64,000 nucleotides of DNA from Thiobacillus thioparus DSM 505. GTDB taxonomy: Bacteria > Pseudomonadota > Gammaproteobacteria > Burkholderiales > Thiobacillaceae. A program made the translations under genes and the position numbers. Positions 1 to 64,000 of this stretch are shown here, piece after piece. Location: contig NZ_KB891316.1 of the NCBI RefSeq assembly GCF_000373385.1, positions 496,001 to 560,000 of the forward strand, read 5' to 3'. Under the pieces are notes generated by a model that was given only the letters and a program-made list of their open reading frames with translations, ran no database searches and was not told the origin of the DNA. The stretch's first letter is position 1, and each line of letters begins with the position of its first letter.

Positions 1-1193
1 GCACCCGACACCGTGCCGGCCGGGAAACTGGCGCGCAGCACGTCGAGCGCGGTGAGGCCGGGCTTCAGCTTGCCTTCGACGTTGGACACGATGTGCATGA
101 CGTGCGAGTAGCGCTCGATCTGCATGTTCTCGGTGACCTTGACGCTGCCGGTGACGGCGACACGACCGGTGTCGTTGCGGCCCAGGTCGAGCAGTTGCAG
201 ATGCTCGGCGCATTCCTTGGGATCGGCCAGCAGTTCCTCGGCCAGGCGCTGGTCGTCCTCGCGCGTGAGTCCGCGGGGGCGTGTGCCGGCGATGGGGCGC
301 AAAGTGACAAGGTCGCTTTCGAGCCGCACCAGGATTTCCGGCGACGAACCGACGACGTGGAACCCGCCGAGATCGTAGAAGAACATGTAGGGCGAAGGAT
401 TCAGACTGCGCAGGGCGCGGTACAACGACAGCGGCGAGGCGGCGAACGGGCGCGCCATGCGCTGCGAGAGCACCACCTGCATGACGTCGCCTGCAGCGAT
501 GTAATCCTTGGCCTTCTGCACCGCCGCCTTGAATTCGGTCTCGCCGAATTCCGAACTCGGCTCTGCCGTATCCGCAACAGGTTCGGCCGGCACGATCACC
601 GGTGCGCTCAGTTTGTCGGTCAGCTCGGCCAGGCGCAGATGCCCTTGCGCATACGCATCTGCCTGCATCGGGTCGGCATGCGTGACGAGATAGAGTTTGC
701 CGGCGAGGTTGTCGAACACAGCGAGCTCCTCGGTCAGCATCAGGAGAATGTCCGGCGTGTGCAGCACATCGTCCTTGCGTGTATCGGCAAGGCGTTTCTC
801 GATGTAGCGGATGGTGTCGTAGCCGAAATAGCCGGCCAGTCCGCCGGTAAAGCGCGGCAGTCCTGCCACCGGCGCGGCCTTGAAGCGCGCCTGGAACTCG
901 GCGACGAAAGCCAGCGGATCGGGCAGGTTGTATTCCTCGATCACCTTGCCGTCGGTTTCCACCGTCAGCAGATGGGCGCGCACGCGGATCACGGTGCGCG
1001 CCGGCAGGCCGATGAAGGAATAGCGCCCGAAGCGCTCGCCGCCCACCACCGATTCGAGCAGATAGGTGTAGGGCGCGTTGGCCAACTTGAGATACACCGA
1101 CAGTGGCGTTTCCAAGTCGCCGGGCAGTTCGCGCACCAGCGGAATGCGGTTGTAGCCCTGACGGGCGAGGCCGAAAAAGTCTTGTTCAGTCAT
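1..1193 (-). CDS. trpE: Anthranilate synthase component I (partial, C-terminus beyond window)
   Basis: TrpE converts chorismate and ammonia (or glutamine, with TrpG) to anthranilate, the first step of tryptophan synthesis. The minus-strand frame starts at the ATG at 1193 (MTEQDFFGLARQGYN) and reads open to the window edge. About 397 of the usual ~495 residues are visible, ending in the conserved FPAGTVSGA segment of the chorismate-binding domain. The early LLESVVGGERFGRYSFIG segment is typical of the regulatory N-terminal part. It lies downstream of rpe and gph on the same strand, a usual betaproteobacterial order, so the three are probably co-transcribed. The identity is sure; only the last ~100 residues are missing. 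Confidence 0.95.
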   Translation of the reverse strand, partial: MTEQDFFGLARQGYNRIPLVRELPGDLETPLSVYLKLANAPYTYLLESVVGGERFGRYSFIGLPARTVIRVRAHLLTVETDGKVIEEYNLPDPLAFVAEFQARFKAAPVAGLPRFTGGLAGYFGYDTIRYIEKRLADTRKDDVLHTPDILLMLTEELAVFDNLAGKLYLVTHADPMQADAYAQGHLRLAELTDKLSAPVIVPAEPVADTAEPSSEFGETEFKAAVQKAKDYIAAGDVMQVVLSQRMARPFAASPLSLYRALRSLNPSPYMFFYDLGGFHVVGSSPEILVRLESDLVTLRPIAGTRPRGLTREDDQRLAEELLADPKECAEHLQLLDLGRNDTGRVAVTGSVKVTENMQIERYSHVMHIVSNVEGKLKPGLTALDVLRASFPAGTVSG

Positions 1194-1286
1194 GGAGAGT
1201 CCGTGAAAAAGTGAATGGCAAAAAGGCGAAACGTGCGGATGCGTTCCACCTTCACCATCGCCTGTCGTTCACGGCGCCCCCCATGA

Positions 1287-1970
1287 TCAGACTGCCTTCA
1301 CCACCATCTTGGCTGCCTCAGCCAGGCTCGGCACCACGGCATCCAGGTCGAGTTCGGTCACCGGGCGGCCGCGATTGTAGCCGTAGGGTACGCAGAACAC
1401 TGCGCTGCCGGCGGCACGCGCGGCCTGGGTGTCGTTGAGCGAGTCGCCGATCAGCAGCAGATCGGTCGGTTTGATCTTGAACACCTCGCAGGCATGCAGC
1501 AAGGGCAGCGGGTCGGGCTTGCGCTTCGGCAGCGTGTCGCCGGACAGGATCAGCTCGAAATAATCGAACAGTCCCGTGTCCTTCAGCAGCGGATGGGTGA
1601 ACGCTTCGGCCTTGTTGGTGATGCAGGCCACGTGCAGCCCCATCGCCTTGAGTGCCTGCAGGCCTTCGACCACGCCGGGGAAAGGGCGGGAGTGCAGGGA
1701 CACGTGGGCGCTGTAATGCTTGTTGTACGAAGCGATGGCTTTCTCGAACAGCGCCGCATCCGGCTCGGCGTCCATGTCACCGGTCAGCACGCGCTTGACC
1801 AGCCGCGACACGCCGTTGCCGATGTAGGTGACGATCGTGCCCTGCGACGGACACGACAGGCCGAGTTCGGCCATCATCAGTTCGGCGGCGTAGGCCAGAT
1901 CGGGCGCGGTATCGAGAAGGGTGCCGTCGAGATCGATGACGACGGCTTTGATTGCAATTGGGAAATTCAT
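1287..1970 (-). CDS. gph: Phosphoglycolate phosphatase (HAD family)
   Basis: This 227-residue enzyme dephosphorylates 2-phosphoglycolate, the by-product of Rubisco oxygenation or DNA repair, and belongs to the HAD superfamily. HAD motif I is DLDGTLLDT near residue 13, motif II is ITNKAE, the conserved lysine lies in LPKRKPDP, and motif IV is IGDSLND. I chose the ATG at 1970 (MNFPIAIKAVVIDLDG). The reading frame extends further upstream only through a heptamer-repeat array, which would add a low-complexity peptide. It sits between rpe and trpE. The repeat array lies directly in front of the start codon, so translation initiation may be affected. A Calvin-cycle autotroph would need this activity. 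Confidence 0.93.
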   Translation of the reverse strand: MNFPIAIKAVVIDLDGTLLDTAPDLAYAAELMMAELGLSCPSQGTIVTYIGNGVSRLVKRVLTGDMDAEPDAALFEKAIASYNKHYSAHVSLHSRPFPGVVEGLQALKAMGLHVACITNKAEAFTHPLLKDTGLFDYFELILSGDTLPKRKPDPLPLLHACEVFKIKPTDLLLIGDSLNDTQAARAAGSAVFCVPYGYNRGRPVTELDLDAVVPSLAEAAKMVVKAV

Positions 1971-1975
1971 TTTGG

Positions 1976-2059
1976 GTAAGTAGTGAGTGGTGAGCAGTGA
2001 GTGGCAAGCAGTGGCTTGAGCGGCTTTTCCACTCACGACTCGCTGCTCACCGCTTACCG
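1976..2059. repeat. Degenerate heptamer array (GTRAGYR)n with inverted half
   Basis: The stretch is built from 7-base units of the form GTAAGTA, GTGAGTG, GTGAGCA and GCAAGCA, then a short spacer, then the complementary units CACTCAC, TGCTCAC and CGCTTAC. The two halves are inverted, so the transcript could fold. Similar arrays lie at 3229-3295 and 40514-40612. It separates rpe from gph, immediately upstream of the gph start. Confidence 0.8.
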
Positions 2060-2063
2060 ATTT

Positions 2064-2747
2064 TCAGACCTTCTCGAGTTCCGCGCGCATCGCTGCGATG
2101 ATGCTGTTGTAGCGCTGCGGGTCGCTGTCCTTGGCAGCGCCGAACACGGCCGAACCGGCAACGAAAGTGTCGACCCCGGCGCGCGCGACTTCGGCGATGT
2201 TGGCGGGGCCGACGCCTCCGTCGATCTCGATGTTCACCTTGAGGCCGCGGTCGTCGATCATCTTGCGCACGGCGCGTGCCTTATCCAGCACATAGGGGAT
2301 GAACTTCTGGCCGCCGAAGCCGGGGTTCACGCTCATCAGAAGCACCATGTCGAGCTTGTCCAGTGTGTATTCCAGCACGTCCAGCGGGGTGGCCGGGTTG
2401 AACACCAGGCCGGCCTTGCAGCCGTTTTCCTTGATCAGGCCGATGGTGCGGTCGATGTGCTCGGAGGCTTCCGGGTGGAAGGTGATGTAGGTTGCCCCGG
2501 CTTTGGCGAAATCGGGAATGATGCGGTCGACCGGCTTGACCATCAGGTGCACGTCGATCGGCGCTGTGACGCCATGCTTGCGCAGGGCCTCGCACACCAG
2601 CGGACCAATGGTGAGATTGGGAACATAGTGGTTGTCCATCACGTCGAAATGGACGATGTCGGCGCCGGAGGCAAGTACGTTGTCGACTTCCTCGCCCAGC
2701 TTGGCAAAGTTGGCGGACAGGATGGACGGGGCGATGCGGTACGTCAT
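2064..2747 (-). CDS. rpe: Ribulose-phosphate 3-epimerase
   Basis: Rpe interconverts ribulose-5-phosphate and xylulose-5-phosphate in the pentose phosphate and Calvin cycles. The 227 residues match the usual length. Diagnostic TIM-barrel segments are the N-terminal [17 protein letters not shown], the metal-binding [18 protein letters not shown]-type strand [25 protein letters not shown] and the [10 protein letters not shown] phosphate-binding loop. It is the first gene of a minus-strand group rpe-gph-trpE and is divergent from apaG across about 95 bases that must hold both promoters. A good start at 2747 is supported by the family N-terminus ([10 protein letters not shown]). Confidence 0.96.
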
Positions 2748-2843
2748 GGGAAGCTCCGGGATTTTTGGGAAAACCCGGCCATTTTACCAGCCCGTCACGT
2801 CATTGCGTTACACTCGACGCATTCCATCCCGTCGAGCGAACCC

Positions 2844-3227
2844 GTGGCAGAAGGCAAGAAATATCAAATCAGCATCAGCGTCAACACCGCGTATCTGGCC
2901 GACCAGAGCGACCCGTCCGCCGACCGCTACGTGTTCGCCTACACCATCACCATCGCCAACAGCGGGACGGTAGCGGCGCAGCTGATCTCGCGCCACTGGA
3001 TCATCACCGACGCGGAAAACGTCACACAGGAAGTCAAGGGACTCGGCGTGGTGGGCGAACAACCGCTGCTGCGGCCAGGCGAGAGTTTCGAGTACACCAG
3101 CGGCACCGCGATGGCGACGCCGGTCGGCACGATGCGCGGCACCTATCAGATGGTGGCGGAAGACGGCAACAAGTTCGAAGCCGAAATCCCCCCGTTCACC
3201 CTGTCGATGCCACGGGTACTGCATTAG
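2844..3227 (+). CDS. apaG: ApaG domain protein
   Basis: This 127-residue ApaG protein has a fibronectin-III-like fold and is associated genetically with Co2+/Mg2+ resistance and Ap4A metabolism; its biochemical role is not settled. I chose the GTG at 2844 (MAEGKKYQISISV), because the longer frame upstream runs antisense to rpe and has no coding support. Family signatures are FAYTITIANSG, SRHWIITDA, VKGLGVVGEQP, LRPGESFEYTSG and MRGTYQMV. It is divergent from rpe and is followed by a heptamer-repeat array at 3229-3295. Confidence 0.93.
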   Translation: MAEGKKYQISISVNTAYLADQSDPSADRYVFAYTITIANSGTVAAQLISRHWIITDAENVTQEVKGLGVVGEQPLLRPGESFEYTSGTAMATPVGTMRGTYQMVAEDGNKFEAEIPPFTLSMPRVLH

Positions 3228-3228
3228 G

Positions 3229-3295
3229 GTGAGCAGTAAACGGTAAGCAGCCACTTGGTTTATCCACTCACCACTTAGTGCTTACCCATTCTCAC
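3229..3295. repeat. Second degenerate heptamer array, inverted halves
   Basis: Starting two bases after the apaG stop, units GTGAGCA, GTAAACG and GTAAGCA are followed by a spacer and the inverse units CCACTCAC, CACTTAG and TGCTTAC. It is the same family as 1976-2059 and 40514-40612. It ends at the stop codon of the small ORF at 3292-3384 and may act as a bidirectional terminator between the convergent genes. Confidence 0.75.
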
Positions 3296-3384
3296 TTCTT
3301 CATCGTCCACCACACGATGAATGCCAGCAATCCCGCCGCAATGGCAGCTTCCAGTATCAACCAGCCCAGTCCTTGGGTTTCCAT
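3292..3384 (-). CDS. 30-residue single-TM membrane peptide
   Basis: A 30-codon frame on the minus strand encodes METQGLGWLILEAAIAAG followed by LLAFIVWWTMKK. It is one hydrophobic helix (about residues 7-26) with a WW interface pair and a positive KK tail, so it would sit in the inner membrane with the C-terminus inside. A GGGAG motif lies about 10 bases before the ATG at 3384. It is convergent with apaG, and its 5' end is near the mltA promoter on the opposite strand. I know of no function for it. The clean start signal and the amphipathic organisation argue for a real gene, but the length alone could be chance. Confidence 0.55.
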   Translation of the reverse strand: METQGLGWLILEAAIAAGLLAFIVWWTMKK

Positions 3385-3447
3385 TTGGCGCGATGCTCCC
3401 TTGATATACTCGACAGGTGTTTTCGATGTGAGCCATCTTCACCCGTG

Positions 3448-4695
3448 ATGCCGTTACGCGCAAGCCCGTGGCTGTTCGTTCTGTTGCTGTCAGCCTGTGC
3501 GGTATCGCCTCCCATGGCGCCGCCGGTGCCCAGCCCCATTCCCCGTCCGGCACCGGAGCCGGTGCCGCCTGCAGCGCCCATCCCCACGCCGGCCATCACC
3601 TATCCCACGCTCAAACCGGTGAGCTGGTCGTCGGTCGGTCTGGGAAAGGACGAGCAGATCGGCGAAGCCTGGATCGCTTTCCTGCGCAGCTGCGCCACGC
3701 TCGTCAAGCAAAGCGGCTGGCAGGCGGTGTGCAGCGAGGCGATATCCATGCCTCCGCCCGATGACAAGGCTGCGCGCGTCTTTTTCGAGCAGCGGTTCCA
3801 GCCCTACCAGGCCACGCAGGAAGACGGCAGCACCGACGGCATGATCACCGGCTACTACGAGCCCCTGCTGAAAGGCGACCGCGTGCGCACCGAACGTGCG
3901 CGCTATCCGCTCTATGCCGCGCCGGACGATCTCATCACGGTCGATCTGGCGAGCATCTATCCCGAACTGAAAAGCCTGCGCCTGCGCGGCCGCCTGGTCG
4001 GCAACAAGATCGTGCCCTACCTCACCCGCAAGGAAATCGAACAGCCTTCTGCCAACGGCAGCGGCGGCAGCTTCAAGGGCAAGCCCATCGCCTGGGCCGA
4101 GGATCCGGTCGACCTGTTCTTCCTGCAGATCCAGGGATCGGGCCGCATCGAGCTCCCCGACGGTTCGCATATGCGGGTCGGCTATGCGGACCAGAACGGC
4201 TATCCCTACCTGTCGATCGGAAAACTGCTGGTCGAACGCGGCGAACTCAAGCTCGAACAGGCTTCGATGCAAGGCATCAAGGACTGGGGCGCGAAGCACC
4301 CGGACAAGCTGCCCGAACTGCTTGCCAGCAACCCGAGCTTCGTCTTTTTCCGCGAACTGCCCGACGGCCTGCCCGGGCCACTCGGTTCGCTGGGCGTGCC
4401 CCTGACCGGCGGCCGCTCGATCGCCGTCGACCCGAAGTTCATTCCGCTCGGCGCGCCGGTCTTCCTGGCCACCACCCGGCCCAATTCGACCCAGCCGATG
4501 AACCGGCTGGTGATGGCGCAGGACAGCGGCGGTGCGATCAAGGGCGGCGTACGTGCCGATTTTTTCTGGGGTTTTGGCGACGAAGCCGGTGAACTCGCCG
4601 GCCGCATGAAACAGCGCGGCCGCATGTGGGTGCTCTTACCCAAGGCCTTGTCCGGCATCGTCGCGAGACAGACCCCGCAGAATCCGAAAGACTGA
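3448..4695 (+). CDS. mltA: Membrane-bound lytic murein transglycosylase A
   Basis: MltA cleaves the beta-1,4 bond between MurNAc and GlcNAc, forming 1,6-anhydro ends, from the inner face of the outer membrane. I chose the ATG at 3448 because it gives a lipoprotein signal (PWLFVLLLSAC, lipobox LLSAC with Cys at about 16) followed by a proline-rich linker. Family segments include GMITGYYEPLLKG, the double-psi-barrel region IAWAEDPVDLFFLQIQGSG, and the C-terminal 3D domain (FIPLGAPVFL, MAQDSGGAIKG, RADFFWGFG) with its catalytic aspartates. The 415 residues are slightly longer than E. coli MltA because of the linker. It is convergent with the ferritin-like gene. Confidence 0.93.
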   Translation: MPLRASPWLFVLLLSACAVSPPMAPPVPSPIPRPAPEPVPPAAPIPTPAITYPTLKPVSWSSVGLGKDEQIGEAWIAFLRSCATLVKQSGWQAVCSEAISMPPPDDKAARVFFEQRFQPYQATQEDGSTDGMITGYYEPLLKGDRVRTERARYPLYAAPDDLITVDLASIYPELKSLRLRGRLVGNKIVPYLTRKEIEQPSANGSGGSFKGKPIAWAEDPVDLFFLQIQGSGRIELPDGSHMRVGYADQNGYPYLSIGKLLVERGELKLEQASMQGIKDWGAKHPDKLPELLASNPSFVFFRELPDGLPGPLGSLGVPLTGGRSIAVDPKFIPLGAPVFLATTRPNSTQPMNRLVMAQDSGGAIKGGVRADFFWGFGDEAGELAGRMKQRGRMWVLLPKALSGIVARQTPQNPKD

Positions 4696-4723
4696 GGCAC
4701 GCGCTCCAGTCAGGGAATTTCCA

Positions 4724-5302
4724 TTAGTGCAGCAAGTCCGACAGTTCGTCGGCGTGCTCTTCCTCGATCGCCAGGATTCCTTCCAGCATGGCGCGCGTCG
4801 TCGGATCATGCTGCGCAAAATACCGCACCATTTCCCGATAGCTCTCGATTGCAATTCGTTCGGCCACGAGATTTTCACGGATCATCGCTTCCAGCGTGTC
4901 GCAGATTCGGTATTCGGCATGCGACAGCTTCGCAAGCCTGTCGGGGTTGAACTCTGGCGTACCCCCCAACTGCACGATCCGTTTGGCAATCAGGTCGGCA
5001 TGGGCCAGTTCCTCGTTGGAGTGCACCAGGAATTCCTGCGCGATCGGCTCGGAATTGATCCCTTTGGCAACGAAGAAATGCTGGCGATACCGCAGGGTGC
5101 AGACAAGCTCGGTAGCCAGCGCATCATTCAGTATTTTGACCGCGGCCTTCGCGTTCATGCCGTAGTCGTCGGTCACGGCGCCTTTCTCGATATGCTTGCG
5201 GGCTCGGGCCCTGAGTGTTTTTACATCGGACAGGAAACCTGCCGGATCGGACGTTTCGCCGGACCGGCTCTGCCGGCTCGCTTGAGTGGATGCGCTGCGC
5301 AT
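4724..5302 (-). CDS. Ferritin-like / bacterioferritin-type protein
   Basis: This is a 192-residue four-helix ferritin-like protein. The di-iron ligands are visible: ALATELVCTLRYRQHFF, EFLVHSNEELAHADLIAKRI (ExxH), MIRENLVAERIAIESYREM and ILAIEEEHADELSDLL (ExxH). Iron storage or detoxification is therefore likely, either as a bacterioferritin or as a DUF305/Dps-like relative. I chose the ATG at 5302, which has an AGGAG 9 bases upstream and gives an N-terminal extension of about 48 residues (MRSASTQASRQSRSG) before the helical core. That tail is basic and Ser-rich, unlike normal bacterioferritin, and could bind DNA as in Dps proteins. It is preceded by the entericidin gene on the same strand. 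Confidence 0.85.
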   Translation of the reverse strand: MRSASTQASRQSRSGETSDPAGFLSDVKTLRARARKHIEKGAVTDDYGMNAKAAVKILNDALATELVCTLRYRQHFFVAKGINSEPIAQEFLVHSNEELAHADLIAKRIVQLGGTPEFNPDRLAKLSHAEYRICDTLEAMIRENLVAERIAIESYREMVRYFAQHDPTTRAMLEGILAIEEEHADELSDLLH

Positions 5303-5339
5303 GGATGAACTCCTGTGGGAAAGCAATAGGTCCCGGTCC

Positions 5340-5483
5340 TTACATCTTGTTTTGAACGTCCTTCGCCGTATCTTGGACTTTTTCGCCGCCCCGCTCCATA
5401 TCCTTGCCGGCGCCCGCCACGGTATTACAACCTGCCAGGACGACAAATACCGAGGACATTAAAAATGCAAAAAGTGTTTTCAT
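5340..5483 (-). CDS. Entericidin A/B family lipoprotein
   Basis: A 47-residue lipoprotein beginning MKTLFAFLMSSVFVVLAGC, with lipobox VLAGC and Cys at 19. The mature part NTVAGAGKDMERGGEKVQDT is typical of entericidins, which are small stress-induced cell-envelope lipoproteins implicated in programmed lysis. A GGGAG motif precedes the ATG at 5483. It is co-oriented with, and just upstream of, the ferritin-like gene. A copy of the bipartite motif discussed in the findings lies at 5614-5630, 131 bases upstream. Confidence 0.88.
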   Translation of the reverse strand: MKTLFAFLMSSVFVVLAGCNTVAGAGKDMERGGEKVQDTAKDVQNKM

Positions 5484-5589
5484 GGTGTTCTCCCGAAGTC
5501 AAGAAATAGGCTGTGGCCCTTGCAATCCGTCACGGTCCGTCTTTTCGCCGGATCGTGAAAACATCATATAACCCGACGACATGGCGATT

Positions 5590-5630
5590 CTGTCGGATGG
5601 AACGGATTGACCTGTCGGATGATTCCTGCA
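5590..5630. promoter_or_regulatory. Tandem CTGTCGGATG direct repeats, candidate operator
   Basis: CTGTCGGATG occurs at 5590-5599 and again at 5612-5621, a 22-base period (two helical turns). The second copy is part of GTCGGA-N5-CCTGCA (5614-5630), a match to the bipartite motif found in front of many stress genes here. The site lies between divergent entericidin (5483, minus) and the kinase gene (5671, plus), so it could control both. Confidence 0.5.
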
Positions 5631-5670
5631 ATAAACAAACGCACATCATGAGCGCGAGCGAAGCCTGATC

Positions 5671-7050
5671 ATGCCGAATACGTCTCCCCCCGCCCCATTG
5701 AATGAAGGGCCGCTACCCGACGATGGGTTGCGGCGCAGCACCCATCTCTCCCTGGCAGTCGGCATGGCGCTTCTGATCGGACTGTTGGTGGCGAGCTACA
5801 TGCAGGCCTCGGCAGGCCTCGACGCCCTGAAAGAGTTCGGCTTGATGAATCAGCGGGCCGATCACCTGGACCGTTTGAGCCAGCTTCTGGTCGAGGCACA
5901 ATCCTCGGTTCGCGGCTACGCACTCACCCACGACCAGGCCTATTTCGATGTCTACAAGACCGTCCGCCCAAAAATCCACGACACGCTGGAAACCATCAAG
6001 CGTGACGAGCAGGACGGTCCGCAGGCAGGCAATGTCGACCAGCTCGTCAAACGGGCGGAAAACCTCGCAGCTCGCATGGAACTCACCGCCCGTCATGTGG
6101 AAGGCGGGATAGCGCTGGACACCAACTGGTTTGATCAGGACTCGCTGGCGATGGACGCCTACCGGCAGCAACAAGCCACGATAAAAGTTTCCCTGCTCAC
6201 GAAAAACCTGCAAAACGTCAAACAATCCACCAGCGGCTTCGAGAATGCCCGCCTCAGCGCGATCGTCCTGGCCGGCGCTTCGCTCTTGCTGCTGATGCTG
6301 GTCATCTCGCAGCAGCAGAAGAAACAGGATCTGCGGGAAAGAATCCATCGCATGCTGGCGCAGGAAAACGAGCGGCTCGAAGACGAAGTGCGTAGCCGCA
6401 CCGAAGAATTGACCAATCTTGCCACCTACCTGACCACGGTACGGGAGACGGAAAAACTGGATCTGGCGCGCGAGATGCACGACGAGCTCGGAGCGCTTCT
6501 GACCGCAGCCAAACTCGACGCAGACTGGATCGAACGCAAACTTCCATCCGACGCGCAGGCGCTGGTGGCACAACGTCTGGTGCGTCTCCGCCAGAGCCTG
6601 GCCAGCGGGATCACGCTCAAGCGCCGCATCACCAACAATCTGCGGCCTGCCCTGCTATACGATCTTGGGCTCATTGAAGCGCTGAAAGCGCTTATCGAAG
6701 AATTTCGGCAGGGCGAGGAAAAGATCGACGTCGTCGTGGCATTGCCGGAGTCCGAGCCCGAGCTCTCCGAGGACGTCTCGCTGAGCCTGTTCCGTATCGT
6801 CCAGGAGGCGTTCACCAATATCCGCAAGTATGCCCAGGCCCGTCATGTCAAGGTGGCGCTACGCATGAGCCCGGAAACCATCGAACTGGAGGTCGAGGAC
6901 GATGGCGTCGGATTCGATCCCGGTTCGCCCAAGCTCGCCCGGCATGGGCTGGCAGGCATCAAACACCGCGTTTTCACGCATGGAGGACAGCTCGATATCC
7001 GCTCCGCGCCGGATGCAGGCGTCACGATCCGGGTGAAACTTCCAGTCTGA
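5671..7050 (+). CDS. NarX-like sensor histidine kinase with CHASE3-type sensor
   Basis: This 459-residue inner-membrane kinase has a TM at about 28-45, a periplasmic helical sensor resembling CHASE3 (QLLVEAQSSVRGYALTHDQAYF) and a second TM at about 192-210 (AIVLAGASLLLLMLVIS). A coiled-coil linker leads to a HisKA_3 dimerisation domain with phospho-His 270 (REMHDELGALL) and an HATPase domain (EAFTNIRKYAQA, VEDDGVGFDP, HGLAGIKHRV). Kinases of this class pair with NarL/LuxR regulators. The convergent genes at 7071-8145 encode such a regulator and a stand-alone receiver, so the three likely form one circuit. The ligand cannot be told from sequence. Confidence 0.9.
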   Translation: MPNTSPPAPLNEGPLPDDGLRRSTHLSLAVGMALLIGLLVASYMQASAGLDALKEFGLMNQRADHLDRLSQLLVEAQSSVRGYALTHDQAYFDVYKTVRPKIHDTLETIKRDEQDGPQAGNVDQLVKRAENLAARMELTARHVEGGIALDTNWFDQDSLAMDAYRQQQATIKVSLLTKNLQNVKQSTSGFENARLSAIVLAGASLLLLMLVISQQQKKQDLRERIHRMLAQENERLEDEVRSRTEELTNLATYLTTVRETEKLDLAREMHDELGALLTAAKLDADWIERKLPSDAQALVAQRLVRLRQSLASGITLKRRITNNLRPALLYDLGLIEALKALIEEFRQGEEKIDVVVALPESEPELSEDVSLSLFRIVQEAFTNIRKYAQARHVKVALRMSPETIELEVEDDGVGFDPGSPKLARHGLAGIKHRVFTHGGQLDIRSAPDAGVTIRVKLPV

Positions 7051-7070
7051 GGCGCAGACGCCGGTCCGGT

Positions 7071-7478
7071 TCAGGGCGAAGATCGCTTCCGTGCGGCAGC
7101 TTCGTTGACGTACTCGACCAACTGGTTGATCTGCATGGATTTGTCGAAGAAGGCGTCCATCCCGAAACGGTCGCAGCGCTGGCGCATGGTGGTGTGCGCG
7201 TAGTTGGTCAGCACCACCTTGCCGGGGGATCCATACAGGCCGGAATCCGTCTGCAATGCGTCCAGCACGCCGATACCGCTGCCCTGTTTGAGTTCGATAT
7301 CGATAATCACAAGGTCGACGGGTGTCTCGGCCAGGCGGTTCAGGGCCTCGGTTTCTCCCTCCGCGCAGCCGCAGAATTCGACCCCGTCGAGTTCGCCCAG
7401 TATGCCCCCGAGGAGCTCCTGCAATAAAAGCGAATCCTCGATCAGAAAAACTTTCAACATGGAGGTATCGGAAAGCAT
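7071..7478 (-). CDS. Single-domain response regulator (receiver only)
   Basis: A 135-residue CheY-like receiver with no output domain: acidic pocket FLIEDS, phospho-acceptor Asp 60 in VDLVIIDIELKQG, the conserved Thr region VVLTNYA, and Lys in FFDKSMQ. I chose the ATG at 7478 (MLSDTSMLKVF). The longer frame would overlap the upstream regulator gene, and MLKVF at 7460 is the alternative start. It follows the NarL-type regulator by about 30 bases on the same strand and is convergent with the kinase gene. A role as phosphate sink or as modulator of that kinase is an inference. Confidence 0.83.
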   Translation of the reverse strand: MLSDTSMLKVFLIEDSLLLQELLGGILGELDGVEFCGCAEGETEALNRLAETPVDLVIIDIELKQGSGIGVLDALQTDSGLYGSPGKVVLTNYAHTTMRQRCDRFGMDAFFDKSMQINQLVEYVNEAAARKRSSP

Positions 7479-7509
7479 GGGATGGGTACTCGCCCTGTGA
7501 GACGCCGTC

Positions 7510-8145
7510 TTATTGAGCAATGAGTCCGTGTCGTATTGCATAGGTTGCCAATTCCGCGTTGCTGGTGACATTGAGCTTCTCTGTCAGCCGCGAACGATAG
7601 GTACTGATGGTCTTGACGCTGAGATGCAGCTGTTCGGCGATGTCGGACACGGATTCGCCGCGCACCAGCCTCAAGAAAACCTGAAGTTCGCGATCCGACA
7701 GAATTTCATGCAGTTCACCGCTGCGCCCGCCGCTCATTTCGTCTGCAAGCAATTCCGCAGTGCGCGACGATACATAACGGCGCCCGAGCGATACCGTATG
7801 AATCGCCTTCAACAACTCGGCCTGTTCGCAGTCCTTGCACAAATAGCCGTTGGCGCCATTCTTGATCATGGCCAACGCATAGCTTTCCTCTGGGAAGCCG
7901 CTCAGAATCAGCACCTTGAGGTCCGGGTGGCGCTGGCGTACGGTACGCAACACATCCACCCCGCTCTTGCCAGGCAATGAAATATCAAGCAGCAGCACGT
8001 CGCATGGCGTGGTGCGCAAGAGTGCCAGCGCATCGTCGCCGTTCGCCGCCTCGAAACTGATGCTGATCGCTGAATCTTCATTCAGCAGTTCTCGGAAACC
8101 GGTTCGAACAATCTGGTGATCATCCACGATGGCGACCTGGATCAT
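7510..8145 (-). CDS. NarL/LuxR-family two-component response regulator
   Basis: A 211-residue regulator with a receiver domain (VAIVDDHQIVRTGF, phospho-Asp 54 in LLLDISLPG, Lys in YLCKDCE) and a C-terminal LuxR helix-turn-helix (LSDRELQVFLRLVRGESVSDIAEQL, then LSVKTISTYRSR). It should bind DNA when phosphorylated, probably by the HisKA_3 kinase encoded convergently at 5671-7050. It is the promoter-proximal gene of a two-gene minus-strand unit with the single-domain receiver. Regulators of this type resemble UvrY/NarL in architecture. Confidence 0.92.
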   Translation of the reverse strand: MIQVAIVDDHQIVRTGFRELLNEDSAISISFEAANGDDALALLRTTPCDVLLLDISLPGKSGVDVLRTVRQRHPDLKVLILSGFPEESYALAMIKNGANGYLCKDCEQAELLKAIHTVSLGRRYVSSRTAELLADEMSGGRSGELHEILSDRELQVFLRLVRGESVSDIAEQLHLSVKTISTYRSRLTEKLNVTSNAELATYAIRHGLIAQ

Positions 8146-8193
8146 GCCATGCTCCCGCTCTGTAGGACTTTCGTCGATCTGGGCCCGGTCATG

Positions 8194-8358
8194 TCAACGA
8201 CCCCGCATGAGATTGACCACGAAGGTGGCGAGTGCCATCACCAGAAACACGATGAACAGAATCTTGGCGATGCCGGCCGCACCGGCCGCCAGCCCGGAAA
8301 ATCCGAACACGGCAGCGATGATGGCGATAATAAAAAATACCAGCGCGTAATACAACAT
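8194..8358 (-). CDS. DUF1328 (YtjA-type) small membrane protein
   Basis: A 54-residue, two-helix membrane peptide, [20 protein letters not shown] then [20 protein letters not shown]. The [18 protein letters not shown] core is the DUF1328 signature. AGGAG lies 7 bases before the ATG at 8358, which is why I prefer it to the ATG at 8364 that is almost on top of the Shine-Dalgarno. A paralogue lies at 8526-8699. These peptides are commonly stress-induced and of unknown function. GTCAGA-N5-CTTACA at 8485-8501 is 127 bases upstream and matches the recurrent bipartite motif. Confidence 0.9.
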
Positions 8359-8484
8359 GAGCATTCTCCTGGATTTTCCGCACGGGAAATGGAAAGGGCA
8401 TAACAGGACGGGATTCCCCACTGTGGATGCTTACCAGCTTAAGCCGGGCCCCAGCCTGTACCATCGGCCCCCACTGAAAGGCCT

Positions 8485-8501
8485 GTCAGATAACGCTTAC
8501 A
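8485..8501. promoter_or_regulatory. Bipartite motif copy (GTCAGA-N5-CTTACA)
   Basis: Inverse orientation of TGTARG-N5-KCTGAC. It lies 127 bases upstream of the DUF1328 gene starting at 8358. See the finding on the shared motif. Confidence 0.45.
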
Positions 8502-8525
8502 CACAGGCGCAGCAGGCAGGCATGC

Positions 8526-8699
8526 TTACTTGATTGCCCGTGCTGCGAACACCCCCAGCAGCAGAAACACGACGAAAAGAACGACCGCGATGTAGAACAG
8601 GATCTTGGCCGCAGCGGCAGCGCCCGCGGCAATGCCAGTGAATCCGAACAGGCCGGCAATCAGCGATACGACGAAAAACAACAGCGCCCATTTAAGCAT
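8526..8699 (-). CDS. Second DUF1328 small membrane protein
   Basis: A 57-residue paralogue of the preceding gene: [20 protein letters not shown], then the diagnostic [15 protein letters not shown] core and a second hydrophobic helix ending in a basic tail (ARAIK). AGGAGAGATCGCC precedes the ATG at 8699. The two copies differ at many positions outside the core, so they are not a recent duplication. It is too short for standard ORF cut-offs but is well supported by family and ribosome-binding site. Confidence 0.9.
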
Positions 8700-9193
8700 G
8701 GCGATCTCTCCTTACAGGATATTGCGGTAAAAAACGCTGGCACAGCACCGGCGCACGACAAGCGCCTTCCGCAGGAGGCTGCGAAGGCGCAAGAACGGTG
8801 ACTCCAGACCGACCTTCATACGCCCGCCCCAACGAGGATGAGGGGGCGTGATCGCGTCCGGTTGAAGATCGGCAGCATCGACATGTTTTTTTCCAGGTGG
8901 TGTCGTTACGGCAATGCTTCATCCTGGACCGGGGAACAGGAAGTGTCTGTCGGAGAACGCCACGACGCATCGCGGCAAACGGTGCGCCCCCCCGTAAGCG
9001 TCGTCCGACACCACTCAACCTGCGGCAGTCCGTCGGAGGCCGCCTACAAACGATCAAAGCATTGACGGACAAGGGACTGCGGCATACGCCCATTCGAATC
9101 CCTCATGCCGGGGCTTACGATCACTCCAGGCCTGTAATCAGATGCTGGCTCACATTTTTCTTTCCCACGTTTATTAATTAAAGGAACGCTTCC
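8700..9193. other. 494-base non-coding interval
   Basis: I see no convincing gene here; short frames lack start signals and family resemblance. It must contain the promoter of the DUF1328 gene (minus) and of the DUF883 gene (plus). TGTAAT-CAGAT-GCTGGC at 9133-9149 is a degenerate copy of the bipartite motif 45 bases before the DUF883 start. Confidence 0.5.
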
Positions 9194-9502
9194 ATGGAAC
9201 CGACAAACCTCAATCCCAAGACCCCGACTTCGCAGAACGACACCGGCAACAACACAGCCAAAGAGCACATTCACCGTTCGCTGGACGAGGCACAGGCGGG
9301 CGCGGCCGAAGCTGCCGCCCAAGGCAAGGAAATTCTTCGCGACAGCGCTGCGCAAGTCCGCGAAGCCCTCAGCCACACGACCGACCAGGCCGCCCAATAT
9401 GTGCAGGCCCAGCCCCTTAAGTCCCTGTTGATGGCGGCCGCGGCAGGCGCCGCGATCGCCATGCTCGCCGGTACGGTCGGCAAGCGTCACGGACATTCGT
9501 GA
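9194..9502 (+). CDS. DUF883 / ElaB-YqjD family membrane-anchored protein
   Basis: A 102-residue protein with a long amphipathic Ala/Gln helix (AAAQGKEILRDSAAQVREAL) and a C-terminal membrane segment, LKSLLMAAAAGAAIAMLAGT, with the Gly-rich ElaB/YqjD pattern. E. coli YqjD and ElaB are RpoS-dependent inner-membrane proteins that tether ribosomes in stationary phase; the same role here is inference. AAAGGAA lies 9 bases before the ATG. It is followed at 32 bases by a YqjE-type gene, as in the enterobacterial yqjDEK order. Confidence 0.88.
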   Translation: MEPTNLNPKTPTSQNDTGNNTAKEHIHRSLDEAQAGAAEAAAQGKEILRDSAAQVREALSHTTDQAAQYVQAQPLKSLLMAAAAGAAIAMLAGTVGKRHGHS

Positions 9503-9534
9503 TGGATCTACGCCACGGGAAGGGGCGCTGAAGG

Positions 9535-9909
9535 ATGTGGCCGCCTTTGCTCAGGATATTGCTGGACGAGCCGGCCCTCTTGGCCGAGCATGCTGCCGCC
9601 TATTCCGCGCTCATTCGGCAGGACGCGATGCGCTTGCAGGCGCGCCTGCTCCGGCGCCTGGGTTATTTGTTACTGCTGGGTGCGGGCGTCCTGCTCGCCG
9701 TGATTTTTGCAGGCATCGCACTGATGCTGCATGCGGCTAACGCAGGCTTGTATTGGCTACTGTGGGCAGTGCCTCTCATTCCCATGGTCGCCGCCGCGAT
9801 CGGCGCCTGGCGCCTGAAGGGCGACACGCCGGGATGCCCGGCGTTTTCGCGCGTGCGCACCCAAGTCGCGGACGACATGCAATTAGCCGGCTGGAAGAAA
9901 CCGCAATGA
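9535..9909 (+). CDS. YqjE-type phage-holin-superfamily membrane protein
   Basis: A 124-residue protein with two hydrophobic segments, LLLLGAGVLLAVIFAGIALM (about 46-66) and GLYWLLWAVPLIPMVAAAIG (about 72-92), preceded by an amphipathic basic helix. Size, topology and position after a DUF883 gene match YqjE. Its stop overlaps the next start (ATGA at 9906-9909), which implies translational coupling. The function is unknown. Confidence 0.78.
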   Translation: MWPPLLRILLDEPALLAEHAAAYSALIRQDAMRLQARLLRRLGYLLLLGAGVLLAVIFAGIALMLHAANAGLYWLLWAVPLIPMVAAAIGAWRLKGDTPGCPAFSRVRTQVADDMQLAGWKKPQ

Positions 9910-10319
9910 CGACTCCTGCACCTGGAATCCCAACGAACCCTCCCACCAAGCCGGAGGATCGGCTAGCGCTCAACCGCGCCATCCTGCGACAACGGCTCAC
10001 CCGCATGCAAGCTCATCGCGCACCCGGCGCGCTGGATGCGCTCGATCAACTTGCCCGAACCGCTCTCCCATTTGCACGCCGGGTGGTGGCAGAAAACCCG
10101 TATGCCAGTCTCGGCGGGGGGATGCTGGCAGGCATGATACTGATGTACTGGAAACCCTGGCGCAGTTTGAGCGGATCGGTACTGGTCGGCTTGCTTGCGC
10201 GGCAGGCACTTGCCCTTGTGCCATCGCCCGGCGCTCACGCTTTCCAGTGGTTGATGGCGGCAGCCCGCGCCGGCCGTAAACCGATCAATCCCGCTCACGC
10301 GAGCGGATCCGGAAAATGA
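9906..10319 (+). CDS. YqjK-like small protein of DUF883 operon
   Basis: A 137-residue protein with a basic N-terminal helix (LALNRAILRQRLTRMQAHRA) and a central hydrophobic stretch, SLGGGMLAGMILMYWKPW, plus a second weak one (GSVLVGLLARQALALVP). It is translationally coupled to the YqjE-type gene by an ATGA overlap and is followed after 3 bases by the phospholipase-D-family gene. Position and architecture suggest a YqjK counterpart, but sequence conservation of that family is low. I chose the ATG at 9906 because the longer frame overlaps the upstream gene by 150 bases. Confidence 0.72.
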   Translation: MTTPAPGIPTNPPTKPEDRLALNRAILRQRLTRMQAHRAPGALDALDQLARTALPFARRVVAENPYASLGGGMLAGMILMYWKPWRSLSGSVLVGLLARQALALVPSPGAHAFQWLMAAARAGRKPINPAHASGSGK

Positions 10320-10322
10320 AAC

Positions 10323-11750
10323 ATGCGGAGATTGAATTCATCCGCGGTCGGCCATTCCCGAATCCTGCCCTTTCCCGGCCTGTTCCAATGGTTGGCCCTA
10401 CTCGCCATCGCCTCGCTTTCAGCCTGCGCCACGCCGCCCGAGACGGTGCATCCGATACCCGAAGCCGGGCCCGTGGCATTTGAAAGCGCTCACGGCCCGG
10501 TTTCGACGCAAAAAAGCAAGCAGATCATCGATACCCTGGAAGACGCCTCAGGCGATAACGCCATTCTGAAAAAACATCTCGCCGTCGAGGAAGCGCTGAA
10601 CCAGGACAGTCCGCTGGTTCTGGGCAACAAACTCAGCCTCCTACAGGACGGGCCTGCCACCTATGCCGCCATGTTTGCGGCCATCCGTGCCGCCAGGCAT
10701 TCCATCAACTTGGAAACCTATATCTTCGATGACGGCAGGATCGGTACCGAATTTGCCGACCTGCTGCTGGCCAAACAGGCGTCGGGAGTTCAGGTCAATG
10801 TGATCTACGACAGCGTCGGCTGCCTGGATACCCCTGCGGAATTCTTCGATCGTCTGCGCGATGGCGGCATCCGGATTCTTGAGTTCAATCCGGTCAACCC
10901 GGCGAACGCACACAAGCGGAAATGGCGGCTCAACAACCGCGACCATCGCAAGCTGCTCGTGGTGGATGGGCGAATTGCCTTTCTGGGCGGGATCAATATC
11001 AGCGAGAGCTATTCAAGTGGTTCCTTCTCGCGATCAACGAAGAAGGGCGGCAAATCCCAGGTCGGGTGGCGCGACACGCAACTGCAGGTCGAAGGACCGG
11101 TAGTCGCCGAGCTCCAGAAATATTTCATGGACACCTGGGCACGGCAAAAAGGCCCGCCGCTGCCCGAGAAACACTATTTCCCGAAACTCGTCACCGAGGG
11201 CAAGGACATCGTGCGAGCCATCGCCAGCGAATCGGACGAACCTGCCAGTCCGATTTATCTCACCCTGCTGTCCGCCATCGACCACGCGGAGCGTTTCGTC
11301 CATCTGACCAATGCCTATTTCGTGCCGGATCCTCATCTGGTTCACGCCTTGATCGGCGCGGCACGTCGCGGAGTGGATGTACAACTTATCCTGCCCGGAA
11401 AAAGCGATTCATGGCTGGTCTTCCAGGCCGGGCGGTCGCATTACACCGAACTGCTACGCGCCGGCATCCGGATCTACGAACGTCGCGATACCGTCCTGCA
11501 TGCCAAGACGGCGTCGATTGACGGTGTATGGGCCACGATCGGCTCGACCAATCTCGACTGGCGAAGCTATTTGCACAACGACGAAATCAATGCCGTGATT
11601 CTGGGCGCCCATTTCTCACGTCAGATGGAAGCCATGTTCGACCAGGATCGGGCGGCTTCCACCCTGATCGAACCCGCCCGCTGGCAACGCCGCTCTCCCC
11701 TGCAGCATATGAAGGAATGGGTCGCACGGCGGTTCGAATACTGGCTGTAG
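10323..11750 (+). CDS. Phospholipase D-family lipoprotein, cardiolipin synthase-like
   Basis: A 475-residue protein with two HKD catalytic motifs: HRKLLVVDG with His 208, and LHAKTASIDG with His 393, each followed by the GG or GSTN turn (FLGGINIS, IGSTNLDWRS). This is the cardiolipin synthase B/C or PLD-like arrangement, in which two phosphatidylglycerols, or phosphatidylglycerol and another phospholipid, are joined. The N-terminus has a signal with lipobox LSAC (about residue 37), unlike classic ClsA with two TMs, so the enzyme would be membrane-anchored on the periplasmic side. It is the last gene of the DUF883-YqjE-YqjK-like operon, suggesting envelope remodelling in stress. Confidence 0.88.
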   Translation: MRRLNSSAVGHSRILPFPGLFQWLALLAIASLSACATPPETVHPIPEAGPVAFESAHGPVSTQKSKQIIDTLEDASGDNAILKKHLAVEEALNQDSPLVLGNKLSLLQDGPATYAAMFAAIRAARHSINLETYIFDDGRIGTEFADLLLAKQASGVQVNVIYDSVGCLDTPAEFFDRLRDGGIRILEFNPVNPANAHKRKWRLNNRDHRKLLVVDGRIAFLGGINISESYSSGSFSRSTKKGGKSQVGWRDTQLQVEGPVVAELQKYFMDTWARQKGPPLPEKHYFPKLVTEGKDIVRAIASESDEPASPIYLTLLSAIDHAERFVHLTNAYFVPDPHLVHALIGAARRGVDVQLILPGKSDSWLVFQAGRSHYTELLRAGIRIYERRDTVLHAKTASIDGVWATIGSTNLDWRSYLHNDEINAVILGAHFSRQMEAMFDQDRAASTLIEPARWQRRSPLQHMKEWVARRFEYWL

Positions 11751-11796
11751 CCCGCTTCCGCCATTTCATTCCCGCAACCATAGAAAGGAGCTTGTG

Positions 11797-12342
11797 ATGA
11801 GTACATTGATCGTCGGCCGTTTCCATCAACTGACCAGCGCGGATTCTGCTGCCCGCGACTTGGGGCGTGTCGGATTCGGCAAGCCTGAGATGTGTCTGGT
11901 GTACGTCAACCCTCACGGCCAGCACGCCATCCATCCGATGGGCGGCGATGTGGACGAATCCCCGGGCACGCACGAAGCCGGTTCCGGCGCGATGACGGGT
12001 GCAGCCGGCGGACTGGGGGCCGGCACGCTGGTCGGTGTGGCGACGCTTCCCGCGCTCGGGCCGGTGGGTCCCTTGCTCGGAGCCGCAGTTGGCGCCTATG
12101 CCGGCGCTCTGGTCGGCGCGCTGAAAAACATGGACGAAAACGAGACGCAGGAGCCGGGCAATCCGCTGCCTCGTGAACCCGGCATGCTGCTGGCGGTTGC
12201 GGCCGATGCCCCGGCCCGTCGAGACAGTGCGATCGAGATCCTGAGCGAATATGCAGATGAAGTGGAGGAAATCGATGGCACGTTGCGCGACGGGGACTGG
12301 GTGGATTTCGATCCGCTCCAGCCGGGCAAAACCATCGGGTAA
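11797..12342 (+). CDS. Glycine-zipper stress protein, unknown
   Basis: A 181-residue protein. An N-terminal ferredoxin-like part (STLIVGRFHQLTSADSAARDL) resembles proteins with a sensory or flavin-like alpha/beta domain. It is followed by a Gly-rich membrane-associated hairpin, GAMTGAAGGLGAGTLVGVAT then LLGAAVGAYAGALVGAL, and a C-terminal acidic part (ADEVEEIDGTLRDGDWVDFDP). AAAGGAG lies 6 bases before the ATG at 11797; a GTG 3 bases earlier is less well spaced. The gene at 17489-18040 has the same overall plan (short cytosolic domain, glycine-rich hairpin, basic/acidic tail). Function is unknown. Confidence 0.75.
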   Translation: MSTLIVGRFHQLTSADSAARDLGRVGFGKPEMCLVYVNPHGQHAIHPMGGDVDESPGTHEAGSGAMTGAAGGLGAGTLVGVATLPALGPVGPLLGAAVGAYAGALVGALKNMDENETQEPGNPLPREPGMLLAVAADAPARRDSAIEILSEYADEVEEIDGTLRDGDWVDFDPLQPGKTIG

Positions 12343-12406
12343 GACCTGCAACTGCCGGCTTGCAACGCTTCGCAAGCGTATCCCGGCATCCCGTGGACGC
12401 GCTGCC

Positions 12407-12423
12407 GTCGGACATATCCTACT
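12407..12423. promoter_or_regulatory. Degenerate bipartite motif copy upstream of tsdB
   Basis: GTCGGA-N5-CCTACT, 90 bases before the tsdB start, matches the inverse of the recurrent motif at most positions. It is weak on its own. Confidence 0.3.
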
Positions 12424-12512
12424 GCGTGCCTGATGCTAGCCTGACTGCAGGCCCCTCGAGGTTCCTCTATTCTGTTATTCTGTCCACTCGGCCAACCAAT
12501 GGGAGCCCCTCC

Positions 12513-13259
12513 ATGCCACTGCCGTTCATCGTTGCCTGGATGCCGGGATCAAGGAAGCGCGTTCCGCCTCGCCCTGCGCACCTGCCCGCCGGCGCCACGG
12601 ATTTCCGGTCCCGGCTCGCAGGCGTCGTGTCGATTGCGTGGGTCGCGACAGGCGCGTCGCTGGCGCACGCCGATCGTCTTGCCGGCGCCACACTTGCACA
12701 GCAAGGCGGCGGGGGCGTCCCCGCCTGCATGGCCTGTCATGGCGCCAAGGGAGAAGGCCAGGCAGCCGCCGGGTTTCCGCGGCTCGCAGGCCAGGGCCAA
12801 GCCTATCTGCTGAAACAGCTCCAGGCATTTGCCGACGGAACGCGCAAGAATCCCCAGATGGCGCCGATCGCCCGTTCGCTCAGCGCCGCACAGATGCGTG
12901 ATGCCGCCGACTACTATGCCAGCCTCCCGGGCTGGAGGCAGGCGGGCGCGCCGCACACCCCTTCGGCTCAATACGCGCAGGGGCTGAAAATCGCCACGGA
13001 GGGCGACTGGACCAAGGAAATGCCCGCCTGTTTCGCCTGTCACGGCATAGCGGGTGATGGGGTTCCGCCGCATTTCCCTGCCCTCGCCGGCCAGCCCATG
13101 GCCTACACCCAGACCCAGCTGAACGCCTGGAGAAGGGCTCAGCGAACCAATGATCCGCTGGGCCTGATGCAGGCCGTCGCCGAAAAAATGAGCGACGCGG
13201 AAATCGCTGCCGTCAGCCGGTATCTCGAAAACCCGTCGCGCCCGGGGGAGGAGAAATAA
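12513..13259 (+). CDS. tsdB: Dihaem cytochrome c4-type protein, likely TsdB
   Basis: A 248-residue periplasmic cytochrome with two haem sites, CMACH (72-76) and CFACH (173-177), in two homologous halves, as in cytochrome c4. TsdB is the electron acceptor of thiosulfate dehydrogenase TsdA. GGGAG lies 7 bases before the ATG at 12513, and the product has an unusually long basic N-terminus before the signal-like GVVSIAWVATGASLAHA. The stop overlaps the tsdA start by one base, so the two are co-transcribed and coupled. Assignment as TsdB rests on this coupling; the sequence alone supports only c4 family. Confidence 0.82.
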   Translation: MPLPFIVAWMPGSRKRVPPRPAHLPAGATDFRSRLAGVVSIAWVATGASLAHADRLAGATLAQQGGGGVPACMACHGAKGEGQAAAGFPRLAGQGQAYLLKQLQAFADGTRKNPQMAPIARSLSAAQMRDAADYYASLPGWRQAGAPHTPSAQYAQGLKIATEGDWTKEMPACFACHGIAGDGVPPHFPALAGQPMAYTQTQLNAWRRAQRTNDPLGLMQAVAEKMSDAEIAAVSRYLENPSRPGEEK

Positions 13260-14233
13260 TGTCATTCAGGACCTGGTATGAAAGCCAGAAGCGGACGCGC
13301 AAATTCCATCCCGGCTGGATCGTGATGACCGTCGGCGGAACGCTCCTCGTGGCAGGCGTCATCGCAGTACCGGCCACCCTCGTTGCCGAGACCGCTCCGC
13401 CGCCCGCAGCGGCCCCTTCACTGCCAGGTGCCTCGGGCCATGGCAAGGCACCCGGCGAGGCCATGCCCAAAGTGATCGAGCAAACGCCCAGCCCTGCCAG
13501 GCTGCGTAACGCAAAGGCCATTCAGGTCGACTTTTCGCCTCCGTCCGACGAGGCCATGCCCACCGGCGAATTCGGCAAGGCCGTTCGTTTGGGCAAGGCC
13601 ATCTTCACCGACACCCAGACGTATGCGCGCCAATATGTCGGCAACAAGCTCAATTGCGTGAACTGCCATCTGGGCGCGGGCCGCAAGGCGGATTCGGCCC
13701 CCTTGTGGGCCGCGTATGGCATGTTTCCGGCCTATCGCGACAAGAACAAGCACGTCAACACCTATGAAGAGCGTCTCGCCGGATGCTTCCGCTTCAGCAT
13801 GAACGGAAAAGCGCCGGCCCCCGACAGCAAGGAAATGGTGGCGCTGGTCAGCTACAGCTACTGGCTGGCAAAGGGCGCGCCGCTCGGCGTCGAGCTCAAG
13901 GGCCGCGGCTATCCCCAGCTTGCCGAACCGTCGCAGAAGCCGGACGCGGCACGCGGGAAGCAGGTGTTCGAGGCCAATTGCGCCCTGTGTCATGGCGCCG
14001 ACGGACAGGGAACGGAAATGGGCGGTCGCTACGTATTCCCGCCGTTGTGGGGAAAGAACTCGTTCAACGGCGGGGCCGGCATGTCTACGGTCAAGAATGC
14101 CGCCGCATTCGTCCACGCGAACATGCCCCTTGGCAAAGGCAGCTCGTTAAGCGAGCAGGAAGCCTGGGATGTGGCGAAATACGTGGACAGCCAGCCGCGG
14201 CCGCCCGATCCGCGCAAGGGAAAATCCTCCTAG
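13259..14233 (+). CDS. tsdA: Thiosulfate dehydrogenase (tetrathionate-forming)
   Basis: TsdA oxidises two thiosulfate molecules to tetrathionate (and can work in reverse) in the periplasm. The 324-residue protein has an N-terminal membrane segment (about 20-42), then haem motif CVNCH at 133-137 and CALCH at 241-245. Between them Cys 176 in ERLAGCFRFSMNGK fits the unusual axial cysteine ligand of the active-site haem in TsdA, within the family pattern (C-F-x-R-S-M-N-G). The central PLWAAYGMFPAYR and VALVSYSYWLAKG segments are also family-like. With the upstream dihaem protein it forms a tsdBA unit. This is the clearest sulfur-oxidation marker in the window. Confidence 0.88.
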   Translation: MSFRTWYESQKRTRKFHPGWIVMTVGGTLLVAGVIAVPATLVAETAPPPAAAPSLPGASGHGKAPGEAMPKVIEQTPSPARLRNAKAIQVDFSPPSDEAMPTGEFGKAVRLGKAIFTDTQTYARQYVGNKLNCVNCHLGAGRKADSAPLWAAYGMFPAYRDKNKHVNTYEERLAGCFRFSMNGKAPAPDSKEMVALVSYSYWLAKGAPLGVELKGRGYPQLAEPSQKPDAARGKQVFEANCALCHGADGQGTEMGGRYVFPPLWGKNSFNGGAGMSTVKNAAAFVHANMPLGKGSSLSEQEAWDVAKYVDSQPRPPDPRKGKSS

Positions 14234-14370
14234 CGTGAGGGATCGTCGGCTCAGCTTTGCGAGAACAGCGCGCCAAAACGTATATCCGGTTTGCCACTTC
14301 AGGCCTGTTGCGGCGGGCCTACCGGTACCGCCCACGCTGCGAATAAACCATGAATTTCCGGGAGCTTAAA

Positions 14371-14405
14371 GCCCGCCGCTTACGCTCCGGCGTGCTTCTT
14401 TTTCT
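14371..14405 (+). terminator. Probable intrinsic terminator after tsdBA
   Basis: GCCCGCCG pairs with CGGCGTGC around a loop of about 9 bases with one mismatch, followed by TTCTTTTT. It sits about 140 bases after the tsdA stop and before the hemerythrin promoter region. Confidence 0.45.
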
Positions 14406-14418
14406 CCGTGCTGCCACT

Positions 14419-14435
14419 TATAGGGATTGTCTGAC
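14419..14435. promoter_or_regulatory. Bipartite motif copy (TATAGG-N5-TCTGAC)
   Basis: It lies 117 bases upstream of the hemerythrin start, in the same orientation as the gene. It differs from TGTAGG-N5-GCTGAC at two positions. Confidence 0.45.
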
Positions 14436-14551
14436 ACGCAGTTGGGGGGAAGGCGATTGTGTACAGGCGGAGTACCCCGTTTAATGCAAAATACCTTGTC
14501 GGACAACTGTCTGGAGGTTCGTTTGTTCATCCCTTTTCCAGAGGAAAAAAT

Positions 14552-15034
14552 ATGGCTGCCACCAAACAGAAAGACGCATGCGATTTCCTTGACGCCGACC
14601 ACAAGGCCGTCAAGAAGTTGTTTACAGAATACGAGGAATTGGCCGAAGCGCGTGGCAGTTCCAAGGAAAAGAAACGTCAGCTGGCAGAAAAAATCTGTCG
14701 GGAACTGACCGTGCATGCACAGCTGGAGGAGGAAATTTTCTACCCGGCGGTGCGCAAGGCGATCAAGGAAGATCTCATGATGGAGGAAGCCGGGGTTGAA
14801 CACGCCAGCGCCAAGGACCTGATCGCCCAGATCCAGGGAATGACACCGGGCGACACGCTCTATGACGCCAAAGTGACGGTACTGGGCGAATACATCGACC
14901 ACCACGTCAAGGAAGAGCGCAACGAAATGTTTCCGAAAGCACGTGCGTCGAAAGTCGACCTGGTGAAAATGCGTGACATCTTGCAAGCCCGCAAGGAAGA
15001 ATTGATGACGGATGCGGAGGCGTTGGCTGGCTGA
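14552..15034 (+). CDS. Hemerythrin HHE domain protein
   Basis: A 160-residue hemerythrin-like protein with di-iron ligands: FLDADHKAVKKLF (His near 16), LTVHAQLEEEIFYPAV (HxxxE), AGVEHASAKDLI and EYIDHHVKEERNEMFPKA (HHxxEE). Proteins of this class bind oxygen or nitric oxide, or act in iron and redox sensing. I chose the ATG at 14552 (MAATKQKDACDFL), since the longer frame upstream is unlike the family. It stands alone, between tsdBA and the convergent YihY gene. Confidence 0.9.
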   Translation: MAATKQKDACDFLDADHKAVKKLFTEYEELAEARGSSKEKKRQLAEKICRELTVHAQLEEEIFYPAVRKAIKEDLMMEEAGVEHASAKDLIAQIQGMTPGDTLYDAKVTVLGEYIDHHVKEERNEMFPKARASKVDLVKMRDILQARKEELMTDAEALAG

Positions 15035-15160
15035 AGCCGGGTGGGCCTGCTCAGCGAAAACCGGATCATCGCGGAAGCAGTCTGGGGGCGATCTGAATGG
15101 CGCCCCATCCGGCGCTTGCCTGACCCGATTTTCGCCATGGTCTTCCTTACGGGCGCTGCT

Positions 15161-16063
15161 TCATCGACTGACGCGAGCGACACATCCTGCCGCCCGCTGG
15201 TGGATCCGATGCAGGCGATACAACTGGTGGGTGACCTCCGCTCCGTAGAGCATGATCAGCGAAACGTAATAGACCCACAGCAGGATCACCGCCAGCGAAC
15301 CGGCCGCCCCGAACGTGCTCATGATCGCCCCTCGGCCCAGATACAGTCCGATTCCCCATTTGCCCACCTCGAACAGCACCGCGGATACCGCGGCACCCGT
15401 CAGCAGAATGCGGCGCGGAAGCCGTACCGGTATGAGCAGACGGTAGAGCAGCAGCACCAGCGCGGTCATGGAGGCCAGCGAGACCAGGGTCTGGAACACG
15501 CCGGCCAGTCCTAACCAGGTACCGAAGCCGCGTGTGAGATAGTTACCCAATGCAATGGTCGCGGTACTTGCCAGCAGCGAGACGATGAGCAAAAAGCCGA
15601 CGCCGATGAGGATGGCCAGCCCGCGCAGGCGATCCATCAGCAGCACTGTCATCACGTGACGGTACTCGCGTTTCGCGCCGAAGATCCGTTCGAAGGCCAC
15701 GCTCATTTCAACGAACAGCCCCGTGGCGCCCATCAGCATGCCAGCGAGCCCAAGCAGGATCGCAATGCCGCTCTGGCCGGACAGATAGCTCGCTTCCAAC
15801 AGTCTCTGCACCAGACTGGCGCCCGCGTGGCCCAGTAAGCCTTCCATCTGGACCACGATCCGTCCCTCGACGGCATCCCGACCAAAAAACAGGCCGGAGA
15901 TCGACACGGCGATGACGAGTATGGGCGAGAGCGCGAAGACGGCGTAATAGGCCAGCGCTGCGCCATGCGTCGTCAGGCGGTGTGCCGCCCAGCTCCGGCC
16001 GGCGCGGATGGGAACCCGCAGATAACGCATCCGCCACCGACTCCGACTATTCCTTCCGGCCAT
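15161..16063 (-). CDS. YihY/BrkB (UPF0761) family inner-membrane protein
   Basis: A 300-residue protein with six hydrophobic helices and the family's signatures: the N-terminal THGAALAYYAVFALSPILVI, and the C-terminal VILLWVYYVSLIMLYGAEVT. Formerly called ribonuclease BN; that activity is not supported for this family. Its true role is unclear, with transport or envelope integrity the current ideas. The C-terminus (HQLYRLHRIHQRAAGC) is short and basic. The ATG at 16063 or one at 16030 (MRYLRVPI) could be used. It is convergent with the hemerythrin gene. Confidence 0.88.
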   Translation of the reverse strand: MAGRNSRSRWRMRYLRVPIRAGRSWAAHRLTTHGAALAYYAVFALSPILVIAVSISGLFFGRDAVEGRIVVQMEGLLGHAGASLVQRLLEASYLSGQSGIAILLGLAGMLMGATGLFVEMSVAFERIFGAKREYRHVMTVLLMDRLRGLAILIGVGFLLIVSLLASTATIALGNYLTRGFGTWLGLAGVFQTLVSLASMTALVLLLYRLLIPVRLPRRILLTGAAVSAVLFEVGKWGIGLYLGRGAIMSTFGAAGSLAVILLWVYYVSLIMLYGAEVTHQLYRLHRIHQRAAGCVARVSR

Positions 16064-16375
16064 GCGTAGGCGTCCTCTTTGTATGTGCTGATTCTAGTGC
16101 AGCCCCATGTCGGCTTTCGCCGCGCAAACGTGCATGCAGGTGCTCCCCACGCGCTATCGGGATGCACCCACACACACATGGGAAGCCTCCTACAAAGTGC
16201 TCGGCGGTGACTGGTGATGGGGACACATCTTTCTCCCTAACATACCGGCACGATGTGCGAAAACGTGCAAAAGGATCGCCATGAGACACAGCCCGGGGCG
16301 TAACCCGTCCACGCAATATTGCGACAAGGAAACCGTGGGCGCCGGGTGCGGTGTGCTTCTGCCCCGGAAAGCAAA
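16064..16375. other. 312-base non-coding interval
   Basis: I see no gene with a credible start and no strong hairpin. It separates the divergent YihY and low-affinity iron permease-like genes and must hold both promoters. Confidence 0.5.
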
Positions 16376-16798
16376 ATGAGCGCTCTCAACAACGGCAGCC
16401 GGTTTTCGCGCTTCGCCCAGACTGCAGCCCGCATGATGGGGGGGCCCCGTGCGTTTATGATTGCCCTGTGCATCGTCGTTGTCTGGGGGCTGAGCGGGCC
16501 CTTCTTCGACTTCAACGACACCTGGCAACTTGTCATCAATACCGGCACCACCATCATCACGTTCCTGATGGTGTTCCTCATCCAGAACACGCAAAACCGT
16601 GACGCCGAAGCGATGCAGATCAAGCTCGACGAACTGATTCGCACGGCGCACGACGCGCACAACTCTCTGCTCGATCTGGAAGAGCTCGAGCCGGAGGATC
16701 TGGAACGCATCCGGGCCCGTTACACGGACCTGGCGAAGCAGGCCCGGCATGAATTGCGCAGCAAGGCCTACCCCGGTACGCACCACGGCAAGCCGTAA
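16376..16798 (+). CDS. Low-affinity iron permease-family small membrane protein
   Basis: A 140-residue protein with two TM helices, AFMIALCIVVVWGLSGPFFD and LVINTGTTIITFLMVFLIQN, the latter followed by the conserved QNTQNRDAEAMQIKLDELIR segment of the low-affinity iron permease family. An acidic helix (DLEELEPEDLERIRARY) follows. Prokaryotic members are much shorter than fungal Fet4 and have no proven transport role. I chose the ATG at 16376 (MSALNNGSRF), because the upstream extension is Arg-rich and lacks a ribosome-binding site. Confidence 0.87.
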   Translation: MSALNNGSRFSRFAQTAARMMGGPRAFMIALCIVVVWGLSGPFFDFNDTWQLVINTGTTIITFLMVFLIQNTQNRDAEAMQIKLDELIRTAHDAHNSLLDLEELEPEDLERIRARYTDLAKQARHELRSKAYPGTHHGKP

Positions 16799-16939
16799 CA
16801 GTAGCCACGCAGGATATGAACATGAGAAGGCCTTCCTGGCCACGCACGCGAAGCAGAAAAAGTCGGTTGCTCTAGCCATGCTATCGACGCGCTGCGCGGC
16901 ACTTTGCAAATTCTGAATGTATGACGTAAGCCGTTTTAC

Positions 16940-17428
16940 TCAGGTGGACGCACGTTTAATGACGCTGATTCGCCCGTCGCCTTCCAGATAGCATTGACTG
17001 ATTTCCGCCAACCCGCGTTCACTGATACCGTGTTCACGCAACTTCGCCATTAGTTCTTCTTCCCGAATCAGTTCGCGTTTCATGTTTTGCCTGAGCAGAC
17101 GACCATTCTTGATCAAGAGAAGCGGAGCAGGGCGAAGGAAGCGTTCGGCGCAGGCAAACCGGTAACCGATCCAGTCCAGAAAGAAGTCCCAGAATGCGAT
17201 CGTCGCCACCAGTACAAGTCCCTCGGTGATCGACTTGTACTCACTGGCCATGGCGTTTTGCGAAGCATCGGCGACAAGCACCACCACCAGCAGATCGGAA
17301 ATCCCCATTCCACCCATCTCACGCCGCGAGACCCGCAGCATGAAAAAGAGAAAAAGATAAATCACCGTACCGCGAAGTACGATCTCCAGAAGTGGGATAG
17401 AGGGAACGAAAACTGAACGCCAATCCAT
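16940..17428 (-). CDS. DUF421 (YetF-type) membrane protein
   Basis: A 162-residue protein with N-terminal TMs (PLLEIVLRGTVIYLFLFFML, SDLLVVVLVADASQNAM, GLVLVATIAFWDFFLDWIGY) and a C-terminal cytosolic DUF421 domain (LIKNGRLLRQNMKRELI, EEELMAKLREHGI). This matches YetF/YdfR of Bacillus, whose family is linked to spore germination and stress but lacks a defined activity. The start at 17428 (MDWRSVF) has GGGAGGGG about 8 bases upstream. It precedes an unrelated gene group and reads toward the iron-permease-like gene. Confidence 0.87.
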   Translation of the reverse strand: MDWRSVFVPSIPLLEIVLRGTVIYLFLFFMLRVSRREMGGMGISDLLVVVLVADASQNAMASEYKSITEGLVLVATIAFWDFFLDWIGYRFACAERFLRPAPLLLIKNGRLLRQNMKRELIREEELMAKLREHGISERGLAEISQCYLEGDGRISVIKRAST

Positions 17429-17488
17429 GCCACCGTCCCCTCCCATTCGCCATGCCTGTGCCTGATGCGAACCTGGGCATGGCTGCCT

Positions 17489-18040
17489 TCACAGGCTACG
17501 CACGACGCGATAGCCGCGTCCACGGAGTTCGTTCACGGCCCGGTCGATCTGGGCTTGCGTCACGGGATGAATGACCACGGCCCAGCGGCCCTTTCGAATG
17601 GCCCGTCGCACGGACGTGATCACGAGGAGATGGTCGGGACGCACCGTCAGCAAGCCGCCAACCAGAAGCCCGAGCAGCCCGCCGAAGAAAACAAAGGCCA
17701 TCAGGCTCATGCCGGGCGTGCTCATGACCGCGGGGTTGCCCGCCACGATGAACCCTAGATAAAGCAGGACGCCTACCGCGATGCCCGCGGTTCCGGAGGC
17801 TACGTGCGCTCTCACCAGGGTACGCCAGATGCCCGCCTGTTCGGGTTCCAGCTTGCTGGAAAATGCGGGGCTGCCGGGAGCGTCTCCATCGGGCGGGCCC
17901 ACCAGATTGACCTGGGCATCGTCGAGACCCGCCGTCCGTTTCACTTGCTGCGCGGCATCTTCCGCCCCGCTCCGGTTCATGAAGAGGCCGGCCACCTTGG
18001 TCAATGACCGTTCGCCGAATATCACATGCTTGATTTTCAT
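17489..18040 (-). CDS. Glycine-rich two-helix membrane protein, unknown
   Basis: A 183-residue protein. The N-terminal cytosolic part (VAGLFMNRSGAEDAAQQVKR) resembles a short ferredoxin-like sensor module. Two TMs follow, ASGTAGIAVGVLLYLGFIVA and LMAFVFFGGLLGLLVGGLLT, and the tail is basic (VRRAIRKGRWAVVIHPVTQA). AGGAG lies 5 bases before the ATG at 18040. The plan is like the protein at 11797-12342. It may be co-transcribed with the DUF421 gene, 60 bases downstream. I do not recognise a function. Confidence 0.75.
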   Translation of the reverse strand: MKIKHVIFGERSLTKVAGLFMNRSGAEDAAQQVKRTAGLDDAQVNLVGPPDGDAPGSPAFSSKLEPEQAGIWRTLVRAHVASGTAGIAVGVLLYLGFIVAGNPAVMSTPGMSLMAFVFFGGLLGLLVGGLLTVRPDHLLVITSVRRAIRKGRWAVVIHPVTQAQIDRAVNELRGRGYRVVRSL

Positions 18041-18128
18041 GGTCGCTCCTTTCGTGGATACCGATCCGTCCGTGCGACGGGGAAACGCGATGCCGGTATT
18101 CGCCGGCACCAGGCCGCATCGGCGCGGT

Positions 18129-19199
18129 CTATTTGGGACGGGGATTACGCCCGGCCGGTCGACAGGATGTCCATTTCCCGCCACGCAGGGCCTTCACCGC
18201 ATGCATAACCGCGCGGCCGACATTGCCGGCTTCCTCCTGTACGGCCGAATCCCGGTCCAGCGTTTCATGGCTGTTGGCATACGGTTCGTAATAGCCGATA
18301 TAGCGATCGAGTCGCGCCTGCGGGCCAGCATCGATCAATCCCATCCAGTCGAGCCAGTCGGCCAGCGCACGGCGCGAACCTTCTATCCCCGCCACGTCGC
18401 CGTGCACCATCAGTCCATACACTCGACCCGCCAGATGCTTGGGATAACTCCATCCGGCCATTTCCAGGTCCTTGGCCCGGACAGGATCCTTGCCGGCCGT
18501 GCGTGTGGGATCGGGATTTCCCCCATCCGCGCACACCAGACGATCGATCATCAATTTGAGCGCGCTCGGACTCTGGTACCAGTAAACCGGCGTGACGATG
18601 ACGACGGCATGGGTGGCCACCCAGCGCTCGTAGATCTCCGCCATCCAGTCGTTCGTCTGATTCAGCCCGTGGTTCGGATAACAGGAACAGGGCCAGTGGC
18701 ACAACGGCATGGCGGTGGACACGCAGCCTTTGCACGGGTGGATGCGGCGGCCATACTCGGACACCAGGAGACTGAGGTCGAGCACGTCGGTCTCCGCCCC
18801 GTCCTGCATGACGATTTCCCGAATGCGGCCGAGCAGGCGAAACGTCTTCGACATCTCGCCGGGACAGGTCCCGTCGTTCCGGGCCGCACCGCAAACCAGC
18901 AGGACGCGTGTGGGCGTCTCCGGGCAGCCCCATTTCTCCTGTGCCTGCAGCAAACGGCGCCGGGTAGCCAGCCATTCGCTCGACAGTTCGAAATCGGGGT
19001 TCTCGAAATCCGCACCGGCACGCTCGGTGCGAGGCGATTTTCTGCCTGCGACATACGCCTGCCAGGCGACTTCCTCGACGCGTTCGAGTGCGTCGGCAAC
19101 CTTCCCGTACAAGGGATCGGCATAGGCCATACGGAATCGCTGGCCGAAGGCCTGGCGATCCAGCATCGCAGGCGCCTGGCCTGTGCGGATCGTGATCAT
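18129..19199 (-). CDS. Flavodoxin-fold NAD(P)H-dependent FMN reductase family protein
   Basis: A 356-residue protein with a flavodoxin-like core: TRVLLVCGAARNDGTCPGEM (phosphate-binding loop), an HAVVIVTPVYWYQSPSALKL segment that closes over FMN, and MVHGDVAGIEGSRRAL. It is longer than usual, with an extra ~90-residue N-terminal helical part. A Cys-rich insert, HPCKGCVSTAMPLCHWPCSC, contains five cysteines that could bind a metal or cluster. The reaction (quinone, nitro-compound or flavin reduction) cannot be told. It is followed after about 90 bases by the gene at 17489-18040. Confidence 0.82.
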   Translation of the reverse strand: MITIRTGQAPAMLDRQAFGQRFRMAYADPLYGKVADALERVEEVAWQAYVAGRKSPRTERAGADFENPDFELSSEWLATRRRLLQAQEKWGCPETPTRVLLVCGAARNDGTCPGEMSKTFRLLGRIREIVMQDGAETDVLDLSLLVSEYGRRIHPCKGCVSTAMPLCHWPCSCYPNHGLNQTNDWMAEIYERWVATHAVVIVTPVYWYQSPSALKLMIDRLVCADGGNPDPTRTAGKDPVRAKDLEMAGWSYPKHLAGRVYGLMVHGDVAGIEGSRRALADWLDWMGLIDAGPQARLDRYIGYYEPYANSHETLDRDSAVQEEAGNVGRAVMHAVKALRGGKWTSCRPAGRNPRPK

Positions 19200-19288
19200 G
19201 GGATGTCACCGTGCGGCGGCGCAACGGGATGCTCCGACATCGAGCCGATCCCGCCTGCCTGCCGTTTCCATGAAGACCGCCGACGATA

Positions 19289-19504
19289 TCAATGGAACCA
19301 GTCGTCCTTGGCCTTGCTTTGCCATTCCTTGACCTGCTTCTCGGCGTCATCTCGGGTCACGCCATAGCGTTCCTGGATCTTTCCGGTGAGCTGTTCGCGA
19401 CGGCCCTCGATGGCGTCGAAATCGTCGTCGGTGAGCTTGCCCCACTGCTCCTTGAACTTGCCTTTCACCTGCTTCCAGTTGCCTTCGATAATGTCCCAAT
19501 TCAT
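19289..19504 (-). CDS. CsbD-family stress protein
   Basis: A 71-residue CsbD protein: [20 protein letters not shown] then [20 protein letters not shown], the signature of the family. CsbD proteins are small, hydrophilic and sigma-B/RpoS-induced; function is unknown. AGGAGAGAGCC precedes the ATG at 19504. It lies about 65 bases after the BON-domain gene on the same strand, and the two probably form one unit. Confidence 0.93.
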
Positions 19505-19569
19505 GGCTCTCTCCTTTTCAACACTCACTACACAATCGCGCACCAAGGGATTGGGTGCGCACCCACTGC

Positions 19570-19881
19570 TTACGGTTTGACGACGATGTCGTTCTTGACC
19601 GTCTTCACGTTCGGCACCTTGCGGGCAATCGATTCGGCCGTATCCCGTTCCGTCGCATTCTTGGCAAAGCCGGAGAGCTGGACGGTCCCATTCAGCGTTT
19701 CAACCTTGATCGCCATGGCGCTGACCACGGGGCTTTCCGCAAACCGGGCCTTGACCTGGGTCGTAATCGTCGAATCGTCCACATACTGTCCGACGGTCGA
19801 CTGCTCTCGCGTCACCGCACACCCTCCCATCGTCAGGGCGCTGACGGCGAGCATGGCTGCAAATAATTTGCTGGCATTCAT
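19570..19881 (-). CDS. BON-domain periplasmic lipoprotein
   Basis: A 103-residue lipoprotein: signal [21 protein letters not shown] with Cys at 21, then one BON domain ([54 protein letters not shown]). BON domains bind phospholipid surfaces, as in OsmY and DolP, and act in envelope or osmotic stress. Here a single BON domain is present, where OsmY and DolP have two. It is likely co-transcribed with the csbD-like gene. Confidence 0.92.
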
Positions 19882-19988
19882 GATGGTTTCCTTTTTGCTG
19901 GTTAATGGATGCGGGGCCGGTCGGGTCGACCGCTTTTTCGGCCGATCCTCAGCCAATCAACCGGCTTCCGGCCTTGCATCCCGTGATA

Positions 19989-20681
19989 TCAAATACGGCG
20001 ACGCCTGATCTTCCAGCCGATCAACCCAAGCCCGGCAAGCATCATGGCGCTGACCTGCGCTTCGGGAACGGGCGTCACCGCAGCTGTGGTAGCCGTCAAG
20101 CCACCATACTTCTTGTCCACATAGGCCAGTGATGACGATCCGCTCGTCGATGCCACGAGAAGATTCTGGAACGACACATTCACTGTCCGGGTACCGGTCC
20201 ACCCGGACAGATCGGTGGATGCCGAAGCGGTCCACGGGTGCGTGTTGTCCCCCGTCTGATCCATGGCTGCATCGGGCGCTATGCTGGTCGTCGTGTCCTT
20301 CGCAGGATCGAGCACGTCATAGACCCGTACCTGGCCTGCGACGTCAGCCGTACTGCCGCCGCCAAGCAGCATGTAATCGCCCCGTTCGGCAAGATCGATG
20401 CTCGAGAATGAAAAGCCATTGTGGGCCGTCATCTGGATATTGGCGGTGTTGGCGGTAAGCGTATAACCCGCGCCGTTGGTGGACGACGCCTTGAAATCCA
20501 CCGGCGTGAAAGACAGGATGTCGCCGCTCAGAACGGGCTGGCCAAAGAGCCCCATCAGCGTATCGTCGAACGTGAAATCAACGCTATCGCCACTCAGGGT
20601 GACCGACGCGGCAAAAGCCGCTCCGGAGAATGCCTGGGCCAGCAAAAAGACGCCTGCCGCCATATGATTCACTCGCTTCAT
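19989..20681 (-). CDS. PEP-CTERM sorting-domain exported protein
   Basis: A 230-residue protein with a signal peptide (AAGVFLLAQAFSGAAFAAS), a beta-rich mature domain and the C-terminal tripartite PEP-CTERM signal VPEAQ, a TM-like stretch SAMMLAGLGLIGW and the basic end KIRRRRI. Such proteins are processed by exosortase and placed in the envelope or exopolysaccharide. AAGGAG lies 7 bases before the ATG at 20681. No exosortase or polysaccharide locus is in the window, so the sorting machinery must be elsewhere. Confidence 0.88.
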   Translation of the reverse strand: MKRVNHMAAGVFLLAQAFSGAAFAASVTLSGDSVDFTFDDTLMGLFGQPVLSGDILSFTPVDFKASSTNGAGYTLTANTANIQMTAHNGFSFSSIDLAERGDYMLLGGGSTADVAGQVRVYDVLDPAKDTTTSIAPDAAMDQTGDNTHPWTASASTDLSGWTGTRTVNVSFQNLLVASTSGSSSLAYVDKKYGGLTATTAAVTPVPEAQVSAMMLAGLGLIGWKIRRRRI

Positions 20682-21062
20682 GTGTTGCTCCTTCCCGGTT
20701 GTCATGGAATCGAAATAGAAAGACCACTTACCTATACGGTTTCAAGTTCAAGAAAAATCCGGATGGCCCTGCACGCCCTCCGCCGTGGTGTAGCTACCTG
20801 TCCGCTCGGCGGAAATCCTCGCCACGGCCGTGGAGACCCGTACTGGATGGCAGGATCCTTTCGCCAATACCGACTCGTGGACGCGGTTGACGACAGCAGA
20901 TAGCTACACGTCCACTTTAAGCAGGGTCCGTGACTACAGGTATAAGAAGGAAACGCTTCCGCATGTAGGAATGAAGGAAGCGCGTGTCGGATGACCTTGA
21001 TCGCATGCGGATCGCGGTGCAGGAAAGGATGTACGCCGGGCAGGCGGGCACTTCCGGAAGCC
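20682..21062. other. 381-base non-coding interval
   Basis: No supported gene. It contains the promoter region of the PEP-CTERM gene (minus) and the 3' flank of the AI-2E family gene. TGTAGG occurs at 20969-20974 but lacks the second half of the bipartite motif. Confidence 0.5.
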
Positions 21063-22241
21063 TTAGCCCGCCATGAATTCGCCGACGGACTTGAATTCCT
21101 CGACGCGATCGCACACCGACTTGATGACCATCATGATCGGCATGCCGAGCAAGAGTCCCCACGCACCCCACAACCATCCCCAGAACAACACGCCGACGAA
21201 AACAACCACCGCATTCATGCGGCTCGCACGGCCGGTGAGCCAGGGCGTCAGCAAATTTCCTTCCAGGCCGTGGATGGCGAGCGAGATCGCAGCGACCGTA
21301 AGCGCCATGCCCATGCTCTCGAATTGCAGAAAACCCACCAGCGCCGTCCCGCCGATGATGATGATGGCGCCCAGGTAGGGAACGAGGTTGAGGATGGCGG
21401 CCGCAATGCCCCACACGGCAGCATGCTCCAGACCGATCCAGAGAAAGGCGAGCCAGCTTGTGATCCCGACGAGAATGCTGGTGAAGACCTGAACCAGCAG
21501 GTAACGCTGAATTTGGACGCTGATCTCGTCCAGCATCTGGACAGTGATCTTCTTTCTGCTGAGGGTTGGACCGGAGAGCCTGACGAGCTTGCGCCGGAAC
21601 GCGTCGCCCGAAAGCATCAGGAAGTAGGCCAGGAACAACACCATCACAGCGAGGCTCAGGAAGGACAACGCGCCTCGGGTGCCATTCCACAGATAGTCCC
21701 GAATATTGAGCTTGGGCTGCTCGATCTGGACGCGGGTCACCCCGCGCGGCGTCGGCGACGTTGCCGCAGCCGTCTCGCTCGCGGCGTGTTCGATCTGATC
21801 CGCCGCTTTTTGTACATTATCAATCGCGCCCTTGGAACCGCGCCATTCCTGGTTCAGGGTATGGCGAAATTTCTGCGCCGCCTCGGGCAGGGTTTCAATC
21901 ATGCTCGCAGTTTCATCCTGCAGCGAATACGCCATGAAGCCACTGCCGCCCACGATCATGAGCAACAACACCGCGGCTCCGACCGCGCGCGGCACATGCC
22001 ATTTCTGCAACTGCTTGACCAGTGGGGAAAGCGCATAGCTGATGATGATGCCCAGGACCAGCGGAATGAAGAAATCCTCGGCCCAGTCGAGAATGAATAC
22101 GCTCGCGAATATGGTCAGCAGGATGAGCGGAAGGCTGTGGATGTCGGTGGAAATCCGGGCGGGTTCCGGCGTCTCGGCGAAACCGCTTTCTCCCCGGCCT
22201 CGCGCAAGGTCGACAGGGGTTTCGTGCGCATTGTCCATCAT
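21063..22241 (-). CDS. AI-2E family transporter (UPF0118, PerM-like)
   Basis: A 392-residue inner-membrane protein with about eight TMs. The family features are the N-terminal pairs (SLPLILLTIFASVFILDWAE, FFIPLVLGIIISYALSPLVK), a central periplasmic insert with Asp/Ala-rich helices, and the C-terminal LAFLWIGLEHAAVWGIAAAI and GNLLTPWLTGRASRMNAVVV segments. The family includes Na+/H+ antiporters and the disputed AI-2 exporter TqsA; substrate is unknown. It reads in the same direction as, and 59 bases after, the AsmA gene. Confidence 0.9.
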   Translation of the reverse strand: MMDNAHETPVDLARGRGESGFAETPEPARISTDIHSLPLILLTIFASVFILDWAEDFFIPLVLGIIISYALSPLVKQLQKWHVPRAVGAAVLLLMIVGGSGFMAYSLQDETASMIETLPEAAQKFRHTLNQEWRGSKGAIDNVQKAADQIEHAASETAAATSPTPRGVTRVQIEQPKLNIRDYLWNGTRGALSFLSLAVMVLFLAYFLMLSGDAFRRKLVRLSGPTLSRKKITVQMLDEISVQIQRYLLVQVFTSILVGITSWLAFLWIGLEHAAVWGIAAAILNLVPYLGAIIIIGGTALVGFLQFESMGMALTVAAISLAIHGLEGNLLTPWLTGRASRMNAVVVFVGVLFWGWLWGAWGLLLGMPIMMVIKSVCDRVEEFKSVGEFMAG

Positions 22242-22300
22242 GCCTCCGATAGGGATTGATCAATGAGGTTATACGTCATTCCGGACGGGTTCGGGTGCAG

Positions 22301-24214
22301 TTAGCGACCGGACGTTCTTACCTCCTCGATCAGGCGTCGGCACTCGCTCTCGACGCTGTGCCCGACATCGATCAGCGGGAGGAGTGCCAGTGCGGGATTG
22401 ACCGCGCCCAGTGCAAGCGCACCGAGACCGCGCATGGCCAGCTTGCCTTTGTCCAGGCTGGCCTGCGGATGGGCGAAGCTGCCTTGCACGTGGATGGGCG
22501 TACGCAATGCGACCAGACTGAGCTTTCGGCTTTTCGGCACGACGGTGAGGTCGAGGCGTTCCTGCCCGAGATCGATCCGCCCGCTTCCGTCGATGCGACT
22601 GACGTCGGTATCGAGGGCCAGGATGTCGGGCTCCATGACGCCCTGCTTCACGCCGAAATCGGCGATTCCGCAGCGGATCCGGACGGGTTCGTCGCCGGCG
22701 AGTTTCAGTTGCATAATTTCAAGCAGATGAAGGCTGACTGTCTCCATCATCAGTTTGCTGACTTCACCGCCGTCCATCAGAAGCGACACCCTCCCGTCCG
22801 CGCTACCGAGCATCGCCGCGACAGTATCGCCCTGCCCTTTTAGATCGATGTTTCCATTGAATTCGCCGATGCTCGTCATGGTGCGGTCGAAGGTGGGAAA
22901 CAGCCCGGCCAACTGCAGCTTGCGCGCCTTGAGTTTCGCCGCCGCGCGGATCGGCGATGCGCGGCCATCCAGCTCCACCGAGCCCGCCAGCGTCCCGCCC
23001 GCCACGTCAAACTGCAAGGGATCCAGCCTCAGGCGCCCGTCGCGCAATTGCAAACGCGTCGACAACCTATGGAGCGGCAACGCTTCCGGGCGATCGATCG
23101 ATCCGGCATTGAGGGTCACATCCGCGTCCATATGGTTCCAACGCTCGGTCCGAAAGGCCTTGCGAGGCAAGATGCCGGCTGGTGCACGTTGGGCCGCCGC
23201 AGCCCCTCCGTTTGCGCGCCCGGCCCCGACGAGGGGTCCCAGATCGGAAATGTCGAGGCGCGTCGAATCGAGTCTGGCAACCAGGGTGGGACGCCTGCCC
23301 TCCGTGTCGACGCTGAGACTGCCTGCGATATCGCTTCTGCCCATTTCGCCGGTGAATTTTTCGTAACGCCACTGGCGGGGACCATGCACCAGGCGGCCGT
23401 GAGTTCGATAGGGCGGCGTATCCGGGAAGACGACGCCGACCAATGGATAGAGCTGCGCAAGGCTGGCGCCACTGATCACGATCTGGAGATCGACCGCGGA
23501 CAGCTTGAGCAGATCGGTGATGTGACCGTCTGCGCCGACCGCGGTCTGGCCGATCTTTCCGGACACATTCAGATGGTACGGCCGCGTTTTGTCACGCAAC
23601 GCCAGCACGGGGTCACCGGCGCCCTGCGCGACAAGGGACTCGCCCTTGTAGCGCCCCTGCACGGTGAACGTCAACGGCGCGGATGCGCCGTCCGGCCCGC
23701 GCTTCGCGGTCGCGATCCGGGCGCTCAGACGCGTATCCTGCGCAGGCTCGTCGTACTCGACGCGCCCGTCGCTGACAGCAAGATGCCGGATGACGACACG
23801 GGCCTCGCTGTCGCGCTGACGCCGATCGAGCAGCCAGTTCCTGCGGCCGTCCCGGCTCTTTTCAAAGGCAAGCGCGGCATGATCGAGCTGGACATCCTGA
23901 AACACGATCCGGCCGCGAAAGAGCGGGGAAATGGCGATGTCGACCGTCGCATGTCGCACTTCGATCATGTTCGTCCGCCTGGCCCAGGATGGATTTGAAA
24001 ACGTCACATCGGCCGCGCGAACCTGCACATACGGCCATCGCAATCCAATGTCGAGATCACCCCCGATCCGCAATGTGCGGTCCGTCTTGACGTGAACCGC
24101 ATGAGCAATCGGCTCGCGCAGACCATTCCAGTTCCGCACGCTCGCCGCCCCCACGAGCAGGACTGCCACCGCCGCGAGCGACAGGGCGACCACTGTCTTC
24201 GCGCGTGGTGTCAT
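22301..24214 (-). CDS. AsmA family protein
   Basis: A 637-residue protein with one N-terminal TM (VVALSLAAVAVLLVGAASVR) and a long beta-rich periplasmic region, ending in the AsmA C-terminal domain (VSRIDGSGRIDLGQERLDLT, VVPKSRKLSLVALRTPIHV, GSFAHPQASLDKGKLAMRGL). AsmA-like proteins are VPS13/chorein-type bridges implicated in moving phospholipids to the outer membrane. It is smaller than TamB or YhdP and similar in size to E. coli AsmA. It is followed by the AI-2E gene. Confidence 0.88.
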   Translation of the reverse strand: MTPRAKTVVALSLAAVAVLLVGAASVRNWNGLREPIAHAVHVKTDRTLRIGGDLDIGLRWPYVQVRAADVTFSNPSWARRTNMIEVRHATVDIAISPLFRGRIVFQDVQLDHAALAFEKSRDGRRNWLLDRRQRDSEARVVIRHLAVSDGRVEYDEPAQDTRLSARIATAKRGPDGASAPLTFTVQGRYKGESLVAQGAGDPVLALRDKTRPYHLNVSGKIGQTAVGADGHITDLLKLSAVDLQIVISGASLAQLYPLVGVVFPDTPPYRTHGRLVHGPRQWRYEKFTGEMGRSDIAGSLSVDTEGRRPTLVARLDSTRLDISDLGPLVGAGRANGGAAAAQRAPAGILPRKAFRTERWNHMDADVTLNAGSIDRPEALPLHRLSTRLQLRDGRLRLDPLQFDVAGGTLAGSVELDGRASPIRAAAKLKARKLQLAGLFPTFDRTMTSIGEFNGNIDLKGQGDTVAAMLGSADGRVSLLMDGGEVSKLMMETVSLHLLEIMQLKLAGDEPVRIRCGIADFGVKQGVMEPDILALDTDVSRIDGSGRIDLGQERLDLTVVPKSRKLSLVALRTPIHVQGSFAHPQASLDKGKLAMRGLGALALGAVNPALALLPLIDVGHSVESECRRLIEEVRTSGR

Positions 24215-24270
24215 CGAGCAACCGGATCGGCTTCACTGAGCGACGCACCTGGCAATGGGTGCTTATCCGT

Positions 24271-24654
24271 TCAGAACGCCGTTCCGAATCCCTTGTCTTG
24301 TTCCAGCCTGAGGGTAGGTAATCCTGCGAGCTCATGAATCGGCATGAGGACGCCGCGCGTGCCTGGCACGGCGTCGAACAGCCGGTACAGATATTTTCCG
24401 CCTCCCTTGAACTCATACGCTTCCTCAAGGAAGCGCATGTGTTCGTGCGCGGCAAGACAGTCGCGTGACCTGCAATCCTGTTTGTAGTGTTCGATCAGGG
24501 AATGGATCACGCTCATGTGTTCGTCGGTGACGTCAAAGTCTCGGGCGGCTGCGTTATCCCGGACCGTCTTCTCGACCTCGTCCCGCGCGAGGTGCCTGAC
24601 CGCGTCGTAAATCGGGATCTCTCCGTCGCGGGCGATGCTTTCGCTGTTATTCAT
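24271..24654 (-). CDS. DsrC/TusE-family protein lacking the C-terminal cysteines
   Basis: A 127-residue protein that matches DsrC/TusE in the helix VTDEHMSVIHSLIEHYKQDC, the core GGGKYLYRLFDAVPG and the end ELAGLPT. In DsrC and TusE the C-terminal arm ends in a redox-active, conserved cysteine (often two). Here the arm is LRLEQDKGFGTAF with no cysteine. It therefore cannot carry a persulfide like DsrC or relay sulfur like TusE, and may belong to the Cys-less regulatory group described for this family. Its neighbours are the Fe-SOD and catalase genes on the same strand. Confidence 0.75.
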   Translation of the reverse strand: MNNSESIARDGEIPIYDAVRHLARDEVEKTVRDNAAARDFDVTDEHMSVIHSLIEHYKQDCRSRDCLAAHEHMRFLEEAYEFKGGGKYLYRLFDAVPGTRGVLMPIHELAGLPTLRLEQDKGFGTAF

Positions 24655-24687
24655 GGGATTAATTCCTTGACGTGATGGCTTCGGGTT

Positions 24688-25362
24688 TCAGGCGAGATTG
24701 TCGGCGGCAAACTTCCAGTTGATGAGTTTGTCGATGACTCCGGCCACATGGTCCTTGCGCCGGTTCTGGTAATCGAGGTAATACGCGTGTTCCCATACGT
24801 CAATGGCGAGCAGGGGCTTCATGCCCGACGTCAGCGGCGTATCCGCGTCCTCGGTCTTCATCACGCTGATTTTCTTGCCTTCCAGAACCAGCCAGGCCCA
24901 GCCGGTTCCGAACTGGGTCACGGCGGCATGCAGGAGTTCCTGACGGCACGCCTCGACCGAACCAAAGGATGCGTCGATCATCTGCTTCAGGATCGGCGAC
25001 GGATCGCCTCCTCCTTTTTCGCAGAGACTGTCCCAGTAGAACGCGTGGTTCCAGGCCTGAGCCGCATTATTGAAAATCTCGGTTTTTCCGCCCGCGCCGG
25101 AAGCCAGGATCATGGCCTTGATCGGCATGGCCTGGAACTCGGTGTCGTCGATCGCCTTGTTGAGGGCATCGATATAGGTTTGATGATGCTTGCCATGGTG
25201 GAACCTGAGCGTGTTTTCGGAAATGACCGGGCTCAGCGCATCCATGGCATAAGGCAAGGCCGGAAGTTCGTAGGGGAAACTCATGTTCTCGAGCATGGCC
25301 GTACTGATGCCGCCGGATGTCGCCAGGGTCGAGGAAGGGAAAGCACGTTGCGGGAAATTCAT
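24688..25362 (-). CDS. sodB: Superoxide dismutase [Fe]
   Basis: The product dismutates superoxide to O2 and H2O2. Fe/Mn-SOD ligands are seen in LRFHHGKHHQTYIDAL, AAQAWNHAFYWDSL and DVWEHAYYLDYQN; the Gln in NNAAQAWNHAFYW favours the iron type. The classic N-terminus MSFPYELPALPYAMDAL begins at 25284, but the only strong ribosome-binding site (AGGAG, 7 bases) precedes the ATG at 25362. That start adds 26 residues (MNFPQRAFPSSTLATSGG...). I therefore annotate 224 residues and note the shorter start. It lies 45 bases after the katE stop on the same strand, so the two peroxide/superoxide genes are likely co-expressed. Confidence 0.9.
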   Translation of the reverse strand: MNFPQRAFPSSTLATSGGISTAMLENMSFPYELPALPYAMDALSPVISENTLRFHHGKHHQTYIDALNKAIDDTEFQAMPIKAMILASGAGGKTEIFNNAAQAWNHAFYWDSLCEKGGGDPSPILKQMIDASFGSVEACRQELLHAAVTQFGTGWAWLVLEGKKISVMKTEDADTPLTSGMKPLLAIDVWEHAYYLDYQNRRKDHVAGVIDKLINWKFAADNLA

Positions 25363-25406
25363 ATAGGAGCTCCTTTCAAAGATTGAGTGAGAGTGGCCAG
25401 CGGGTG

Positions 25407-27518
25407 CTATGCCTGGACAAGCACGGCTCGCGACCAGACGCGTCCGTATTTGGCTGCGTCGATATAGGAGGTCACGCCTCCTCGAGTATCTATCTCCACG
25501 ATGCCGTCGTCGATTGCGGCTTCAGCCCGGTCCAGAAGAGGCATCGCATCGGGCGTGTACCCGATGATTTTCAGATGCGCATAGGCATCGAGAATGAAAT
25601 TCATCACCGCCGCCTTCTGCTTCATGGCATCGACAACCGGCCCGGAAATGGCCAGAACGACCGTATCGAACAGGACCGAGGGAGCGGCCGCCACGGCGTG
25701 GTGCGGCGTGAGTGTCTGGCCAGAACTGGATTTGATTTCGCCGACATGCGGACCGATCAGTTCCAGAACCGCGCCTTCGGTCTCGGCCGCGGTCTGCAGG
25801 GCATCCAGAATGGCGGAGTCGTAGCCCTCGCTGACCAGGACGCCGATCTTGCGGCCTTCCAGCGTGGGCTTAGCCTTCGCCAACAGACTGAGGGTCGGGG
25901 AAAGGTCCAGATCGACCGGCGGTGCAGCCGGAGCAATCGCGTCGGCCTGGCCTTCCATGCCCAGCCCCCGCTCCACCCTGTCGCACAGTTCCGGATCGAC
26001 ATGGCGGAGATGGCCGAGTACGCGGCGACGTATGGCGACGGTTTCCACCTTGCCGAGCTCGAAGGCAAAAGCGCTGGCGATATGATCCTGTTCCGGCGCG
26101 GTCATCGAACGGTAGAACAGGCGCGCCTGGCTGTAATGGTCCCTGAAGGACTCCGGTCGCACCCGCATCTTATCGCCGCTTTGGGTGGCAGGATGCGTGG
26201 CAAATCCGGCGGCCGGATTTTCTTTCGGCGATTCGGGTGCAAGGCTGTTCGGCTCGTAGTTCACCCGCCCCTGGGGAACGTCCGTCTGCATGAGGGCATC
26301 GCGCTGAAAGTTGTGCATCGGACAGCGCGGCCGATTGATGGGCAGCTGATGGAAATTGGGACCGCCAAGCCGAGACAGCTGGGTGTCGAGATAGGAAAAG
26401 AGCCGCCCCTGCAGCAGGGGATCGTCGCTGAAATCGATGCCCGGCACGACATGTCCCGGATGGAAGGCGACCTGCTCGGTCTCGGCAAAGAAATTGTCGG
26501 GATTGCGGTTCAACACCATTTTCCCGATCGGCTGCAACGGCAGGGTTTCTTCCGGAATCAGCTTGGTCGGATCCAGTACGTCGAAGGGCAAGGACTCGGC
26601 GGTGGCCTCGTCGAATGTCTGCACCGACAGCTCCCATTCCGGGAAGTCGCCGCGCTCGATCGCCTCGTACAGGTCGCGCCGGTGAAAGTCGGGGTCTGCG
26701 CCGCAAATCTTCACGGCCTCGTCCCACAGGACGGAAGCCGAGCCGATGCGGGGACGCCAGTGGAACTTGACGAAAATCGACTTTCCCTCCGCGCTGACAA
26801 AGCGAAAGGTATGGACCCCGAACCCTTCCATCATGCGCAGCGAACGCGGGACCGCCCGATCGGACATGGCCCATAGGATCATGTGCATGCTCTCGGGCAT
26901 GAGGGAAACGAAATCCCAGAACGTGTCGTGCGCAGTCGCCGCCTGGGGATAGCCGCGGTCGGGTTCCATTTTGGCGGCGTGGACCAGATCGGGAAATTTC
27001 ATCGCATCCTGGATGAAGAACACCGGGATGTTATTGCCCACCAGATCGAAATTGCCTTCTTCCGTGTAGAACTTGACGGCAAACCCACGCACGTCGCGCG
27101 GCAGATCGACGGATCCCGCCCCGCCGGCGACCGTGGAGAAGCGTGCAAACACGGGCGTCAGCACATCCGGGTTGCGCAGGAAGGCCGCGCAGGTCAGTTC
27201 GCCAAGATCGCGATAAGCCTGGAAATAGCCGTGCGCGCCCGAGCCGCGCGCATGCACGATCCGCTCGGGGATGCGTTCGTGGTCGAAGTGGGTGATTTTC
27301 TCCCGCAGGACAAAGTCCTCGAGCAGCGTCGGCCCCCGTTCGCCGGCGGTGAGCGAATTCTGATCGTCCGCAATCACCACGCCCTGATTGGTCGTGAGCG
27401 AATGACCGCGCTGGTCGGTCGTCTGATGCAATTCGCCACCGTTACCCGCCTGCTCGAACGGATGCGGGGCGGTATTCCTTTTCGCGGGCGTAGGGGACGT
27501 ATTCTTCGGCTTGGTCAT
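25407..27518 (-). CDS. katE: Large-subunit (HPII, clade 2) catalase
   Basis: A 703-residue monofunctional haem catalase, H2O2 to water and O2. Seen are the distal His 89 in RIVHARGSGAHGYF, Asn near 162 in LVGNNIPVFFIQDAMKFP, the haem-binding RMMEGFGVHTFRFV, and the proximal Tyr in RLFSYLDTQLSRLG. The C-terminal ~150 residues form the flavodoxin-like domain of large catalases (RKIGVLVSEGYDSAILDAL, DTVVLAISGPVVDA). E. coli KatE is RpoS-dependent, fitting the stress context. The sodB-like gene follows directly. Confidence 0.95.
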   Translation of the reverse strand: MTKPKNTSPTPAKRNTAPHPFEQAGNGGELHQTTDQRGHSLTTNQGVVIADDQNSLTAGERGPTLLEDFVLREKITHFDHERIPERIVHARGSGAHGYFQAYRDLGELTCAAFLRNPDVLTPVFARFSTVAGGAGSVDLPRDVRGFAVKFYTEEGNFDLVGNNIPVFFIQDAMKFPDLVHAAKMEPDRGYPQAATAHDTFWDFVSLMPESMHMILWAMSDRAVPRSLRMMEGFGVHTFRFVSAEGKSIFVKFHWRPRIGSASVLWDEAVKICGADPDFHRRDLYEAIERGDFPEWELSVQTFDEATAESLPFDVLDPTKLIPEETLPLQPIGKMVLNRNPDNFFAETEQVAFHPGHVVPGIDFSDDPLLQGRLFSYLDTQLSRLGGPNFHQLPINRPRCPMHNFQRDALMQTDVPQGRVNYEPNSLAPESPKENPAAGFATHPATQSGDKMRVRPESFRDHYSQARLFYRSMTAPEQDHIASAFAFELGKVETVAIRRRVLGHLRHVDPELCDRVERGLGMEGQADAIAPAAPPVDLDLSPTLSLLAKAKPTLEGRKIGVLVSEGYDSAILDALQTAAETEGAVLELIGPHVGEIKSSSGQTLTPHHAVAAAPSVLFDTVVLAISGPVVDAMKQKAAVMNFILDAYAHLKIIGYTPDAMPLLDRAEAAIDDGIVEIDTRGGVTSYIDAAKYGRVWSRAVLVQA

Positions 27519-27649
27519 GGACTCTCTCTTCTATGCGATCAGGGTTCGTCCGCAAGAACAGCGGGCGGGGGGATCGGGAAGTCGTCCGGTCGCGACGTGG
27601 CGCCCGATCCGCTGATAGGCGCCAGGGGACGCACACCGGAACTCGCCTG

Positions 27650-28042
27650 CTATTGCATGTATTTCATTTTCGCCTCGCTGACGCAGGCATCCTTCGCGCT
27701 GCCCGACAGGCTGTCGCAACGCTCCTTGGCGGCCTTGTAGTCGGCTTTCATCTTGTCTTCGTTGGCTTCGGCCTGGCTATCGGTCGCTTTCTCATCTGCC
27801 TTGGCCTGGGCCTTGGCGCCGACATAGGCGGCCTTCGCATCCTTCATGCATACGTCCTTCGCATTGCCAGCCATTTTTTTGCAATTGTCCTTGGCTATGT
27901 CGTAGTTCCTTTCTGCCTGATTCTTGGCGGCGTCGTGGCGGGCCTCGGCTCGATCTTCCATGACATCCTTCATATCGGCGGCATAGAGCGGAGCCATGGC
28001 GGAAAGCCCCAAGGCAATGAACATCGCGTTGCGTAATTTCAT
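27650..28042 (-). CDS. Secreted Cys-repeat protein A
   Basis: A 130-residue exported protein: signal MKLRNAMFIALGLSAMAPLYA, then a highly charged helical mature part. It holds two repeats of the form C-x4-G-x-A-K-x2-C, NCKKMAGNAKDVCMKDAK and RCDSLSGSAKDACVSEAK, with Lys/Ala/Gln-rich helical spacers. AAGGAG precedes the ATG at 28042. The gene at 28322-28759 encodes a paralogue with the same repeats, and both share a 52-base upstream element. Function is unknown; periplasmic disulfide-stabilised helices or metal binding are possible. Confidence 0.83.
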   Translation of the reverse strand: MKLRNAMFIALGLSAMAPLYAADMKDVMEDRAEARHDAAKNQAERNYDIAKDNCKKMAGNAKDVCMKDAKAAYVGAKAQAKADEKATDSQAEANEDKMKADYKAAKERCDSLSGSAKDACVSEAKMKYMQ

Positions 28043-28170
28043 TTCAAACTCCTTCAAGTGGATTTGGGTGGCGAACTGGCCGGAGCGTCCGATGGCTGGC
28101 ATGCTGCCTGTCGGTCGGCTCGGCGTGATCACCACTCTAGGTCCCGCGGCTTGTGTCCACCATCCGCATT

Positions 28171-28222
28171 CGCCGAGAAAATTGTCAGTTTCCGTTCTCG
28201 GCGATGTAGGCAGATGCTGACG
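28171..28222 (-). promoter_or_regulatory. 52-base conserved upstream element, copy A
   Basis: It lies 129-180 bases upstream of the gene at 27650-28042 and is 38/52 identical, without gaps, to 28899-28950. It includes the inverted pair GCCGAGAA/TTCTCGGC and the bipartite motif TGTAGG-CAGAT-GCTGAC at 28205-28221. Confidence 0.6.
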
Positions 28223-28321
28223 CCCCACACGCCTCATGCCCTGTGCACAGGCGTGCACCGATAGGAAAGAACGTGGCGCACGCGGAGAGCGGCCTCTGGG
28301 GCCACGACCTCCGTGCGATCG

Positions 28322-28759
28322 CTATTTATAAGAACCGTTGGACGAACCGGCTGGCGAGCCGGGCTGCCCGGATGAGCCGTCAGTGGGTCCTCCCATGGGG
28401 GACTCACCCGGCATATCGGTGCGACCGCCATCCTGCTGGCGTTTCATGCCCGGTGAATCGACGGACGAACGGGGATGTTTGCTCGTCGCATCCTTCATAC
28501 ACGTCGACTTTGCCGTTCCAGTCAGATCCTTGCACTTTTCCTCAGCTGCGCTTTTCATGCATTTTGACTTGGCCGCCCCGGTCTTTTTCTTGCAGTTATC
28601 CAGGGCATCCTGGTAGTTCTTTTGGGTCGCGTCACTTGTCATGCCGGTCGACGTACTGGATTGATCCTGTTGGTGGCCGCTTGAATCGGCGGCATACAGC
28701 GGCCCGGCGGCAGAAACGGCAAAACCGAGCGCCAGGAATATTGCGGGATTGAGCTTCAT
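28322..28759 (-). CDS. Secreted Cys-repeat protein B
   Basis: A 145-residue exported protein: signal MKLNPAIFLALGFAVSAAGP ending LYAADS, then the repeats NCKKKTGAAKSKCMKS and KCKDLTGTAKSTCMKD (C-x4-G-x-A-K-x2-C), and a Pro/Gly/Ser-rich, probably disordered tail (DMPGESPMGGPTDGSSGQPG). It is a paralogue of the neighbour at 27650-28042. AAGGAG lies 7 bases before the ATG at 28759. The function is unknown; the tail suggests attachment or display rather than catalysis. Confidence 0.82.
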   Translation of the reverse strand: MKLNPAIFLALGFAVSAAGPLYAADSSGHQQDQSSTSTGMTSDATQKNYQDALDNCKKKTGAAKSKCMKSAAEEKCKDLTGTAKSTCMKDATSKHPRSSVDSPGMKRQQDGGRTDMPGESPMGGPTDGSSGQPGSPAGSSNGSYK

Positions 28760-28898
28760 GGATATCTCCTTCAATAATGGGTTTGAACACGACCCAATCG
28801 GATTGGCGCGCCATGAGCAGAGACTCGTGCCGCCGGCCTCACGCTCGATTCGGTGTTTTGAACGTTAATTCCTGCGCAGGGAGGGCGGTATCCGACAC

Positions 28899-28950
28899 TG
28901 CCGATAAAACTGTAAGTTTCCCGGCACGGCAATGTAGGTTCTCGCTGACG
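28899..28950 (-). promoter_or_regulatory. 52-base conserved upstream element, copy B
   Basis: It lies 140-191 bases upstream of the gene at 28322-28759. The inverted pair is TGCCG/CGGCA, so pairing is kept although the bases differ from copy A. The motif TGTAGG-TTCTC-GCTGAC is at 28933-28949. Confidence 0.6.
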
Positions 28951-29046
28951 GACAACTGGGCGCCCGTTTCCGGTCCGGACGCGCCAGCGGGACGCTCGGT
29001 AACCGCCCTTCTGGGGGTTCGCTGCGGAAGAGATCGCGCGTCGATT

Positions 29047-29379
29047 TCATCCAGACCGTTCGGCTTCCGGCTTCTTGGCTGCGGCATGACGGGCGCGTGT
29101 TTGGGCAGCCTTCTTCGCCGAGGCACTACGTTCGGCTGCCGTGCGCGCGGCAGAGGCAGCGCCACCCTTTCTGCCGCCCGACCTGGCGGGAGACGGATCG
29201 ATTTCCTTGCCTCGCCCCGAACCGCTTTTCTTGCCTCCTCCCGTCATTTTGTTGACGGTGGCCCAAGCACGCGCTTCGGCTTCATCCTGCGGGACACCGC
29301 GCTCGCGGTAGCTGTCTTCGATGTGCTCAGCCTGGCGTTTCTGTTTGTCGGTGTACTTCGCTTTGCTTCCTCTTGGCAT
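29047..29379 (-). CDS. Basic Lys/Ala-rich protein, unknown (histone-H1-like tail)
   Basis: A 110-residue protein. The N-terminal ~48 residues (MPRGSKAKYTDKQKRQAEHI, then EDSYRERGVPQDEAEARAWA, TVNKMTGGGKK) are a conserved module often labelled plasmid stabilisation without evidence. The rest is a low-complexity basic tail (AASAARTAAERSASAKKAAQ) like histone-H1-type or AlgP tails, so DNA or RNA binding is likely. AGGAG precedes the ATG at 29379. It lies about 80 bases after the gene at 29461-29688 on the same strand. Confidence 0.78.
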   Translation of the reverse strand: MPRGSKAKYTDKQKRQAEHIEDSYRERGVPQDEAEARAWATVNKMTGGGKKSGSGRGKEIDPSPARSGGRKGGAASAARTAAERSASAKKAAQTRARHAAAKKPEAERSG

Positions 29380-29460
29380 GACGGCCTCCTTCCTCTGCGT
29401 GATCACGCTGTATCGGCCCCCACTCTCCGGCTAACCGGAAGGGACGATGGCCCGCACGCT

Positions 29461-29688
29461 TCAACGAACCGGCTCCGCGGTGGGCGGACACGCTCCGGAG
29501 CCTTCGGCTCGTGCTGGTTCGCCCTGCGCGAAGCGGGTACATCCGCTGCGACCCGATACGCGCAACATATAAGGCTGGAGCGTTGCGTCGATGCACAGGC
29601 CGTGGGTTGCGCTCTCCAGATGGGCACTCGGTTCGATCTGCCACCATTTGCAAGACATGCAGACGCCCCAGTGGCTCGTACTGTTCAT
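29461..29688 (-). CDS. Small Cys-containing protein, possible metal binding
   Basis: A 75-residue protein: MNSTSHWGVCMSCKWWQIEP then AHLESATHGLCIDATLQPYM and LRVSGRSGCTRFAQG. The four spaced cysteines (CxxC, C, C) with aromatic residues between resemble small zinc- or iron-sulfur-binding domains, though I cannot name a family. GGAG lies 7 bases before the ATG at 29688. It appears to precede the gene at 29047-29379 in one transcript. Confidence 0.7.
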   Translation of the reverse strand: MNSTSHWGVCMSCKWWQIEPSAHLESATHGLCIDATLQPYMLRVSGRSGCTRFAQGEPARAEGSGACPPTAEPVR

Positions 29689-29784
29689 GTGAACTCCTCG
29701 AATAAGCCGGAAAATCCTGCGGGCAATCCCGCCCGGCGGATAGAAGACGCCGCCCCTCTCCATACAGACAAGGACGGAAGTCCA

Positions 29785-30147
29785 TCACTCCCAGTACGGG
29801 CGGACGCCATAATGCGCATGGACATTCGTACCCCAATCGCGATCGGAGAAATTCGGCCAGTTGTCCTTGTCGAACCCGGGTGCGTTTTTCAGCGTTTCCT
29901 TGCTCTGGTCGAAGATGAAGCGGTGGTTTTCCGGATCGACTTCCATCGCCGAAAGGGGGACGGCAAACAACTTGCTGCCTAAGCCGAGGAAACCGCCGAA
30001 TTCCAGAACCGCATACGCGACGCGACCGCTATCGACATCGATCATCAGGTCCTTGATGTCGCCCAGATCCTCGCCTTGGCGATTGACGACCTTGTCGCCC
30101 GAGATCGTACTGGATGAAAGGATGGGGCTGGATGAAAACATATTCAT
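29785..30147 (-). CDS. PRC-barrel domain protein
   Basis: A 120-residue protein with a PRC-barrel: GDKVVNRQGEDLGDIKDLMI, VDSGRVAYAVLEFGGFLGLG, KLFAVPLSAMEVDPENHRFI. The C-terminal tail GFDKDNWPNFSDRDWGTNVH is typical of the stand-alone PRC-barrel stress proteins of proteobacteria. Such proteins are induced by osmotic or desiccation stress; the ligand is unknown. GGAG lies 7 bases before the ATG at 30147, preferred over 30165. Confidence 0.9.
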   Translation of the reverse strand: MNMFSSSPILSSSTISGDKVVNRQGEDLGDIKDLMIDVDSGRVAYAVLEFGGFLGLGSKLFAVPLSAMEVDPENHRFIFDQSKETLKNAPGFDKDNWPNFSDRDWGTNVHAHYGVRPYWE

Positions 30148-30198
30148 GGGTATCTCCTGATTCATTGGATAAATTCAACGCGTGACAAAGCGGAGGGC

Positions 30199-30513
30199 TC
30201 AACGTCCGGGCAGCTTTTCAGGAGCGGGGTTGCGTCCTTGAGGATGCTTTCCGGGCGCTTCCTTGACCGGCTTGGGACGACTGGGCGACCCATTGTCCTT
30301 ACTGCCTTTTGGATCGACCTTGGCGTGCGATCGTCCTTCGGCTTCGGCCCTGCGCATGTCCTCCTTCTCCTGTGCATTGCGCGGTGCGGCCGCTTTCGCC
30401 GCCTGCTCGACCTTGCCGGACTCGGCAAAGGCACGCGCTTGCTCATCGTATTTTTTGGCAGAGTCGTAATCGCCCTCGCCCTGTATTCCGGATTTGCTCG
30501 TATTGGGTTTCAT
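30199..30513 (-). CDS. Hydrophilic low-complexity protein, unknown
   Basis: A 104-residue, highly charged, probably disordered protein (YDSAKKYDEQARAFAESGKV, EQAAKAAAPRNAQEKEDMRR) with a Lys/Pro/Gly-rich tail. It looks like a desiccation- or stress-type hydrophilin. AGGAG lies near the ATG at 30513. Two tandem bipartite motif copies are at 30673-30689 and 30697-30713, about 160 bases upstream. Confidence 0.72.
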   Translation of the reverse strand: MKPNTSKSGIQGEGDYDSAKKYDEQARAFAESGKVEQAAKAAAPRNAQEKEDMRRAEAEGRSHAKVDPKGSKDNGSPSRPKPVKEAPGKHPQGRNPAPEKLPGR

Positions 30514-30672
30514 GACATGTTTCTCCTGTCCAGAATGCACGCCCGGCGGATGCCGGCATGACAGACCACGGCTCGCCCTCCGCATCTGCGGCGAGATGGA
30601 GCCGGTCCGAGCCTGTAGGGGCAGTGTGGATGAGTGGCGGGGCGGCTGCAGTCGGAGGCAGTTGCAAGCCCG

Positions 30673-30713
30673 CGTAGGAATCAGCCGAAAAATACCGGTA
30701 GGAATTTACTGAT
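30673..30713. promoter_or_regulatory. Tandem bipartite motif copies
   Basis: CGTAGG-N5-GCCGAA (30673-30689) and GGTAGG-N5-ACTGAT (30697-30713), 24 bases apart, in front of the hydrophilin-like gene. They overlap the 3' end of the BLUF gene. Confidence 0.4.
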
Positions 30714-31116
30714 CGGGGCGGACCGGCTCCCGATCCAGTCCGGGCAACAGCCCGGAGAGCAGGGCAAGGGCTTCCGGACCACGTGCTGCTTCGAGGCAGC
30801 TCAGGCCATCGTCATAGCTCAGGGCATAGTCGAGACTGCTCCGGCCAAACAGATTCACTGCCGTCGATTCCGCCCGATACAGCACCCGGAAGCCGGTATG
30901 TCGTTCATCCATACGAATGCGATCGGCCAGGTCGCATACTGCCGCATACTCGCCCTCGAGCGTCTGGCAAAAGCGCCAGCCGTCGAATACAAGCAGGCTG
31001 TTGATGTGGGAAGCCAGATTGCGCTGGCGCGCCATCCGTACAATTTCTGCCACACAGGCAGGCGAGGCCGCCTCGGTCAGGCGGCTCAGATAGATCAATT
31101 GATAGACATTGGGCAT
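30706..31116 (-). CDS. BLUF-domain blue-light photoreceptor
   Basis: A 136-residue FAD-binding BLUF protein. The photoactive residues fall at the right positions: Tyr 9 in YQLIYLSR, Asn 33 in RNLASHINSLL, and Gln 51 in GWRFCQTLEGE; the Tyr-to-Gln spacing of 42 equals that of AppA. Only a short helical tail follows the domain, so it is a stand-alone short BLUF that must signal through a partner. I chose the ATG at 31116 (MPNVYQLIYL); the extra upstream residues are not part of the domain. It is divergent from the Crp/Fnr gene at 31244, with about 127 bases between. Confidence 0.9.
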   Translation of the reverse strand: MPNVYQLIYLSRLTEAASPACVAEIVRMARQRNLASHINSLLVFDGWRFCQTLEGEYAAVCDLADRIRMDERHTGFRVLYRAESTAVNLFGRSSLDYALSYDDGLSCLEAARGPEALALLSGLLPGLDREPVRPDQ

Positions 31117-31243
31117 GCGATGGGTTTCCGGTAGCGGAAGTGCAACATAATCGATGGCCGAGATAGCGGCAATGTGAAAAGACATACCTGCCGTTACGCG
31201 AAATCCCTTACGATTCCTTCGGCCCGTTTACCGGTATCGATTG

Positions 31244-31978
31244 ATGAATCAGCCAATCCCATGCAGCGCCTGCCCTTTGCGCAAAACCGGCGCGTTTTCC
31301 GCCAATAGCGAAGCGGAAATCGAATTTATCCAGGCCATCAAGCAACGCCAGACACCGGTGCGGGCAGGCAAAGTAATCGTGCGCGAAGGTGGTGCCAGCA
31401 ACACGCTCTATACACTGTTGTCAGGCTGGGCTTTCCGCTACCGCACGCTGAGCGACGGCCGGCGCCAGATTTTCAATTTTCTTTTGCCGGGCGACTTCGT
31501 TGGCCTGCAGCATCAACTGGGGCAGGCCTCGCCGCACGGTGTCGAGGCCTTGACCGACGTCTCCTTGTGCGTTTTTCCGAATGAGCGCCTGTGGGACATT
31601 TACCGCACCCACCCGGGACTGGGATTCGACATCACATGGCTGTCCGCGGCTGAGGAATTGATCGTCGACGAAAATCTGCTGTCGGTGGGACGACGTTCGG
31701 CGGCAGAACGTATTGCCATGCTGTTGATCCATCTATACAAACGTGCTGAGCACATCGGCCTGGCCGGCCCCGACGGCGTGCCCCTTCCGCTGAACCAGCA
31801 ACACATCGCCGACGCCCTCGGCCTGTCGCTGGTGCACACCAACAAGACCCTGAAACGTCTGCAGACGATGGGGCTCTATACCCTTGGCAATGGCCGCCTA
31901 AGACTCATCAACCCGGCTGCGATGGCTCGGCTCGCCGATTACTATGCCCTGCCGCTGCGTGCCCGCCCCTTGATCTGA
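31244..31978 (+). CDS. Crp/Fnr family transcriptional regulator
   Basis: A 244-residue regulator with N-terminal CSACPLR (Cys 7 and 10), a cyclic-nucleotide-binding-like beta-roll (IVREGGASNTLYTLLSGWAF, FLLPGDFVGLQHQLGQ), a dimer helix, and a C-terminal winged helix (PLNQQHIADALGLSLVHTNK). The FNR-type iron-sulfur cluster needs four cysteines; only two are at the N-terminus, so a cluster is doubtful. The type with CSxCPLR and FNFLLPGDF is usual for alpha/betaproteobacterial FixK-like regulators. It is divergent from the BLUF gene and upstream of the copper operon. Confidence 0.9.
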   Translation: MNQPIPCSACPLRKTGAFSANSEAEIEFIQAIKQRQTPVRAGKVIVREGGASNTLYTLLSGWAFRYRTLSDGRRQIFNFLLPGDFVGLQHQLGQASPHGVEALTDVSLCVFPNERLWDIYRTHPGLGFDITWLSAAEELIVDENLLSVGRRSAAERIAMLLIHLYKRAEHIGLAGPDGVPLPLNQQHIADALGLSLVHTNKTLKRLQTMGLYTLGNGRLRLINPAAMARLADYYALPLRARPLI

Positions 31979-31994
31979 CCCGCGGCAGATTGGC

Positions 31995-32025
31995 TTGACC
32001 TTGCCATGATGGCAAGGTTTATGGT
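31995..32025 (+). promoter_or_regulatory. CueR-type copper promoter/operator of copA
   Basis: The -35 is TTGACC (31995-32000) and the -10 is TATGGT (32020-32025), with a 19-base spacer, the MerR-family hallmark. The spacer holds the perfect dyad ACCTTGCC-N5-GGCAAGGT (31998-32018), which is the CueR consensus. The regulator gene follows copA. Confidence 0.92.
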
Positions 32026-32055
32026 GCACTCAACCGTATCCACAGGAGTTTGCAC

Positions 32056-34422
32056 ATGACCAACCCATTATCTGTCGGCATCCAGGGCATGACCTGCGCG
32101 AGCTGCGCCGCGCGGGTGGAAAAAGTGCTCAAGCAACTGCCGGGCGTGACCGAGGCCACCGTCAATCTGGCGACCGAGATCGCGACGGTTGTGGGCGACA
32201 CCGATATGGCGTCGGTGCAGCGTGCCATCGAGAAGGCCGGCTTCAGCGTGCCGACCGAATCGCTGAAACTCGACATCATCGGCATGACCTGCGCAAGCTG
32301 TTCGGCACGGGTGGAAAAAGCCTTGAACAAAGTACCCGGCGTGCTCGATGCCAGCGTCAATCTGGCCACCGAGCAGGCGACAGTGAAGCTCACGCAGGGC
32401 ACGTCGACGGCCGCGCTGATTGCCGCAGTGGAGCGCGCCGGTTATGAGGCGCGACTGCCGCAAACCACTGCAGCACCCACGACCCTCCCGGCGCGCACCC
32501 TGCCCGACTGGTGGCCGGTTGCGCTGGCGATCGGGCTGTCGCTGCCGCTGATCACCCCCATGTTCGCCAGCCTGTTGGGGGCGCACTGGATGCTGCCGGG
32601 CTGGCTGCAACTGGCGCTCGCCACCCCGGTGCAGTTCTGGCTGGGCGCGCGCTTTTATCGCGCCGGCTGGAAAGCCCTGCGCGCCGGCAGCGGCAACATG
32701 GATCTCTTGGTTGCGGTCGGCACCAGCGCGGCCTATGGCCTGAGCCTGTACCTGCTGCTGACGCGTGCCGACGCGATGCACCTGTATTTCGAAGCCTCGG
32801 CGGTGGTGATCAGCCTGGTGCTGCTCGGCAAATGGCTGGAGGCGCGAGCCAAGCGCCAGACCACCGAAGCCATCCGCGCCCTGCAGGCCCTGCGCCCGAC
32901 GACCGCGCGCGTGCGCCTCGACGGCGTCGATCGCGATATGCCCATCGACGCGATACGCGTAGGCGACCTCGTGGTGATCCGCCCCGGCGAGCGGGTGCCG
33001 GTGGACGGCGAAGTGGTCGAAGGCGAGAGCCAGGTCGACGAATCCCTGCTCACTGGCGAATCGCTGCCGGTCGACAAGCAGCCGGGCAACACGGTGACCG
33101 GCGGTGCGATCAACGCGCAGGGCGTGCTGGTGGCGCGCACCACGGCGGTGGGAACGGAAACCACGCTGGCACGCATCATCCGCCTGGTGGAGAACGCGCA
33201 GGCCGCCAAGGCGCCGATCCAGAGACTCGTAGACAAGGTCAGCGCGGTGTTCGTCCCGGTGGTGATGGGCATAGCCCTGATCACCTTCGTCGCCTGGTGG
33301 GCGCTGGGCGGCAACGCCGAACAGGCCATCCTCAACGCGGTGGCGGTGCTGGTGATCGCCTGCCCGTGCGCGCTGGGGCTTGCCACCCCCACCGCGATCA
33401 TGGCAGGAACCGGCGTTGCCGCCCGCCACGGCATCCTGATCAAGGACGCCGAAGCGCTGGAACTGGCGCACAAGATCGGCACGGTGGTGTTCGACAAGAC
33501 CGGCACGCTCACCGACGGTACGCCGCACGTGGCGGCCTACCTGGCGATCGACGATAGCGATAAGAACAGGGTGCTCGCCATCGCTGCCGGATTGCAGGCC
33601 GGCAGCGAGCACCCGCTGGCGCGCGCGGTGCTGGAGGAAAGCGCGGCCCGCGCGATCCCGCCGCAACCTGCGCGTGCGCAACAGGCGCTGCCGGGGCGCG
33701 GCATCGCCGGCGAGGTGGCAGGCGAAACCTGGTGGCTGGGCAATCGTCGCCTGATGAACGAGAACGGCGTCGACACCGCCGCGCTCGACGCCAAGGCCGC
33801 CGAACACGAAGCCGCAGGCCGCAGCGTGTCGTGGCTGGCGCGCGCCCGCGATCATCATGCGCTCGGCTTGCTGGCCTTCGGCGATGCGGTCAAACCCAGC
33901 GCAGCCGCAGGCGTGGCGCGTCTGAGGGAACAGGGCATCACGACCGTCATGCTCACCGGCGACAATCGCGGCGCTGCCGAGGCGGTGGCCCGCGAACTGG
34001 GCCTCGACAACGTGCTGGCCGAGGTATTGCCGGCCGACAAGGCTGCACACGTGAGCCAGCTCAAGACTGCGGGCAACACCGTGGCAATGGTGGGCGACGG
34101 CATCAACGACGCACCCGCACTCGCGGCGGCCGACGTCGGCATCGCCATGTCCTCCGGCAGCGACGTCGCCATGCACACCGCCGGCATCACGCTGATGCGC
34201 GGCGACCCGGCGCTGGTGGCCGACGCCATCGACATTTCCAAGCGCACCTACGCCAAGATCCGGCAGAACCTGTTCTGGGCTTTCGTCTACAACGTGGTCG
34301 GCATTCCGCTCGCGGCATTCGGTTTCCTGAACCCGGTGATCGCCGGTGCGGCCATGGCCTTCTCCAGCGTCAGCGTGGTCACGAACGCGCTCACGCTCAA
34401 GCGCTGGCGGCCCCGCACATGA
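32056..34422 (+). CDS. copA: Cu(I)-exporting P1B-type ATPase
   Basis: A 788-residue copper-export ATPase that pumps Cu+ to the periplasm. Two N-terminal metal-binding domains carry GMTCASC (Cys 14/17 and 79/82). Eight TMs follow, with the transport-site CPC (436-438, [10 protein letters not shown]), phosphorylation Asp 480 in DKTGTLT, the HP dipeptide in [11 protein letters not shown], and the hinge [18 protein letters not shown]. The C-terminal TM8 [21 protein letters not shown] end is present. AGGAG lies before the ATG at 32056. The gene overlaps cueR by ATGA, so both are transcribed from the operator at 31995-32025. Confidence 0.96.
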
Positions 34423-34817
34423 ACATCGGCGAAACCGCCCGCGCCAGCGGCGTGTCGGCCAAGATGATCCGTCATTACGAACATATCGGCCTCATCCGCG
34501 AAAGCAACCGCACGTTCTCGGGCTACCGGCAATACAACGAACGCGATGTGCACCTGCTGCGCTTCATCCGCCGCGCCCGCGACCTCGGGTTCTCGCTTGA
34601 GCAGATCCGGCAGTTGCTGTCGCTGTGGGACGACCCCGGCCGCGCCAGTTCCGACGTCAAACATCTGGCCGAGGCCCATATCGCCGACCTCGACGCGCGC
34701 ATCGCCGCGCTGAGCGAGATGCGTGCCACCCTGGTCGCGCTGGCGCAGGCCTGCCACGGCGACCACCGCCCCGACTGTCCCATCCTGCAAGGACTTGCGG
34801 CGCCGCCCGATTCCTGA
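34419..34817 (+). CDS. cueR: Cu(I)-responsive MerR-family regulator
   Basis: A 132-residue CueR: N-terminal winged helix ([20 protein letters not shown]), dimer helix, and the metal loop with Cys 112 and Cys 120 ([13 protein letters not shown]), the same positions as in E. coli CueR, which gives Cu+/Ag+/Au+ selectivity. It activates copA by twisting the 19-base-spacer promoter at 31995-32025. The start overlaps the copA stop, a coupled copA-cueR arrangement. No separate promoter is seen in front. Confidence 0.95.
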
Positions 34818-34837
34818 GGCATACGGTCTGCCCCCTC

Positions 34838-35560
34838 CTAGCGAGGCTGGCCCGCCCAGTCGTACACCACTTCGATCACCACCAGCGCGCGTACCGGGCG
34901 GCCGTTCTTCTGTGCCGGCGCAAAACGCGCATCGCGAAACGCCTTGATCGCGGAGTCCTCGAACACGCCGGGCGGCGTCGCGCTCACGACCTCGATGTCG
35001 CTGACGCGCCCGTCGGCTTCCAGCTTCAATTGCAGGCGGAGCGTGCCGGACACGCGCTGGCGGTCGGCTTCGGCCGGATAGTCCGGCCGGATGACACGCA
35101 GCGCGTGCGGCTGCACATCGAGATCGCGCGCGTTGTAATAGGTGAGGTCGACCGAACTGGTGAGCGCGGCGGCCGGCACCGGACCCACTGTCGGCGAAGG
35201 GGCCGGCGCCGTAGGCAACGGCGCGTCATGCGGCGGCGTGGCGGCGGGCGGCGGGACAACGGGCGGTGGCGGCGCCACGGGCAAGGCCTTCGGCGCAGGG
35301 CTCGGGGCCAGCCGCGCAGCGGACGCGACATCCGGCTCCGGCGCGACAGGCGATGGCGGCGGCGGTGCATTGACCGCAGGCGCCGGGGGTGGCGCCACCA
35401 GGCGCACCTCGATCACCGGCGCTTCCACGCTGACGCCCGCTGGCGGCACCACCTGCACCAACGCGATCACGGCCGCATGCAGCCCCAGCGAAATCCACAG
35501 GGCCGCAAGCGGTCGCCGCAGCCGCGGCGGGATCGACGGCTCGTCGAAAGACGCACTCAC
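34838..35560 (-). CDS. TonB family energy-transducing protein
   Basis: A 240-residue TonB: one N-terminal TM (RPLAALWISLGLHAAVIALV, with the conserved SLxLH His), a Pro/Ala-rich periplasm-spanning linker, and a C-terminal domain (VIRPDYPAEADRQRVSGTLR, LQLKLEADGRVSDIEVVSAT, FRDARFAPAQKNGRPVRALV). It would couple proton-motive force to outer-membrane receptors, but no exbB, exbD or TonB-dependent receptor is next to it. It is convergent with cueR. Confidence 0.88.
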   Translation of the reverse strand: MSASFDEPSIPPRLRRPLAALWISLGLHAAVIALVQVVPPAGVSVEAPVIEVRLVAPPPAPAVNAPPPPSPVAPEPDVASAARLAPSPAPKALPVAPPPPVVPPPAATPPHDAPLPTAPAPSPTVGPVPAAALTSSVDLTYYNARDLDVQPHALRVIRPDYPAEADRQRVSGTLRLQLKLEADGRVSDIEVVSATPPGVFEDSAIKAFRDARFAPAQKNGRPVRALVVIEVVYDWAGQPR

Positions 35561-35686
35561 GGCGAACCGTACCCTTCAAGGGATCGACGCCCGGCAGGCT
35601 CGACCCCCGCCGGGTACTTTTTGACTGCACGTGAAATCGAAGGCACGGGCCTAGAATAAGGGCCAGAAAAACGACAGGAGAAGACC

Positions 35687-36481
35687 ATGAGAAGACTCGC
35701 CATTGCGGGCGCCATCTTAGCATCGGCGCTGGCGGCCCCGGTCCTCGCCCAGGCCGTCGATCTGAGCAAAACCACCATCCAGTCCGCCGACGGCACCGAG
35801 GTGCCTGTGGAAATCGCCACGCCTGCCGGCAAAGGCCCGTTCCCGCCAGTGCTGTTCATCCACGCCAAGCGCGGCTATGAAGGCGACGAACGCGCCCACG
35901 TGCGCGAACTCGCCGAACAGGGCTTTCTCGTCGTCGCCCCCGACTGGCAGAGTGGGCGCTTCATCGAACGCTGGCCCTCAGCACACAACCCCGACACCGA
36001 AATGGATGTGGAGGCCGGGCTCGATTACCTGAAGTCGCTGCCCAATGCCTGCAAGCAACCGGTCGGCATCGTCGGCCTGTCGCGCGGCCCGTATTACGCG
36101 ATCCGCCTGGCCGCCAAGCGCGGCCCCGATATCGCCGCCATCGTCAGCTACTACGGCCACATGCAGAACCCCAACGCGCCCGAGCCGGATCAGCTGTTCC
36201 GCGTGGCGCCGGAGATCATGCAGATCACCACCCCTGTCCTCTACCTGATCGGCGACGCCGACTACGAGCTGCGTCGCATGAACGGCGGGCGGGCATTCTA
36301 TGCGTTATGGGAACGCGGCGTCCCGGTGGAATGGCAGGAATATCCGATGGCACGGCGTGCGTTCGATTTCCGCCCCGACCAGACGCCCGAGGAGAAAATC
36401 GCCACGCGTCATGCCCGGGCGCGGGCACAAGCCTGGCTGATGAAATGGATGAAACTGACGCCGCAGATGCGATGCTCGTAA
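35687..36481 (+). CDS. Dienelactone hydrolase-like exported protein, incomplete triad
   Basis: A 264-residue alpha/beta-hydrolase of the DLH family with a signal peptide (MRRLAIAGAILASALAAPVL, cut after AQA). The nucleophile elbow is GLSRGPYY, with Ser instead of the family Cys. The acid would be Asp in LIGDADYELRR. The usual His motif (AGHAF) reads ARRAFDF here, with Arg in place of His. The triad therefore looks incomplete, so catalysis is doubtful. AGGAG precedes the ATG at 35687. It is divergent from the tonB-like gene. Confidence 0.82.
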   Translation: MRRLAIAGAILASALAAPVLAQAVDLSKTTIQSADGTEVPVEIATPAGKGPFPPVLFIHAKRGYEGDERAHVRELAEQGFLVVAPDWQSGRFIERWPSAHNPDTEMDVEAGLDYLKSLPNACKQPVGIVGLSRGPYYAIRLAAKRGPDIAAIVSYYGHMQNPNAPEPDQLFRVAPEIMQITTPVLYLIGDADYELRRMNGGRAFYALWERGVPVEWQEYPMARRAFDFRPDQTPEEKIATRHARARAQAWLMKWMKLTPQMRCS

Positions 36482-36575
36482 GCCGGAACCGGCTGGCCGG
36501 ACATTCCGTCCCCACCTTCCAGAATGGAAACGGGATGGCGATTCCCGGCGCGCGGGAATCCCGACCGGAGCCACG

Positions 36576-36986
36576 ATGATTCCACTCAAGTTACTTTGTT
36601 TGCTGCTTGTCGGATTTGCCTGCCAGGCGGCGCATGCCGCACCGCTGTATAAATGGCGGGACAGCGCGGGGCGTGTCACGTATTCCTCCCTGCCGCCGCC
36701 GGCCGGCTTCAAGGCGGAGCAGTTGAAGGACGCGGCGCAACCCGACGCGGAGGCCATCGGCCAAGCCGAGGCACGAGCGAAAAAGGCACAGGAACTGGCC
36801 CGCGAAATGGAAGCCGCCCGTCGCGCGGAGGAGGCCGAAGATGCCCGGCGCCGTGCGTTGCAGCCTCCGGCTCCCATTGTGATCGAGAAACCGGTTTACG
36901 TGCCCCAGCCGATCTATTACCCGCCCGTCCGGCATCCGCCGCGGCGGCACCCGTCCGACAGGCCGCCCCACGATCAACCACGTTGA
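36576..36986 (+). CDS. DUF4124-domain exported protein
   Basis: A 136-residue protein with a signal peptide (LLCLLLVGFACQAAHAAP) and a DUF4124 domain (APLYKWRDSAGRVTYSSLPP). It continues as an Ala/Glu/Arg coiled coil (EARAKKAQELAREMEAARRA) and a Pro/His/Arg-rich tail. DUF4124 proteins are common in betaproteobacteria and unexplained; periplasmic or envelope-linked. It is about 94 bases after the DLH-like gene. Confidence 0.82.
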   Translation: MIPLKLLCLLLVGFACQAAHAAPLYKWRDSAGRVTYSSLPPPAGFKAEQLKDAAQPDAEAIGQAEARAKKAQELAREMEAARRAEEAEDARRRALQPPAPIVIEKPVYVPQPIYYPPVRHPPRRHPSDRPPHDQPR

Positions 36987-37071
36987 TACGTAAGCGATGA
37001 CCGGACATTCGGGTAGCAAGATGCCCGGCCGCCTCGCATGCGCCCCGTTTTGATTCCGATTGTCCGTTTCA

Positions 37072-37088
37072 TGCACCACAAGCGTACA
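37072..37088. promoter_or_regulatory. Degenerate NtrC-like site upstream of nasT
   Basis: TGCACC-N5-CGTACA: one perfect half-site and one 4/6 half, centred about 82 bases before the nasT sigma-54 promoter centre. Confidence 0.4.
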
Positions 37089-37153
37089 TCCCAACCAACC
37101 GGTTCACCCCCTCGATTATCAATAAGCATTTGATTATTAATCAATCTGCAAGC

Positions 37154-37169
37154 TGGCACGCCCCCTGCT
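37154..37169 (+). promoter_or_regulatory. Sigma-54 promoter of nasT
   Basis: TGGCAC-N5-CTGCT, the -24/-12 elements with GG and GC in register. A leader of about 100 bases with a terminator follows before the nasT start. Confidence 0.8.
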
Positions 37170-37230
37170 ACACCCTGACTGAGTATCCAAACCGCAAGGC
37201 CAGGTTGCTCAGGCAGTCTCCTCCGACTTG

Positions 37231-37258
37231 GCGGCCTCTCCGGAGGCCGCGTTTTTTT
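37231..37258 (+). terminator. Leader terminator upstream of nasT, probable ANTAR target
   Basis: A perfect 8-bp stem GCGGCCTC/GAGGCCGC with a UCCG loop is followed by GTTTTTTT. Just upstream, GCCAGGTTG (37198-37206) can pair with CGACTTGGC (37224-37232) using two G-U pairs; the second arm overlaps the terminator's first bases, so the two folds exclude each other. Confidence 0.75.
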
Positions 37259-37285
37259 GGAGGCAACCCAGAACATGAAACAAGC

Positions 37286-37852
37286 ATGCGCATACTGATT
37301 GTCGAGAACCAGCCGGATCGGCTGGCAATGCTGGTACCGGCACTGGAAGCGGCGGGCTGCGTGGTGACGGCCACGCTGAATTCGGCGCGCAGCCTGGATG
37401 TGCAGATCCAGGCGCTGCGCCCGGACGTGGTGATCATCGCGCAGGACTCGCCCGACCGCGACACGCTGGAGCACATCTGCGTGGTGAACCAGGACTGTCC
37501 GCGTCCGATCGTGATGTTCACCGGCGACGGCAGCGCAGAGTCGATCCGCGCGGCCACGCAGGCGGGGGTGACGTCGTATGTGGTCGACGGGCTCGACCCC
37601 GCGCGCATCCGCCCGATCCTCGACGTCGCGGTGTCGCGCTTCGAGGCATTCCAGGCGCTGCACGACCAGCTGGAACAGACGCGCCTCGAATTGTCGGAAC
37701 GCAAGCTGATCGACCAGGCCAAGGCGCTGCTCATCAAGCAGACCGGGGCATCGGAGCCCGAGGTATACCGCGAGATGCGGCGTGCGGCGATGGATCGCGG
37801 CCTGAAGCTGGCGGACATTGCGCGGCAGATTCTGCAGAAGCCGCTGGCGTGA
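37286..37852 (+). CDS. nasT: NasT-type ANTAR antiterminator
   Basis: A 188-residue protein with a receiver-like N-terminal domain (ILIVENQPDRLAMLVPALEA) and a C-terminal ANTAR RNA-binding domain (KALLIKQTGASEPEVYREMR, then RRAAMDRGLKLADIARQIL). NasT binds two-hairpin leader RNAs and prevents termination when nitrate frees it from NasS. The receiver motif reads DVVIIAQDSPDRD, so the usual phospho-acceptor Asp position appears to be Ala, consistent with control by protein binding rather than phosphorylation. The ATG at 37286 follows the leader. The gene has its own sigma-54 promoter and leader terminator. No nasS is seen. Confidence 0.87.
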   Translation: MRILIVENQPDRLAMLVPALEAAGCVVTATLNSARSLDVQIQALRPDVVIIAQDSPDRDTLEHICVVNQDCPRPIVMFTGDGSAESIRAATQAGVTSYVVDGLDPARIRPILDVAVSRFEAFQALHDQLEQTRLELSERKLIDQAKALLIKQTGASEPEVYREMRRAAMDRGLKLADIARQILQKPLA

Positions 37853-37889
37853 GGCGTGCCGCCCCGATTGGTGCACGGCAGTGAAAACA

Positions 37890-37906
37890 TGCACCGCGTG
37901 GGTGCA
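37890..37906. promoter_or_regulatory. NtrC binding site upstream of nrtA
   Basis: TGCACC-N5-GGTGCA, a perfect NtrC palindrome, with flanking half-sites GGTGCAC (37870-37876) and GGTGC-N5-TGCAC (37916-37930). The centre is 92 bases upstream of the sigma-54 promoter centre. Confidence 0.8.
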
Positions 37907-37982
37907 CAAATTCCCGGTGCGCAACTGCACATGACCGGGCCGATTTCCATAAAACGCATGCAATACAAGGCACTTGAATAGC

Positions 37983-37998
37983 TGGCACAGCGGTTGCT
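37983..37998 (+). promoter_or_regulatory. Sigma-54 promoter of nrtA
   Basis: TGGCAC-N5-TTGCT, a perfect -24/-12 consensus. The transcript would start about 130 bases before nrtA and include the terminator at 38066-38098. Confidence 0.88.
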
Positions 37999-38065
37999 AA
38001 ACCTGAACTGAACAGTCGCAACGATGTGGCTTTCAGCGTGACCGTCAAATCATTCATCACTGGAC

Positions 38066-38098
38066 AAAGGCGTCCGCCCTGAAGGCGACGCCTTTTTT
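38066..38098 (+). terminator. Leader terminator upstream of nrtA, probable ANTAR target
   Basis: AAAGGCGTC-C-GCC and GGC-GACGCCTTT form a hairpin with one bulge, followed by TTTTTT. It sits between the sigma-54 promoter and the nrtA start (38132), the same layout as in front of nasT. Confidence 0.78.
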
Positions 38099-38131
38099 AT
38101 TTATGCCCTCCGGGCATTTGGAGAACACACC

Positions 38132-39403
38132 GTGAGCGACATCCAGGACAAATCTCATGTGCAAGACCAGAGCAAGCGTGACTTCATGAAAAAGACCACC
38201 GGACTTTCCGTCGCCGCCGTCCTCATGGCCATGGTGCCGCCGGGCGTGCGCCAGGGTGCGTGGGCCGCCGGTTCCGATGCCCCCGAAAAACCCAACCTCA
38301 ACATCGGCTTCATTCCGCTCACCGACTGTGCGTCGGTCGTGATGGCCTCGGTGAAGGGATTCGACAAGAAGTACGGCCTCACCATCACGCCCTCGAAAGA
38401 AGCCTCGTGGGCGGCGGTGCGCGACAAGCTGGTCAACGGCGAGCTCGACGCGGCGCATGTTCTGTACGGCCTGATCTACGGCGTGCAGATGGGAATCGGC
38501 GGGCCGAAGAAGGACATGGCGGTGCTCGCCACGATCAACAACAACGGCCAGGCGATCACGCTGTCGAACCAGCTCAAGGCCAAGGGAGTGACCGACGGCG
38601 CCTCGCTCGCCAAGCTGATCGCCGCCGAGCCCAAGGAATACACCTTCGCCCAGACCTTCCCCACCGGCACCCACGCGATGTGGCTGTATTACTGGCTGGC
38701 GGCCTATGGCATCAACCCCTTCACCCAGGCCAAGGTCATCACCGTGCCGCCGCCGCAGATGGTCGCCAACATGCGCGTCGACAACATGGACGGCTTCTGC
38801 GTGGGCGAGCCGTGGGGTGCGCGCGCGATTCACGACAACATCGGTTTCACCGCGGTGACAACGCAGGACATCTGGAAGGACCACCCGGAGAAAGTGCTCG
38901 GCACCACCGCCGAGTTCGTACAGAAGTATCCGAACACGGCTCGCGCAATGGTCGCGGCCATTCTCGATGCATCGAAGTACATCGACACCATGTCGAACCG
39001 CTCGGAGGTCGCGAAGATCATCTCGGCCAAGTCCTACGTCAACACCGACTTCGACTCGATCGAGGACCGCATGCTCGGCCAGTACGACAACGGCATCGGC
39101 AAGAAGTGGACCGACCCCAACTACATGAAGTTCTACAACAACGGGCTGGTGGGTTTCCCCTACCTGTCCGACGGCATGTGGTTCCTCACCCAGCACAAGC
39201 GCTGGGGGCTGCTGAAGGAGCATCCGGATTACCTGGCGGTGGCGAAGAAGGTCAACCGCATCGACATCTACAAGCAGGCCGCAGCCCAGACCAAGACACC
39301 GCTGCCGAAGTCCGACATGCGCAGCAGCAAGCTGATCGACGGCGTGGTGTGGGACGGCAAGAACCCCAAGGCCTACGCCGACAGCTTCAAGATCAAGGCC
39401 TGA
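38132..39403 (+). CDS. nrtA: Nitrate ABC transporter, substrate-binding protein
   Basis: A 423-residue periplasmic binding protein of the NrtA/CmpA family. The signal has a Tat-like SKRDFMKKTTG motif (one Arg replaced by Lys) before a hydrophobic stretch. Family segments are IGFIPLTDCASVVMASVKGF, NGELDAAHVLYGLIYGVQMG, DGFCVGEPWGARAIHDNIGF and KRWGLLKEHPDYLAVAKKVN. It delivers nitrate or nitrite to NrtB. NasS is a close relative but lacks an export signal, so NrtA is the better call. It is transcribed from the sigma-54 promoter at 37983-37998 through a leader terminator. Confidence 0.92.
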   Translation: MSDIQDKSHVQDQSKRDFMKKTTGLSVAAVLMAMVPPGVRQGAWAAGSDAPEKPNLNIGFIPLTDCASVVMASVKGFDKKYGLTITPSKEASWAAVRDKLVNGELDAAHVLYGLIYGVQMGIGGPKKDMAVLATINNNGQAITLSNQLKAKGVTDGASLAKLIAAEPKEYTFAQTFPTGTHAMWLYYWLAAYGINPFTQAKVITVPPPQMVANMRVDNMDGFCVGEPWGARAIHDNIGFTAVTTQDIWKDHPEKVLGTTAEFVQKYPNTARAMVAAILDASKYIDTMSNRSEVAKIISAKSYVNTDFDSIEDRMLGQYDNGIGKKWTDPNYMKFYNNGLVGFPYLSDGMWFLTQHKRWGLLKEHPDYLAVAKKVNRIDIYKQAAAQTKTPLPKSDMRSSKLIDGVVWDGKNPKAYADSFKIKA

Positions 39404-39420
39404 TTGAAGAAAGGAAGGCC

Positions 39421-39585
39421 ATGACGCCGGAAACAATTGCACTGGTATGCAGCAGCTGGCGGCAGGTGCTGCCGATCAAGGACACGGCAGCCCAGCTGTT
39501 CCATGGTCAGCTGTTCGAGGCGTGGGCGGAAGCCGCCGGCACGCTGGCATCCGCCATGAAGCAGGCCACCACCGCCGTCGCGTAA
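39421..39585 (+). pseudogene. Internally deleted single-domain globin (54 codons)
   Basis: This short frame between nrtA and nrtB has a good ribosome-binding site (AAGGAAGG) and encodes MTPETIALVCSSWRQVLPIK, then DTAAQLFHGQLFE, then AWAEAAGTLASAMKQAT. The first ~33 residues match helices A and B of bacterial single-domain globins. The last ~20 match the end of helix H. Everything between, including the haem-binding His and distal pocket (about 80 residues), is missing in frame. Globin genes are common in assimilatory nitrate operons, where they deal with NO. This looks like an in-frame deletion, so the peptide cannot bind haem as a globin. It could be non-functional, or a leftover kept for translational coupling. 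Confidence 0.62.
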
Positions 39586-39602
39586 ACATTCAGGAGTGCG
39601 AT

Positions 39603-40517
39603 ATGAGTGCAGTCAATGCAACAACCGAAAATCTGAACGACCTCCTGTCCGGCGAGGATATCGCTCCGACGCCGCAGGTGTCGACGGCGGCAGCCCCCAC
39701 CCGCCGCACCCCCTATTTCGAAACCGAATCAGGCAAGCGCCTCGTCGAGAACGCGCTGACCCTGTTCAGGAACGCCATCCCGCCCCTGCTCGGCATGCTG
39801 CTGTTCGTCGGCCTGTGGGGGCTGATCTCCCATAGCATCAAGAACATTCCCGGCCCCTACGAAACCTGGATCTCGGCGGTGGAACTGTTTTCCGACCCGT
39901 TCTACAACAACGGCCCCAACGATCAGGGCATCGGCTGGAACATCCTCAACTCGCTGTATCGCGTCGGGATGGGTTTCGGTGCCGCCGCCCTGGTAGGGAT
40001 TCCCCTCGGCTTCATGGTGGGGCGCTTCGACTTCCTCAACCGCATGCTGTCGCCCATCATCAGCATCCTACGTCCGGTGTCGCCGCTGGCCTGGCTGCCG
40101 ATCGGCCTGCTGGTGTTGCAGAAGGCCGAGCCGGCATCGATCTGGGTGATCTTCATCTCCAGCATCTGGCCGATGGTGCTCAATACCGCTGCCGGCGTGC
40201 AACGCATCCCGCAGGACTATCTGAACATCGCGCGCGTGCTCAACCTGTCTGAGTTCAAGGTGTTCACCAGGATCCTGTTCCCGGCTGTACTGCCCTACGT
40301 CCTGACCGGGGTACGGCTCTCCATCGGCGTGGCCTGGTTGGTCATCGTCGCCGCCGAAATGCTCACCGGCGGCGTCGGCATCGGCTTCTGGGTGTGGGAC
40401 GAATGGAACAACCTCAACGTCGCCCACATCATCATCGCCATCTTCGTCGTCGGCATCGTCGGGCTGCTGCTCGAACAGGGGCTGATGCTGCTGGCGAAAC
40501 GGTTTAGTTATGAGTGA
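39603..40517 (+). CDS. nrtB: Nitrate ABC transporter, permease
   Basis: A 304-residue permease of the NrtB/SsuC family with about six TMs. The EAA loop region is IPQDYLNIARVLNLSEFKVF and the core is SPLAWLPIGLLVLQKAEPAS. The N-terminal ~50 residues are soluble and low in complexity (STAAAPTRRTPYFE). Start at 39603 has AGGAG 8 bases upstream. It follows the globin remnant by 17 bases and ends in a heptamer array that precedes nrtC; the stop TGA is inside the first heptamer. Confidence 0.93.
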   Translation: MSAVNATTENLNDLLSGEDIAPTPQVSTAAAPTRRTPYFETESGKRLVENALTLFRNAIPPLLGMLLFVGLWGLISHSIKNIPGPYETWISAVELFSDPFYNNGPNDQGIGWNILNSLYRVGMGFGAAALVGIPLGFMVGRFDFLNRMLSPIISILRPVSPLAWLPIGLLVLQKAEPASIWVIFISSIWPMVLNTAAGVQRIPQDYLNIARVLNLSEFKVFTRILFPAVLPYVLTGVRLSIGVAWLVIVAAEMLTGGVGIGFWVWDEWNNLNVAHIIIAIFVVGIVGLLLEQGLMLLAKRFSYE

Positions 40518-40612
40518 GAGGTAAGCGGGGAACGGTGAGCGGAAAAGGCAGCCCCCCGCTCACCGCCAACCCCTCACCGTTTACTGCTCACTGCTCACTG
40601 CTCACTGCTCAC
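40514..40612. repeat. Third heptamer array, between nrtB and nrtC
   Basis: Units GTGAGAG, GTAAGCG, GTGAGCG, then CGCTCAC, CGCCAAC, CCCTCAC, CGTTTAC and four exact tandem TGCTCAC units, ending 10 bases before the nrtC ATG. This is the most regular of the three arrays and lies inside an operon. Confidence 0.85.
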
Positions 40613-40622
40613 GGAGAAAAAC

Positions 40623-41420
40623 ATGCAAAGCTACGTCCAGATCGAAAACGCCGGCATGGTGTTCAGCACCAAGAAGGGCAAGTTCACCGCGCTCACCGAC
40701 ATCAACCTGAATGTCGAGCAGGGCGAGTTCATCGCGCTGATCGGCCACTCGGGCTGCGGCAAGTCCACGCTGCTGAATCTGGTGGCGGGCCTGCTCGACG
40801 CCACCGACGGCGTGCTGCTGCTCGCCAACAAGGAGATCAAGGGGCCGGGGCCGGAGCGTTCGGTGGTGTTCCAGAACCATTCGCTGCTGCCCTGGCTTAC
40901 CGCATTCGAGAACGTCCATCTCGCGGTGGAAAAAGTATTCGGCGGCAGCGAATCGAAAGCGCAACTGAAGGCGCGCACCTCGGCAGCGCTGGAACTCGTC
41001 GGCCTGACCCACGCCGCGACCAAGCTGCCGGGCGAAATCTCCGGCGGCATGAAGCAGCGCGTCGGCATTGCGCGCGCGCTGGCGATGGAGCCGAAGGTAC
41101 TGCTGATGGACGAACCCTTCGGCGCGCTCGATGCACTGACCCGTGCCCACCTGCAGGACGAGCTGATGAAAATCGTTGCAGCGACGCAAAGCACGGTCAT
41201 CATGGTGACCCACGACGTCGACGAGGCGGTGCTGCTGTCCAACCGCATCGTGATGATGACCAACGGCCCGGCCGCGACCATCGGCGAAATCCTCAGCGTC
41301 GACCTGCCGCGCCCGCGCGATCGACTGCAGCTGGCGCACGACCCGCGCTATCACGCGCTGCGCAGCCAGGTGCTGGAATTCCTTTACAGCCGCCAGATGC
41401 GACCGAAAGAGGCCGCCTGA
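40623..41420 (+). CDS. nrtC: Nitrate ABC transporter, ATPase
   Basis: A 265-residue ATPase of the NrtD/SsuB type: Walker A GHSGCGKSTLL, signature ISGGMKQRVGIARAL, Walker B VLLMDEPFGALD and the H-loop TVIMVTHDVDEA. It lacks the C-terminal NrtA-like regulatory domain that cyanobacterial NrtC carries, so nitrogen control must act elsewhere (here at transcription). GGAG lies before the ATG at 40623. It completes nrtABC; minC follows after about 105 bases. Confidence 0.92.
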   Translation: MQSYVQIENAGMVFSTKKGKFTALTDINLNVEQGEFIALIGHSGCGKSTLLNLVAGLLDATDGVLLLANKEIKGPGPERSVVFQNHSLLPWLTAFENVHLAVEKVFGGSESKAQLKARTSAALELVGLTHAATKLPGEISGGMKQRVGIARALAMEPKVLLMDEPFGALDALTRAHLQDELMKIVAATQSTVIMVTHDVDEAVLLSNRIVMMTNGPAATIGEILSVDLPRPRDRLQLAHDPRYHALRSQVLEFLYSRQMRPKEAA

Positions 41421-41526
41421 GTACACGCACAGAGCAACGCGCCTTGCCCCGTGTGGCAGGTGCGGCTAGACTCTCGGGGTTGCTTTCGAACCCTCCGCTT
41501 TGTGAATTTCCATCCCCCTGCCCGCC

Positions 41527-42276
41527 ATGCCGCGCCGACGTGAGCCCCGTCCCGCGCCCGCGCTGGAACTGAAGACCACGCGACTCGCCGGGATACAAGT
41601 CATCCTCAACAGCGCCGAGCACGCCGCGCTGGACACCCACATCTCCACGCTGTTTGCCGCGACGCCGGACTTTTTCGGCGGCGAGGCGGCGGTATTCGAG
41701 TGCGGACGCCTGCCGGTCGACGCCCCTTCGCCCGACTGGGCGTGGCTGGTGCGGGAACTGAAAAGCCGGGGACTGAACCCGTTCGCAGTGCAGAACGCAT
41801 CCGCCGAACTGGCCACCGCCGCCCAGCAGACCGGGCTACTGGTACTGAACGATGTCGCGCCGGCTCCCACTACCATCGCAGCCGAACCGGAACCCGTGCC
41901 CGAACCCGAAGCGGTGCCGGCACCGGAACCTGCAGCGCCCGCCACTCCCACCCGCATCATCGACAAGCCGCTGCGTTCGGGCCAGCGGGTGTATGCGGCG
42001 GGTGGCGACATCGTGGTGCTCGCTGCGGTCAATCCCGGCGCGGAAGTCATCGCCGACGGCAGCATCCATGTGTATGCGCCGCTCAAGGGCCGGGCGCTCG
42101 CCGGTGCGCGCGGCGATACCTCGGCACGGATCTTCACCACGCACCTCGAGGCCGAACTGGTCTCGATCGCCGGCGTCTATCGCACCTTCGACGCCGCCCC
42201 GGACGCCGCCGTGGCGCGCAAACCGGCGCAAATCCGGCTGGCCGATGCCAGCCAGATCGTCATCGAACCTCTCTAA
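41527..42276 (+). CDS. minC: Septum site-determining protein MinC
   Basis: MinC inhibits FtsZ polymerisation away from midcell, in complex with MinD. The 249 residues show the N-terminal FtsZ-inhibiting domain (LELKTTRLAGIQVILNSAEH), an Ala/Pro/Glu linker, and the C-terminal beta-helix domain (LRSGQRVYAAGGDIVVLAAV, ADGSIHVYAPLKGRALAGAR, AELVSIAGVYRTFDA) that binds MinD. It heads the minCDE operon. Confidence 0.95.
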   Translation: MPRRREPRPAPALELKTTRLAGIQVILNSAEHAALDTHISTLFAATPDFFGGEAAVFECGRLPVDAPSPDWAWLVRELKSRGLNPFAVQNASAELATAAQQTGLLVLNDVAPAPTTIAAEPEPVPEPEAVPAPEPAAPATPTRIIDKPLRSGQRVYAAGGDIVVLAAVNPGAEVIADGSIHVYAPLKGRALAGARGDTSARIFTTHLEAELVSIAGVYRTFDAAPDAAVARKPAQIRLADASQIVIEPL

Positions 42277-42300
42277 ACCATGCAAAAAGAAGGAAGCTCC

Positions 42301-43116
42301 GTGACCACCATCATCACTGTCACCTCCGGCAAGGGCGGCGTCGGCAAGACCACCACCAGCGCCTCGATCGCCAGCGGCCTGGCACTACGCGGTTTCAAGA
42401 CGGCCGTGATCGATTTCGACGTCGGCCTGCGCAACCTCGACCTCATCATGGGCTGCGAACGCCGCGTGGTGTATGACTTCGTCAACGTCATCCAGGGCGA
42501 CGCCAACCTCCACCAGGCGCTGATCAAGGACAAGCACTGCGACAACCTGTTCGTACTGCCCGCCTCGCAGACGCGCGACAAGGACGCGCTCACCGAGGAA
42601 GGTGTGGAGAAAGTGCTGAAGGAGCTGGAACACCAGGGCTTCGACTACATCATCTGCGACTCGCCTGCCGGCATCGAGCACGGCGCGGTGATGGCGCTGA
42701 CCTTCGCCGACGAGGCCATCGTCGTCACCAACCCGGAAGTCTCGTCGGTACGCGACTCCGACCGCATCCTCGGCATCATCCAGTCGAAAAGCCGCCGCGC
42801 CATCGAAGGCCGCGAGCCGGTGAAGGAGCACCTGCTGGTCACGCGCTATTCGCCGAAACGCGCGCACGAAGGCGAAATGCTGACCTATACCGATATCCAG
42901 GAACTACTGCGGATTCCGCTGCTGGGCGTCATTCCCGAATCCGAGGCCGTGCTGCAGGCCTCCAACCAGGGCATCCCGGCGATCCACCAGAAAGCCACGC
43001 CGGTGGCCGATGCCTACCAGGATGCAATCGGCCGCTTCCTCGGCGAAACCCACCCGCTGCGTTTCGTCGAGTACGAAAAACCGGGCCTGATCAAGCGTCT
43101 GTTCGGAGGCAAGTGA
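42301..43116 (+). CDS. minD: Septum site-determining protein MinD
   Basis: The membrane-associated ATPase that recruits MinC and oscillates with MinE. The 271 residues start at the GTG at 42301 ([20 protein letters not shown]), with the deviant Walker [21 protein letters not shown], and [14 protein letters not shown], and end in the amphipathic membrane-targeting helix [10 protein letters not shown]. An upstream ATG at 42280 would add seven residues; the GTG follows AAGAAGGAAG and gives the family N-terminus. It precedes minE by one base. Confidence 0.96.
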
Positions 43117-43117
43117 C

Positions 43118-43372
43118 ATGTCCTGGCTCTCCCTCATTTTCGGCGAAAAAAAATCCACCGCATCGGTCGCCAAAGAGCGGCTGCAGCTCATCATCGCGCA
43201 CGAACGCACCTGCGCGTCCGGCCCGGAGTTCCTGCCCGACCTGCAGAAGGACCTGGTCGCGGTGATTTCCAAATATTTCCCGGTCAATCCCGACGACATC
43301 AAGGTGGGACTCGAGAAGCAGGGCAACTACGAGGTGCTGGAAGTCAACATCGTGCTGCCCGAAGGGCGCTGA
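43118..43372 (+). CDS. minE: Cell division topological specificity factor MinE
   Basis: An 84-residue MinE: the N-terminal membrane/MinD-binding part ([30 protein letters not shown]) and the C-terminal dimerisation domain ([20 protein letters not shown]). It completes minCDE and is convergent with nirD; a CCCCG-N7-CGGGG hairpin lies between at 43375-43391. Confidence 0.96.
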
Positions 43373-43393
43373 CCCCCCGTTCGCTTCGGGGCA

Positions 43394-43726
43394 TCACGCA
43401 GCGGCGCAGGCCGCTTCAGCGAAGTCCAGCCACACCCGGCCGTCTTCGACCTTGACTGCGAACTCGCGCGCGCAGCCATGATCCGGCGCCACGGCGCAGC
43501 CGGAATCCAGCTCGATATTCCAGCTATGCATCGGGCAGGTCACCTTCCTGCCGTGCACGATGCCCTGCGACAGCGGCCCGCCCTTGTGCGGGCAGCGGTC
43601 TTCCAGCGCGAAGACCTCGTCGTCGGCGGTGCGGAACACCGCGATGTCGAGGCTGCCGTGGCGCACCACGCGTGCGCCGAGTTTGGGGATGTCGTTCACA
43701 TCCAGGATGTCAGTCCAGTTATTCAT
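43394..43726 (-). CDS. nirD: Assimilatory nitrite reductase small subunit (Rieske type)
   Basis: A 110-residue NirD with a complete Rieske [2Fe-2S] set: Cys 45 and His 47 (DRCPHKGGPLSQG), Cys 64 and His 67 (KVTCPMHSWNIEL). It passes electrons in the NAD(P)H-dependent NirBD nitrite reductase. It lies 12 bases after nirB on the same strand. Confidence 0.93.
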   Translation of the reverse strand: MNNWTDILDVNDIPKLGARVVRHGSLDIAVFRTADDEVFALEDRCPHKGGPLSQGIVHGRKVTCPMHSWNIELDSGCAVAPDHGCAREFAVKVEDGRVWLDFAEAACAAA

Positions 43727-43738
43727 CGTGTGCTTCCT

Positions 43739-46195
43739 TCATGCGGCGACGGTTTCGAATTCATGCTTGAGCTTGCCTTCCCTGGCGCGCTCGACCCAGG
43801 GATCGCGCTCGACCGACAGCGCGAACAGCAGGCGCTCGTATAGCGCGCGCCGGTTGTCGGCGTCGTCGAGAATTTTCTTTTTCACGTAGTCGAGGCCGAC
43901 GCGCTCGACATAGTGCACGGTGCGGTCGAGATAGCGTGCCTCTTCGCGATACAGCTGCAGGAAGGCGCCGGAGTATTCGAGCACCTCGTCGGGCGTCTTC
44001 ACCTTGACGAGGAACTGCGCGACCTCGGTCTTGATGCCGCCGTTGCCGGCCACGTAGATCTCCCAGCCGGAATCGACGCCGATGATGCCGACGTCCTTGA
44101 TCGCGACTTCGGCGCAGTTCCTCGGGCAGCCCGACACCGCGAGCTTGACCTTGTGCGGCGCCCACATCTTGAAGAACACCTTCTCGAGGTCGATGCCCAT
44201 CTGGGTCGAGTCCTGGGTGCCGAAACGGCACCACTCGGAGCCGACGCAGGTCTTCACCGTGCGCAGCGCCTTGCCGTAGGCGTGGCCGGACGGCATGTCG
44301 AGGTCGGCCCACACCTTCGGCAGGTCCTCCTTCTTCACGCCCAAGAGATCGATGCGTTGGCCGCCGGTGACCTTCACCGTCGGGATGGCGTATTTCTCGG
44401 CGACGTCGGCGATGCGGCGCAGCTCGGCCGGCGTGGTCTGTCCGCCCCACATGCGCGGGATCACCGAATAGCTGCCGTCGCGCTGGATGTTGGCATGGGC
44501 GCGCTCGTTGATGAAGCGCGACTGCGGATCGTCCTCCGCCTCGCCCGGCCAGGTCGAAATGAGGTAATAGTTGAGCGCCGGCCGGCAACTGGCGCAACCG
44601 TTGGGTGTGCGCCATTCCATGAACGTCATCACCTGCGGGATCGTCAGCAGCTTGTTGTCGCGGATTGCCTCGCGCACGGCTTCATGGGTGTGGTCGGTGC
44701 AGCCGCACATCGATTTGGTCTTCGGCGCAGCCGAGTAATCGCCGCCTGCGGTGACCGCCAGGATCTGCTCGACCAGCCCGGTGCACGAGCCGCAGGAGCT
44801 CGACGCCTTGGTGTGCTTCCTCACGTCCTCCAGCGTGAACAGGCCCTTCTCGCGGATCGCCTTGACGATGTCGCCCTTGCACACGCCGTTGCAGCCGCAC
44901 ACTTCCATGTCGTCGGTCATGGTCGCGGCCTTGTTGACGCCTTGGTGGCCGAGGTTGCCGCAGTGGTCCTGGCCGAACATCAGATGGTCGCGCAGTTCGG
45001 ACACGTTCTTGCCGTCGCGTAGCAGCGCGAAATACCAGGCGCCGTCGACGGTGTCGCCGTACATCACGCCGCCGACCAGCCTGTTGTCCTTGATGACGAG
45101 CTTCTTGTAGACGCCGCCGATAGGGTCGGAATACAGGATGGATTCGGTGCCCTCGCCGCCGATGAAATCGCCGGCCGAGAACAGGTCGATGCCGGTGACC
45201 TTGAGCTTGGTCGAGGTCACCGAGCCCTGGTAGCGGCCGATGCCGTAGTGCGCCAGATGGTTGGCGCACACCTTGGCCTGCTCGAACAAGGGTGCGACCA
45301 GGCCGTAGGCGACGCCGCGATGCGCGGCACACTCGCCGATCGAATAGACGCGCGGGTCGAAGGTCTGCATCGTGTCGTTGACGACGATGCCGCGGTTGCA
45401 GTGCAGGCCGGCCGATTCGGCAAGCTCGGTGTTGGGGCGGATGCCGACCGCCATCACGACCAGGTCGGCGGGCGCGGAATCGCCGTCCTTGAACTTGATC
45501 GCGGCGACTCGTCCACTCTCGCCGCGCACCAGTTCCGCCGTCTGCTTCTGCAGCAGGAACTTCATGCCCTTCTCTTCCAGGCTCTTCTGCAGCAGGCGTG
45601 CAGCGGGTTCGTCGAGCTGGCGCTCCATCAGCCACGGGCCGATGTGCACCACGGTCACGTCCATGCCGCGCTTCATCAGGCCGTTGGCCGCTTCCAGCCC
45701 GAGCAGGCCGCCGCCGATGACAACGGCGTGCCGGTACTGGCTGGAGGCGCGGATCATCGCGTCGACGTCGGCGATGGCGCGAAAGCTGATCACGCCCGGC
45801 AGGTCGGCGCCCGGCACCGGCAGCATGAAGGGATTGGAACCGGTGGCAAGCAGCAGGCGGTCGTATTCGGCGCGGGTGCCGTCCTCGGCTTCCACATAAC
45901 GCGCCGAGCGGTCGATCTTCACTACCTTCTTGCCGAGATGCAGGTGGATGGCGTTGTCCGCGTACCAGTCGGTCGGGTTGAGGATGATGTCGTCGACCGT
46001 CTGCTCGCCAGCGAGCACCGGCGACAGCAGGATGCGGTTGTAGTTGGGGTGCGGCTCGGCGCCGAACACGGTGATATCGTAGAGGTCGGGTGCCAGCTTC
46101 AGCAATTCCTCGAGGGTGCGCACCCCCGCCATGCCATTGCCGACCATGACCAGCTTCATTTTGGGACCGTGTCCCATGGGCGTACTCATATCCAT
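43739..46195 (-). CDS. nirB: Assimilatory nitrite reductase large subunit
   Basis: An 818-residue NirB reducing nitrite to ammonium. N-terminal FAD/NAD domains (VMVGNGMAGVRTLEELL, AVVIGGGLLGLEAANGL) precede BFD-like [2Fe-2S] segments (CGCNGVCKGDIVKA, SSSCGSCTGLVEQI; about residues 425-480) and the sirohaem/4Fe-4S domain with TCVGSEWCRFG (about 652) and GCPRNCAEV (about 688). I chose the ATG at 46195, with GGAG 8 bases upstream; the longer frame runs through the promoter region. It is transcribed from the sigma-54 promoter at 46272-46287 with nirD. Confidence 0.95.
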   Translation of the reverse strand: MDMSTPMGHGPKMKLVMVGNGMAGVRTLEELLKLAPDLYDITVFGAEPHPNYNRILLSPVLAGEQTVDDIILNPTDWYADNAIHLHLGKKVVKIDRSARYVEAEDGTRAEYDRLLLATGSNPFMLPVPGADLPGVISFRAIADVDAMIRASSQYRHAVVIGGGLLGLEAANGLMKRGMDVTVVHIGPWLMERQLDEPAARLLQKSLEEKGMKFLLQKQTAELVRGESGRVAAIKFKDGDSAPADLVVMAVGIRPNTELAESAGLHCNRGIVVNDTMQTFDPRVYSIGECAAHRGVAYGLVAPLFEQAKVCANHLAHYGIGRYQGSVTSTKLKVTGIDLFSAGDFIGGEGTESILYSDPIGGVYKKLVIKDNRLVGGVMYGDTVDGAWYFALLRDGKNVSELRDHLMFGQDHCGNLGHQGVNKAATMTDDMEVCGCNGVCKGDIVKAIREKGLFTLEDVRKHTKASSSCGSCTGLVEQILAVTAGGDYSAAPKTKSMCGCTDHTHEAVREAIRDNKLLTIPQVMTFMEWRTPNGCASCRPALNYYLISTWPGEAEDDPQSRFINERAHANIQRDGSYSVIPRMWGGQTTPAELRRIADVAEKYAIPTVKVTGGQRIDLLGVKKEDLPKVWADLDMPSGHAYGKALRTVKTCVGSEWCRFGTQDSTQMGIDLEKVFFKMWAPHKVKLAVSGCPRNCAEVAIKDVGIIGVDSGWEIYVAGNGGIKTEVAQFLVKVKTPDEVLEYSGAFLQLYREEARYLDRTVHYVERVGLDYVKKKILDDADNRRALYERLLFALSVERDPWVERAREGKLKHEFETVAA

Positions 46196-46271
46196 ATCAC
46201 CACTCCAAACGGAAGACCAAAAGTGATGACCGAGATACGCCGTTGCATTCGGTCTGCTTGCTACAACATCT

Positions 46272-46287
46272 AGCAATCGTTATGCCA
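46272..46287 (-). promoter_or_regulatory. Sigma-54 promoter of nirBD
   Basis: On the minus strand TGGCAT-N5-TTGCT, 77 bases before the nirB start. It follows repeated GGTGCC/TGCACC half-sites. Confidence 0.82.
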
Positions 46288-46363
46288 TGGTGCAGGCACC
46301 TGGCTGGCACCTTGTTTTTACTGGGTTCCAGAACCGCGGGTCAGCAACGCATTCAGAGGCCGC

Positions 46364-46378
46364 GCACCATCTCGGTGC
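46364..46378. promoter_or_regulatory. NtrC binding site upstream of nirB
   Basis: GCACC-N5-GGTGC palindrome whose centre is 92 bases upstream of the sigma-54 promoter centre, the same spacing as at nrtA. Confidence 0.72.
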
Positions 46379-46402
46379 CTGAACGCGTGCCATGCACCGC
46401 AA

Positions 46403-47368
46403 TCATGCCGCCACCCGTCCGAACCCATTGATCGCGGTGATGGCGCGCGCCTGGTTGAGGTCTTCGGTATACCCTGCCGCATACAGGCAGACCGCCAGTT
46501 GATTGCGGATCGGCAACGGCAGCGGCAAGTGTTCGTGCATGACCTGGTCGATCCATGTACCGGTTGCCCGCGCCTCCATCCCGGGCAGATTCGCCAGCAT
46601 GGCGGTGGCGGATTGCGCCTCGTACACGCGCTGTCCCTGTCCGTCCTGCACCAGCACCATGTCCGGCCGCTGCAACGGATCGGCAAACGCCTCGCCCTCG
46701 CAGCCCTGCAGCAGCACGGCGTGTCCCCCCAGGGCTTCCAGCACCGCACGTGTCGGCGCAACCTCTCCCTCCGAGATCACGGGTGTCACGCGTACCGAAC
46801 GCTCGCCCAGTACGTCGGCCAGCGCCGCCAGCCGCGTCACCCAGCCGTCGATACCCAGCCGCGCGCGCAGGGCCAGCAGCGCGGCCAGGCCGGGACTCAG
46901 CAACGCCACCGGCGCGAAGGCGATACCGTCATCCTGCAGCGCCGCATTGACCTGGGCCGTCGTACTGCAAGGCATGATGCCGAGTTCGCGCAGGACGTAA
47001 GCCGCGGCCGTCCCGCCGCCGCCTTCGAGCACGCCGTGGATCAGTACCGGTATGCCGAAACTCCTCAACAGCAATGCGAGCAGCGGCGTGAGATGCGGCT
47101 GCGTACGCACGCCGTGATAGGTAGGAAGCACCACGGTACGGAACGGTCCTGTCGGTGCAACGAAATCCGGCAGGCGTTCGGCCAGCGCGGCATGCATGCC
47201 GAGCCAGGCGTCCAGTCCCGGATCGTGCTGGTTGAATGCAACCAGGAAAGCCGCCGTTTCCAGCTCCGGCACGCCGCCATCGAGCAGGGCTGCGCCCAGT
47301 GCACGCGCATCGACAAAGCCCAGTCCTTCGCCGGCTTCGATCTGGCGGATCAGGGTCGCATAGCTCAT
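46403..47368 (-). CDS. ybiB: YbiB/TrpD2-type anthranilate phosphoribosyltransferase-like protein
   Basis: A 321-residue relative of TrpD, the YbiB/TrpD2 group (LETAAFLVAFNQHDPGLDAW, RTVVLPTYHGVRTQPHLTPL, GIPVLIHGVLEGGGGTAAAY, GGHAVLLQGCEGEAFADPLQ). YbiB of E. coli binds nucleic acid and lacks anthranilate phosphoribosyl-transfer activity; it has been linked to the SOS response. The start ATG at 47368 overlaps the nasA stop (ATGA), so it is co-translated with nitrate reductase. Why nas operons carry it is not known. Confidence 0.87.
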   Translation of the reverse strand: MSYATLIRQIEAGEGLGFVDARALGAALLDGGVPELETAAFLVAFNQHDPGLDAWLGMHAALAERLPDFVAPTGPFRTVVLPTYHGVRTQPHLTPLLALLLRSFGIPVLIHGVLEGGGGTAAAYVLRELGIMPCSTTAQVNAALQDDGIAFAPVALLSPGLAALLALRARLGIDGWVTRLAALADVLGERSVRVTPVISEGEVAPTRAVLEALGGHAVLLQGCEGEAFADPLQRPDMVLVQDGQGQRVYEAQSATAMLANLPGMEARATGTWIDQVMHEHLPLPLPIRNQLAVCLYAAGYTEDLNQARAITAINGFGRVAA

Positions 47369-50046
47369 GCCGCCGCCCGATTCCCGGCAAGCAGCCGTTT
47401 CAATTCCGGCACGCACGAGCCGCACTCGGTACCGCATTTCAGCGTGGCCTGCAACGCGGCCAGGTCGGCGCCGGCCGTGATCGCGGCGACGATGTCGGGC
47501 TCGGCCACGTTCAGGCAATTACACACGATGCGACCGCGGCCGGCCCCGCCGGCCGGCGGGCGCGCCACCGGCGCCAGCATCCAGCTGCGCAACGAAGCGG
47601 CATCCACGCCTTCTACGATGACATCGCGCAGCCAGTCGAAGGCGGCGGTTTCGCCGGTGAGCCGCGCGGCGACGACCTTGTTGGATTCGACACGTACACG
47701 TTTGGAAATGCCGCGCGGACTGTCCTGGTAATGCATCACCGCAAGCGGATCGTCCAGCCCCAGCGCGGCATCGAGCGCCGCCAGCAGGGATGCCGGCAGC
47801 GGCTGCGTATGCGCCAGGCGCAGGGTCAGTACGTCGCGTTCGCGCCCCGCCAGTCCGGCGGCCGCGTAATCGCACGCGCGCAGCAGCGGCTGCACGACAT
47901 CGAGCAGCTTCGCGCCGTCGCCTATCGCCAGCGCGGCCATGCGCCAGGGCAGGTCGGCCTTCGCCACCTGCACGGCGGCATGCTTGAGTTCCGGCTGCTT
48001 CGACATCGCATCGAAAGTCGGCAGGGTCAACGCATTGATCCCCAGTCCGCCCATGAAGCGTGCGCCCCAATGCATCGGCAGGAAACATTGCCCGGGACGC
48101 AGGCTCTCGCTGGCCTCAACCGCCACCACCACGTCGCCGCGACGGCTTTTCACACGCACCAGATCACCTGGGTTCAACCGACGCAGTTCCATGTCGCGCG
48201 GCGCCATCGACAGCAGTGGCGTGTCGGCGTGGGCGAACAGGCGCGCGACGCGGCCGGTGCGGCTCATCGCGTGCCACTGGTCGCGCAGGCGGCCGGTATT
48301 GAGGTGCAAGGGATAGCGCGCGTCGATCGCCTCGGCCACCGGACGATACGGTACGGCATGAAAGTGCGCCCGTCCGCTGGCGGTGGGATAGACGCCGTCG
48401 GCGTACAAACGCATCTGGCCGGCGGACGCGCCCTCGGGAAACGGCCATTGCTGCGGCGCCTGGTCCAGCCGCGCATAGGACAGGCCCGTGATGTCGAGAT
48501 CGCGCCCGCGCGTGGTCTCGCGATGTTCGTTGAACACGGCTTCGGCGCTGTCGTAGGGGAACAGCCGCGCGCCCTCGCCCGGCATCAGCCGGCGCGCGAA
48601 CGCGGTCACGATGGCCCAGTCGGCATGCGCCTCGCCCGGCGGCGGCACCGCCGCATGCACGCGCGAAATGCAGCGTTCGGAATTGGTCATGGTGCCGTCC
48701 TGCTCGCCCCAGCTGGCAGCCGGCAGCAGCACGTCGGCAAAGGCCACGGTCTCGGTATCGGCAAACGCCTCCTGCACCACTACGCATTCGGCCGCCTGCA
48801 GGGCGTCATGGACCCGATGCTGGTTGGGCAGCGATTGCGCGGGGTTGGTGCAGGCGATCCAGATCGCCTTGATCTCGCCGCTGCGCACGGCCTCGAACAT
48901 TTCCACCGCGGTCTTGCCCGGCGTCGCCGGCACCGCGTCCACCCCCCACAGGCGCGCGACCTCGGCACGGTGCTCGGGGTCGGCAAGATCGCGATGCGCG
49001 GACAGCAGATTGGCGAGCCCGCCGACCTCGCGTCCGCCCATCGCGTTGGGCTGGCCGGTGAGCGACAGCGGAGCGGCGCCCGGCTTGCCGATCTGGCCCG
49101 TGGCCAGATGCAGGTTGATCAGCGCGGCATTCTTGTCGACACCGCAGCTCGACTGGTTCAACCCCTGGCAATACAGCGACAGCGTCGGCCCGGCGGCGAA
49201 CCAGCGCGCCGCCTGCACGATGTCGGCCGCCGCCACGCCGCAGATCGGTGCCATTTTTTCCGGCGTGTAGTCGCGTACCTGGTCGCGCAACGCCTCCCAG
49301 CCCTCGGTGTACGCCGCAATGGCGTCGCGGTCGATCAGCTCCTCCCACAGCATCACGTTGAGCATGGCGTGATACAGCGCGACGTCGGTGCCGGGCAGGA
49401 TGGCGAGATGCAGGTCGGCCTCGGCCGCGGTGTCGGTTCGGCGCGGATCGACCACGATCAGCTTCAGGTCCGGGTTGGCCTTGCGCGCCGCCTCGATGCG
49501 GCGGAACAGGATCGGATGCGCATAGGCCGTGTTCGATCCGGCGATGAAAATCGTGCCGGCGTGATCGATGTCGTCGTAGCAGCCCGGCGGCGAATCGGCA
49601 CCCAGCGTGACCTTGTAGCCCGCTACCGCAGACGACATGCACAGACGCGAATTGGTGTCGACGTTGTTGGTGCCGATCAGCCCCTTGGCGAGCTTGTTGA
49701 AGACGTAATACGCCTCGGTGGTGAGCTGGCCGGAAATATAGAACGCCACCGCATCGGGGCCGTGTTCCCGGATGACGGCGCGGAATTTCTCGGCAACATG
49801 ATCAAGCGCCACACCCCAGTCCACGCGCCGGCGCGGCGCGCCCTTCCCGGTACGCAGTGCGGGATACAGGACACGTCCGCTCGCAGCCGCCGACAGGGCG
49901 AGCGTCGCGCCCTTGGTGCAGAGCTTGCCCCGGTTCGCCGGGTGCGCGGGATCGCCGCGCACGCCGGTGATCTTCCCGGCGCCGGTTTCGATCAGCACCC
50001 CGCAACCGGTGCCGCAATAACAGCAGACAGATGAAACGACAGACAT
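47365..50046 (-). CDS. nasA: Assimilatory nitrate reductase catalytic subunit
   Basis: An 893-residue molybdopterin (bis-MGD) enzyme reducing nitrate to nitrite in the cytoplasm. The N-terminal [4Fe-4S] motif is CCYCGTGC (8-15) plus RGKLCTKG. Molybdopterin segments are SRLCMSSAVAGYKVTLGADS, IFIAGSNTAYAHPILFRRIE and NPAQSLPNQHRVHDALQAAE. The C-terminal ~60 residues add a BFD-like [2Fe-2S] domain (IVCNCLNVAEPDIVAAI, CGTECGSCVPELKRLL), as in Klebsiella NasA. It is transcribed from the sigma-54 promoter at 50070-50085 together with ybiB. Confidence 0.95.
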   Translation of the reverse strand: MSVVSSVCCYCGTGCGVLIETGAGKITGVRGDPAHPANRGKLCTKGATLALSAAASGRVLYPALRTGKGAPRRRVDWGVALDHVAEKFRAVIREHGPDAVAFYISGQLTTEAYYVFNKLAKGLIGTNNVDTNSRLCMSSAVAGYKVTLGADSPPGCYDDIDHAGTIFIAGSNTAYAHPILFRRIEAARKANPDLKLIVVDPRRTDTAAEADLHLAILPGTDVALYHAMLNVMLWEELIDRDAIAAYTEGWEALRDQVRDYTPEKMAPICGVAAADIVQAARWFAAGPTLSLYCQGLNQSSCGVDKNAALINLHLATGQIGKPGAAPLSLTGQPNAMGGREVGGLANLLSAHRDLADPEHRAEVARLWGVDAVPATPGKTAVEMFEAVRSGEIKAIWIACTNPAQSLPNQHRVHDALQAAECVVVQEAFADTETVAFADVLLPAASWGEQDGTMTNSERCISRVHAAVPPPGEAHADWAIVTAFARRLMPGEGARLFPYDSAEAVFNEHRETTRGRDLDITGLSYARLDQAPQQWPFPEGASAGQMRLYADGVYPTASGRAHFHAVPYRPVAEAIDARYPLHLNTGRLRDQWHAMSRTGRVARLFAHADTPLLSMAPRDMELRRLNPGDLVRVKSRRGDVVVAVEASESLRPGQCFLPMHWGARFMGGLGINALTLPTFDAMSKQPELKHAAVQVAKADLPWRMAALAIGDGAKLLDVVQPLLRACDYAAAGLAGRERDVLTLRLAHTQPLPASLLAALDAALGLDDPLAVMHYQDSPRGISKRVRVESNKVVAARLTGETAAFDWLRDVIVEGVDAASLRSWMLAPVARPPAGGAGRGRIVCNCLNVAEPDIVAAITAGADLAALQATLKCGTECGSCVPELKRLLAGNRAAA

Positions 50047-50745
50047 GATGACTCCTTGCCCTGTCCGTCAGCAGGGTCTGTGCCAAGGCGGCACAGCGTA
50101 ATGAATTCAAGGGCTTGATGAAGCTCGGCAGGGCACGATATGGGGGGTGCGCTCAACTGCAGTGCATGGATCAGGGGATGTGCTGCAAATTGGTGCGGCG
50201 GCTGACGGTCAGAAACCGACCTTCAGGTATTCTGCAGAATGGTCATTTGGATGGCAGCCTCACTCAAAAACTTCTCTACGGCCAATGCGTACTTCTCGGC
50301 CGAAGCAGACGAAGAAGCTCCGGACAAGTGTAGGCGGCCAATTTTCGTCGAGCGGACATTCGCTCTGTCGACCCACCTGGTTTCTGCAGAATCTAACCGG
50401 CCAATATCACACCCTTAAAATTAATTTAATTTATAAACAGTTGGTTACATGTAACTACAACTAAAGTTGTATTGACGAGTTTCCGTCGAGATCGCGTAGT
50501 ATCTGACCTCAGACTTGAAGTTGTTTCTCAAACTTTGGTCAGCCAGCCAAGTTGCTCACTGCAGCTAGCCAGCCATTTTCCCTGTGCTGTCGCTAGGTGC
50601 CATTAATGTTTCATACCTTTTAATTTTTGCAAATCCTTAACGCTCATGATTGAGTATGGGCTAAGGGCGTTGCATCCCATTTCTATACAACATCCTATCT
50701 ATGCCAAGGAAAATTGTGTAGGTCCTAAACAAACGAAGAAATGTT
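50047..50745. other. 699-base interval: nasA promoter, then AT-rich boundary of secretion island
   Basis: The first ~150 bases hold the nasA sigma-54 promoter and NtrC-like half-sites. From about 50400 the composition turns AT-rich, with the palindromes GTTACATGTAAC (50444-50455) and TACAAC-N4-GTTGTA (50456-50471), and direct repeats AGCCAGCCA (about 50542 and 50569). I see no supported gene. Confidence 0.6.
50070..50085 (-). promoter_or_regulatory. Sigma-54 promoter of nasA-ybiB
   Basis: On the minus strand TGGCAC-N5-CTGCT, only about 24 bases before the nasA start, so there is no leader or terminator. A degenerate NtrC-like site TGCTGC-N5-GGTGCG lies at 50181-50197. Confidence 0.82.
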
Positions 50746-51216
50746 ATGAATTATTCGACTTTCAAAACTACTCAAAACTCCTGGCTCATCAAAATTGGAA
50801 ATAGGTTTAATGCCTCCAACAAGCTTGGAATTGGTCATGCTACCTTAATTGTATTTCTTGGTCCCCAGGCAATTTGGTTTGGCACGCTAATCGTTTTTCG
50901 CGCATTGGATGTAGACGTAAAGACCACCCTATCTTCATCATTTGTTTTTTCAAGTATGGCTATTTCTTTTTATGTATTTCTACCTGTTGCATTCATTGCC
51001 CGAAGGATGTCAGACAAGCTATTTGGAGACATGTTCTGGAGGCAGAAAAACGGGGTGAATAACGTAACAACAATGGAACATTACAACCAATCCGTGAATG
51101 ATCAGGATTATAGAAGGGCAAGGTTAATAGTCATATATCAGGTTATTTATACATTTTGTTTTCTATTGTTAGGTTTTCTTTTTGGTGCCGCAATGTTTCA
51201 TTTTCTTGCTTACTGA
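50746..51216 (+). CDS. Three-TM membrane protein, candidate partner of the secreted protein
   Basis: A 156-residue protein with three hydrophobic helices: LIVFLGPQAIWFGTLIVF (about 35-52), FVFSSMAISFYVFLPVAFIA (about 66-85) and VIYTFCFLLLGFLFGAAMFH (about 133-153). A charged loop (RRMSDKLFGDMFWRQKNG) lies between. The codons are AT-rich, unlike the rest of the window. The gene lies 19 bases before the export substrate gene, so the two are one unit. I recognise no family. Immunity or accessory function for the secreted protein is an inference from position. Confidence 0.72.
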   Translation: MNYSTFKTTQNSWLIKIGNRFNASNKLGIGHATLIVFLGPQAIWFGTLIVFRALDVDVKTTLSSSFVFSSMAISFYVFLPVAFIARRMSDKLFGDMFWRQKNGVNNVTTMEHYNQSVNDQDYRRARLIVIYQVIYTFCFLLLGFLFGAAMFHFLAY

Positions 51217-51235
51217 ATAAATTAGGGGGATTAAT

Positions 51236-53158
51236 ATGACCGCCAATGGCATGGAACCTTTGTTGGAATTTGGTAATAGCTTAACTGATACATTTAACGC
51301 AATTGTGTCCTACGATTCTCAGCATCCGAACTCTTCGGAATCGGTGGCCGCAGTGGCGACACTTGTCCAATTTGGTACAACGCTGGCTAACGGACTTGCA
51401 ACTAACTCCCCATTCGCTCAGTTACTTCTGACAGTCACGGGTTCTCAAGCGGCTTTACTTGCACTCACGACTACTGCCAGTGAATTTCAACTGGCTCTAA
51501 CGACGTATCAGAACAATCCGAATGACGCAAATTTCAATATGGTGCTACAACGTGGTGCAGGATTAGTTGCGGCAGGAGGTGGCCTTCTATCTACATTGCC
51601 AATCCCGCAAGTCAGGCTGGCTGGTTTGGCAATCCAATTTTCTGCCATCGGTGCACAAAATGCATTGAATGGAAACTTGAGCAATTTGGGGGAAATATTA
51701 GGGAACGAAATTTATGAATTGTTAAATCCGTCTGAAAATGGTGGGGATTTGACCATCCGACAATATTCGACTGGTTCAAGTGAGTTTCTTACTTTTGAAC
51801 TGCTTGGCCAAAGCGGTATCGGATACGGAGAGGTCGGCTTAATTTCTGGGCAGGCAACAGATGAATGGGTTCCAGAAGGGACGGTACAGGTTCTGGGGCA
51901 GGACGCTTCCGGGAATGAAATTGTTCTCCAAAGCTGGACGGATGCGGGGTATTGGTTAAGTAATTCCTCCGTTACGGAAATTAATTCCACTACATTCAAT
52001 TTGAGTAGCTCAGGATTTTTGGACGCTTATTGGGCGTTATTTGACGCAGCGGATTTTGCAGGAAATACGCTGGATTTTGCGCAGTCTGTTACAAATAGCG
52101 CCGGAATTACTGGCAACTACTTGGCGCCTAATTCACTTCTAGACGTATCCACGCACGTCAATGATTTCTTTAGTGAATATAATTGGTTTGAGTATCTTGA
52201 TCCATTGCCAATCGACCCGGTAATTGAAACCTATTTAAATCCTAATTTCAATCCCAATGGGTATGGCTGGGACACTGTGACTGTTGGCTACGCGCAAGCT
52301 TATTACGGTCTGCAGTATCTTCTCGGAGAAACCAATCAATATGTTCAAGGTGCATGGAGCCGCCTTCCCCTTACAGATTATGTTGAATCTCTTGAGAGTG
52401 ATTTTAATGCGAATGGCTCCCCGATTGCTATCGACCTTGATGGTGATGGGGTTGAGACCGTATCCATTGGCCAATCGGGGGTGGATTTCGATATAACAGG
52501 CGATGGTGTTGCAGAAAGGACAGGCTGGTTGTCGCCTGACGATGCGTTCTTGGTAATGGATCGTAATGGCAACAAAAAAATTGATGGCGTCAGTGAAATG
52601 TTTGGAGGCCTTAATCGTGGTGATGGCTTCGCAGAACTTGCCCTGTTGGATAGCAATGGTGACGGGGTAATCAACAAAAAGGATAAGAGCTTTTCTTCAT
52701 TAAGGCTGTGGCAAGACAAGAATAGCAACGGGACAACCGACAAAGGGGAATTGCTCAAGCTTAAGTCTCTTGGCATTACTGAATTAAGTTTGGATTATGC
52801 AAAATCTGAATATATCGAGAATGGCAATCTTTTTGGAGAGGTCTCGCATGCCATAGTGAACGGGGATGAACATGACATGGTTGATGTGTATTTTAGATAC
52901 CATCAACTTCCGTCTTCTCCAAATAAAACCCCGGAAGAATATGATTCTAATATCAGCGAATCGGCTCTAAATTTCAATTGGACCATGAAAGTGGCTCAAT
53001 CGCCGACAACTTCGGGGATTGGTGACGGGGTTGATGGCAAATTAGAAAATCTTGTAGCAGCCATGGCCAGCTTTGCCCCGCCGGCTGCCGGGCAGACCAC
53101 CCTGCCGCAGAACTATCAGGATGCCCTCGCGGGCGTCATCGCCGCCAACTGGCAGTAA
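51236..53158 (+). CDS. Type I-secreted Ca2+-binding protein (RTX-like, C-terminal export signal)
   Basis: A 640-residue substrate of the adjacent ABC exporter. Residues ~1-390 are an unrecognised cargo domain, with hydrophobic stretches (FGTTLANGLATNSPFAQLLL, GAGLVAAGGGLLSTLPIPQ). Residues ~398-520 carry EF-hand-like Ca2+ loops (IDLDGDGVETV, FDITGDGVAERTGW, MDRNGNKKIDG, LDSNGDGVINKKD, DKNSNGTTDKGE), the pattern found at the end of haemolysin-type proteins. The last ~35 residues (AAMASFAPPAAGQTTLPQNY...) are a conserved type I signal. GGGGGA lies before the ATG. Composition is AT-rich until about 53050 and then suddenly GC-rich. Toxin activity is possible but not shown. Confidence 0.85.
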   Translation: MTANGMEPLLEFGNSLTDTFNAIVSYDSQHPNSSESVAAVATLVQFGTTLANGLATNSPFAQLLLTVTGSQAALLALTTTASEFQLALTTYQNNPNDANFNMVLQRGAGLVAAGGGLLSTLPIPQVRLAGLAIQFSAIGAQNALNGNLSNLGEILGNEIYELLNPSENGGDLTIRQYSTGSSEFLTFELLGQSGIGYGEVGLISGQATDEWVPEGTVQVLGQDASGNEIVLQSWTDAGYWLSNSSVTEINSTTFNLSSSGFLDAYWALFDAADFAGNTLDFAQSVTNSAGITGNYLAPNSLLDVSTHVNDFFSEYNWFEYLDPLPIDPVIETYLNPNFNPNGYGWDTVTVGYAQAYYGLQYLLGETNQYVQGAWSRLPLTDYVESLESDFNANGSPIAIDLDGDGVETVSIGQSGVDFDITGDGVAERTGWLSPDDAFLVMDRNGNKKIDGVSEMFGGLNRGDGFAELALLDSNGDGVINKKDKSFSSLRLWQDKNSNGTTDKGELLKLKSLGITELSLDYAKSEYIENGNLFGEVSHAIVNGDEHDMVDVYFRYHQLPSSPNKTPEEYDSNISESALNFNWTMKVAQSPTTSGIGDGVDGKLENLVAAMASFAPPAAGQTTLPQNYQDALAGVIAANWQ

Positions 53159-53225
53159 CCTCTGGCGGTGTGTCATCCTCCTGTCCCAGCAAAGGGATGG
53201 GGGATGATCGGCCCGCGGATTGCAT

Positions 53226-55358
<2,133 letters not shown>

Positions 55359-55367
55359 GGCAGACAC

Positions 55368-56783
55368 ATGAAACGACACGCCCTGGCCGATCTGCTCAAA
55401 CGCTACATCAAGGTCTTCCGTCACGCCTGGTCGCTGCGGAAAGAGACCGACGCCCCCGACCTGCAACCCCACGAAGCCCAGTTCCTGCCCGCCGCACTTT
55501 CCTTGCGCGATACGCCGGTGCATCCCGCCCCGCGCATCACGCTGTGGCTCATCATGGCCTTCGCCCTGATTGCGCTGCTGTGGGCGATCTTTGGCCGCAT
55601 CGACGTGGTGGCCACCGCGGTCGGCAAGATCATCCCTAACGACCGCACCAAAGTCATCCAGCCGATGGAGACGGCCGTGGTCAAGGCCATCCATGTGCGC
55701 GACGGACAGGAAGTCAAACCGGGCCAGCTGCTGATCGAGCTCGATGCCACCAGTGCCGCCGCCGACAGCGATCGGCTGCGCAACGAAGCGTTGACCGCGC
55801 AACTGGAAGCGCTGCGCACACAAGCGCTGCTATCCGCGCTTGAGCACGGCGCGCCACCCAAGCTGAAACTGTTGGCCGGTGTAGATGCAGACCGCCTTCT
55901 GGCCGAACAAAGCCAGGCTACCGGCCAGTACCGTGAATATCAGGCTCGCCAACTGCAATTGCAGGCCGAGATCACCCGCCGCCGGGCGGAGCTCCAGACC
56001 ACCCAGGAACAAGTCAGCAAGCTCGAACAAACCGTCCCTATCGCCCGCCAGCGTGCGCAGGATTACCGGAAGCTGATGAAGGAGCAGTTCATGTCCCAGC
56101 ATGGCTATCTGGAACGCGAGCAGGCGCGCATCGAGCAGGAACAGGACCTGGCCAGCAGTCGATCGCATGTCGTGGAAATCCGTGCCCAGCTGGTGGAATC
56201 GCAACGCCAGCAAGCCACGCTCGAAGCCGAGACGCGCCGCCAGCTGCTGGATCAACTCAACCTGGCATCCCAGAAAGCCGTGTCATTGGAACAGGAGTTG
56301 ATCAAGGCGGAACAGCGTAGCCGCTTGATGCATTTGACCGCACCGGTCGCCGGCACGGTACAGCAACTTGCAATCAGTACGGTTGGAGGTGTCGTTACGC
56401 CGGCACAACCTTTGATGGTGATCGTACCCAAAGAGAACGTGCTGGAAGTCGAAGCCATGCTGCCGAACAAGGACATCGGCTTTGTGAATCCCGGGCAGGA
56501 TGCCGAAGTGAAAGTGGAGACCTTCCCGTTCACCAAATACGGCACGATCCACGGCACCATCACTCAGGTGTCGTCCGACGCGATCCAGGACGAGAAGGTT
56601 GGATTGATCTACTCGACCCGGGTGAAGCTGAACAAGGACACCATCAGGGTGGAGAACAAGACCGTACGCCTGACCCCAGGCATGGCGGTGACGGTCGAGG
56701 TCAAGACCGGCACGCGGCGCGTGATCGAGTATTTCCTGAGTCCGTTGATGCAGGTGACGAGTGAAAGTTTAAGGGAACGGTAA
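55368..56783 (+). CDS. HlyD-family membrane fusion protein
   Basis: A 471-residue periplasmic adaptor: an N-terminal TM (LWLIMAFALIALLWAIFG), a biotinyl-lipoyl half (VKAIHVRDGQEVKPGQLLIE), long coiled coils (about 140-310), the second lipoyl half (MHLTAPVAGTVQQLAIST) and a beta-barrel domain (GFVNPGQDAEVKVETFPFTK). It ends with the HlyD C-terminus (VEVKTGTRRVIEYFLSPL). It bridges the ABC transporter to outer-membrane TolC. The gene ends in a 13-base sequence that recurs 56 bases on. Confidence 0.95.
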   Translation: MKRHALADLLKRYIKVFRHAWSLRKETDAPDLQPHEAQFLPAALSLRDTPVHPAPRITLWLIMAFALIALLWAIFGRIDVVATAVGKIIPNDRTKVIQPMETAVVKAIHVRDGQEVKPGQLLIELDATSAAADSDRLRNEALTAQLEALRTQALLSALEHGAPPKLKLLAGVDADRLLAEQSQATGQYREYQARQLQLQAEITRRRAELQTTQEQVSKLEQTVPIARQRAQDYRKLMKEQFMSQHGYLEREQARIEQEQDLASSRSHVVEIRAQLVESQRQQATLEAETRRQLLDQLNLASQKAVSLEQELIKAEQRSRLMHLTAPVAGTVQQLAISTVGGVVTPAQPLMVIVPKENVLEVEAMLPNKDIGFVNPGQDAEVKVETFPFTKYGTIHGTITQVSSDAIQDEKVGLIYSTRVKLNKDTIRVENKTVRLTPGMAVTVEVKTGTRRVIEYFLSPLMQVTSESLRER

Positions 56784-56845
56784 ACCAGACTCTTGGCCAG
56801 CATGGTAACGTCTGCGTCCTGTCCCCAAGCTGACGGTAAACCAGA
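56777..56845. repeat. 13-base direct repeats after the hlyD-type gene
   Basis: ACGGTAAACCAGA occurs at 56777-56789, covering the stop codon of the membrane-fusion gene, and again at 56833-56845. Such a pair could mark a small duplication or the junction of an insertion. Confidence 0.55.
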
Positions 56846-56923
56846 AGGCATTTATTAATAGCTGCTTCGGCCGACGACCCGCCCGTCTACATGGATTGTC
56901 GACCGTCACATCCTTGGCCATTT

Positions 56924-56973
56924 CGGCCATTCACCCAGATCTGATTGCTGTCCATCGTGAATGGCCGCTTTTT
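56924..56973. terminator. Inverted repeat with T-run, possible terminator
   Basis: CGGCCATTCAC (56924-56934) and GTGAATGGCCG (56957-56967) are perfect 11-base complements with a 22-base loop, followed by CTTTTTC. It may end the secretion operon, or be a remnant of a mobile element flank. Confidence 0.5.
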
Positions 56974-57067
56974 CAGCTTTGAATGAGCCTTTGTAGTTAG
57001 GAACGGTGATTTGGACCACGCTTATAACCGTGGCCTGCTCCATATTGGTCAATAGGGATTTTCGGAA

Positions 57068-60000
57068 TTACGAAGGCGTCAGTTGGCCGAGATCGCCAAA
57101 ATGGAGAATATCCTCTGGCTTGATTGGCAGGTCTTGTAGGTATCTAAATGGCACCGGGGCACTTGTCACCAAAGGAGCCCGTAGCTTAACGGCAGCTTCT
57201 GGCAATCCAGTGAATTTGGCTAGCATGGCACGGTTCTCCACAAGCCAGCGTACGCGGCGCAGATGTTTGTCAAGCCGATCGTTTGCGTACCCCCTAAAGC
57301 GATCGCAGGTCAAGGCAATTTCGGATATGGTCCTCGCCTTTTTCAGGCGCTTACATTCGATGGCAAGAACCTGACCATTTGGAGCCCAAGCAAGTACGTC
57401 AATATCGCCCAAATTCGGATTCTTGCTGGCGCCTAGTTTTGTCATAAGCAATTCCGGCTCCGCTTGCCATCCTAGTTCTATCAGACGATCTGCAACACTG
57501 CGAGTGAATTCGTAGCCAAGTGCCTCGTTGCGAGCACCAATGTAGCTACGCATTAAGGGAGACGAAAAGCCCTTGTCGTCAAAACGACCATCAAATAAGG
57601 AGTCCAAGACATAAGCAATCGCCTCGCGGAACGTTCCTGCACCAATTGCATATGTTTTTGGTTCTGCCGGGTCACATTCAATAATCGGACGCAGCATTAC
57701 TGACAGCCGTCGGCCAAATGACCATGGCTCCACATCCTTCGGTGTTGAGTGCGGCTGCTTCGGGGGCCAAGTTGGACGCGATGGTAAGGCAAACGACAAC
57801 AGCAATGCATCCACCTCAGCTTCGGTCAAACCTCTTACGAGACAGCATTCAAGGATTTCCTGTCTCGTTAGTGTGACCACAACCGAGTTACGCTCAACTA
57901 TGGCATCTAGTAGCGCACCAACGGCATCTAGGAAGTGGTCGAAACTAATATCGTATTCAGCTTCGAACGCCCGTAAGAATTCGGGCGATTGAGCCTCTGT
58001 GCGGGAATTTTCTGCAGCATCTGGGTCTTTGGGGATGACCCAATTTTCATAGTCGGCTGCGGCTGCAGCATACATTACCCTAAAGCTCTCCATTGTGTAG
58101 GGCTGGCCGATTTTGCCAAGGATATCGGCATCAAAACTATAGCTGCCATTCGGGTATATGGAAATGCCAGCTGATGCCATGCCGTGGTAAATCGTTTCTG
58201 AATCTCTGCCAAGCTCAATCAGGGCGCACATCAAACCAAACAATTCATCCACCGAATATCCATCTGGCTGCAGCCCACCTTGGGAAGGGCATTCGCAAAT
58301 TGCCGCCTCTACCAATGCCCGCAGCGTCAAAGTTGATTGCGAGCGTTCTTTTTCTATTTGCTCTGCGGCATCGGTTCCATCGTCCACGCCATATAGAGCC
58401 CTAACGGCCCGAGCCGTAGAACGCCATCGACTCTTGTCCCGAAGCAAAGTCTCGTGGAAATGAAGAAGCTCAACCACCATGGCTTGTCGATTAAACCGAG
58501 AAAGCCCTTTAATGATGGACTGCATTAGATGCTTAACGGCTTCATTCAGCGCAATTCGGCTGGCTTCCAAATCTAATACTACCTTCTTATTGCTTGACGG
58601 CCTCCATGAGAATACCGAGCGCAATACAACATCGACATGCTCGCCTGGACGGTGAAAGATTGGTCGCTGATCGTTCGAAAGCAAAAACTCTATGGGGCTG
58701 AAAGTCTCGAAAGAATGGATAATTTTGGCGTCATTCCCTCCCAAGATTTGGATGGCTTCTTCCTCACAATCTTCCAAGAGAGGACATTGATGTCCAGAAA
58801 GCGTTCTGAATGCGAGAATGAATTGGGCAAGGAGCCCCTTCTCACCCTGATTGCCCACGCCCGAAAATGAGCATAGAAACCCTGGCTCGGCAGCAATCTT
58901 AGCTACAGGCCTCTCCCGGTGATAACGAACTTCAAATCCTTTCCCATGAGTAGGGTTGTCACGGGCTTCCTGCGGCGCGGCAACCCTATGCATATCGAAA
59001 ATGATTTCAATTGCATGATAGGGAAACCATATGGGCGGGTTGCACAATCTGAGTGCCCGGAATACCAAAACCTGCAAGCCCTCCCATAGTTTGTATGCCA
59101 GTTCCTTTACTGTAGGGTTGTTGCCGGCCAGGAACGTAATCCATACCGTAGTTTGGCCATGATCTAGGCAGAAACTTAACACTCCAGTTTCCAGATGAGT
59201 GATGCTTGCGAACACAGGAATCGACTTAACTGATCCATATACCGAGTCCGAATTGGCATGAACGACAATGATCGGCTTGCCATCGATATGTAGTTCACAA
59301 TGTTCGTCGATTTCCTTGCGCCTAGATCGACGAAGCTCCATCACAAAGTCGGTGGCAATTTGCAGATAGGCCGGTTTGTCATGGGGAATATCGGCGGCCC
59401 GCAGCGAATGGCCTTCCCTCAACCAGTATGCAAAAAGGTTGGGCAGGCCGTTGATGTTGGGGAGATGAAGGTCCGTTTGCTCTTCACTTTGCCTTTGTGT
59501 CAGCAAAAGCAAGAGTTTGTCCAATGGCGCATCGGAATTGCGCAGAAGATGATCCAGGTCATGCAGACGACATGGATCGAAAGTCCAGCGCGCTCGCGGT
59601 GGCGGCGGGCTAAAGATATAGGCTTGCCCAAGGTGCCCAAGCAGCAAGAATGTGTGCGCGGAATCAATTTCTTCTGTCGACTCTAGGTATGACCGAAGAT
59701 CGGCAATATGCTGATCGACGGCTGCGATTTCGCTTTCGACGAAGTCTGTAGGATTAAGAAGCCCCGTTGAAGCGAACTGCTCAAGCGAATCTGGCATTAC
59801 CAATAAGTGGATAATCCTGCGCTTGTCGACTCTATAAGCGAGGCTTTGACAAATACTAGGTACTCCATTGAGGTAGCGCGGCAGTTCAATTTGCTCGACT
59901 CCATGCCGGCTACCGCTTCGCATCACCCGGTGAGCTTGACTCAATACAGAGTCCATCAGCACCTTTTCGAGGGTGCTTAATTGATTCGCTGCCCTAGCAC

Positions 60001-60811
60001 GTTTGACAATGAACCGACGTACGGCATACGTAATGGCAGTAGGTAGAGCCAGAACTATTTCCGATCCGAATCGAAGTAGCGGCTTTTCATGCAGCAGCGA
60101 CTCCTGGTTGCTCTGAAACATCAGGTGCACCACTTCGTCTTCCGGTAAGACAAACTCCTCCAACATTGCGAGAGAGATGTGCTCGGCCTCCAAGACTTCG
60201 GGCGAAATGACCCCCCGTTCCCCCCACTCGTGAATTGGCATCTTGGCGTTTAATGGCACTTGCCTCTTTGGAATCGAAGATTCGCTTTGCCAGCGAACAA
60301 GGCCTGAGCGGCGCAAGACCATATCTGAGAGGTCTAGCAAGGCATAAACAGGCTTCAACCATTCGAGCTGTTCGTCTCCTCCGTATCGCTCGACGCACTC
60401 GATTAACAGGCGTGTTGCCGAATCAGGAACCTCCCAAAGTCCTCCGAGTACAAGAAAATCTTTAGAACGAGTGATGACGTTGGAAACGAATACATCTTCG
60501 GGTGGGTCTTCTGCCCAAGCGACTGCGCTTAACTGGCGATTAAGCCAATGAGAAATGTGTTGCCATGTAGGTTTTTTGCTTCCATCACAGTTTGCTGCAA
60601 TTAACTGGGCCAGCAGTTCAAGCCGGAAGCAATTTGCTTGTAGTCTCGGAACAGTAAGGAGTCCTGCTACCAGAGATATGGCCTCTCTCTTGTCGTATCC
60701 TCGGAGCACGTTTGCAAGCTTTTGCACTTCTGGCGTGTTCATCTGCCCTTCGCCAGCAAATAAGAAAGGAGGGCGTGCCATTCGATTGAAAATGGATTGA
60801 GCGTCAGTCAT
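57068..60811 (-). CDS. Very large unrecognised protein with C-terminal PD-(D/E)XK nuclease-like domain
   Basis: A 1247-residue, apparently soluble protein. I do not recognise the first ~1080 residues, which look helical with scattered alpha/beta parts. The C-terminal ~150 residues fit a PD-(D/E)XK restriction-like fold: a helix (LGYEFTRSVADRLIELGWQA), a strand ending GDIDVLAW (Asp 1138) and AIECKRLKKA (Glu 1152, Lys 1154), the D-x13-E-x-K pattern, with no C-terminal target-recognition domain obvious. I chose the ATG at 60811 (MTDAQSIFNRMARPP), since upstream codons overlap the cyclase gene. Base composition is nearer 50% GC than the neighbourhood. It stands alone, so a single-gene anti-phage or anti-plasmid function is a possibility, not shown. 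Confidence 0.72.
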   Translation of the reverse strand: MTDAQSIFNRMARPPFLFAGEGQMNTPEVQKLANVLRGYDKREAISLVAGLLTVPRLQANCFRLELLAQLIAANCDGSKKPTWQHISHWLNRQLSAVAWAEDPPEDVFVSNVITRSKDFLVLGGLWEVPDSATRLLIECVERYGGDEQLEWLKPVYALLDLSDMVLRRSGLVRWQSESSIPKRQVPLNAKMPIHEWGERGVISPEVLEAEHISLAMLEEFVLPEDEVVHLMFQSNQESLLHEKPLLRFGSEIVLALPTAITYAVRRFIVKRARAANQLSTLEKVLMDSVLSQAHRVMRSGSRHGVEQIELPRYLNGVPSICQSLAYRVDKRRIIHLLVMPDSLEQFASTGLLNPTDFVESEIAAVDQHIADLRSYLESTEEIDSAHTFLLLGHLGQAYIFSPPPPRARWTFDPCRLHDLDHLLRNSDAPLDKLLLLLTQRQSEEQTDLHLPNINGLPNLFAYWLREGHSLRAADIPHDKPAYLQIATDFVMELRRSRRKEIDEHCELHIDGKPIIVVHANSDSVYGSVKSIPVFASITHLETGVLSFCLDHGQTTVWITFLAGNNPTVKELAYKLWEGLQVLVFRALRLCNPPIWFPYHAIEIIFDMHRVAAPQEARDNPTHGKGFEVRYHRERPVAKIAAEPGFLCSFSGVGNQGEKGLLAQFILAFRTLSGHQCPLLEDCEEEAIQILGGNDAKIIHSFETFSPIEFLLSNDQRPIFHRPGEHVDVVLRSVFSWRPSSNKKVVLDLEASRIALNEAVKHLMQSIIKGLSRFNRQAMVVELLHFHETLLRDKSRWRSTARAVRALYGVDDGTDAAEQIEKERSQSTLTLRALVEAAICECPSQGGLQPDGYSVDELFGLMCALIELGRDSETIYHGMASAGISIYPNGSYSFDADILGKIGQPYTMESFRVMYAAAAADYENWVIPKDPDAAENSRTEAQSPEFLRAFEAEYDISFDHFLDAVGALLDAIVERNSVVVTLTRQEILECCLVRGLTEAEVDALLLSFALPSRPTWPPKQPHSTPKDVEPWSFGRRLSVMLRPIIECDPAEPKTYAIGAGTFREAIAYVLDSLFDGRFDDKGFSSPLMRSYIGARNEALGYEFTRSVADRLIELGWQAEPELLMTKLGASKNPNLGDIDVLAWAPNGQVLAIECKRLKKARTISEIALTCDRFRGYANDRLDKHLRRVRWLVENRAMLAKFTGLPEAAVKLRAPLVTSAPVPFRYLQDLPIKPEDILHFGDLGQLTPS

Positions 60812-60890
60812 GAGTCTTGAGGGTAGTGGTTGATTGCTTACACAGCCATAGTGGCTGGGCGCTCCCAGCGCCGTTGCTTGAAATCCCCGA

Positions 60891-62222
60891 TTACTTCTCA
60901 CTACCGGGCAGGGTTGATACCTGGAAGCGGTTGCCGCCGTTCCGCTTGGCTTCATACATCGCCTGGTCGGCATGACGGATCAACTGCGTGTAATCGCCGG
61001 AATGTTCGGGATACAGCGCGATGCCGATGCTCGGCGGGACGTGTACCCGATGCCCGGCCAGATCAAAAGACCGGTCGAGGGCTATCCGGATTTTATCGGC
61101 GACGACCAAGGCGCACTCCGGAGGCGAAATGTCATTGAGCAGCACCAGGAACTCGTCGCCTCCGACGCGGCCGATGGTGTCCGATTCACGTACGCACTGC
61201 CTGAGGCGATGGGCCACTTCCTGCAGAAGAAGGTCGCCGACGGGATGCCCCAGCGCGTCGTTCACCTGCTTGAATTTATCCAGATCGAGATAGAGCAGGG
61301 CAAGCGGGGTACGGTGCCGCTCTGCATAGCGCAGCGCAGCCTGCAGGCGATCATGGAACAGTTCGCGGTTGGGCAGGCCGGTCAACGGATCGTGACGCGC
61401 GATGTGCTGCAGCCAGGCTTCCATCTGTTTGCGCTCGATCACGGGCGCAACCTGGTTAGCGACGAACTGCAGCAGTTCGACATCTTCCACGGTATAGCGG
61501 GCCTCGGCGTGATAGTTCTTCACCACGAGTGCCCCGATGACGCCCTTCTTCGCCTTGAGCGGAACGCCCAGCCAGTTCAATGCATTTCCCTTGGCATCGG
61601 GCGTCAGCAGCAAAATTTGCCCGCCCCGGATGATCTCCTCGCTCAGTGCCGCCGCATCCGGTTCCCTGTGCAACGGGTCGTGTTCGTCGACCAGATACGG
61701 AAAGCTCAACGCGTCCTTGTCTTCATCGTAAAGCGACACGAAGAAATTGGCGGCGGGCAGCAAGCCGCCGATGATCTGGTGGATTTGCTGAAACAGGGTG
61801 ACGAGATCTTCCGCCCAGTGCGCGGCCTCGGAAATGGCATACAGGGCCGCCTGCATGGAGTCGGCGCGCTTGCGTTGGGTCACGTCGCGTGCCACGGCGA
61901 CCCGTACCAGGTCCGTCTCGGACCATCGGGCTGACCACATGACATGGACGATCTGGCCGTCCTTGCGTACATAGCGGTTCTCGAAATGGGGCTGGGGGTG
62001 ACCGGCGACGATCTCGGCAGCGGCCTGCAGCGTTCGCGGCCGGTCTTCATGAAACACAAAATCGATCATCGGCTTGCCGATCATCTCTTCGGGGGTGTAA
62101 CCGAAAATACGCTCGCACGCGGCGCTGACAAACACAAAGTGCCCCTGCCTATCCACGACGCAGATGGCGTCGAGCAGCAGATCCAGAACATTGTTCAGGG
62201 AAACGGGGCTATTCGTCTTCAT
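60891..62222 (-). CDS. PAS-GAF-GGDEF diguanylate cyclase
   Basis: A 443-residue soluble protein that would make cyclic di-GMP. N-terminal PAS (AICVVDRQGHFVFVSAACER, VRKDGQIVHVMWSARW), a central GAF domain (LYAISEAAHWAEDLVTLFQQ, NWLGVPLKAKKGVIGALVVK) and a C-terminal GGDEF domain (DPLTGLPNRELFHDRLQAAL, active-site GRVGGDEFLVLL). RESD five residues before GGDEF fits the inhibitory I-site. There is no EAL domain. Signal is unknown. Confidence 0.93.
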   Translation of the reverse strand: MKTNSPVSLNNVLDLLLDAICVVDRQGHFVFVSAACERIFGYTPEEMIGKPMIDFVFHEDRPRTLQAAAEIVAGHPQPHFENRYVRKDGQIVHVMWSARWSETDLVRVAVARDVTQRKRADSMQAALYAISEAAHWAEDLVTLFQQIHQIIGGLLPAANFFVSLYDEDKDALSFPYLVDEHDPLHREPDAAALSEEIIRGGQILLLTPDAKGNALNWLGVPLKAKKGVIGALVVKNYHAEARYTVEDVELLQFVANQVAPVIERKQMEAWLQHIARHDPLTGLPNRELFHDRLQAALRYAERHRTPLALLYLDLDKFKQVNDALGHPVGDLLLQEVAHRLRQCVRESDTIGRVGGDEFLVLLNDISPPECALVVADKIRIALDRSFDLAGHRVHVPPSIGIALYPEHSGDYTQLIRHADQAMYEAKRNGGNRFQVSTLPGSEK

Positions 62223-62497
62223 ACAAGCGCAGCCATGGGGCGAGCAACCGATCCGAATCGGTCATGGGTCTTCATTGTTGCTGCATAAGATTTCTCGCTG
62301 CATATCCTGTCGAGTCACGGATCGCTCCCTGGAGCAGCCTTCAGGCGCCCCTATTCTAGCCTGCGCGGCCGCGAAACCGACACGCTGTCAGCCGCCAGAT
62401 AGCGCGAATGACAAAAGTCATTCCACAGTAGAAGATAGCCGTATTTGCATTGTCCCCGACTATTCGTCGTCAACCCATTCATTAGTCCGGAATAACC

Positions 62498-63793
62498 ATG
62501 CCGCGCTCGCCCGATACGTTCACCCAGGCCCACGCCATTCTGGCCGGGGCACAGGAAAAAATCGACAGGCTCCGCAACCTCCAGCCGTACCTGATCGACC
62601 TGTCCCTGCGGGAAAACCCCGTTGGCGCACGCATTGGCCAGACACTCGCAGACAAGCTGGCCATCCTCCCCAGGCTGCGCGAGTTCGGTTTCCGCAACAT
62701 CCTTCTGGGCACGCTGGATTACGCCATGCCGGATGAACTGGAGGTCGATGACGATTTCATGATGTATCTGCGCGACCACCAGGCCAACATGAACAGCTGC
62801 TTCGCGTTCACCGACATCGGCCTCGCGGCGGCCGACGGCACGTTCACGCCCTCGCCTTCGCAACGCAAGCTGCAGGCCTATGGCGTGCCCAACACCCTGC
62901 ACGAAATCTATCTGAGCAAGGCGGGCATGGCCGGGCAGTATGACGTGGAGACACTGCGCCGCAGCCTGCCGGCCAGCATCGCGTGGCTCAACGCCAACAT
63001 CCGCGGCGACGATGGCGGCAAGCCGCGCATCCTGATCAATATCGTGGACGGCTGCGATGCCTTCGCGGAAGATCCCGATACGGCCTGTTCCATCCTGAGC
63101 CTGCTGGCCGAACAGGCCATCGAAGGGATCAGCATCGAAGACGACCGTGGAACCTACCTGCCCTTCCAGGTGGGTGCGTTCGTCGCGGTGGCCCGCAGTT
63201 TCCTGCCGCCGCCGCTGAAACTGCTGGTGCACATGCATGCCGGCGGCGGTTTCGAGAATGCGTCCGTGATCGAGGCACTGCTCAGCGGCGCGGATGGCGC
63301 CTGGGGCGGGCTGCCCAAGCGGGCGGCGATCATCGGCCATGCCTCGCTGGGCGAATTGATCGCCAATCTGGTACGCGTGGGCAATCCCCACATGCAGGCG
63401 AGCTATCGCGTGGACCAGCTGCTGCAGCTGGCCACGCGGCTTCAGGTGCTGGACGAGGAGGAGCCGGTCCCCGACGACCTTCCGATACTGGGCAACAACG
63501 CCTACCGCCTGCCTTTGAGTTTCTTCCGCCAGCAGGCGGGGCGCTTCATGGACCTGCCGCCGGAAGCCATCGGCGGCGCCTACCGGTATCGCATCTGCGC
63601 GGTCGTCAGCGATGCAGCGGTGATCGCCGGGCGCCTGGCCGAGGTCACAGGCCAGGCTGCGGAAAGCTTCCCGGAAGACGTGCTGGACCGCATGATCCGC
63701 CTGATGCGCCGCGACCTGCGCGCCGGCAAACGGATCGCCTACGACGAGCCGGAACAGTTGTTGCAGCTTTTTGCTCGCGCTTCGCGACTCTGA
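62498..63793 (+). CDS. Divergent DRE-TIM metallolyase (HMGL-like) protein
   Basis: A 431-residue protein with a TIM-barrel feel: IDLSLRENPVGARIGQTLAD resembles the DxTLRDG opening of HMG-CoA lyase, isopropylmalate synthase and pyruvate carboxylase, and KLLVHMHAGGGFENASVIEA resembles their metal-binding HxH motif. Ligand-like residues Asp, His, His are thus kept. The rest is divergent, and a helical C-terminal part (EDVLDRMIRLMRRDLRAGKR) follows. The substrate cannot be told; an aldolase-type condensation or cleavage is plausible. It is divergent from the cyclase gene. Confidence 0.6.
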   Translation: MPRSPDTFTQAHAILAGAQEKIDRLRNLQPYLIDLSLRENPVGARIGQTLADKLAILPRLREFGFRNILLGTLDYAMPDELEVDDDFMMYLRDHQANMNSCFAFTDIGLAAADGTFTPSPSQRKLQAYGVPNTLHEIYLSKAGMAGQYDVETLRRSLPASIAWLNANIRGDDGGKPRILINIVDGCDAFAEDPDTACSILSLLAEQAIEGISIEDDRGTYLPFQVGAFVAVARSFLPPPLKLLVHMHAGGGFENASVIEALLSGADGAWGGLPKRAAIIGHASLGELIANLVRVGNPHMQASYRVDQLLQLATRLQVLDEEEPVPDDLPILGNNAYRLPLSFFRQQAGRFMDLPPEAIGGAYRYRICAVVSDAAVIAGRLAEVTGQAAESFPEDVLDRMIRLMRRDLRAGKRIAYDEPEQLLQLFARASRL

Positions 63794-63894
63794 GGTGTAT
63801 GGTCGCCCTCCGGGCGTGCGGAATTCCACGCCTCGATGCGTCGTAGTATGCTGAACGGCGCGAACACATTCCCCTGCAGATCGGGTGCCTCCAC

Positions 63895-64000
63895 ATGACT
63901 GACAGTTCAAAAGACACGGAAATCGACAGCGCGGTCTACAAGACCCTGCTGGAATCGACCAGGGCCATCCCCTGGAAGATCGACTGGCAAACCATGCGTT
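63895..64000 (+). CDS. PAS-domain signalling protein, start only
   Basis: An ATG at 63895 opens a frame (MTDSSKDTEIDSAVYKTLLE, then STRAIPWKIDWQTMR) running off the window. The VYKTLLESTRAIPWKIDW stretch is like the first helix and strand of a PAS sensor domain, as found in diguanylate cyclases and kinases. The output domain is beyond the window. Confidence 0.5.
   Translation, partial: MTDSSKDTEIDSAVYKTLLESTRAIPWKIDWQTMR

Follow-up and report, generated by a model that had tools for sequence, protein, structure and literature searches.

Regulator genes and palindromes of the cluster

The window, a stretch of 64,000 nucleotides of Thiobacillus thioparus DSM 505, carries two-component genes together with genes for small stress proteins. 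The response regulator (RR; 7510..8145, minus strand), the proposed box-binding protein, has a receiver (REC) and a LuxR-type helix-turn-helix domain (Pfam Response_reg and GerE). Its best NCBIfam model is UvrY/SirA/GacA (NF007018), with 180 bits, under the cut-off of 280. Downstream lies a stand-alone receiver (7071..7478, minus strand; Response_reg) whose start is probably at 7478, and the presumed partner, a histidine kinase with CHASE3, HisKA_3 and HATPase_c domains (Pfam), is encoded at 5671..7050 on the plus strand. This CHASE3-HisKA_3 kinase does not have the hybrid BarA/GacS-type architecture. A kinase homologue adjoins the RR in nearly all mapped loci and the receiver gene is kept beside it in relatives; the 22 genomes of the genus without the RR have kinase matches at 39% identity at most. 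No Rfam RNA reaches gathering score within the window. Genes for DUF1328, CsbD, DUF883 and entericidin proteins are widespread and, to our knowledge, little is known of their regulation outside enterobacteria.

The initial annotation had listed nine places of a motif TGTARG-N5-KCTGAC, most of them upstream of stress genes. All nine are present, but this description is incomplete: it fits fully at 28205 and 28933 only, and the motif is an 18-bp imperfect palindrome, TGTMRG-N6-CYKACA, similar to the UvrY/GacA operator. With at most one mismatch the palindrome occurs at eight places in the window, 5613, 8484, 8993, 9031, 14419, 28205, 28933 and 36608. The list had missed 8993 and 9031, and a letter count gives four of its sites two mismatches (12406 and 30673) or three (9133 and 30697). 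The spacing of the arms is strict: across 21 Thiobacillus-type loci there are 36 exact copies at N6 and none at any of the twelve alternative spacings tried. TGT-N12-ACA also ranks first among 1344 trimer palindromes upstream of the RR (43 seen versus 5.8 expected in 46 loci).

The window has eight palindromes where 1.8 would be expected, a surplus with Poisson P 3e-4 relative to the remaining genome; the background outside it is 1.1 per 64 kb in 781 kb scanned. The palindrome at 8484 is the sole exact match in the whole genome. Since the whole genome holds 88 palindromes with at most one mismatch versus 66 in a backwards control, the loose motif is close to chance genome-wide. The refutation test that had been suggested therefore gives a divided answer, as the motif is nonetheless clustered and conserved upstream of orthologues. 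Matches at C2:325812, C2:170786 and C12:224447 lie within long ORFs and were set aside. Exact palindromes persist in genomes of the genus without the RR (mean 2.5 versus 1.3 in the control). DUF1328 paralogues are found in 11 of these 22 genomes (12 loci), some near a looser and different word, TGTCG-N8-CGACA. Paired near-palindromes were seen at locus L159.

A composite promoter layout

The palindrome forms just the upstream portion of a composite promoter that extends further. Its second element, a half-site C[CT][GT]A[CT], stands 22 bp past the right arm in 67 of 290 views, whereas other offsets average about 3, and TAnnnT follows 26-28 bp beyond the half-site, with a peak at +26/+27 (57 matches in the 67 views having the +22 half-site). 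Matrices built from one clade find the composite in all tested loci of the other (40/40 and 19/19), with 1 and 0 matches at score 18 in the reversed-sequence control. The distance from the -10 element to the gene start is 56-110 in 22 of 23 DUF1328 cases, the remaining one being 176, and 77-100 in 13 entericidin cases. Views lacking the +22 half-site show an additional TAnnnT peak 73 bp from the right arm (21/223), which falls outside the model. They also contain half-site words between +46 and +48, of which the model gives no account. The 21 Thiobacillus-type loci hold 72 composites scoring at least 16. For 20 of these, no gene start is mapped in the nearest 300 bp; several of the 20 sit, by position, before tsdB or entericidin genes with an unmapped start, and the remainder is unexplained.

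The strongest sites of the window are those of entericidin and of the putative DUF1328-RR-REC operon; the site of the tsdB-like cytochrome gene is of moderate strength and the others are weaker. The palindrome TGTAAGCGTTATCTGACA (8484..8501, minus strand), about 127 bp before DUF1328a, heads DUF1328a-RR-REC and is conserved; its composite, with score 38.4, comprises the half-site CCGATGG at +22 (8461..8467) and the -10-like TAAGCT (8436..8441), both on the minus strand. The palindrome between entericidin and the kinase (5613..5630, minus strand; score 37.1), conserved into Rhodocyclales-type loci, is part of a composite facing entericidin, with CCGACAG at +22 (5590..5596) and TATGAT (5563..5568) on the same strand. 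The kinase start is 41 bp from this site and some regulators of the NarL/FixJ class repress divergent genes, so that the palindrome could be a repressor operator or play a dual role in the divergent region. We hold this to be improbable, as a palindrome and half-site upstream of a -10 element facing entericidin form an activating layout.

Before the tsdB-like gene, a palindrome with two mismatches (12406..12423, plus strand; composite score 18.8) is followed on that strand by a half-site at 12441-12447 (+23) and TATTCT at 12468-12473; composites facing tsdB are also found in L079 and L093, both outside the training set. The hemerythrin palindrome (14419..14436, plus strand) scores 17.2, being the sum of 17.7 for the palindrome and 0.3 for the half-site minus 0.8 for the -10 element, and its plus-strand partners, the half-site-like GCGATTG (14453-14459) and TTTAAT (14480-14485), are both off the rule. 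A marginal, possible additional site (16177..16194, minus strand; composite 16.5, and 15.0 and 16.6 with single-clade matrices) lies 114 bp before a BrkB-like gene (15161-16063; Pfam BrkB). Only five window sites score above the maximum of the 781-kb sample (15.9), the hemerythrin site through its palindrome alone.

The scores of the hydrophilin-like gene (hyd), Cys-rich gene 1 and 2 and DUF883 sites lie within the noise of that sample. Both Cys-rich genes are preceded, on the minus strand, by a longer ladder. At gene 1 the palindrome 28205..28222 (two-box score below 11) has a half-site at 28182-28188 (+22), the half-site-like CGGATGG at 28160-28166 (+44) and TAGAGT at 28134-28139, and the close strain G005 has a ladder that matches by eye. 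At gene 2 the palindrome 28933..28950 (two-box score 11.2) has a half-site at 28910-28916 (+22), the half-site-like CGGATAC at 28888-28894 (+44) and TAACGT at 28862-28867. The degenerate hyd palindrome (30673..30690, minus strand; two mismatches, score 12.4) has a half-site at +23 (30649-30655, minus strand) and, 24 bp upstream, a weaker palindrome-like word with three mismatches (30697-30714). TAnnnT is absent at the expected position of the hemerythrin and hyd sites. Two palindromes 38 bp apart occupy the DUF1328b/DUF883 intergenic region: that at 9031..9048 (plus strand) gives a weak composite of 13.4, and that at 8993..9010, without strand assignment, has no half-site at +22/+23. Composites facing hyd (scores 16-17) are found in four relatives and composites of at least 16 facing DUF883 in eight, in loci that were partly in training. 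The half-site is present at +22/+23 in six of the seven gene-facing sites of the initial annotation that were tested (binomial P 7e-11), and in six of nine once the DUF883 and DUF1328b sites are included.

That GC-rich words of a loose motif were selected by eye would agree with the near-control genome-wide count and with the degenerate sites; the strict spacing, the 22-bp partner, the -10 position and the cross-clade prediction make such a compositional origin very improbable for the motif as a whole. A chance origin is refuted for the 5613 and 8484 sites, is possible for those at 9133, 30697 and 36608 and perhaps applies to 16177. Still less probable is that the sites are PrsR-like sigma-54 enhancers or promoter elements of some other alternative sigma factor. 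The distance of 115-175 bp upstream is enhancer-like, yet the fixed distance leads to a -10 instead of a -24/-12 element, and a scan that required GG and GC and at least 10 matching letters in 12 rejected sigma-54/PrsR, finding no -24/-12 promoter closely downstream of any site. A sigma-54 form of the suggested sigma-associated element was thus sought and not found; the -10 element may serve sigma-70 or sigma-S. Composite geometry, conservation and orientation support the other suggestion, an operator of activator type ahead of stress genes.

Conservation and extent of the regulon

The upstream position holds for most listed sites and is conserved in relatives at DUF1328a and entericidin. The sites accompany the cluster RR across Thiobacillus-type, Rhodocyclales-type and Thiogranum loci. 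Where the first gene is swapped the string of genes with the RR retains the site, a CsbD-like frame following it in seven of eight loci picked for a long gap (tested with Pfam on one, L099). The exact palindrome is found in 7 of 19 Burkholderiales-type loci, whose RR is 54-57% identical, and the composite gives one weak match (16.2) in these 19. Outside the cluster, relatives G011 and G033 (L164, L167) have palindrome-dominated scores of 22-24. Related loci are not independent, and RR presence is inseparable from cluster presence because loci were selected by RR similarity.

In the 781 kb of the own genome scanned outside the window (about 24% of the genome) no composite scores at least 16; single-clade matrices give one match each at that level and none at 18. 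The regulon therefore looks local in this genome, its strong sites lying, within the part of the genome that was searched, in the cluster only: the stress regulon that had been suggested stands as clustered sites before stress genes, but not as a genome-wide one.

A candidate regulator and its relation to known systems

The motif had been described as not tied to a known regulator. It may be attributed to the UvrY-like RR, clustered with the CHASE3 kinase and encoded in the putative operon behind the best site, which is likeliest to bind the boxes. Another LuxR-type RR could do so instead, recognition helices being similar across the class. Paralogue-like genes (41-49%) are present in most genomes of the genus, and paralogue G000:C18:134119 (44% identical) outscores the cluster RR on the UvrY/GacA model (203 versus 180 bits, both below 280). 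However, the 20 kb containing it lack any palindrome of one mismatch or fewer, seven paralogue loci hold just one, near a locus end, and the sites follow the cluster RR, as noted, through Thiobacillus-type, Rhodocyclales-type and Thiogranum loci; binding by a paralogue is unlikely, if slightly less so than the repressor reading.

We privilege the hypothesis, with a probability of roughly 80%, that the RR of this cluster, a protein of the NarL/FixJ class, binds the motif as its high-affinity operator. In the sequence it is supported by the palindrome with its strict spacing, the half-site, the -10 position, orientation, conservation and clustering. The CHASE3 kinase would sense an envelope or stress signal and phosphorylate the RR, a dimer of which would occupy TGTMRG-N6-CYKACA with the palindrome centre about 64 bp before the transcription start. 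More subunits would join cooperatively 22 bp downstream, in one step at most genes and two at the Cys-rich genes. Since the final half-site lies at the position of a -35 box, the RR would recruit RNA polymerase to the TAnnnT -10 element. The system should activate itself, because DUF1328a-RR-REC sits behind the best site. The identity of the binding regulator, its phosphorylation, activation, signal, sigma factor and operon are what we infer from this layout.

We lean towards the broader proposal of a previously undescribed self-activating module of betaproteobacteria and some gammaproteobacteria, in which a UvrY-like RR, binding a palindrome of UvrY type set in a 22-bp ladder like that of BvgA, would switch on DUF1328, CsbD and entericidin genes and, in Thiobacillus, also the tsdB-like cytochrome and perhaps hemerythrin. 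The motif itself looks like the docking site of a switch protein that is under the control of a sensor and encoded in the cluster, and it is set in a fixed layout that related bacteria from the environment also have ahead of small stress genes. If so, these widespread proteins would have a dedicated regulator, and the regulator, operator and promoter layout predicted at base resolution can be tested in culturable Thiobacillus, Azoarcus and Thauera.

No title or abstract start among the matches listed in a search of open-licence papers describes such a module. EmbRS of Rubrivivax likewise pairs a betaproteobacterial LuxR-type RR with a kinase; it differs by ten predicted transmembrane helices in the kinase and by a biofilm role, and the excerpt of PMC3684757 gives no operator for it. 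The UvrY/SirA/GacA operator, an 18-bp inverted repeat TGTAAG-N6-CTTACA in the excerpt of PMC4682653, shares the N6-core palindrome, and these regulators share the REC and LuxR-type domains and provide the nearest family model. In BarA-UvrY, the csrB repeat is centred near -182 and small RNA genes are served; here the centre would be at about -64 and a half-site close to -35, the targets are protein genes, the kinase has CHASE3 and the RR is below the family cut-off. BvgA arrays of Bordetella, as given in part of PMC7250471, have a strong upstream inverted repeat and then weaker sites that recur at 22-bp intervals along one face of the helix, up to a final one adjoining -35. The successive 22-bp steps ending near -35 (a position deduced here from the -10 element) are alike. 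The operator sequence and target genes differ and the downstream sites here have one conserved half each; by eye, the TGTMRG arms differ from the single Pfha primary site in that excerpt and do not look like the BvgA heptad. The likeness seen is one of layout. If the hypothesis is correct, one regulator would combine a UvrY operator sequence with BvgA array geometry, informing how the NarL/FixJ class diversified.

The palindrome and its gene cluster

The window (G000:C1:496001-560000, in a 3.20-Mb genome) carries the nine places before stress genes at which the initial annotation read the motif TGTARG-N5-KCTGAC. All nine are present at their coordinates, two of them fit this consensus in full, and the sites are better described by an 18-bp imperfect palindrome, TGTMRG-N6-CYKACA. 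With at most one mismatch it occurs at eight places in the window; the annotated sites at 12406 and 30673 have two mismatches each and those at 9133 and 30697 three each. The stress-regulon operator envisaged earlier fares unevenly, the loose palindrome being near its backwards control genome-wide (88 versus 66) and enriched in the window (8 observed versus 1.8 expected from the rest of the genome; Poisson P 3e-4), with a density outside it of 1.1 per 64 kb in 781 kb of the same genome.

Between the sites, the gene for a receiver protein separates that of a CHASE3-HisKA_3 kinase (5671-7050) from that of a REC-LuxR response regulator (RR; 7510-8145, minus strand). The RR gene follows, on the same strand, a first DUF1328 gene (DUF1328a). 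Neighbours are genes for entericidin, a ferritin-like protein, two DUF1328 proteins, a PLD enzyme, hemerythrin, a DUF883-type protein (weak match) and two cytochromes, named tsdB and tsdA in the initial annotation, the second of which matches SoxA/TsdA.

Among 60 genomes compared, own included, an RR orthologue at 76-97% identity is found in 13 of 35 genus relatives; in the other 22, matches reach 49% or less for RR and 39% or less for the kinase. Genus genomes with RR (n=14) have a mean of 4.7 exact palindromes versus 2.5 in those lacking it (n=22; one-sided P 0.0013; control means 0.9 and 1.3), an excess due at least partly to the cluster itself. A DUF1328 paralogue is present in 11 of the 22 RR-less genomes (12 loci, L180-L191), at some of which a looser TGTCG-N8-CGACA, perhaps the site of another regulator, stands about 160 bp upstream of the paralogue or past it.

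A composite promoter in RR loci

Eighty named RR loci, selected by RR similarity rather than by sites and, where related, not independent, were sorted by RR identity and title into groups whose names are ours. The closest by RR identity are Thiobacillus and Hydrogenophilales MAGs. Over spacings 0-12, exact palindromes at spacing 6 number 36 in the Thiobacillus-type group (21 loci; 0 at others), 13 in the Rhodocyclales-type group (40 loci, including a Limnobacter MAG, a Granulosicoccaceae strain and three Thiogranum MAGs; no other spacing has more than 4) and 7 in the Burkholderiales-type group (19 loci; at most 1 elsewhere). A motif-free search upstream of RR in 46 loci ranks TGT-N12-ACA top of 1344 trimer palindromes, with 43 occurrences versus 5.8 expected; further high-ranking words presumably come from conserved coding sequence.

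Alignments upstream of DUF1328a and entericidin gave the first hint of a second element. The window and the 80 loci together give 198 sites, 145 of them non-redundant. When these 145 are taken in both orientations as 290 views, the half-site C[CT][GT]A[CT] stands at +22 relative to the right arm in 67 views and at +23 in 14, each remaining offset between 6 and 84 having 0-11. The 67 half-sites at +22 are followed by a -10-like TAnnnT at +26 in 17 views, +27 in 37 and +28 in 3. Counter to so simple a model, where the half-site is missing there is an extra TAnnnT peak 73 bp from the right arm (21/223 views), with half-site words at +46 to +48, which may represent a second layout.

The composite is recovered across clades. 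Matrices trained on 19 Thiobacillus-type loci, closest strains L079 and L093 excluded, find it at a score of at least 18 in 40/40 Rhodocyclales-type loci (76 hits; 1 in reversed sequence), and matrices from those 40 find it in 19/19 Thiobacillus-type loci (61 hits; reversed 0). Each single-clade matrix gives 0 composites at 18 and 1 at 16 in the own 781-kb sample. In the 21 Thiobacillus-type loci, most of them also used in training, 52 of 72 composites scoring at least 16 point at a start mapped no more than 300 bp away (DUF1328 23, entericidin 13, DUF883 8, hydrophilin-like 4, tsdB 2, bfr 1, tsdA 1) and 20 face no mapped start.

Locus L136 (7300-15900), in a Thiogranum MAG, has two tandem RR modules. 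One composite precedes the first module and another an entericidin-like gene past the second; the RR of the second module has only a one-mismatch palindrome in front of it. Genome G024 carries the module twice, about 11 kb apart (L044, G024:C1:1457035; L045, G024:C1:1467967), with the same palindrome before each. Massilia/Duganella-type loci (L144, L149, L151-L155; RR 54% identical) keep an exact palindrome past the kinase gene, at about +3100 relative to the RR start, where the search detected no composite promoter.

Within the window, a half-site at +22 or +23 accompanies six of seven annotated sites read gene-facing (P 7e-11) and six of nine overall, missing at the hemerythrin, DUF883 and second DUF1328 sites. 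TAnnnT lies 26-28 bp past a half-site at five of the seven, hemerythrin and the hydrophilin-like gene being the exceptions. For both Cys-repeat genes it comes after a second half-site at +44 with one mismatch, a layout that, by eye, recurs for one of them in close strain G005. A two-box matrix trained without the window, L079 and L093 scores DUF1328a 38.4, entericidin 37.1, tsdB 18.8 and hemerythrin 17.2, the palindrome contributing all of the last. A possible extra box at 16177-16194, upstream of a gene for a BrkB-like membrane protein (15161-16063), scores 16.5; the own-sample maximum is 15.9, with none at 16 in the reversed control. Scores of DUF883 (13.4), the hydrophilin-like gene (12.4) and the second Cys-repeat gene (11.2) are inside this noise, and the first Cys-repeat gene is below 11.

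The regulator and sites elsewhere

The best site stands at the head of the gene string containing RR itself, the proposed reader of the boxes. In seven of eight loci chosen for a long gap between site and DUF1328/RR, a CsbD-like frame (Pfam-confirmed in L099) fills the gap, so the site-to-start distance is preserved though the first gene differs; the eighth, L136, has a small lipoprotein-like frame there. The nearest family model of RR is UvrY/SirA/GacA, at 180 bits, under the cut-off of 280, which no gene of the own genome passes. The best rival reader is a paralogue on contig C18, which scores higher on this model (203 bits) but has no palindrome within the 20 kb examined around it.

The composite scan outside the window covered about 24% of the genome, and distant members may lie beyond it. 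Palindrome-dominated sites outside the cluster in relatives, L164:2261 (G011, score 22) and L167:2122 (G033, score 24; adjoining a gene with a response-regulator match), are possible further regulon members, judged from sequence. Two adjacent near-palindromes occupy an apparent gap at L159:2530-2569 (G000:C2:265329-265368), upstream of a frame that we take, from its first residues, to be AprA.

Relation to UvrY and BvgA

The tests run place the present system under neither UvrY nor BvgA. The 18-bp repeat bound by UvrY has the consensus TGTAAG-N6-CTTACA; at csrB its centre is near -182 (PMC4682653). BvgA binds as head-to-head dimers at 22-bp steps, in an array that begins at a strong upstream repeat and whose last site adjoins -35 (PMC7250471). 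The present system combines the sequence of the UvrY operator with the geometry of the BvgA array.
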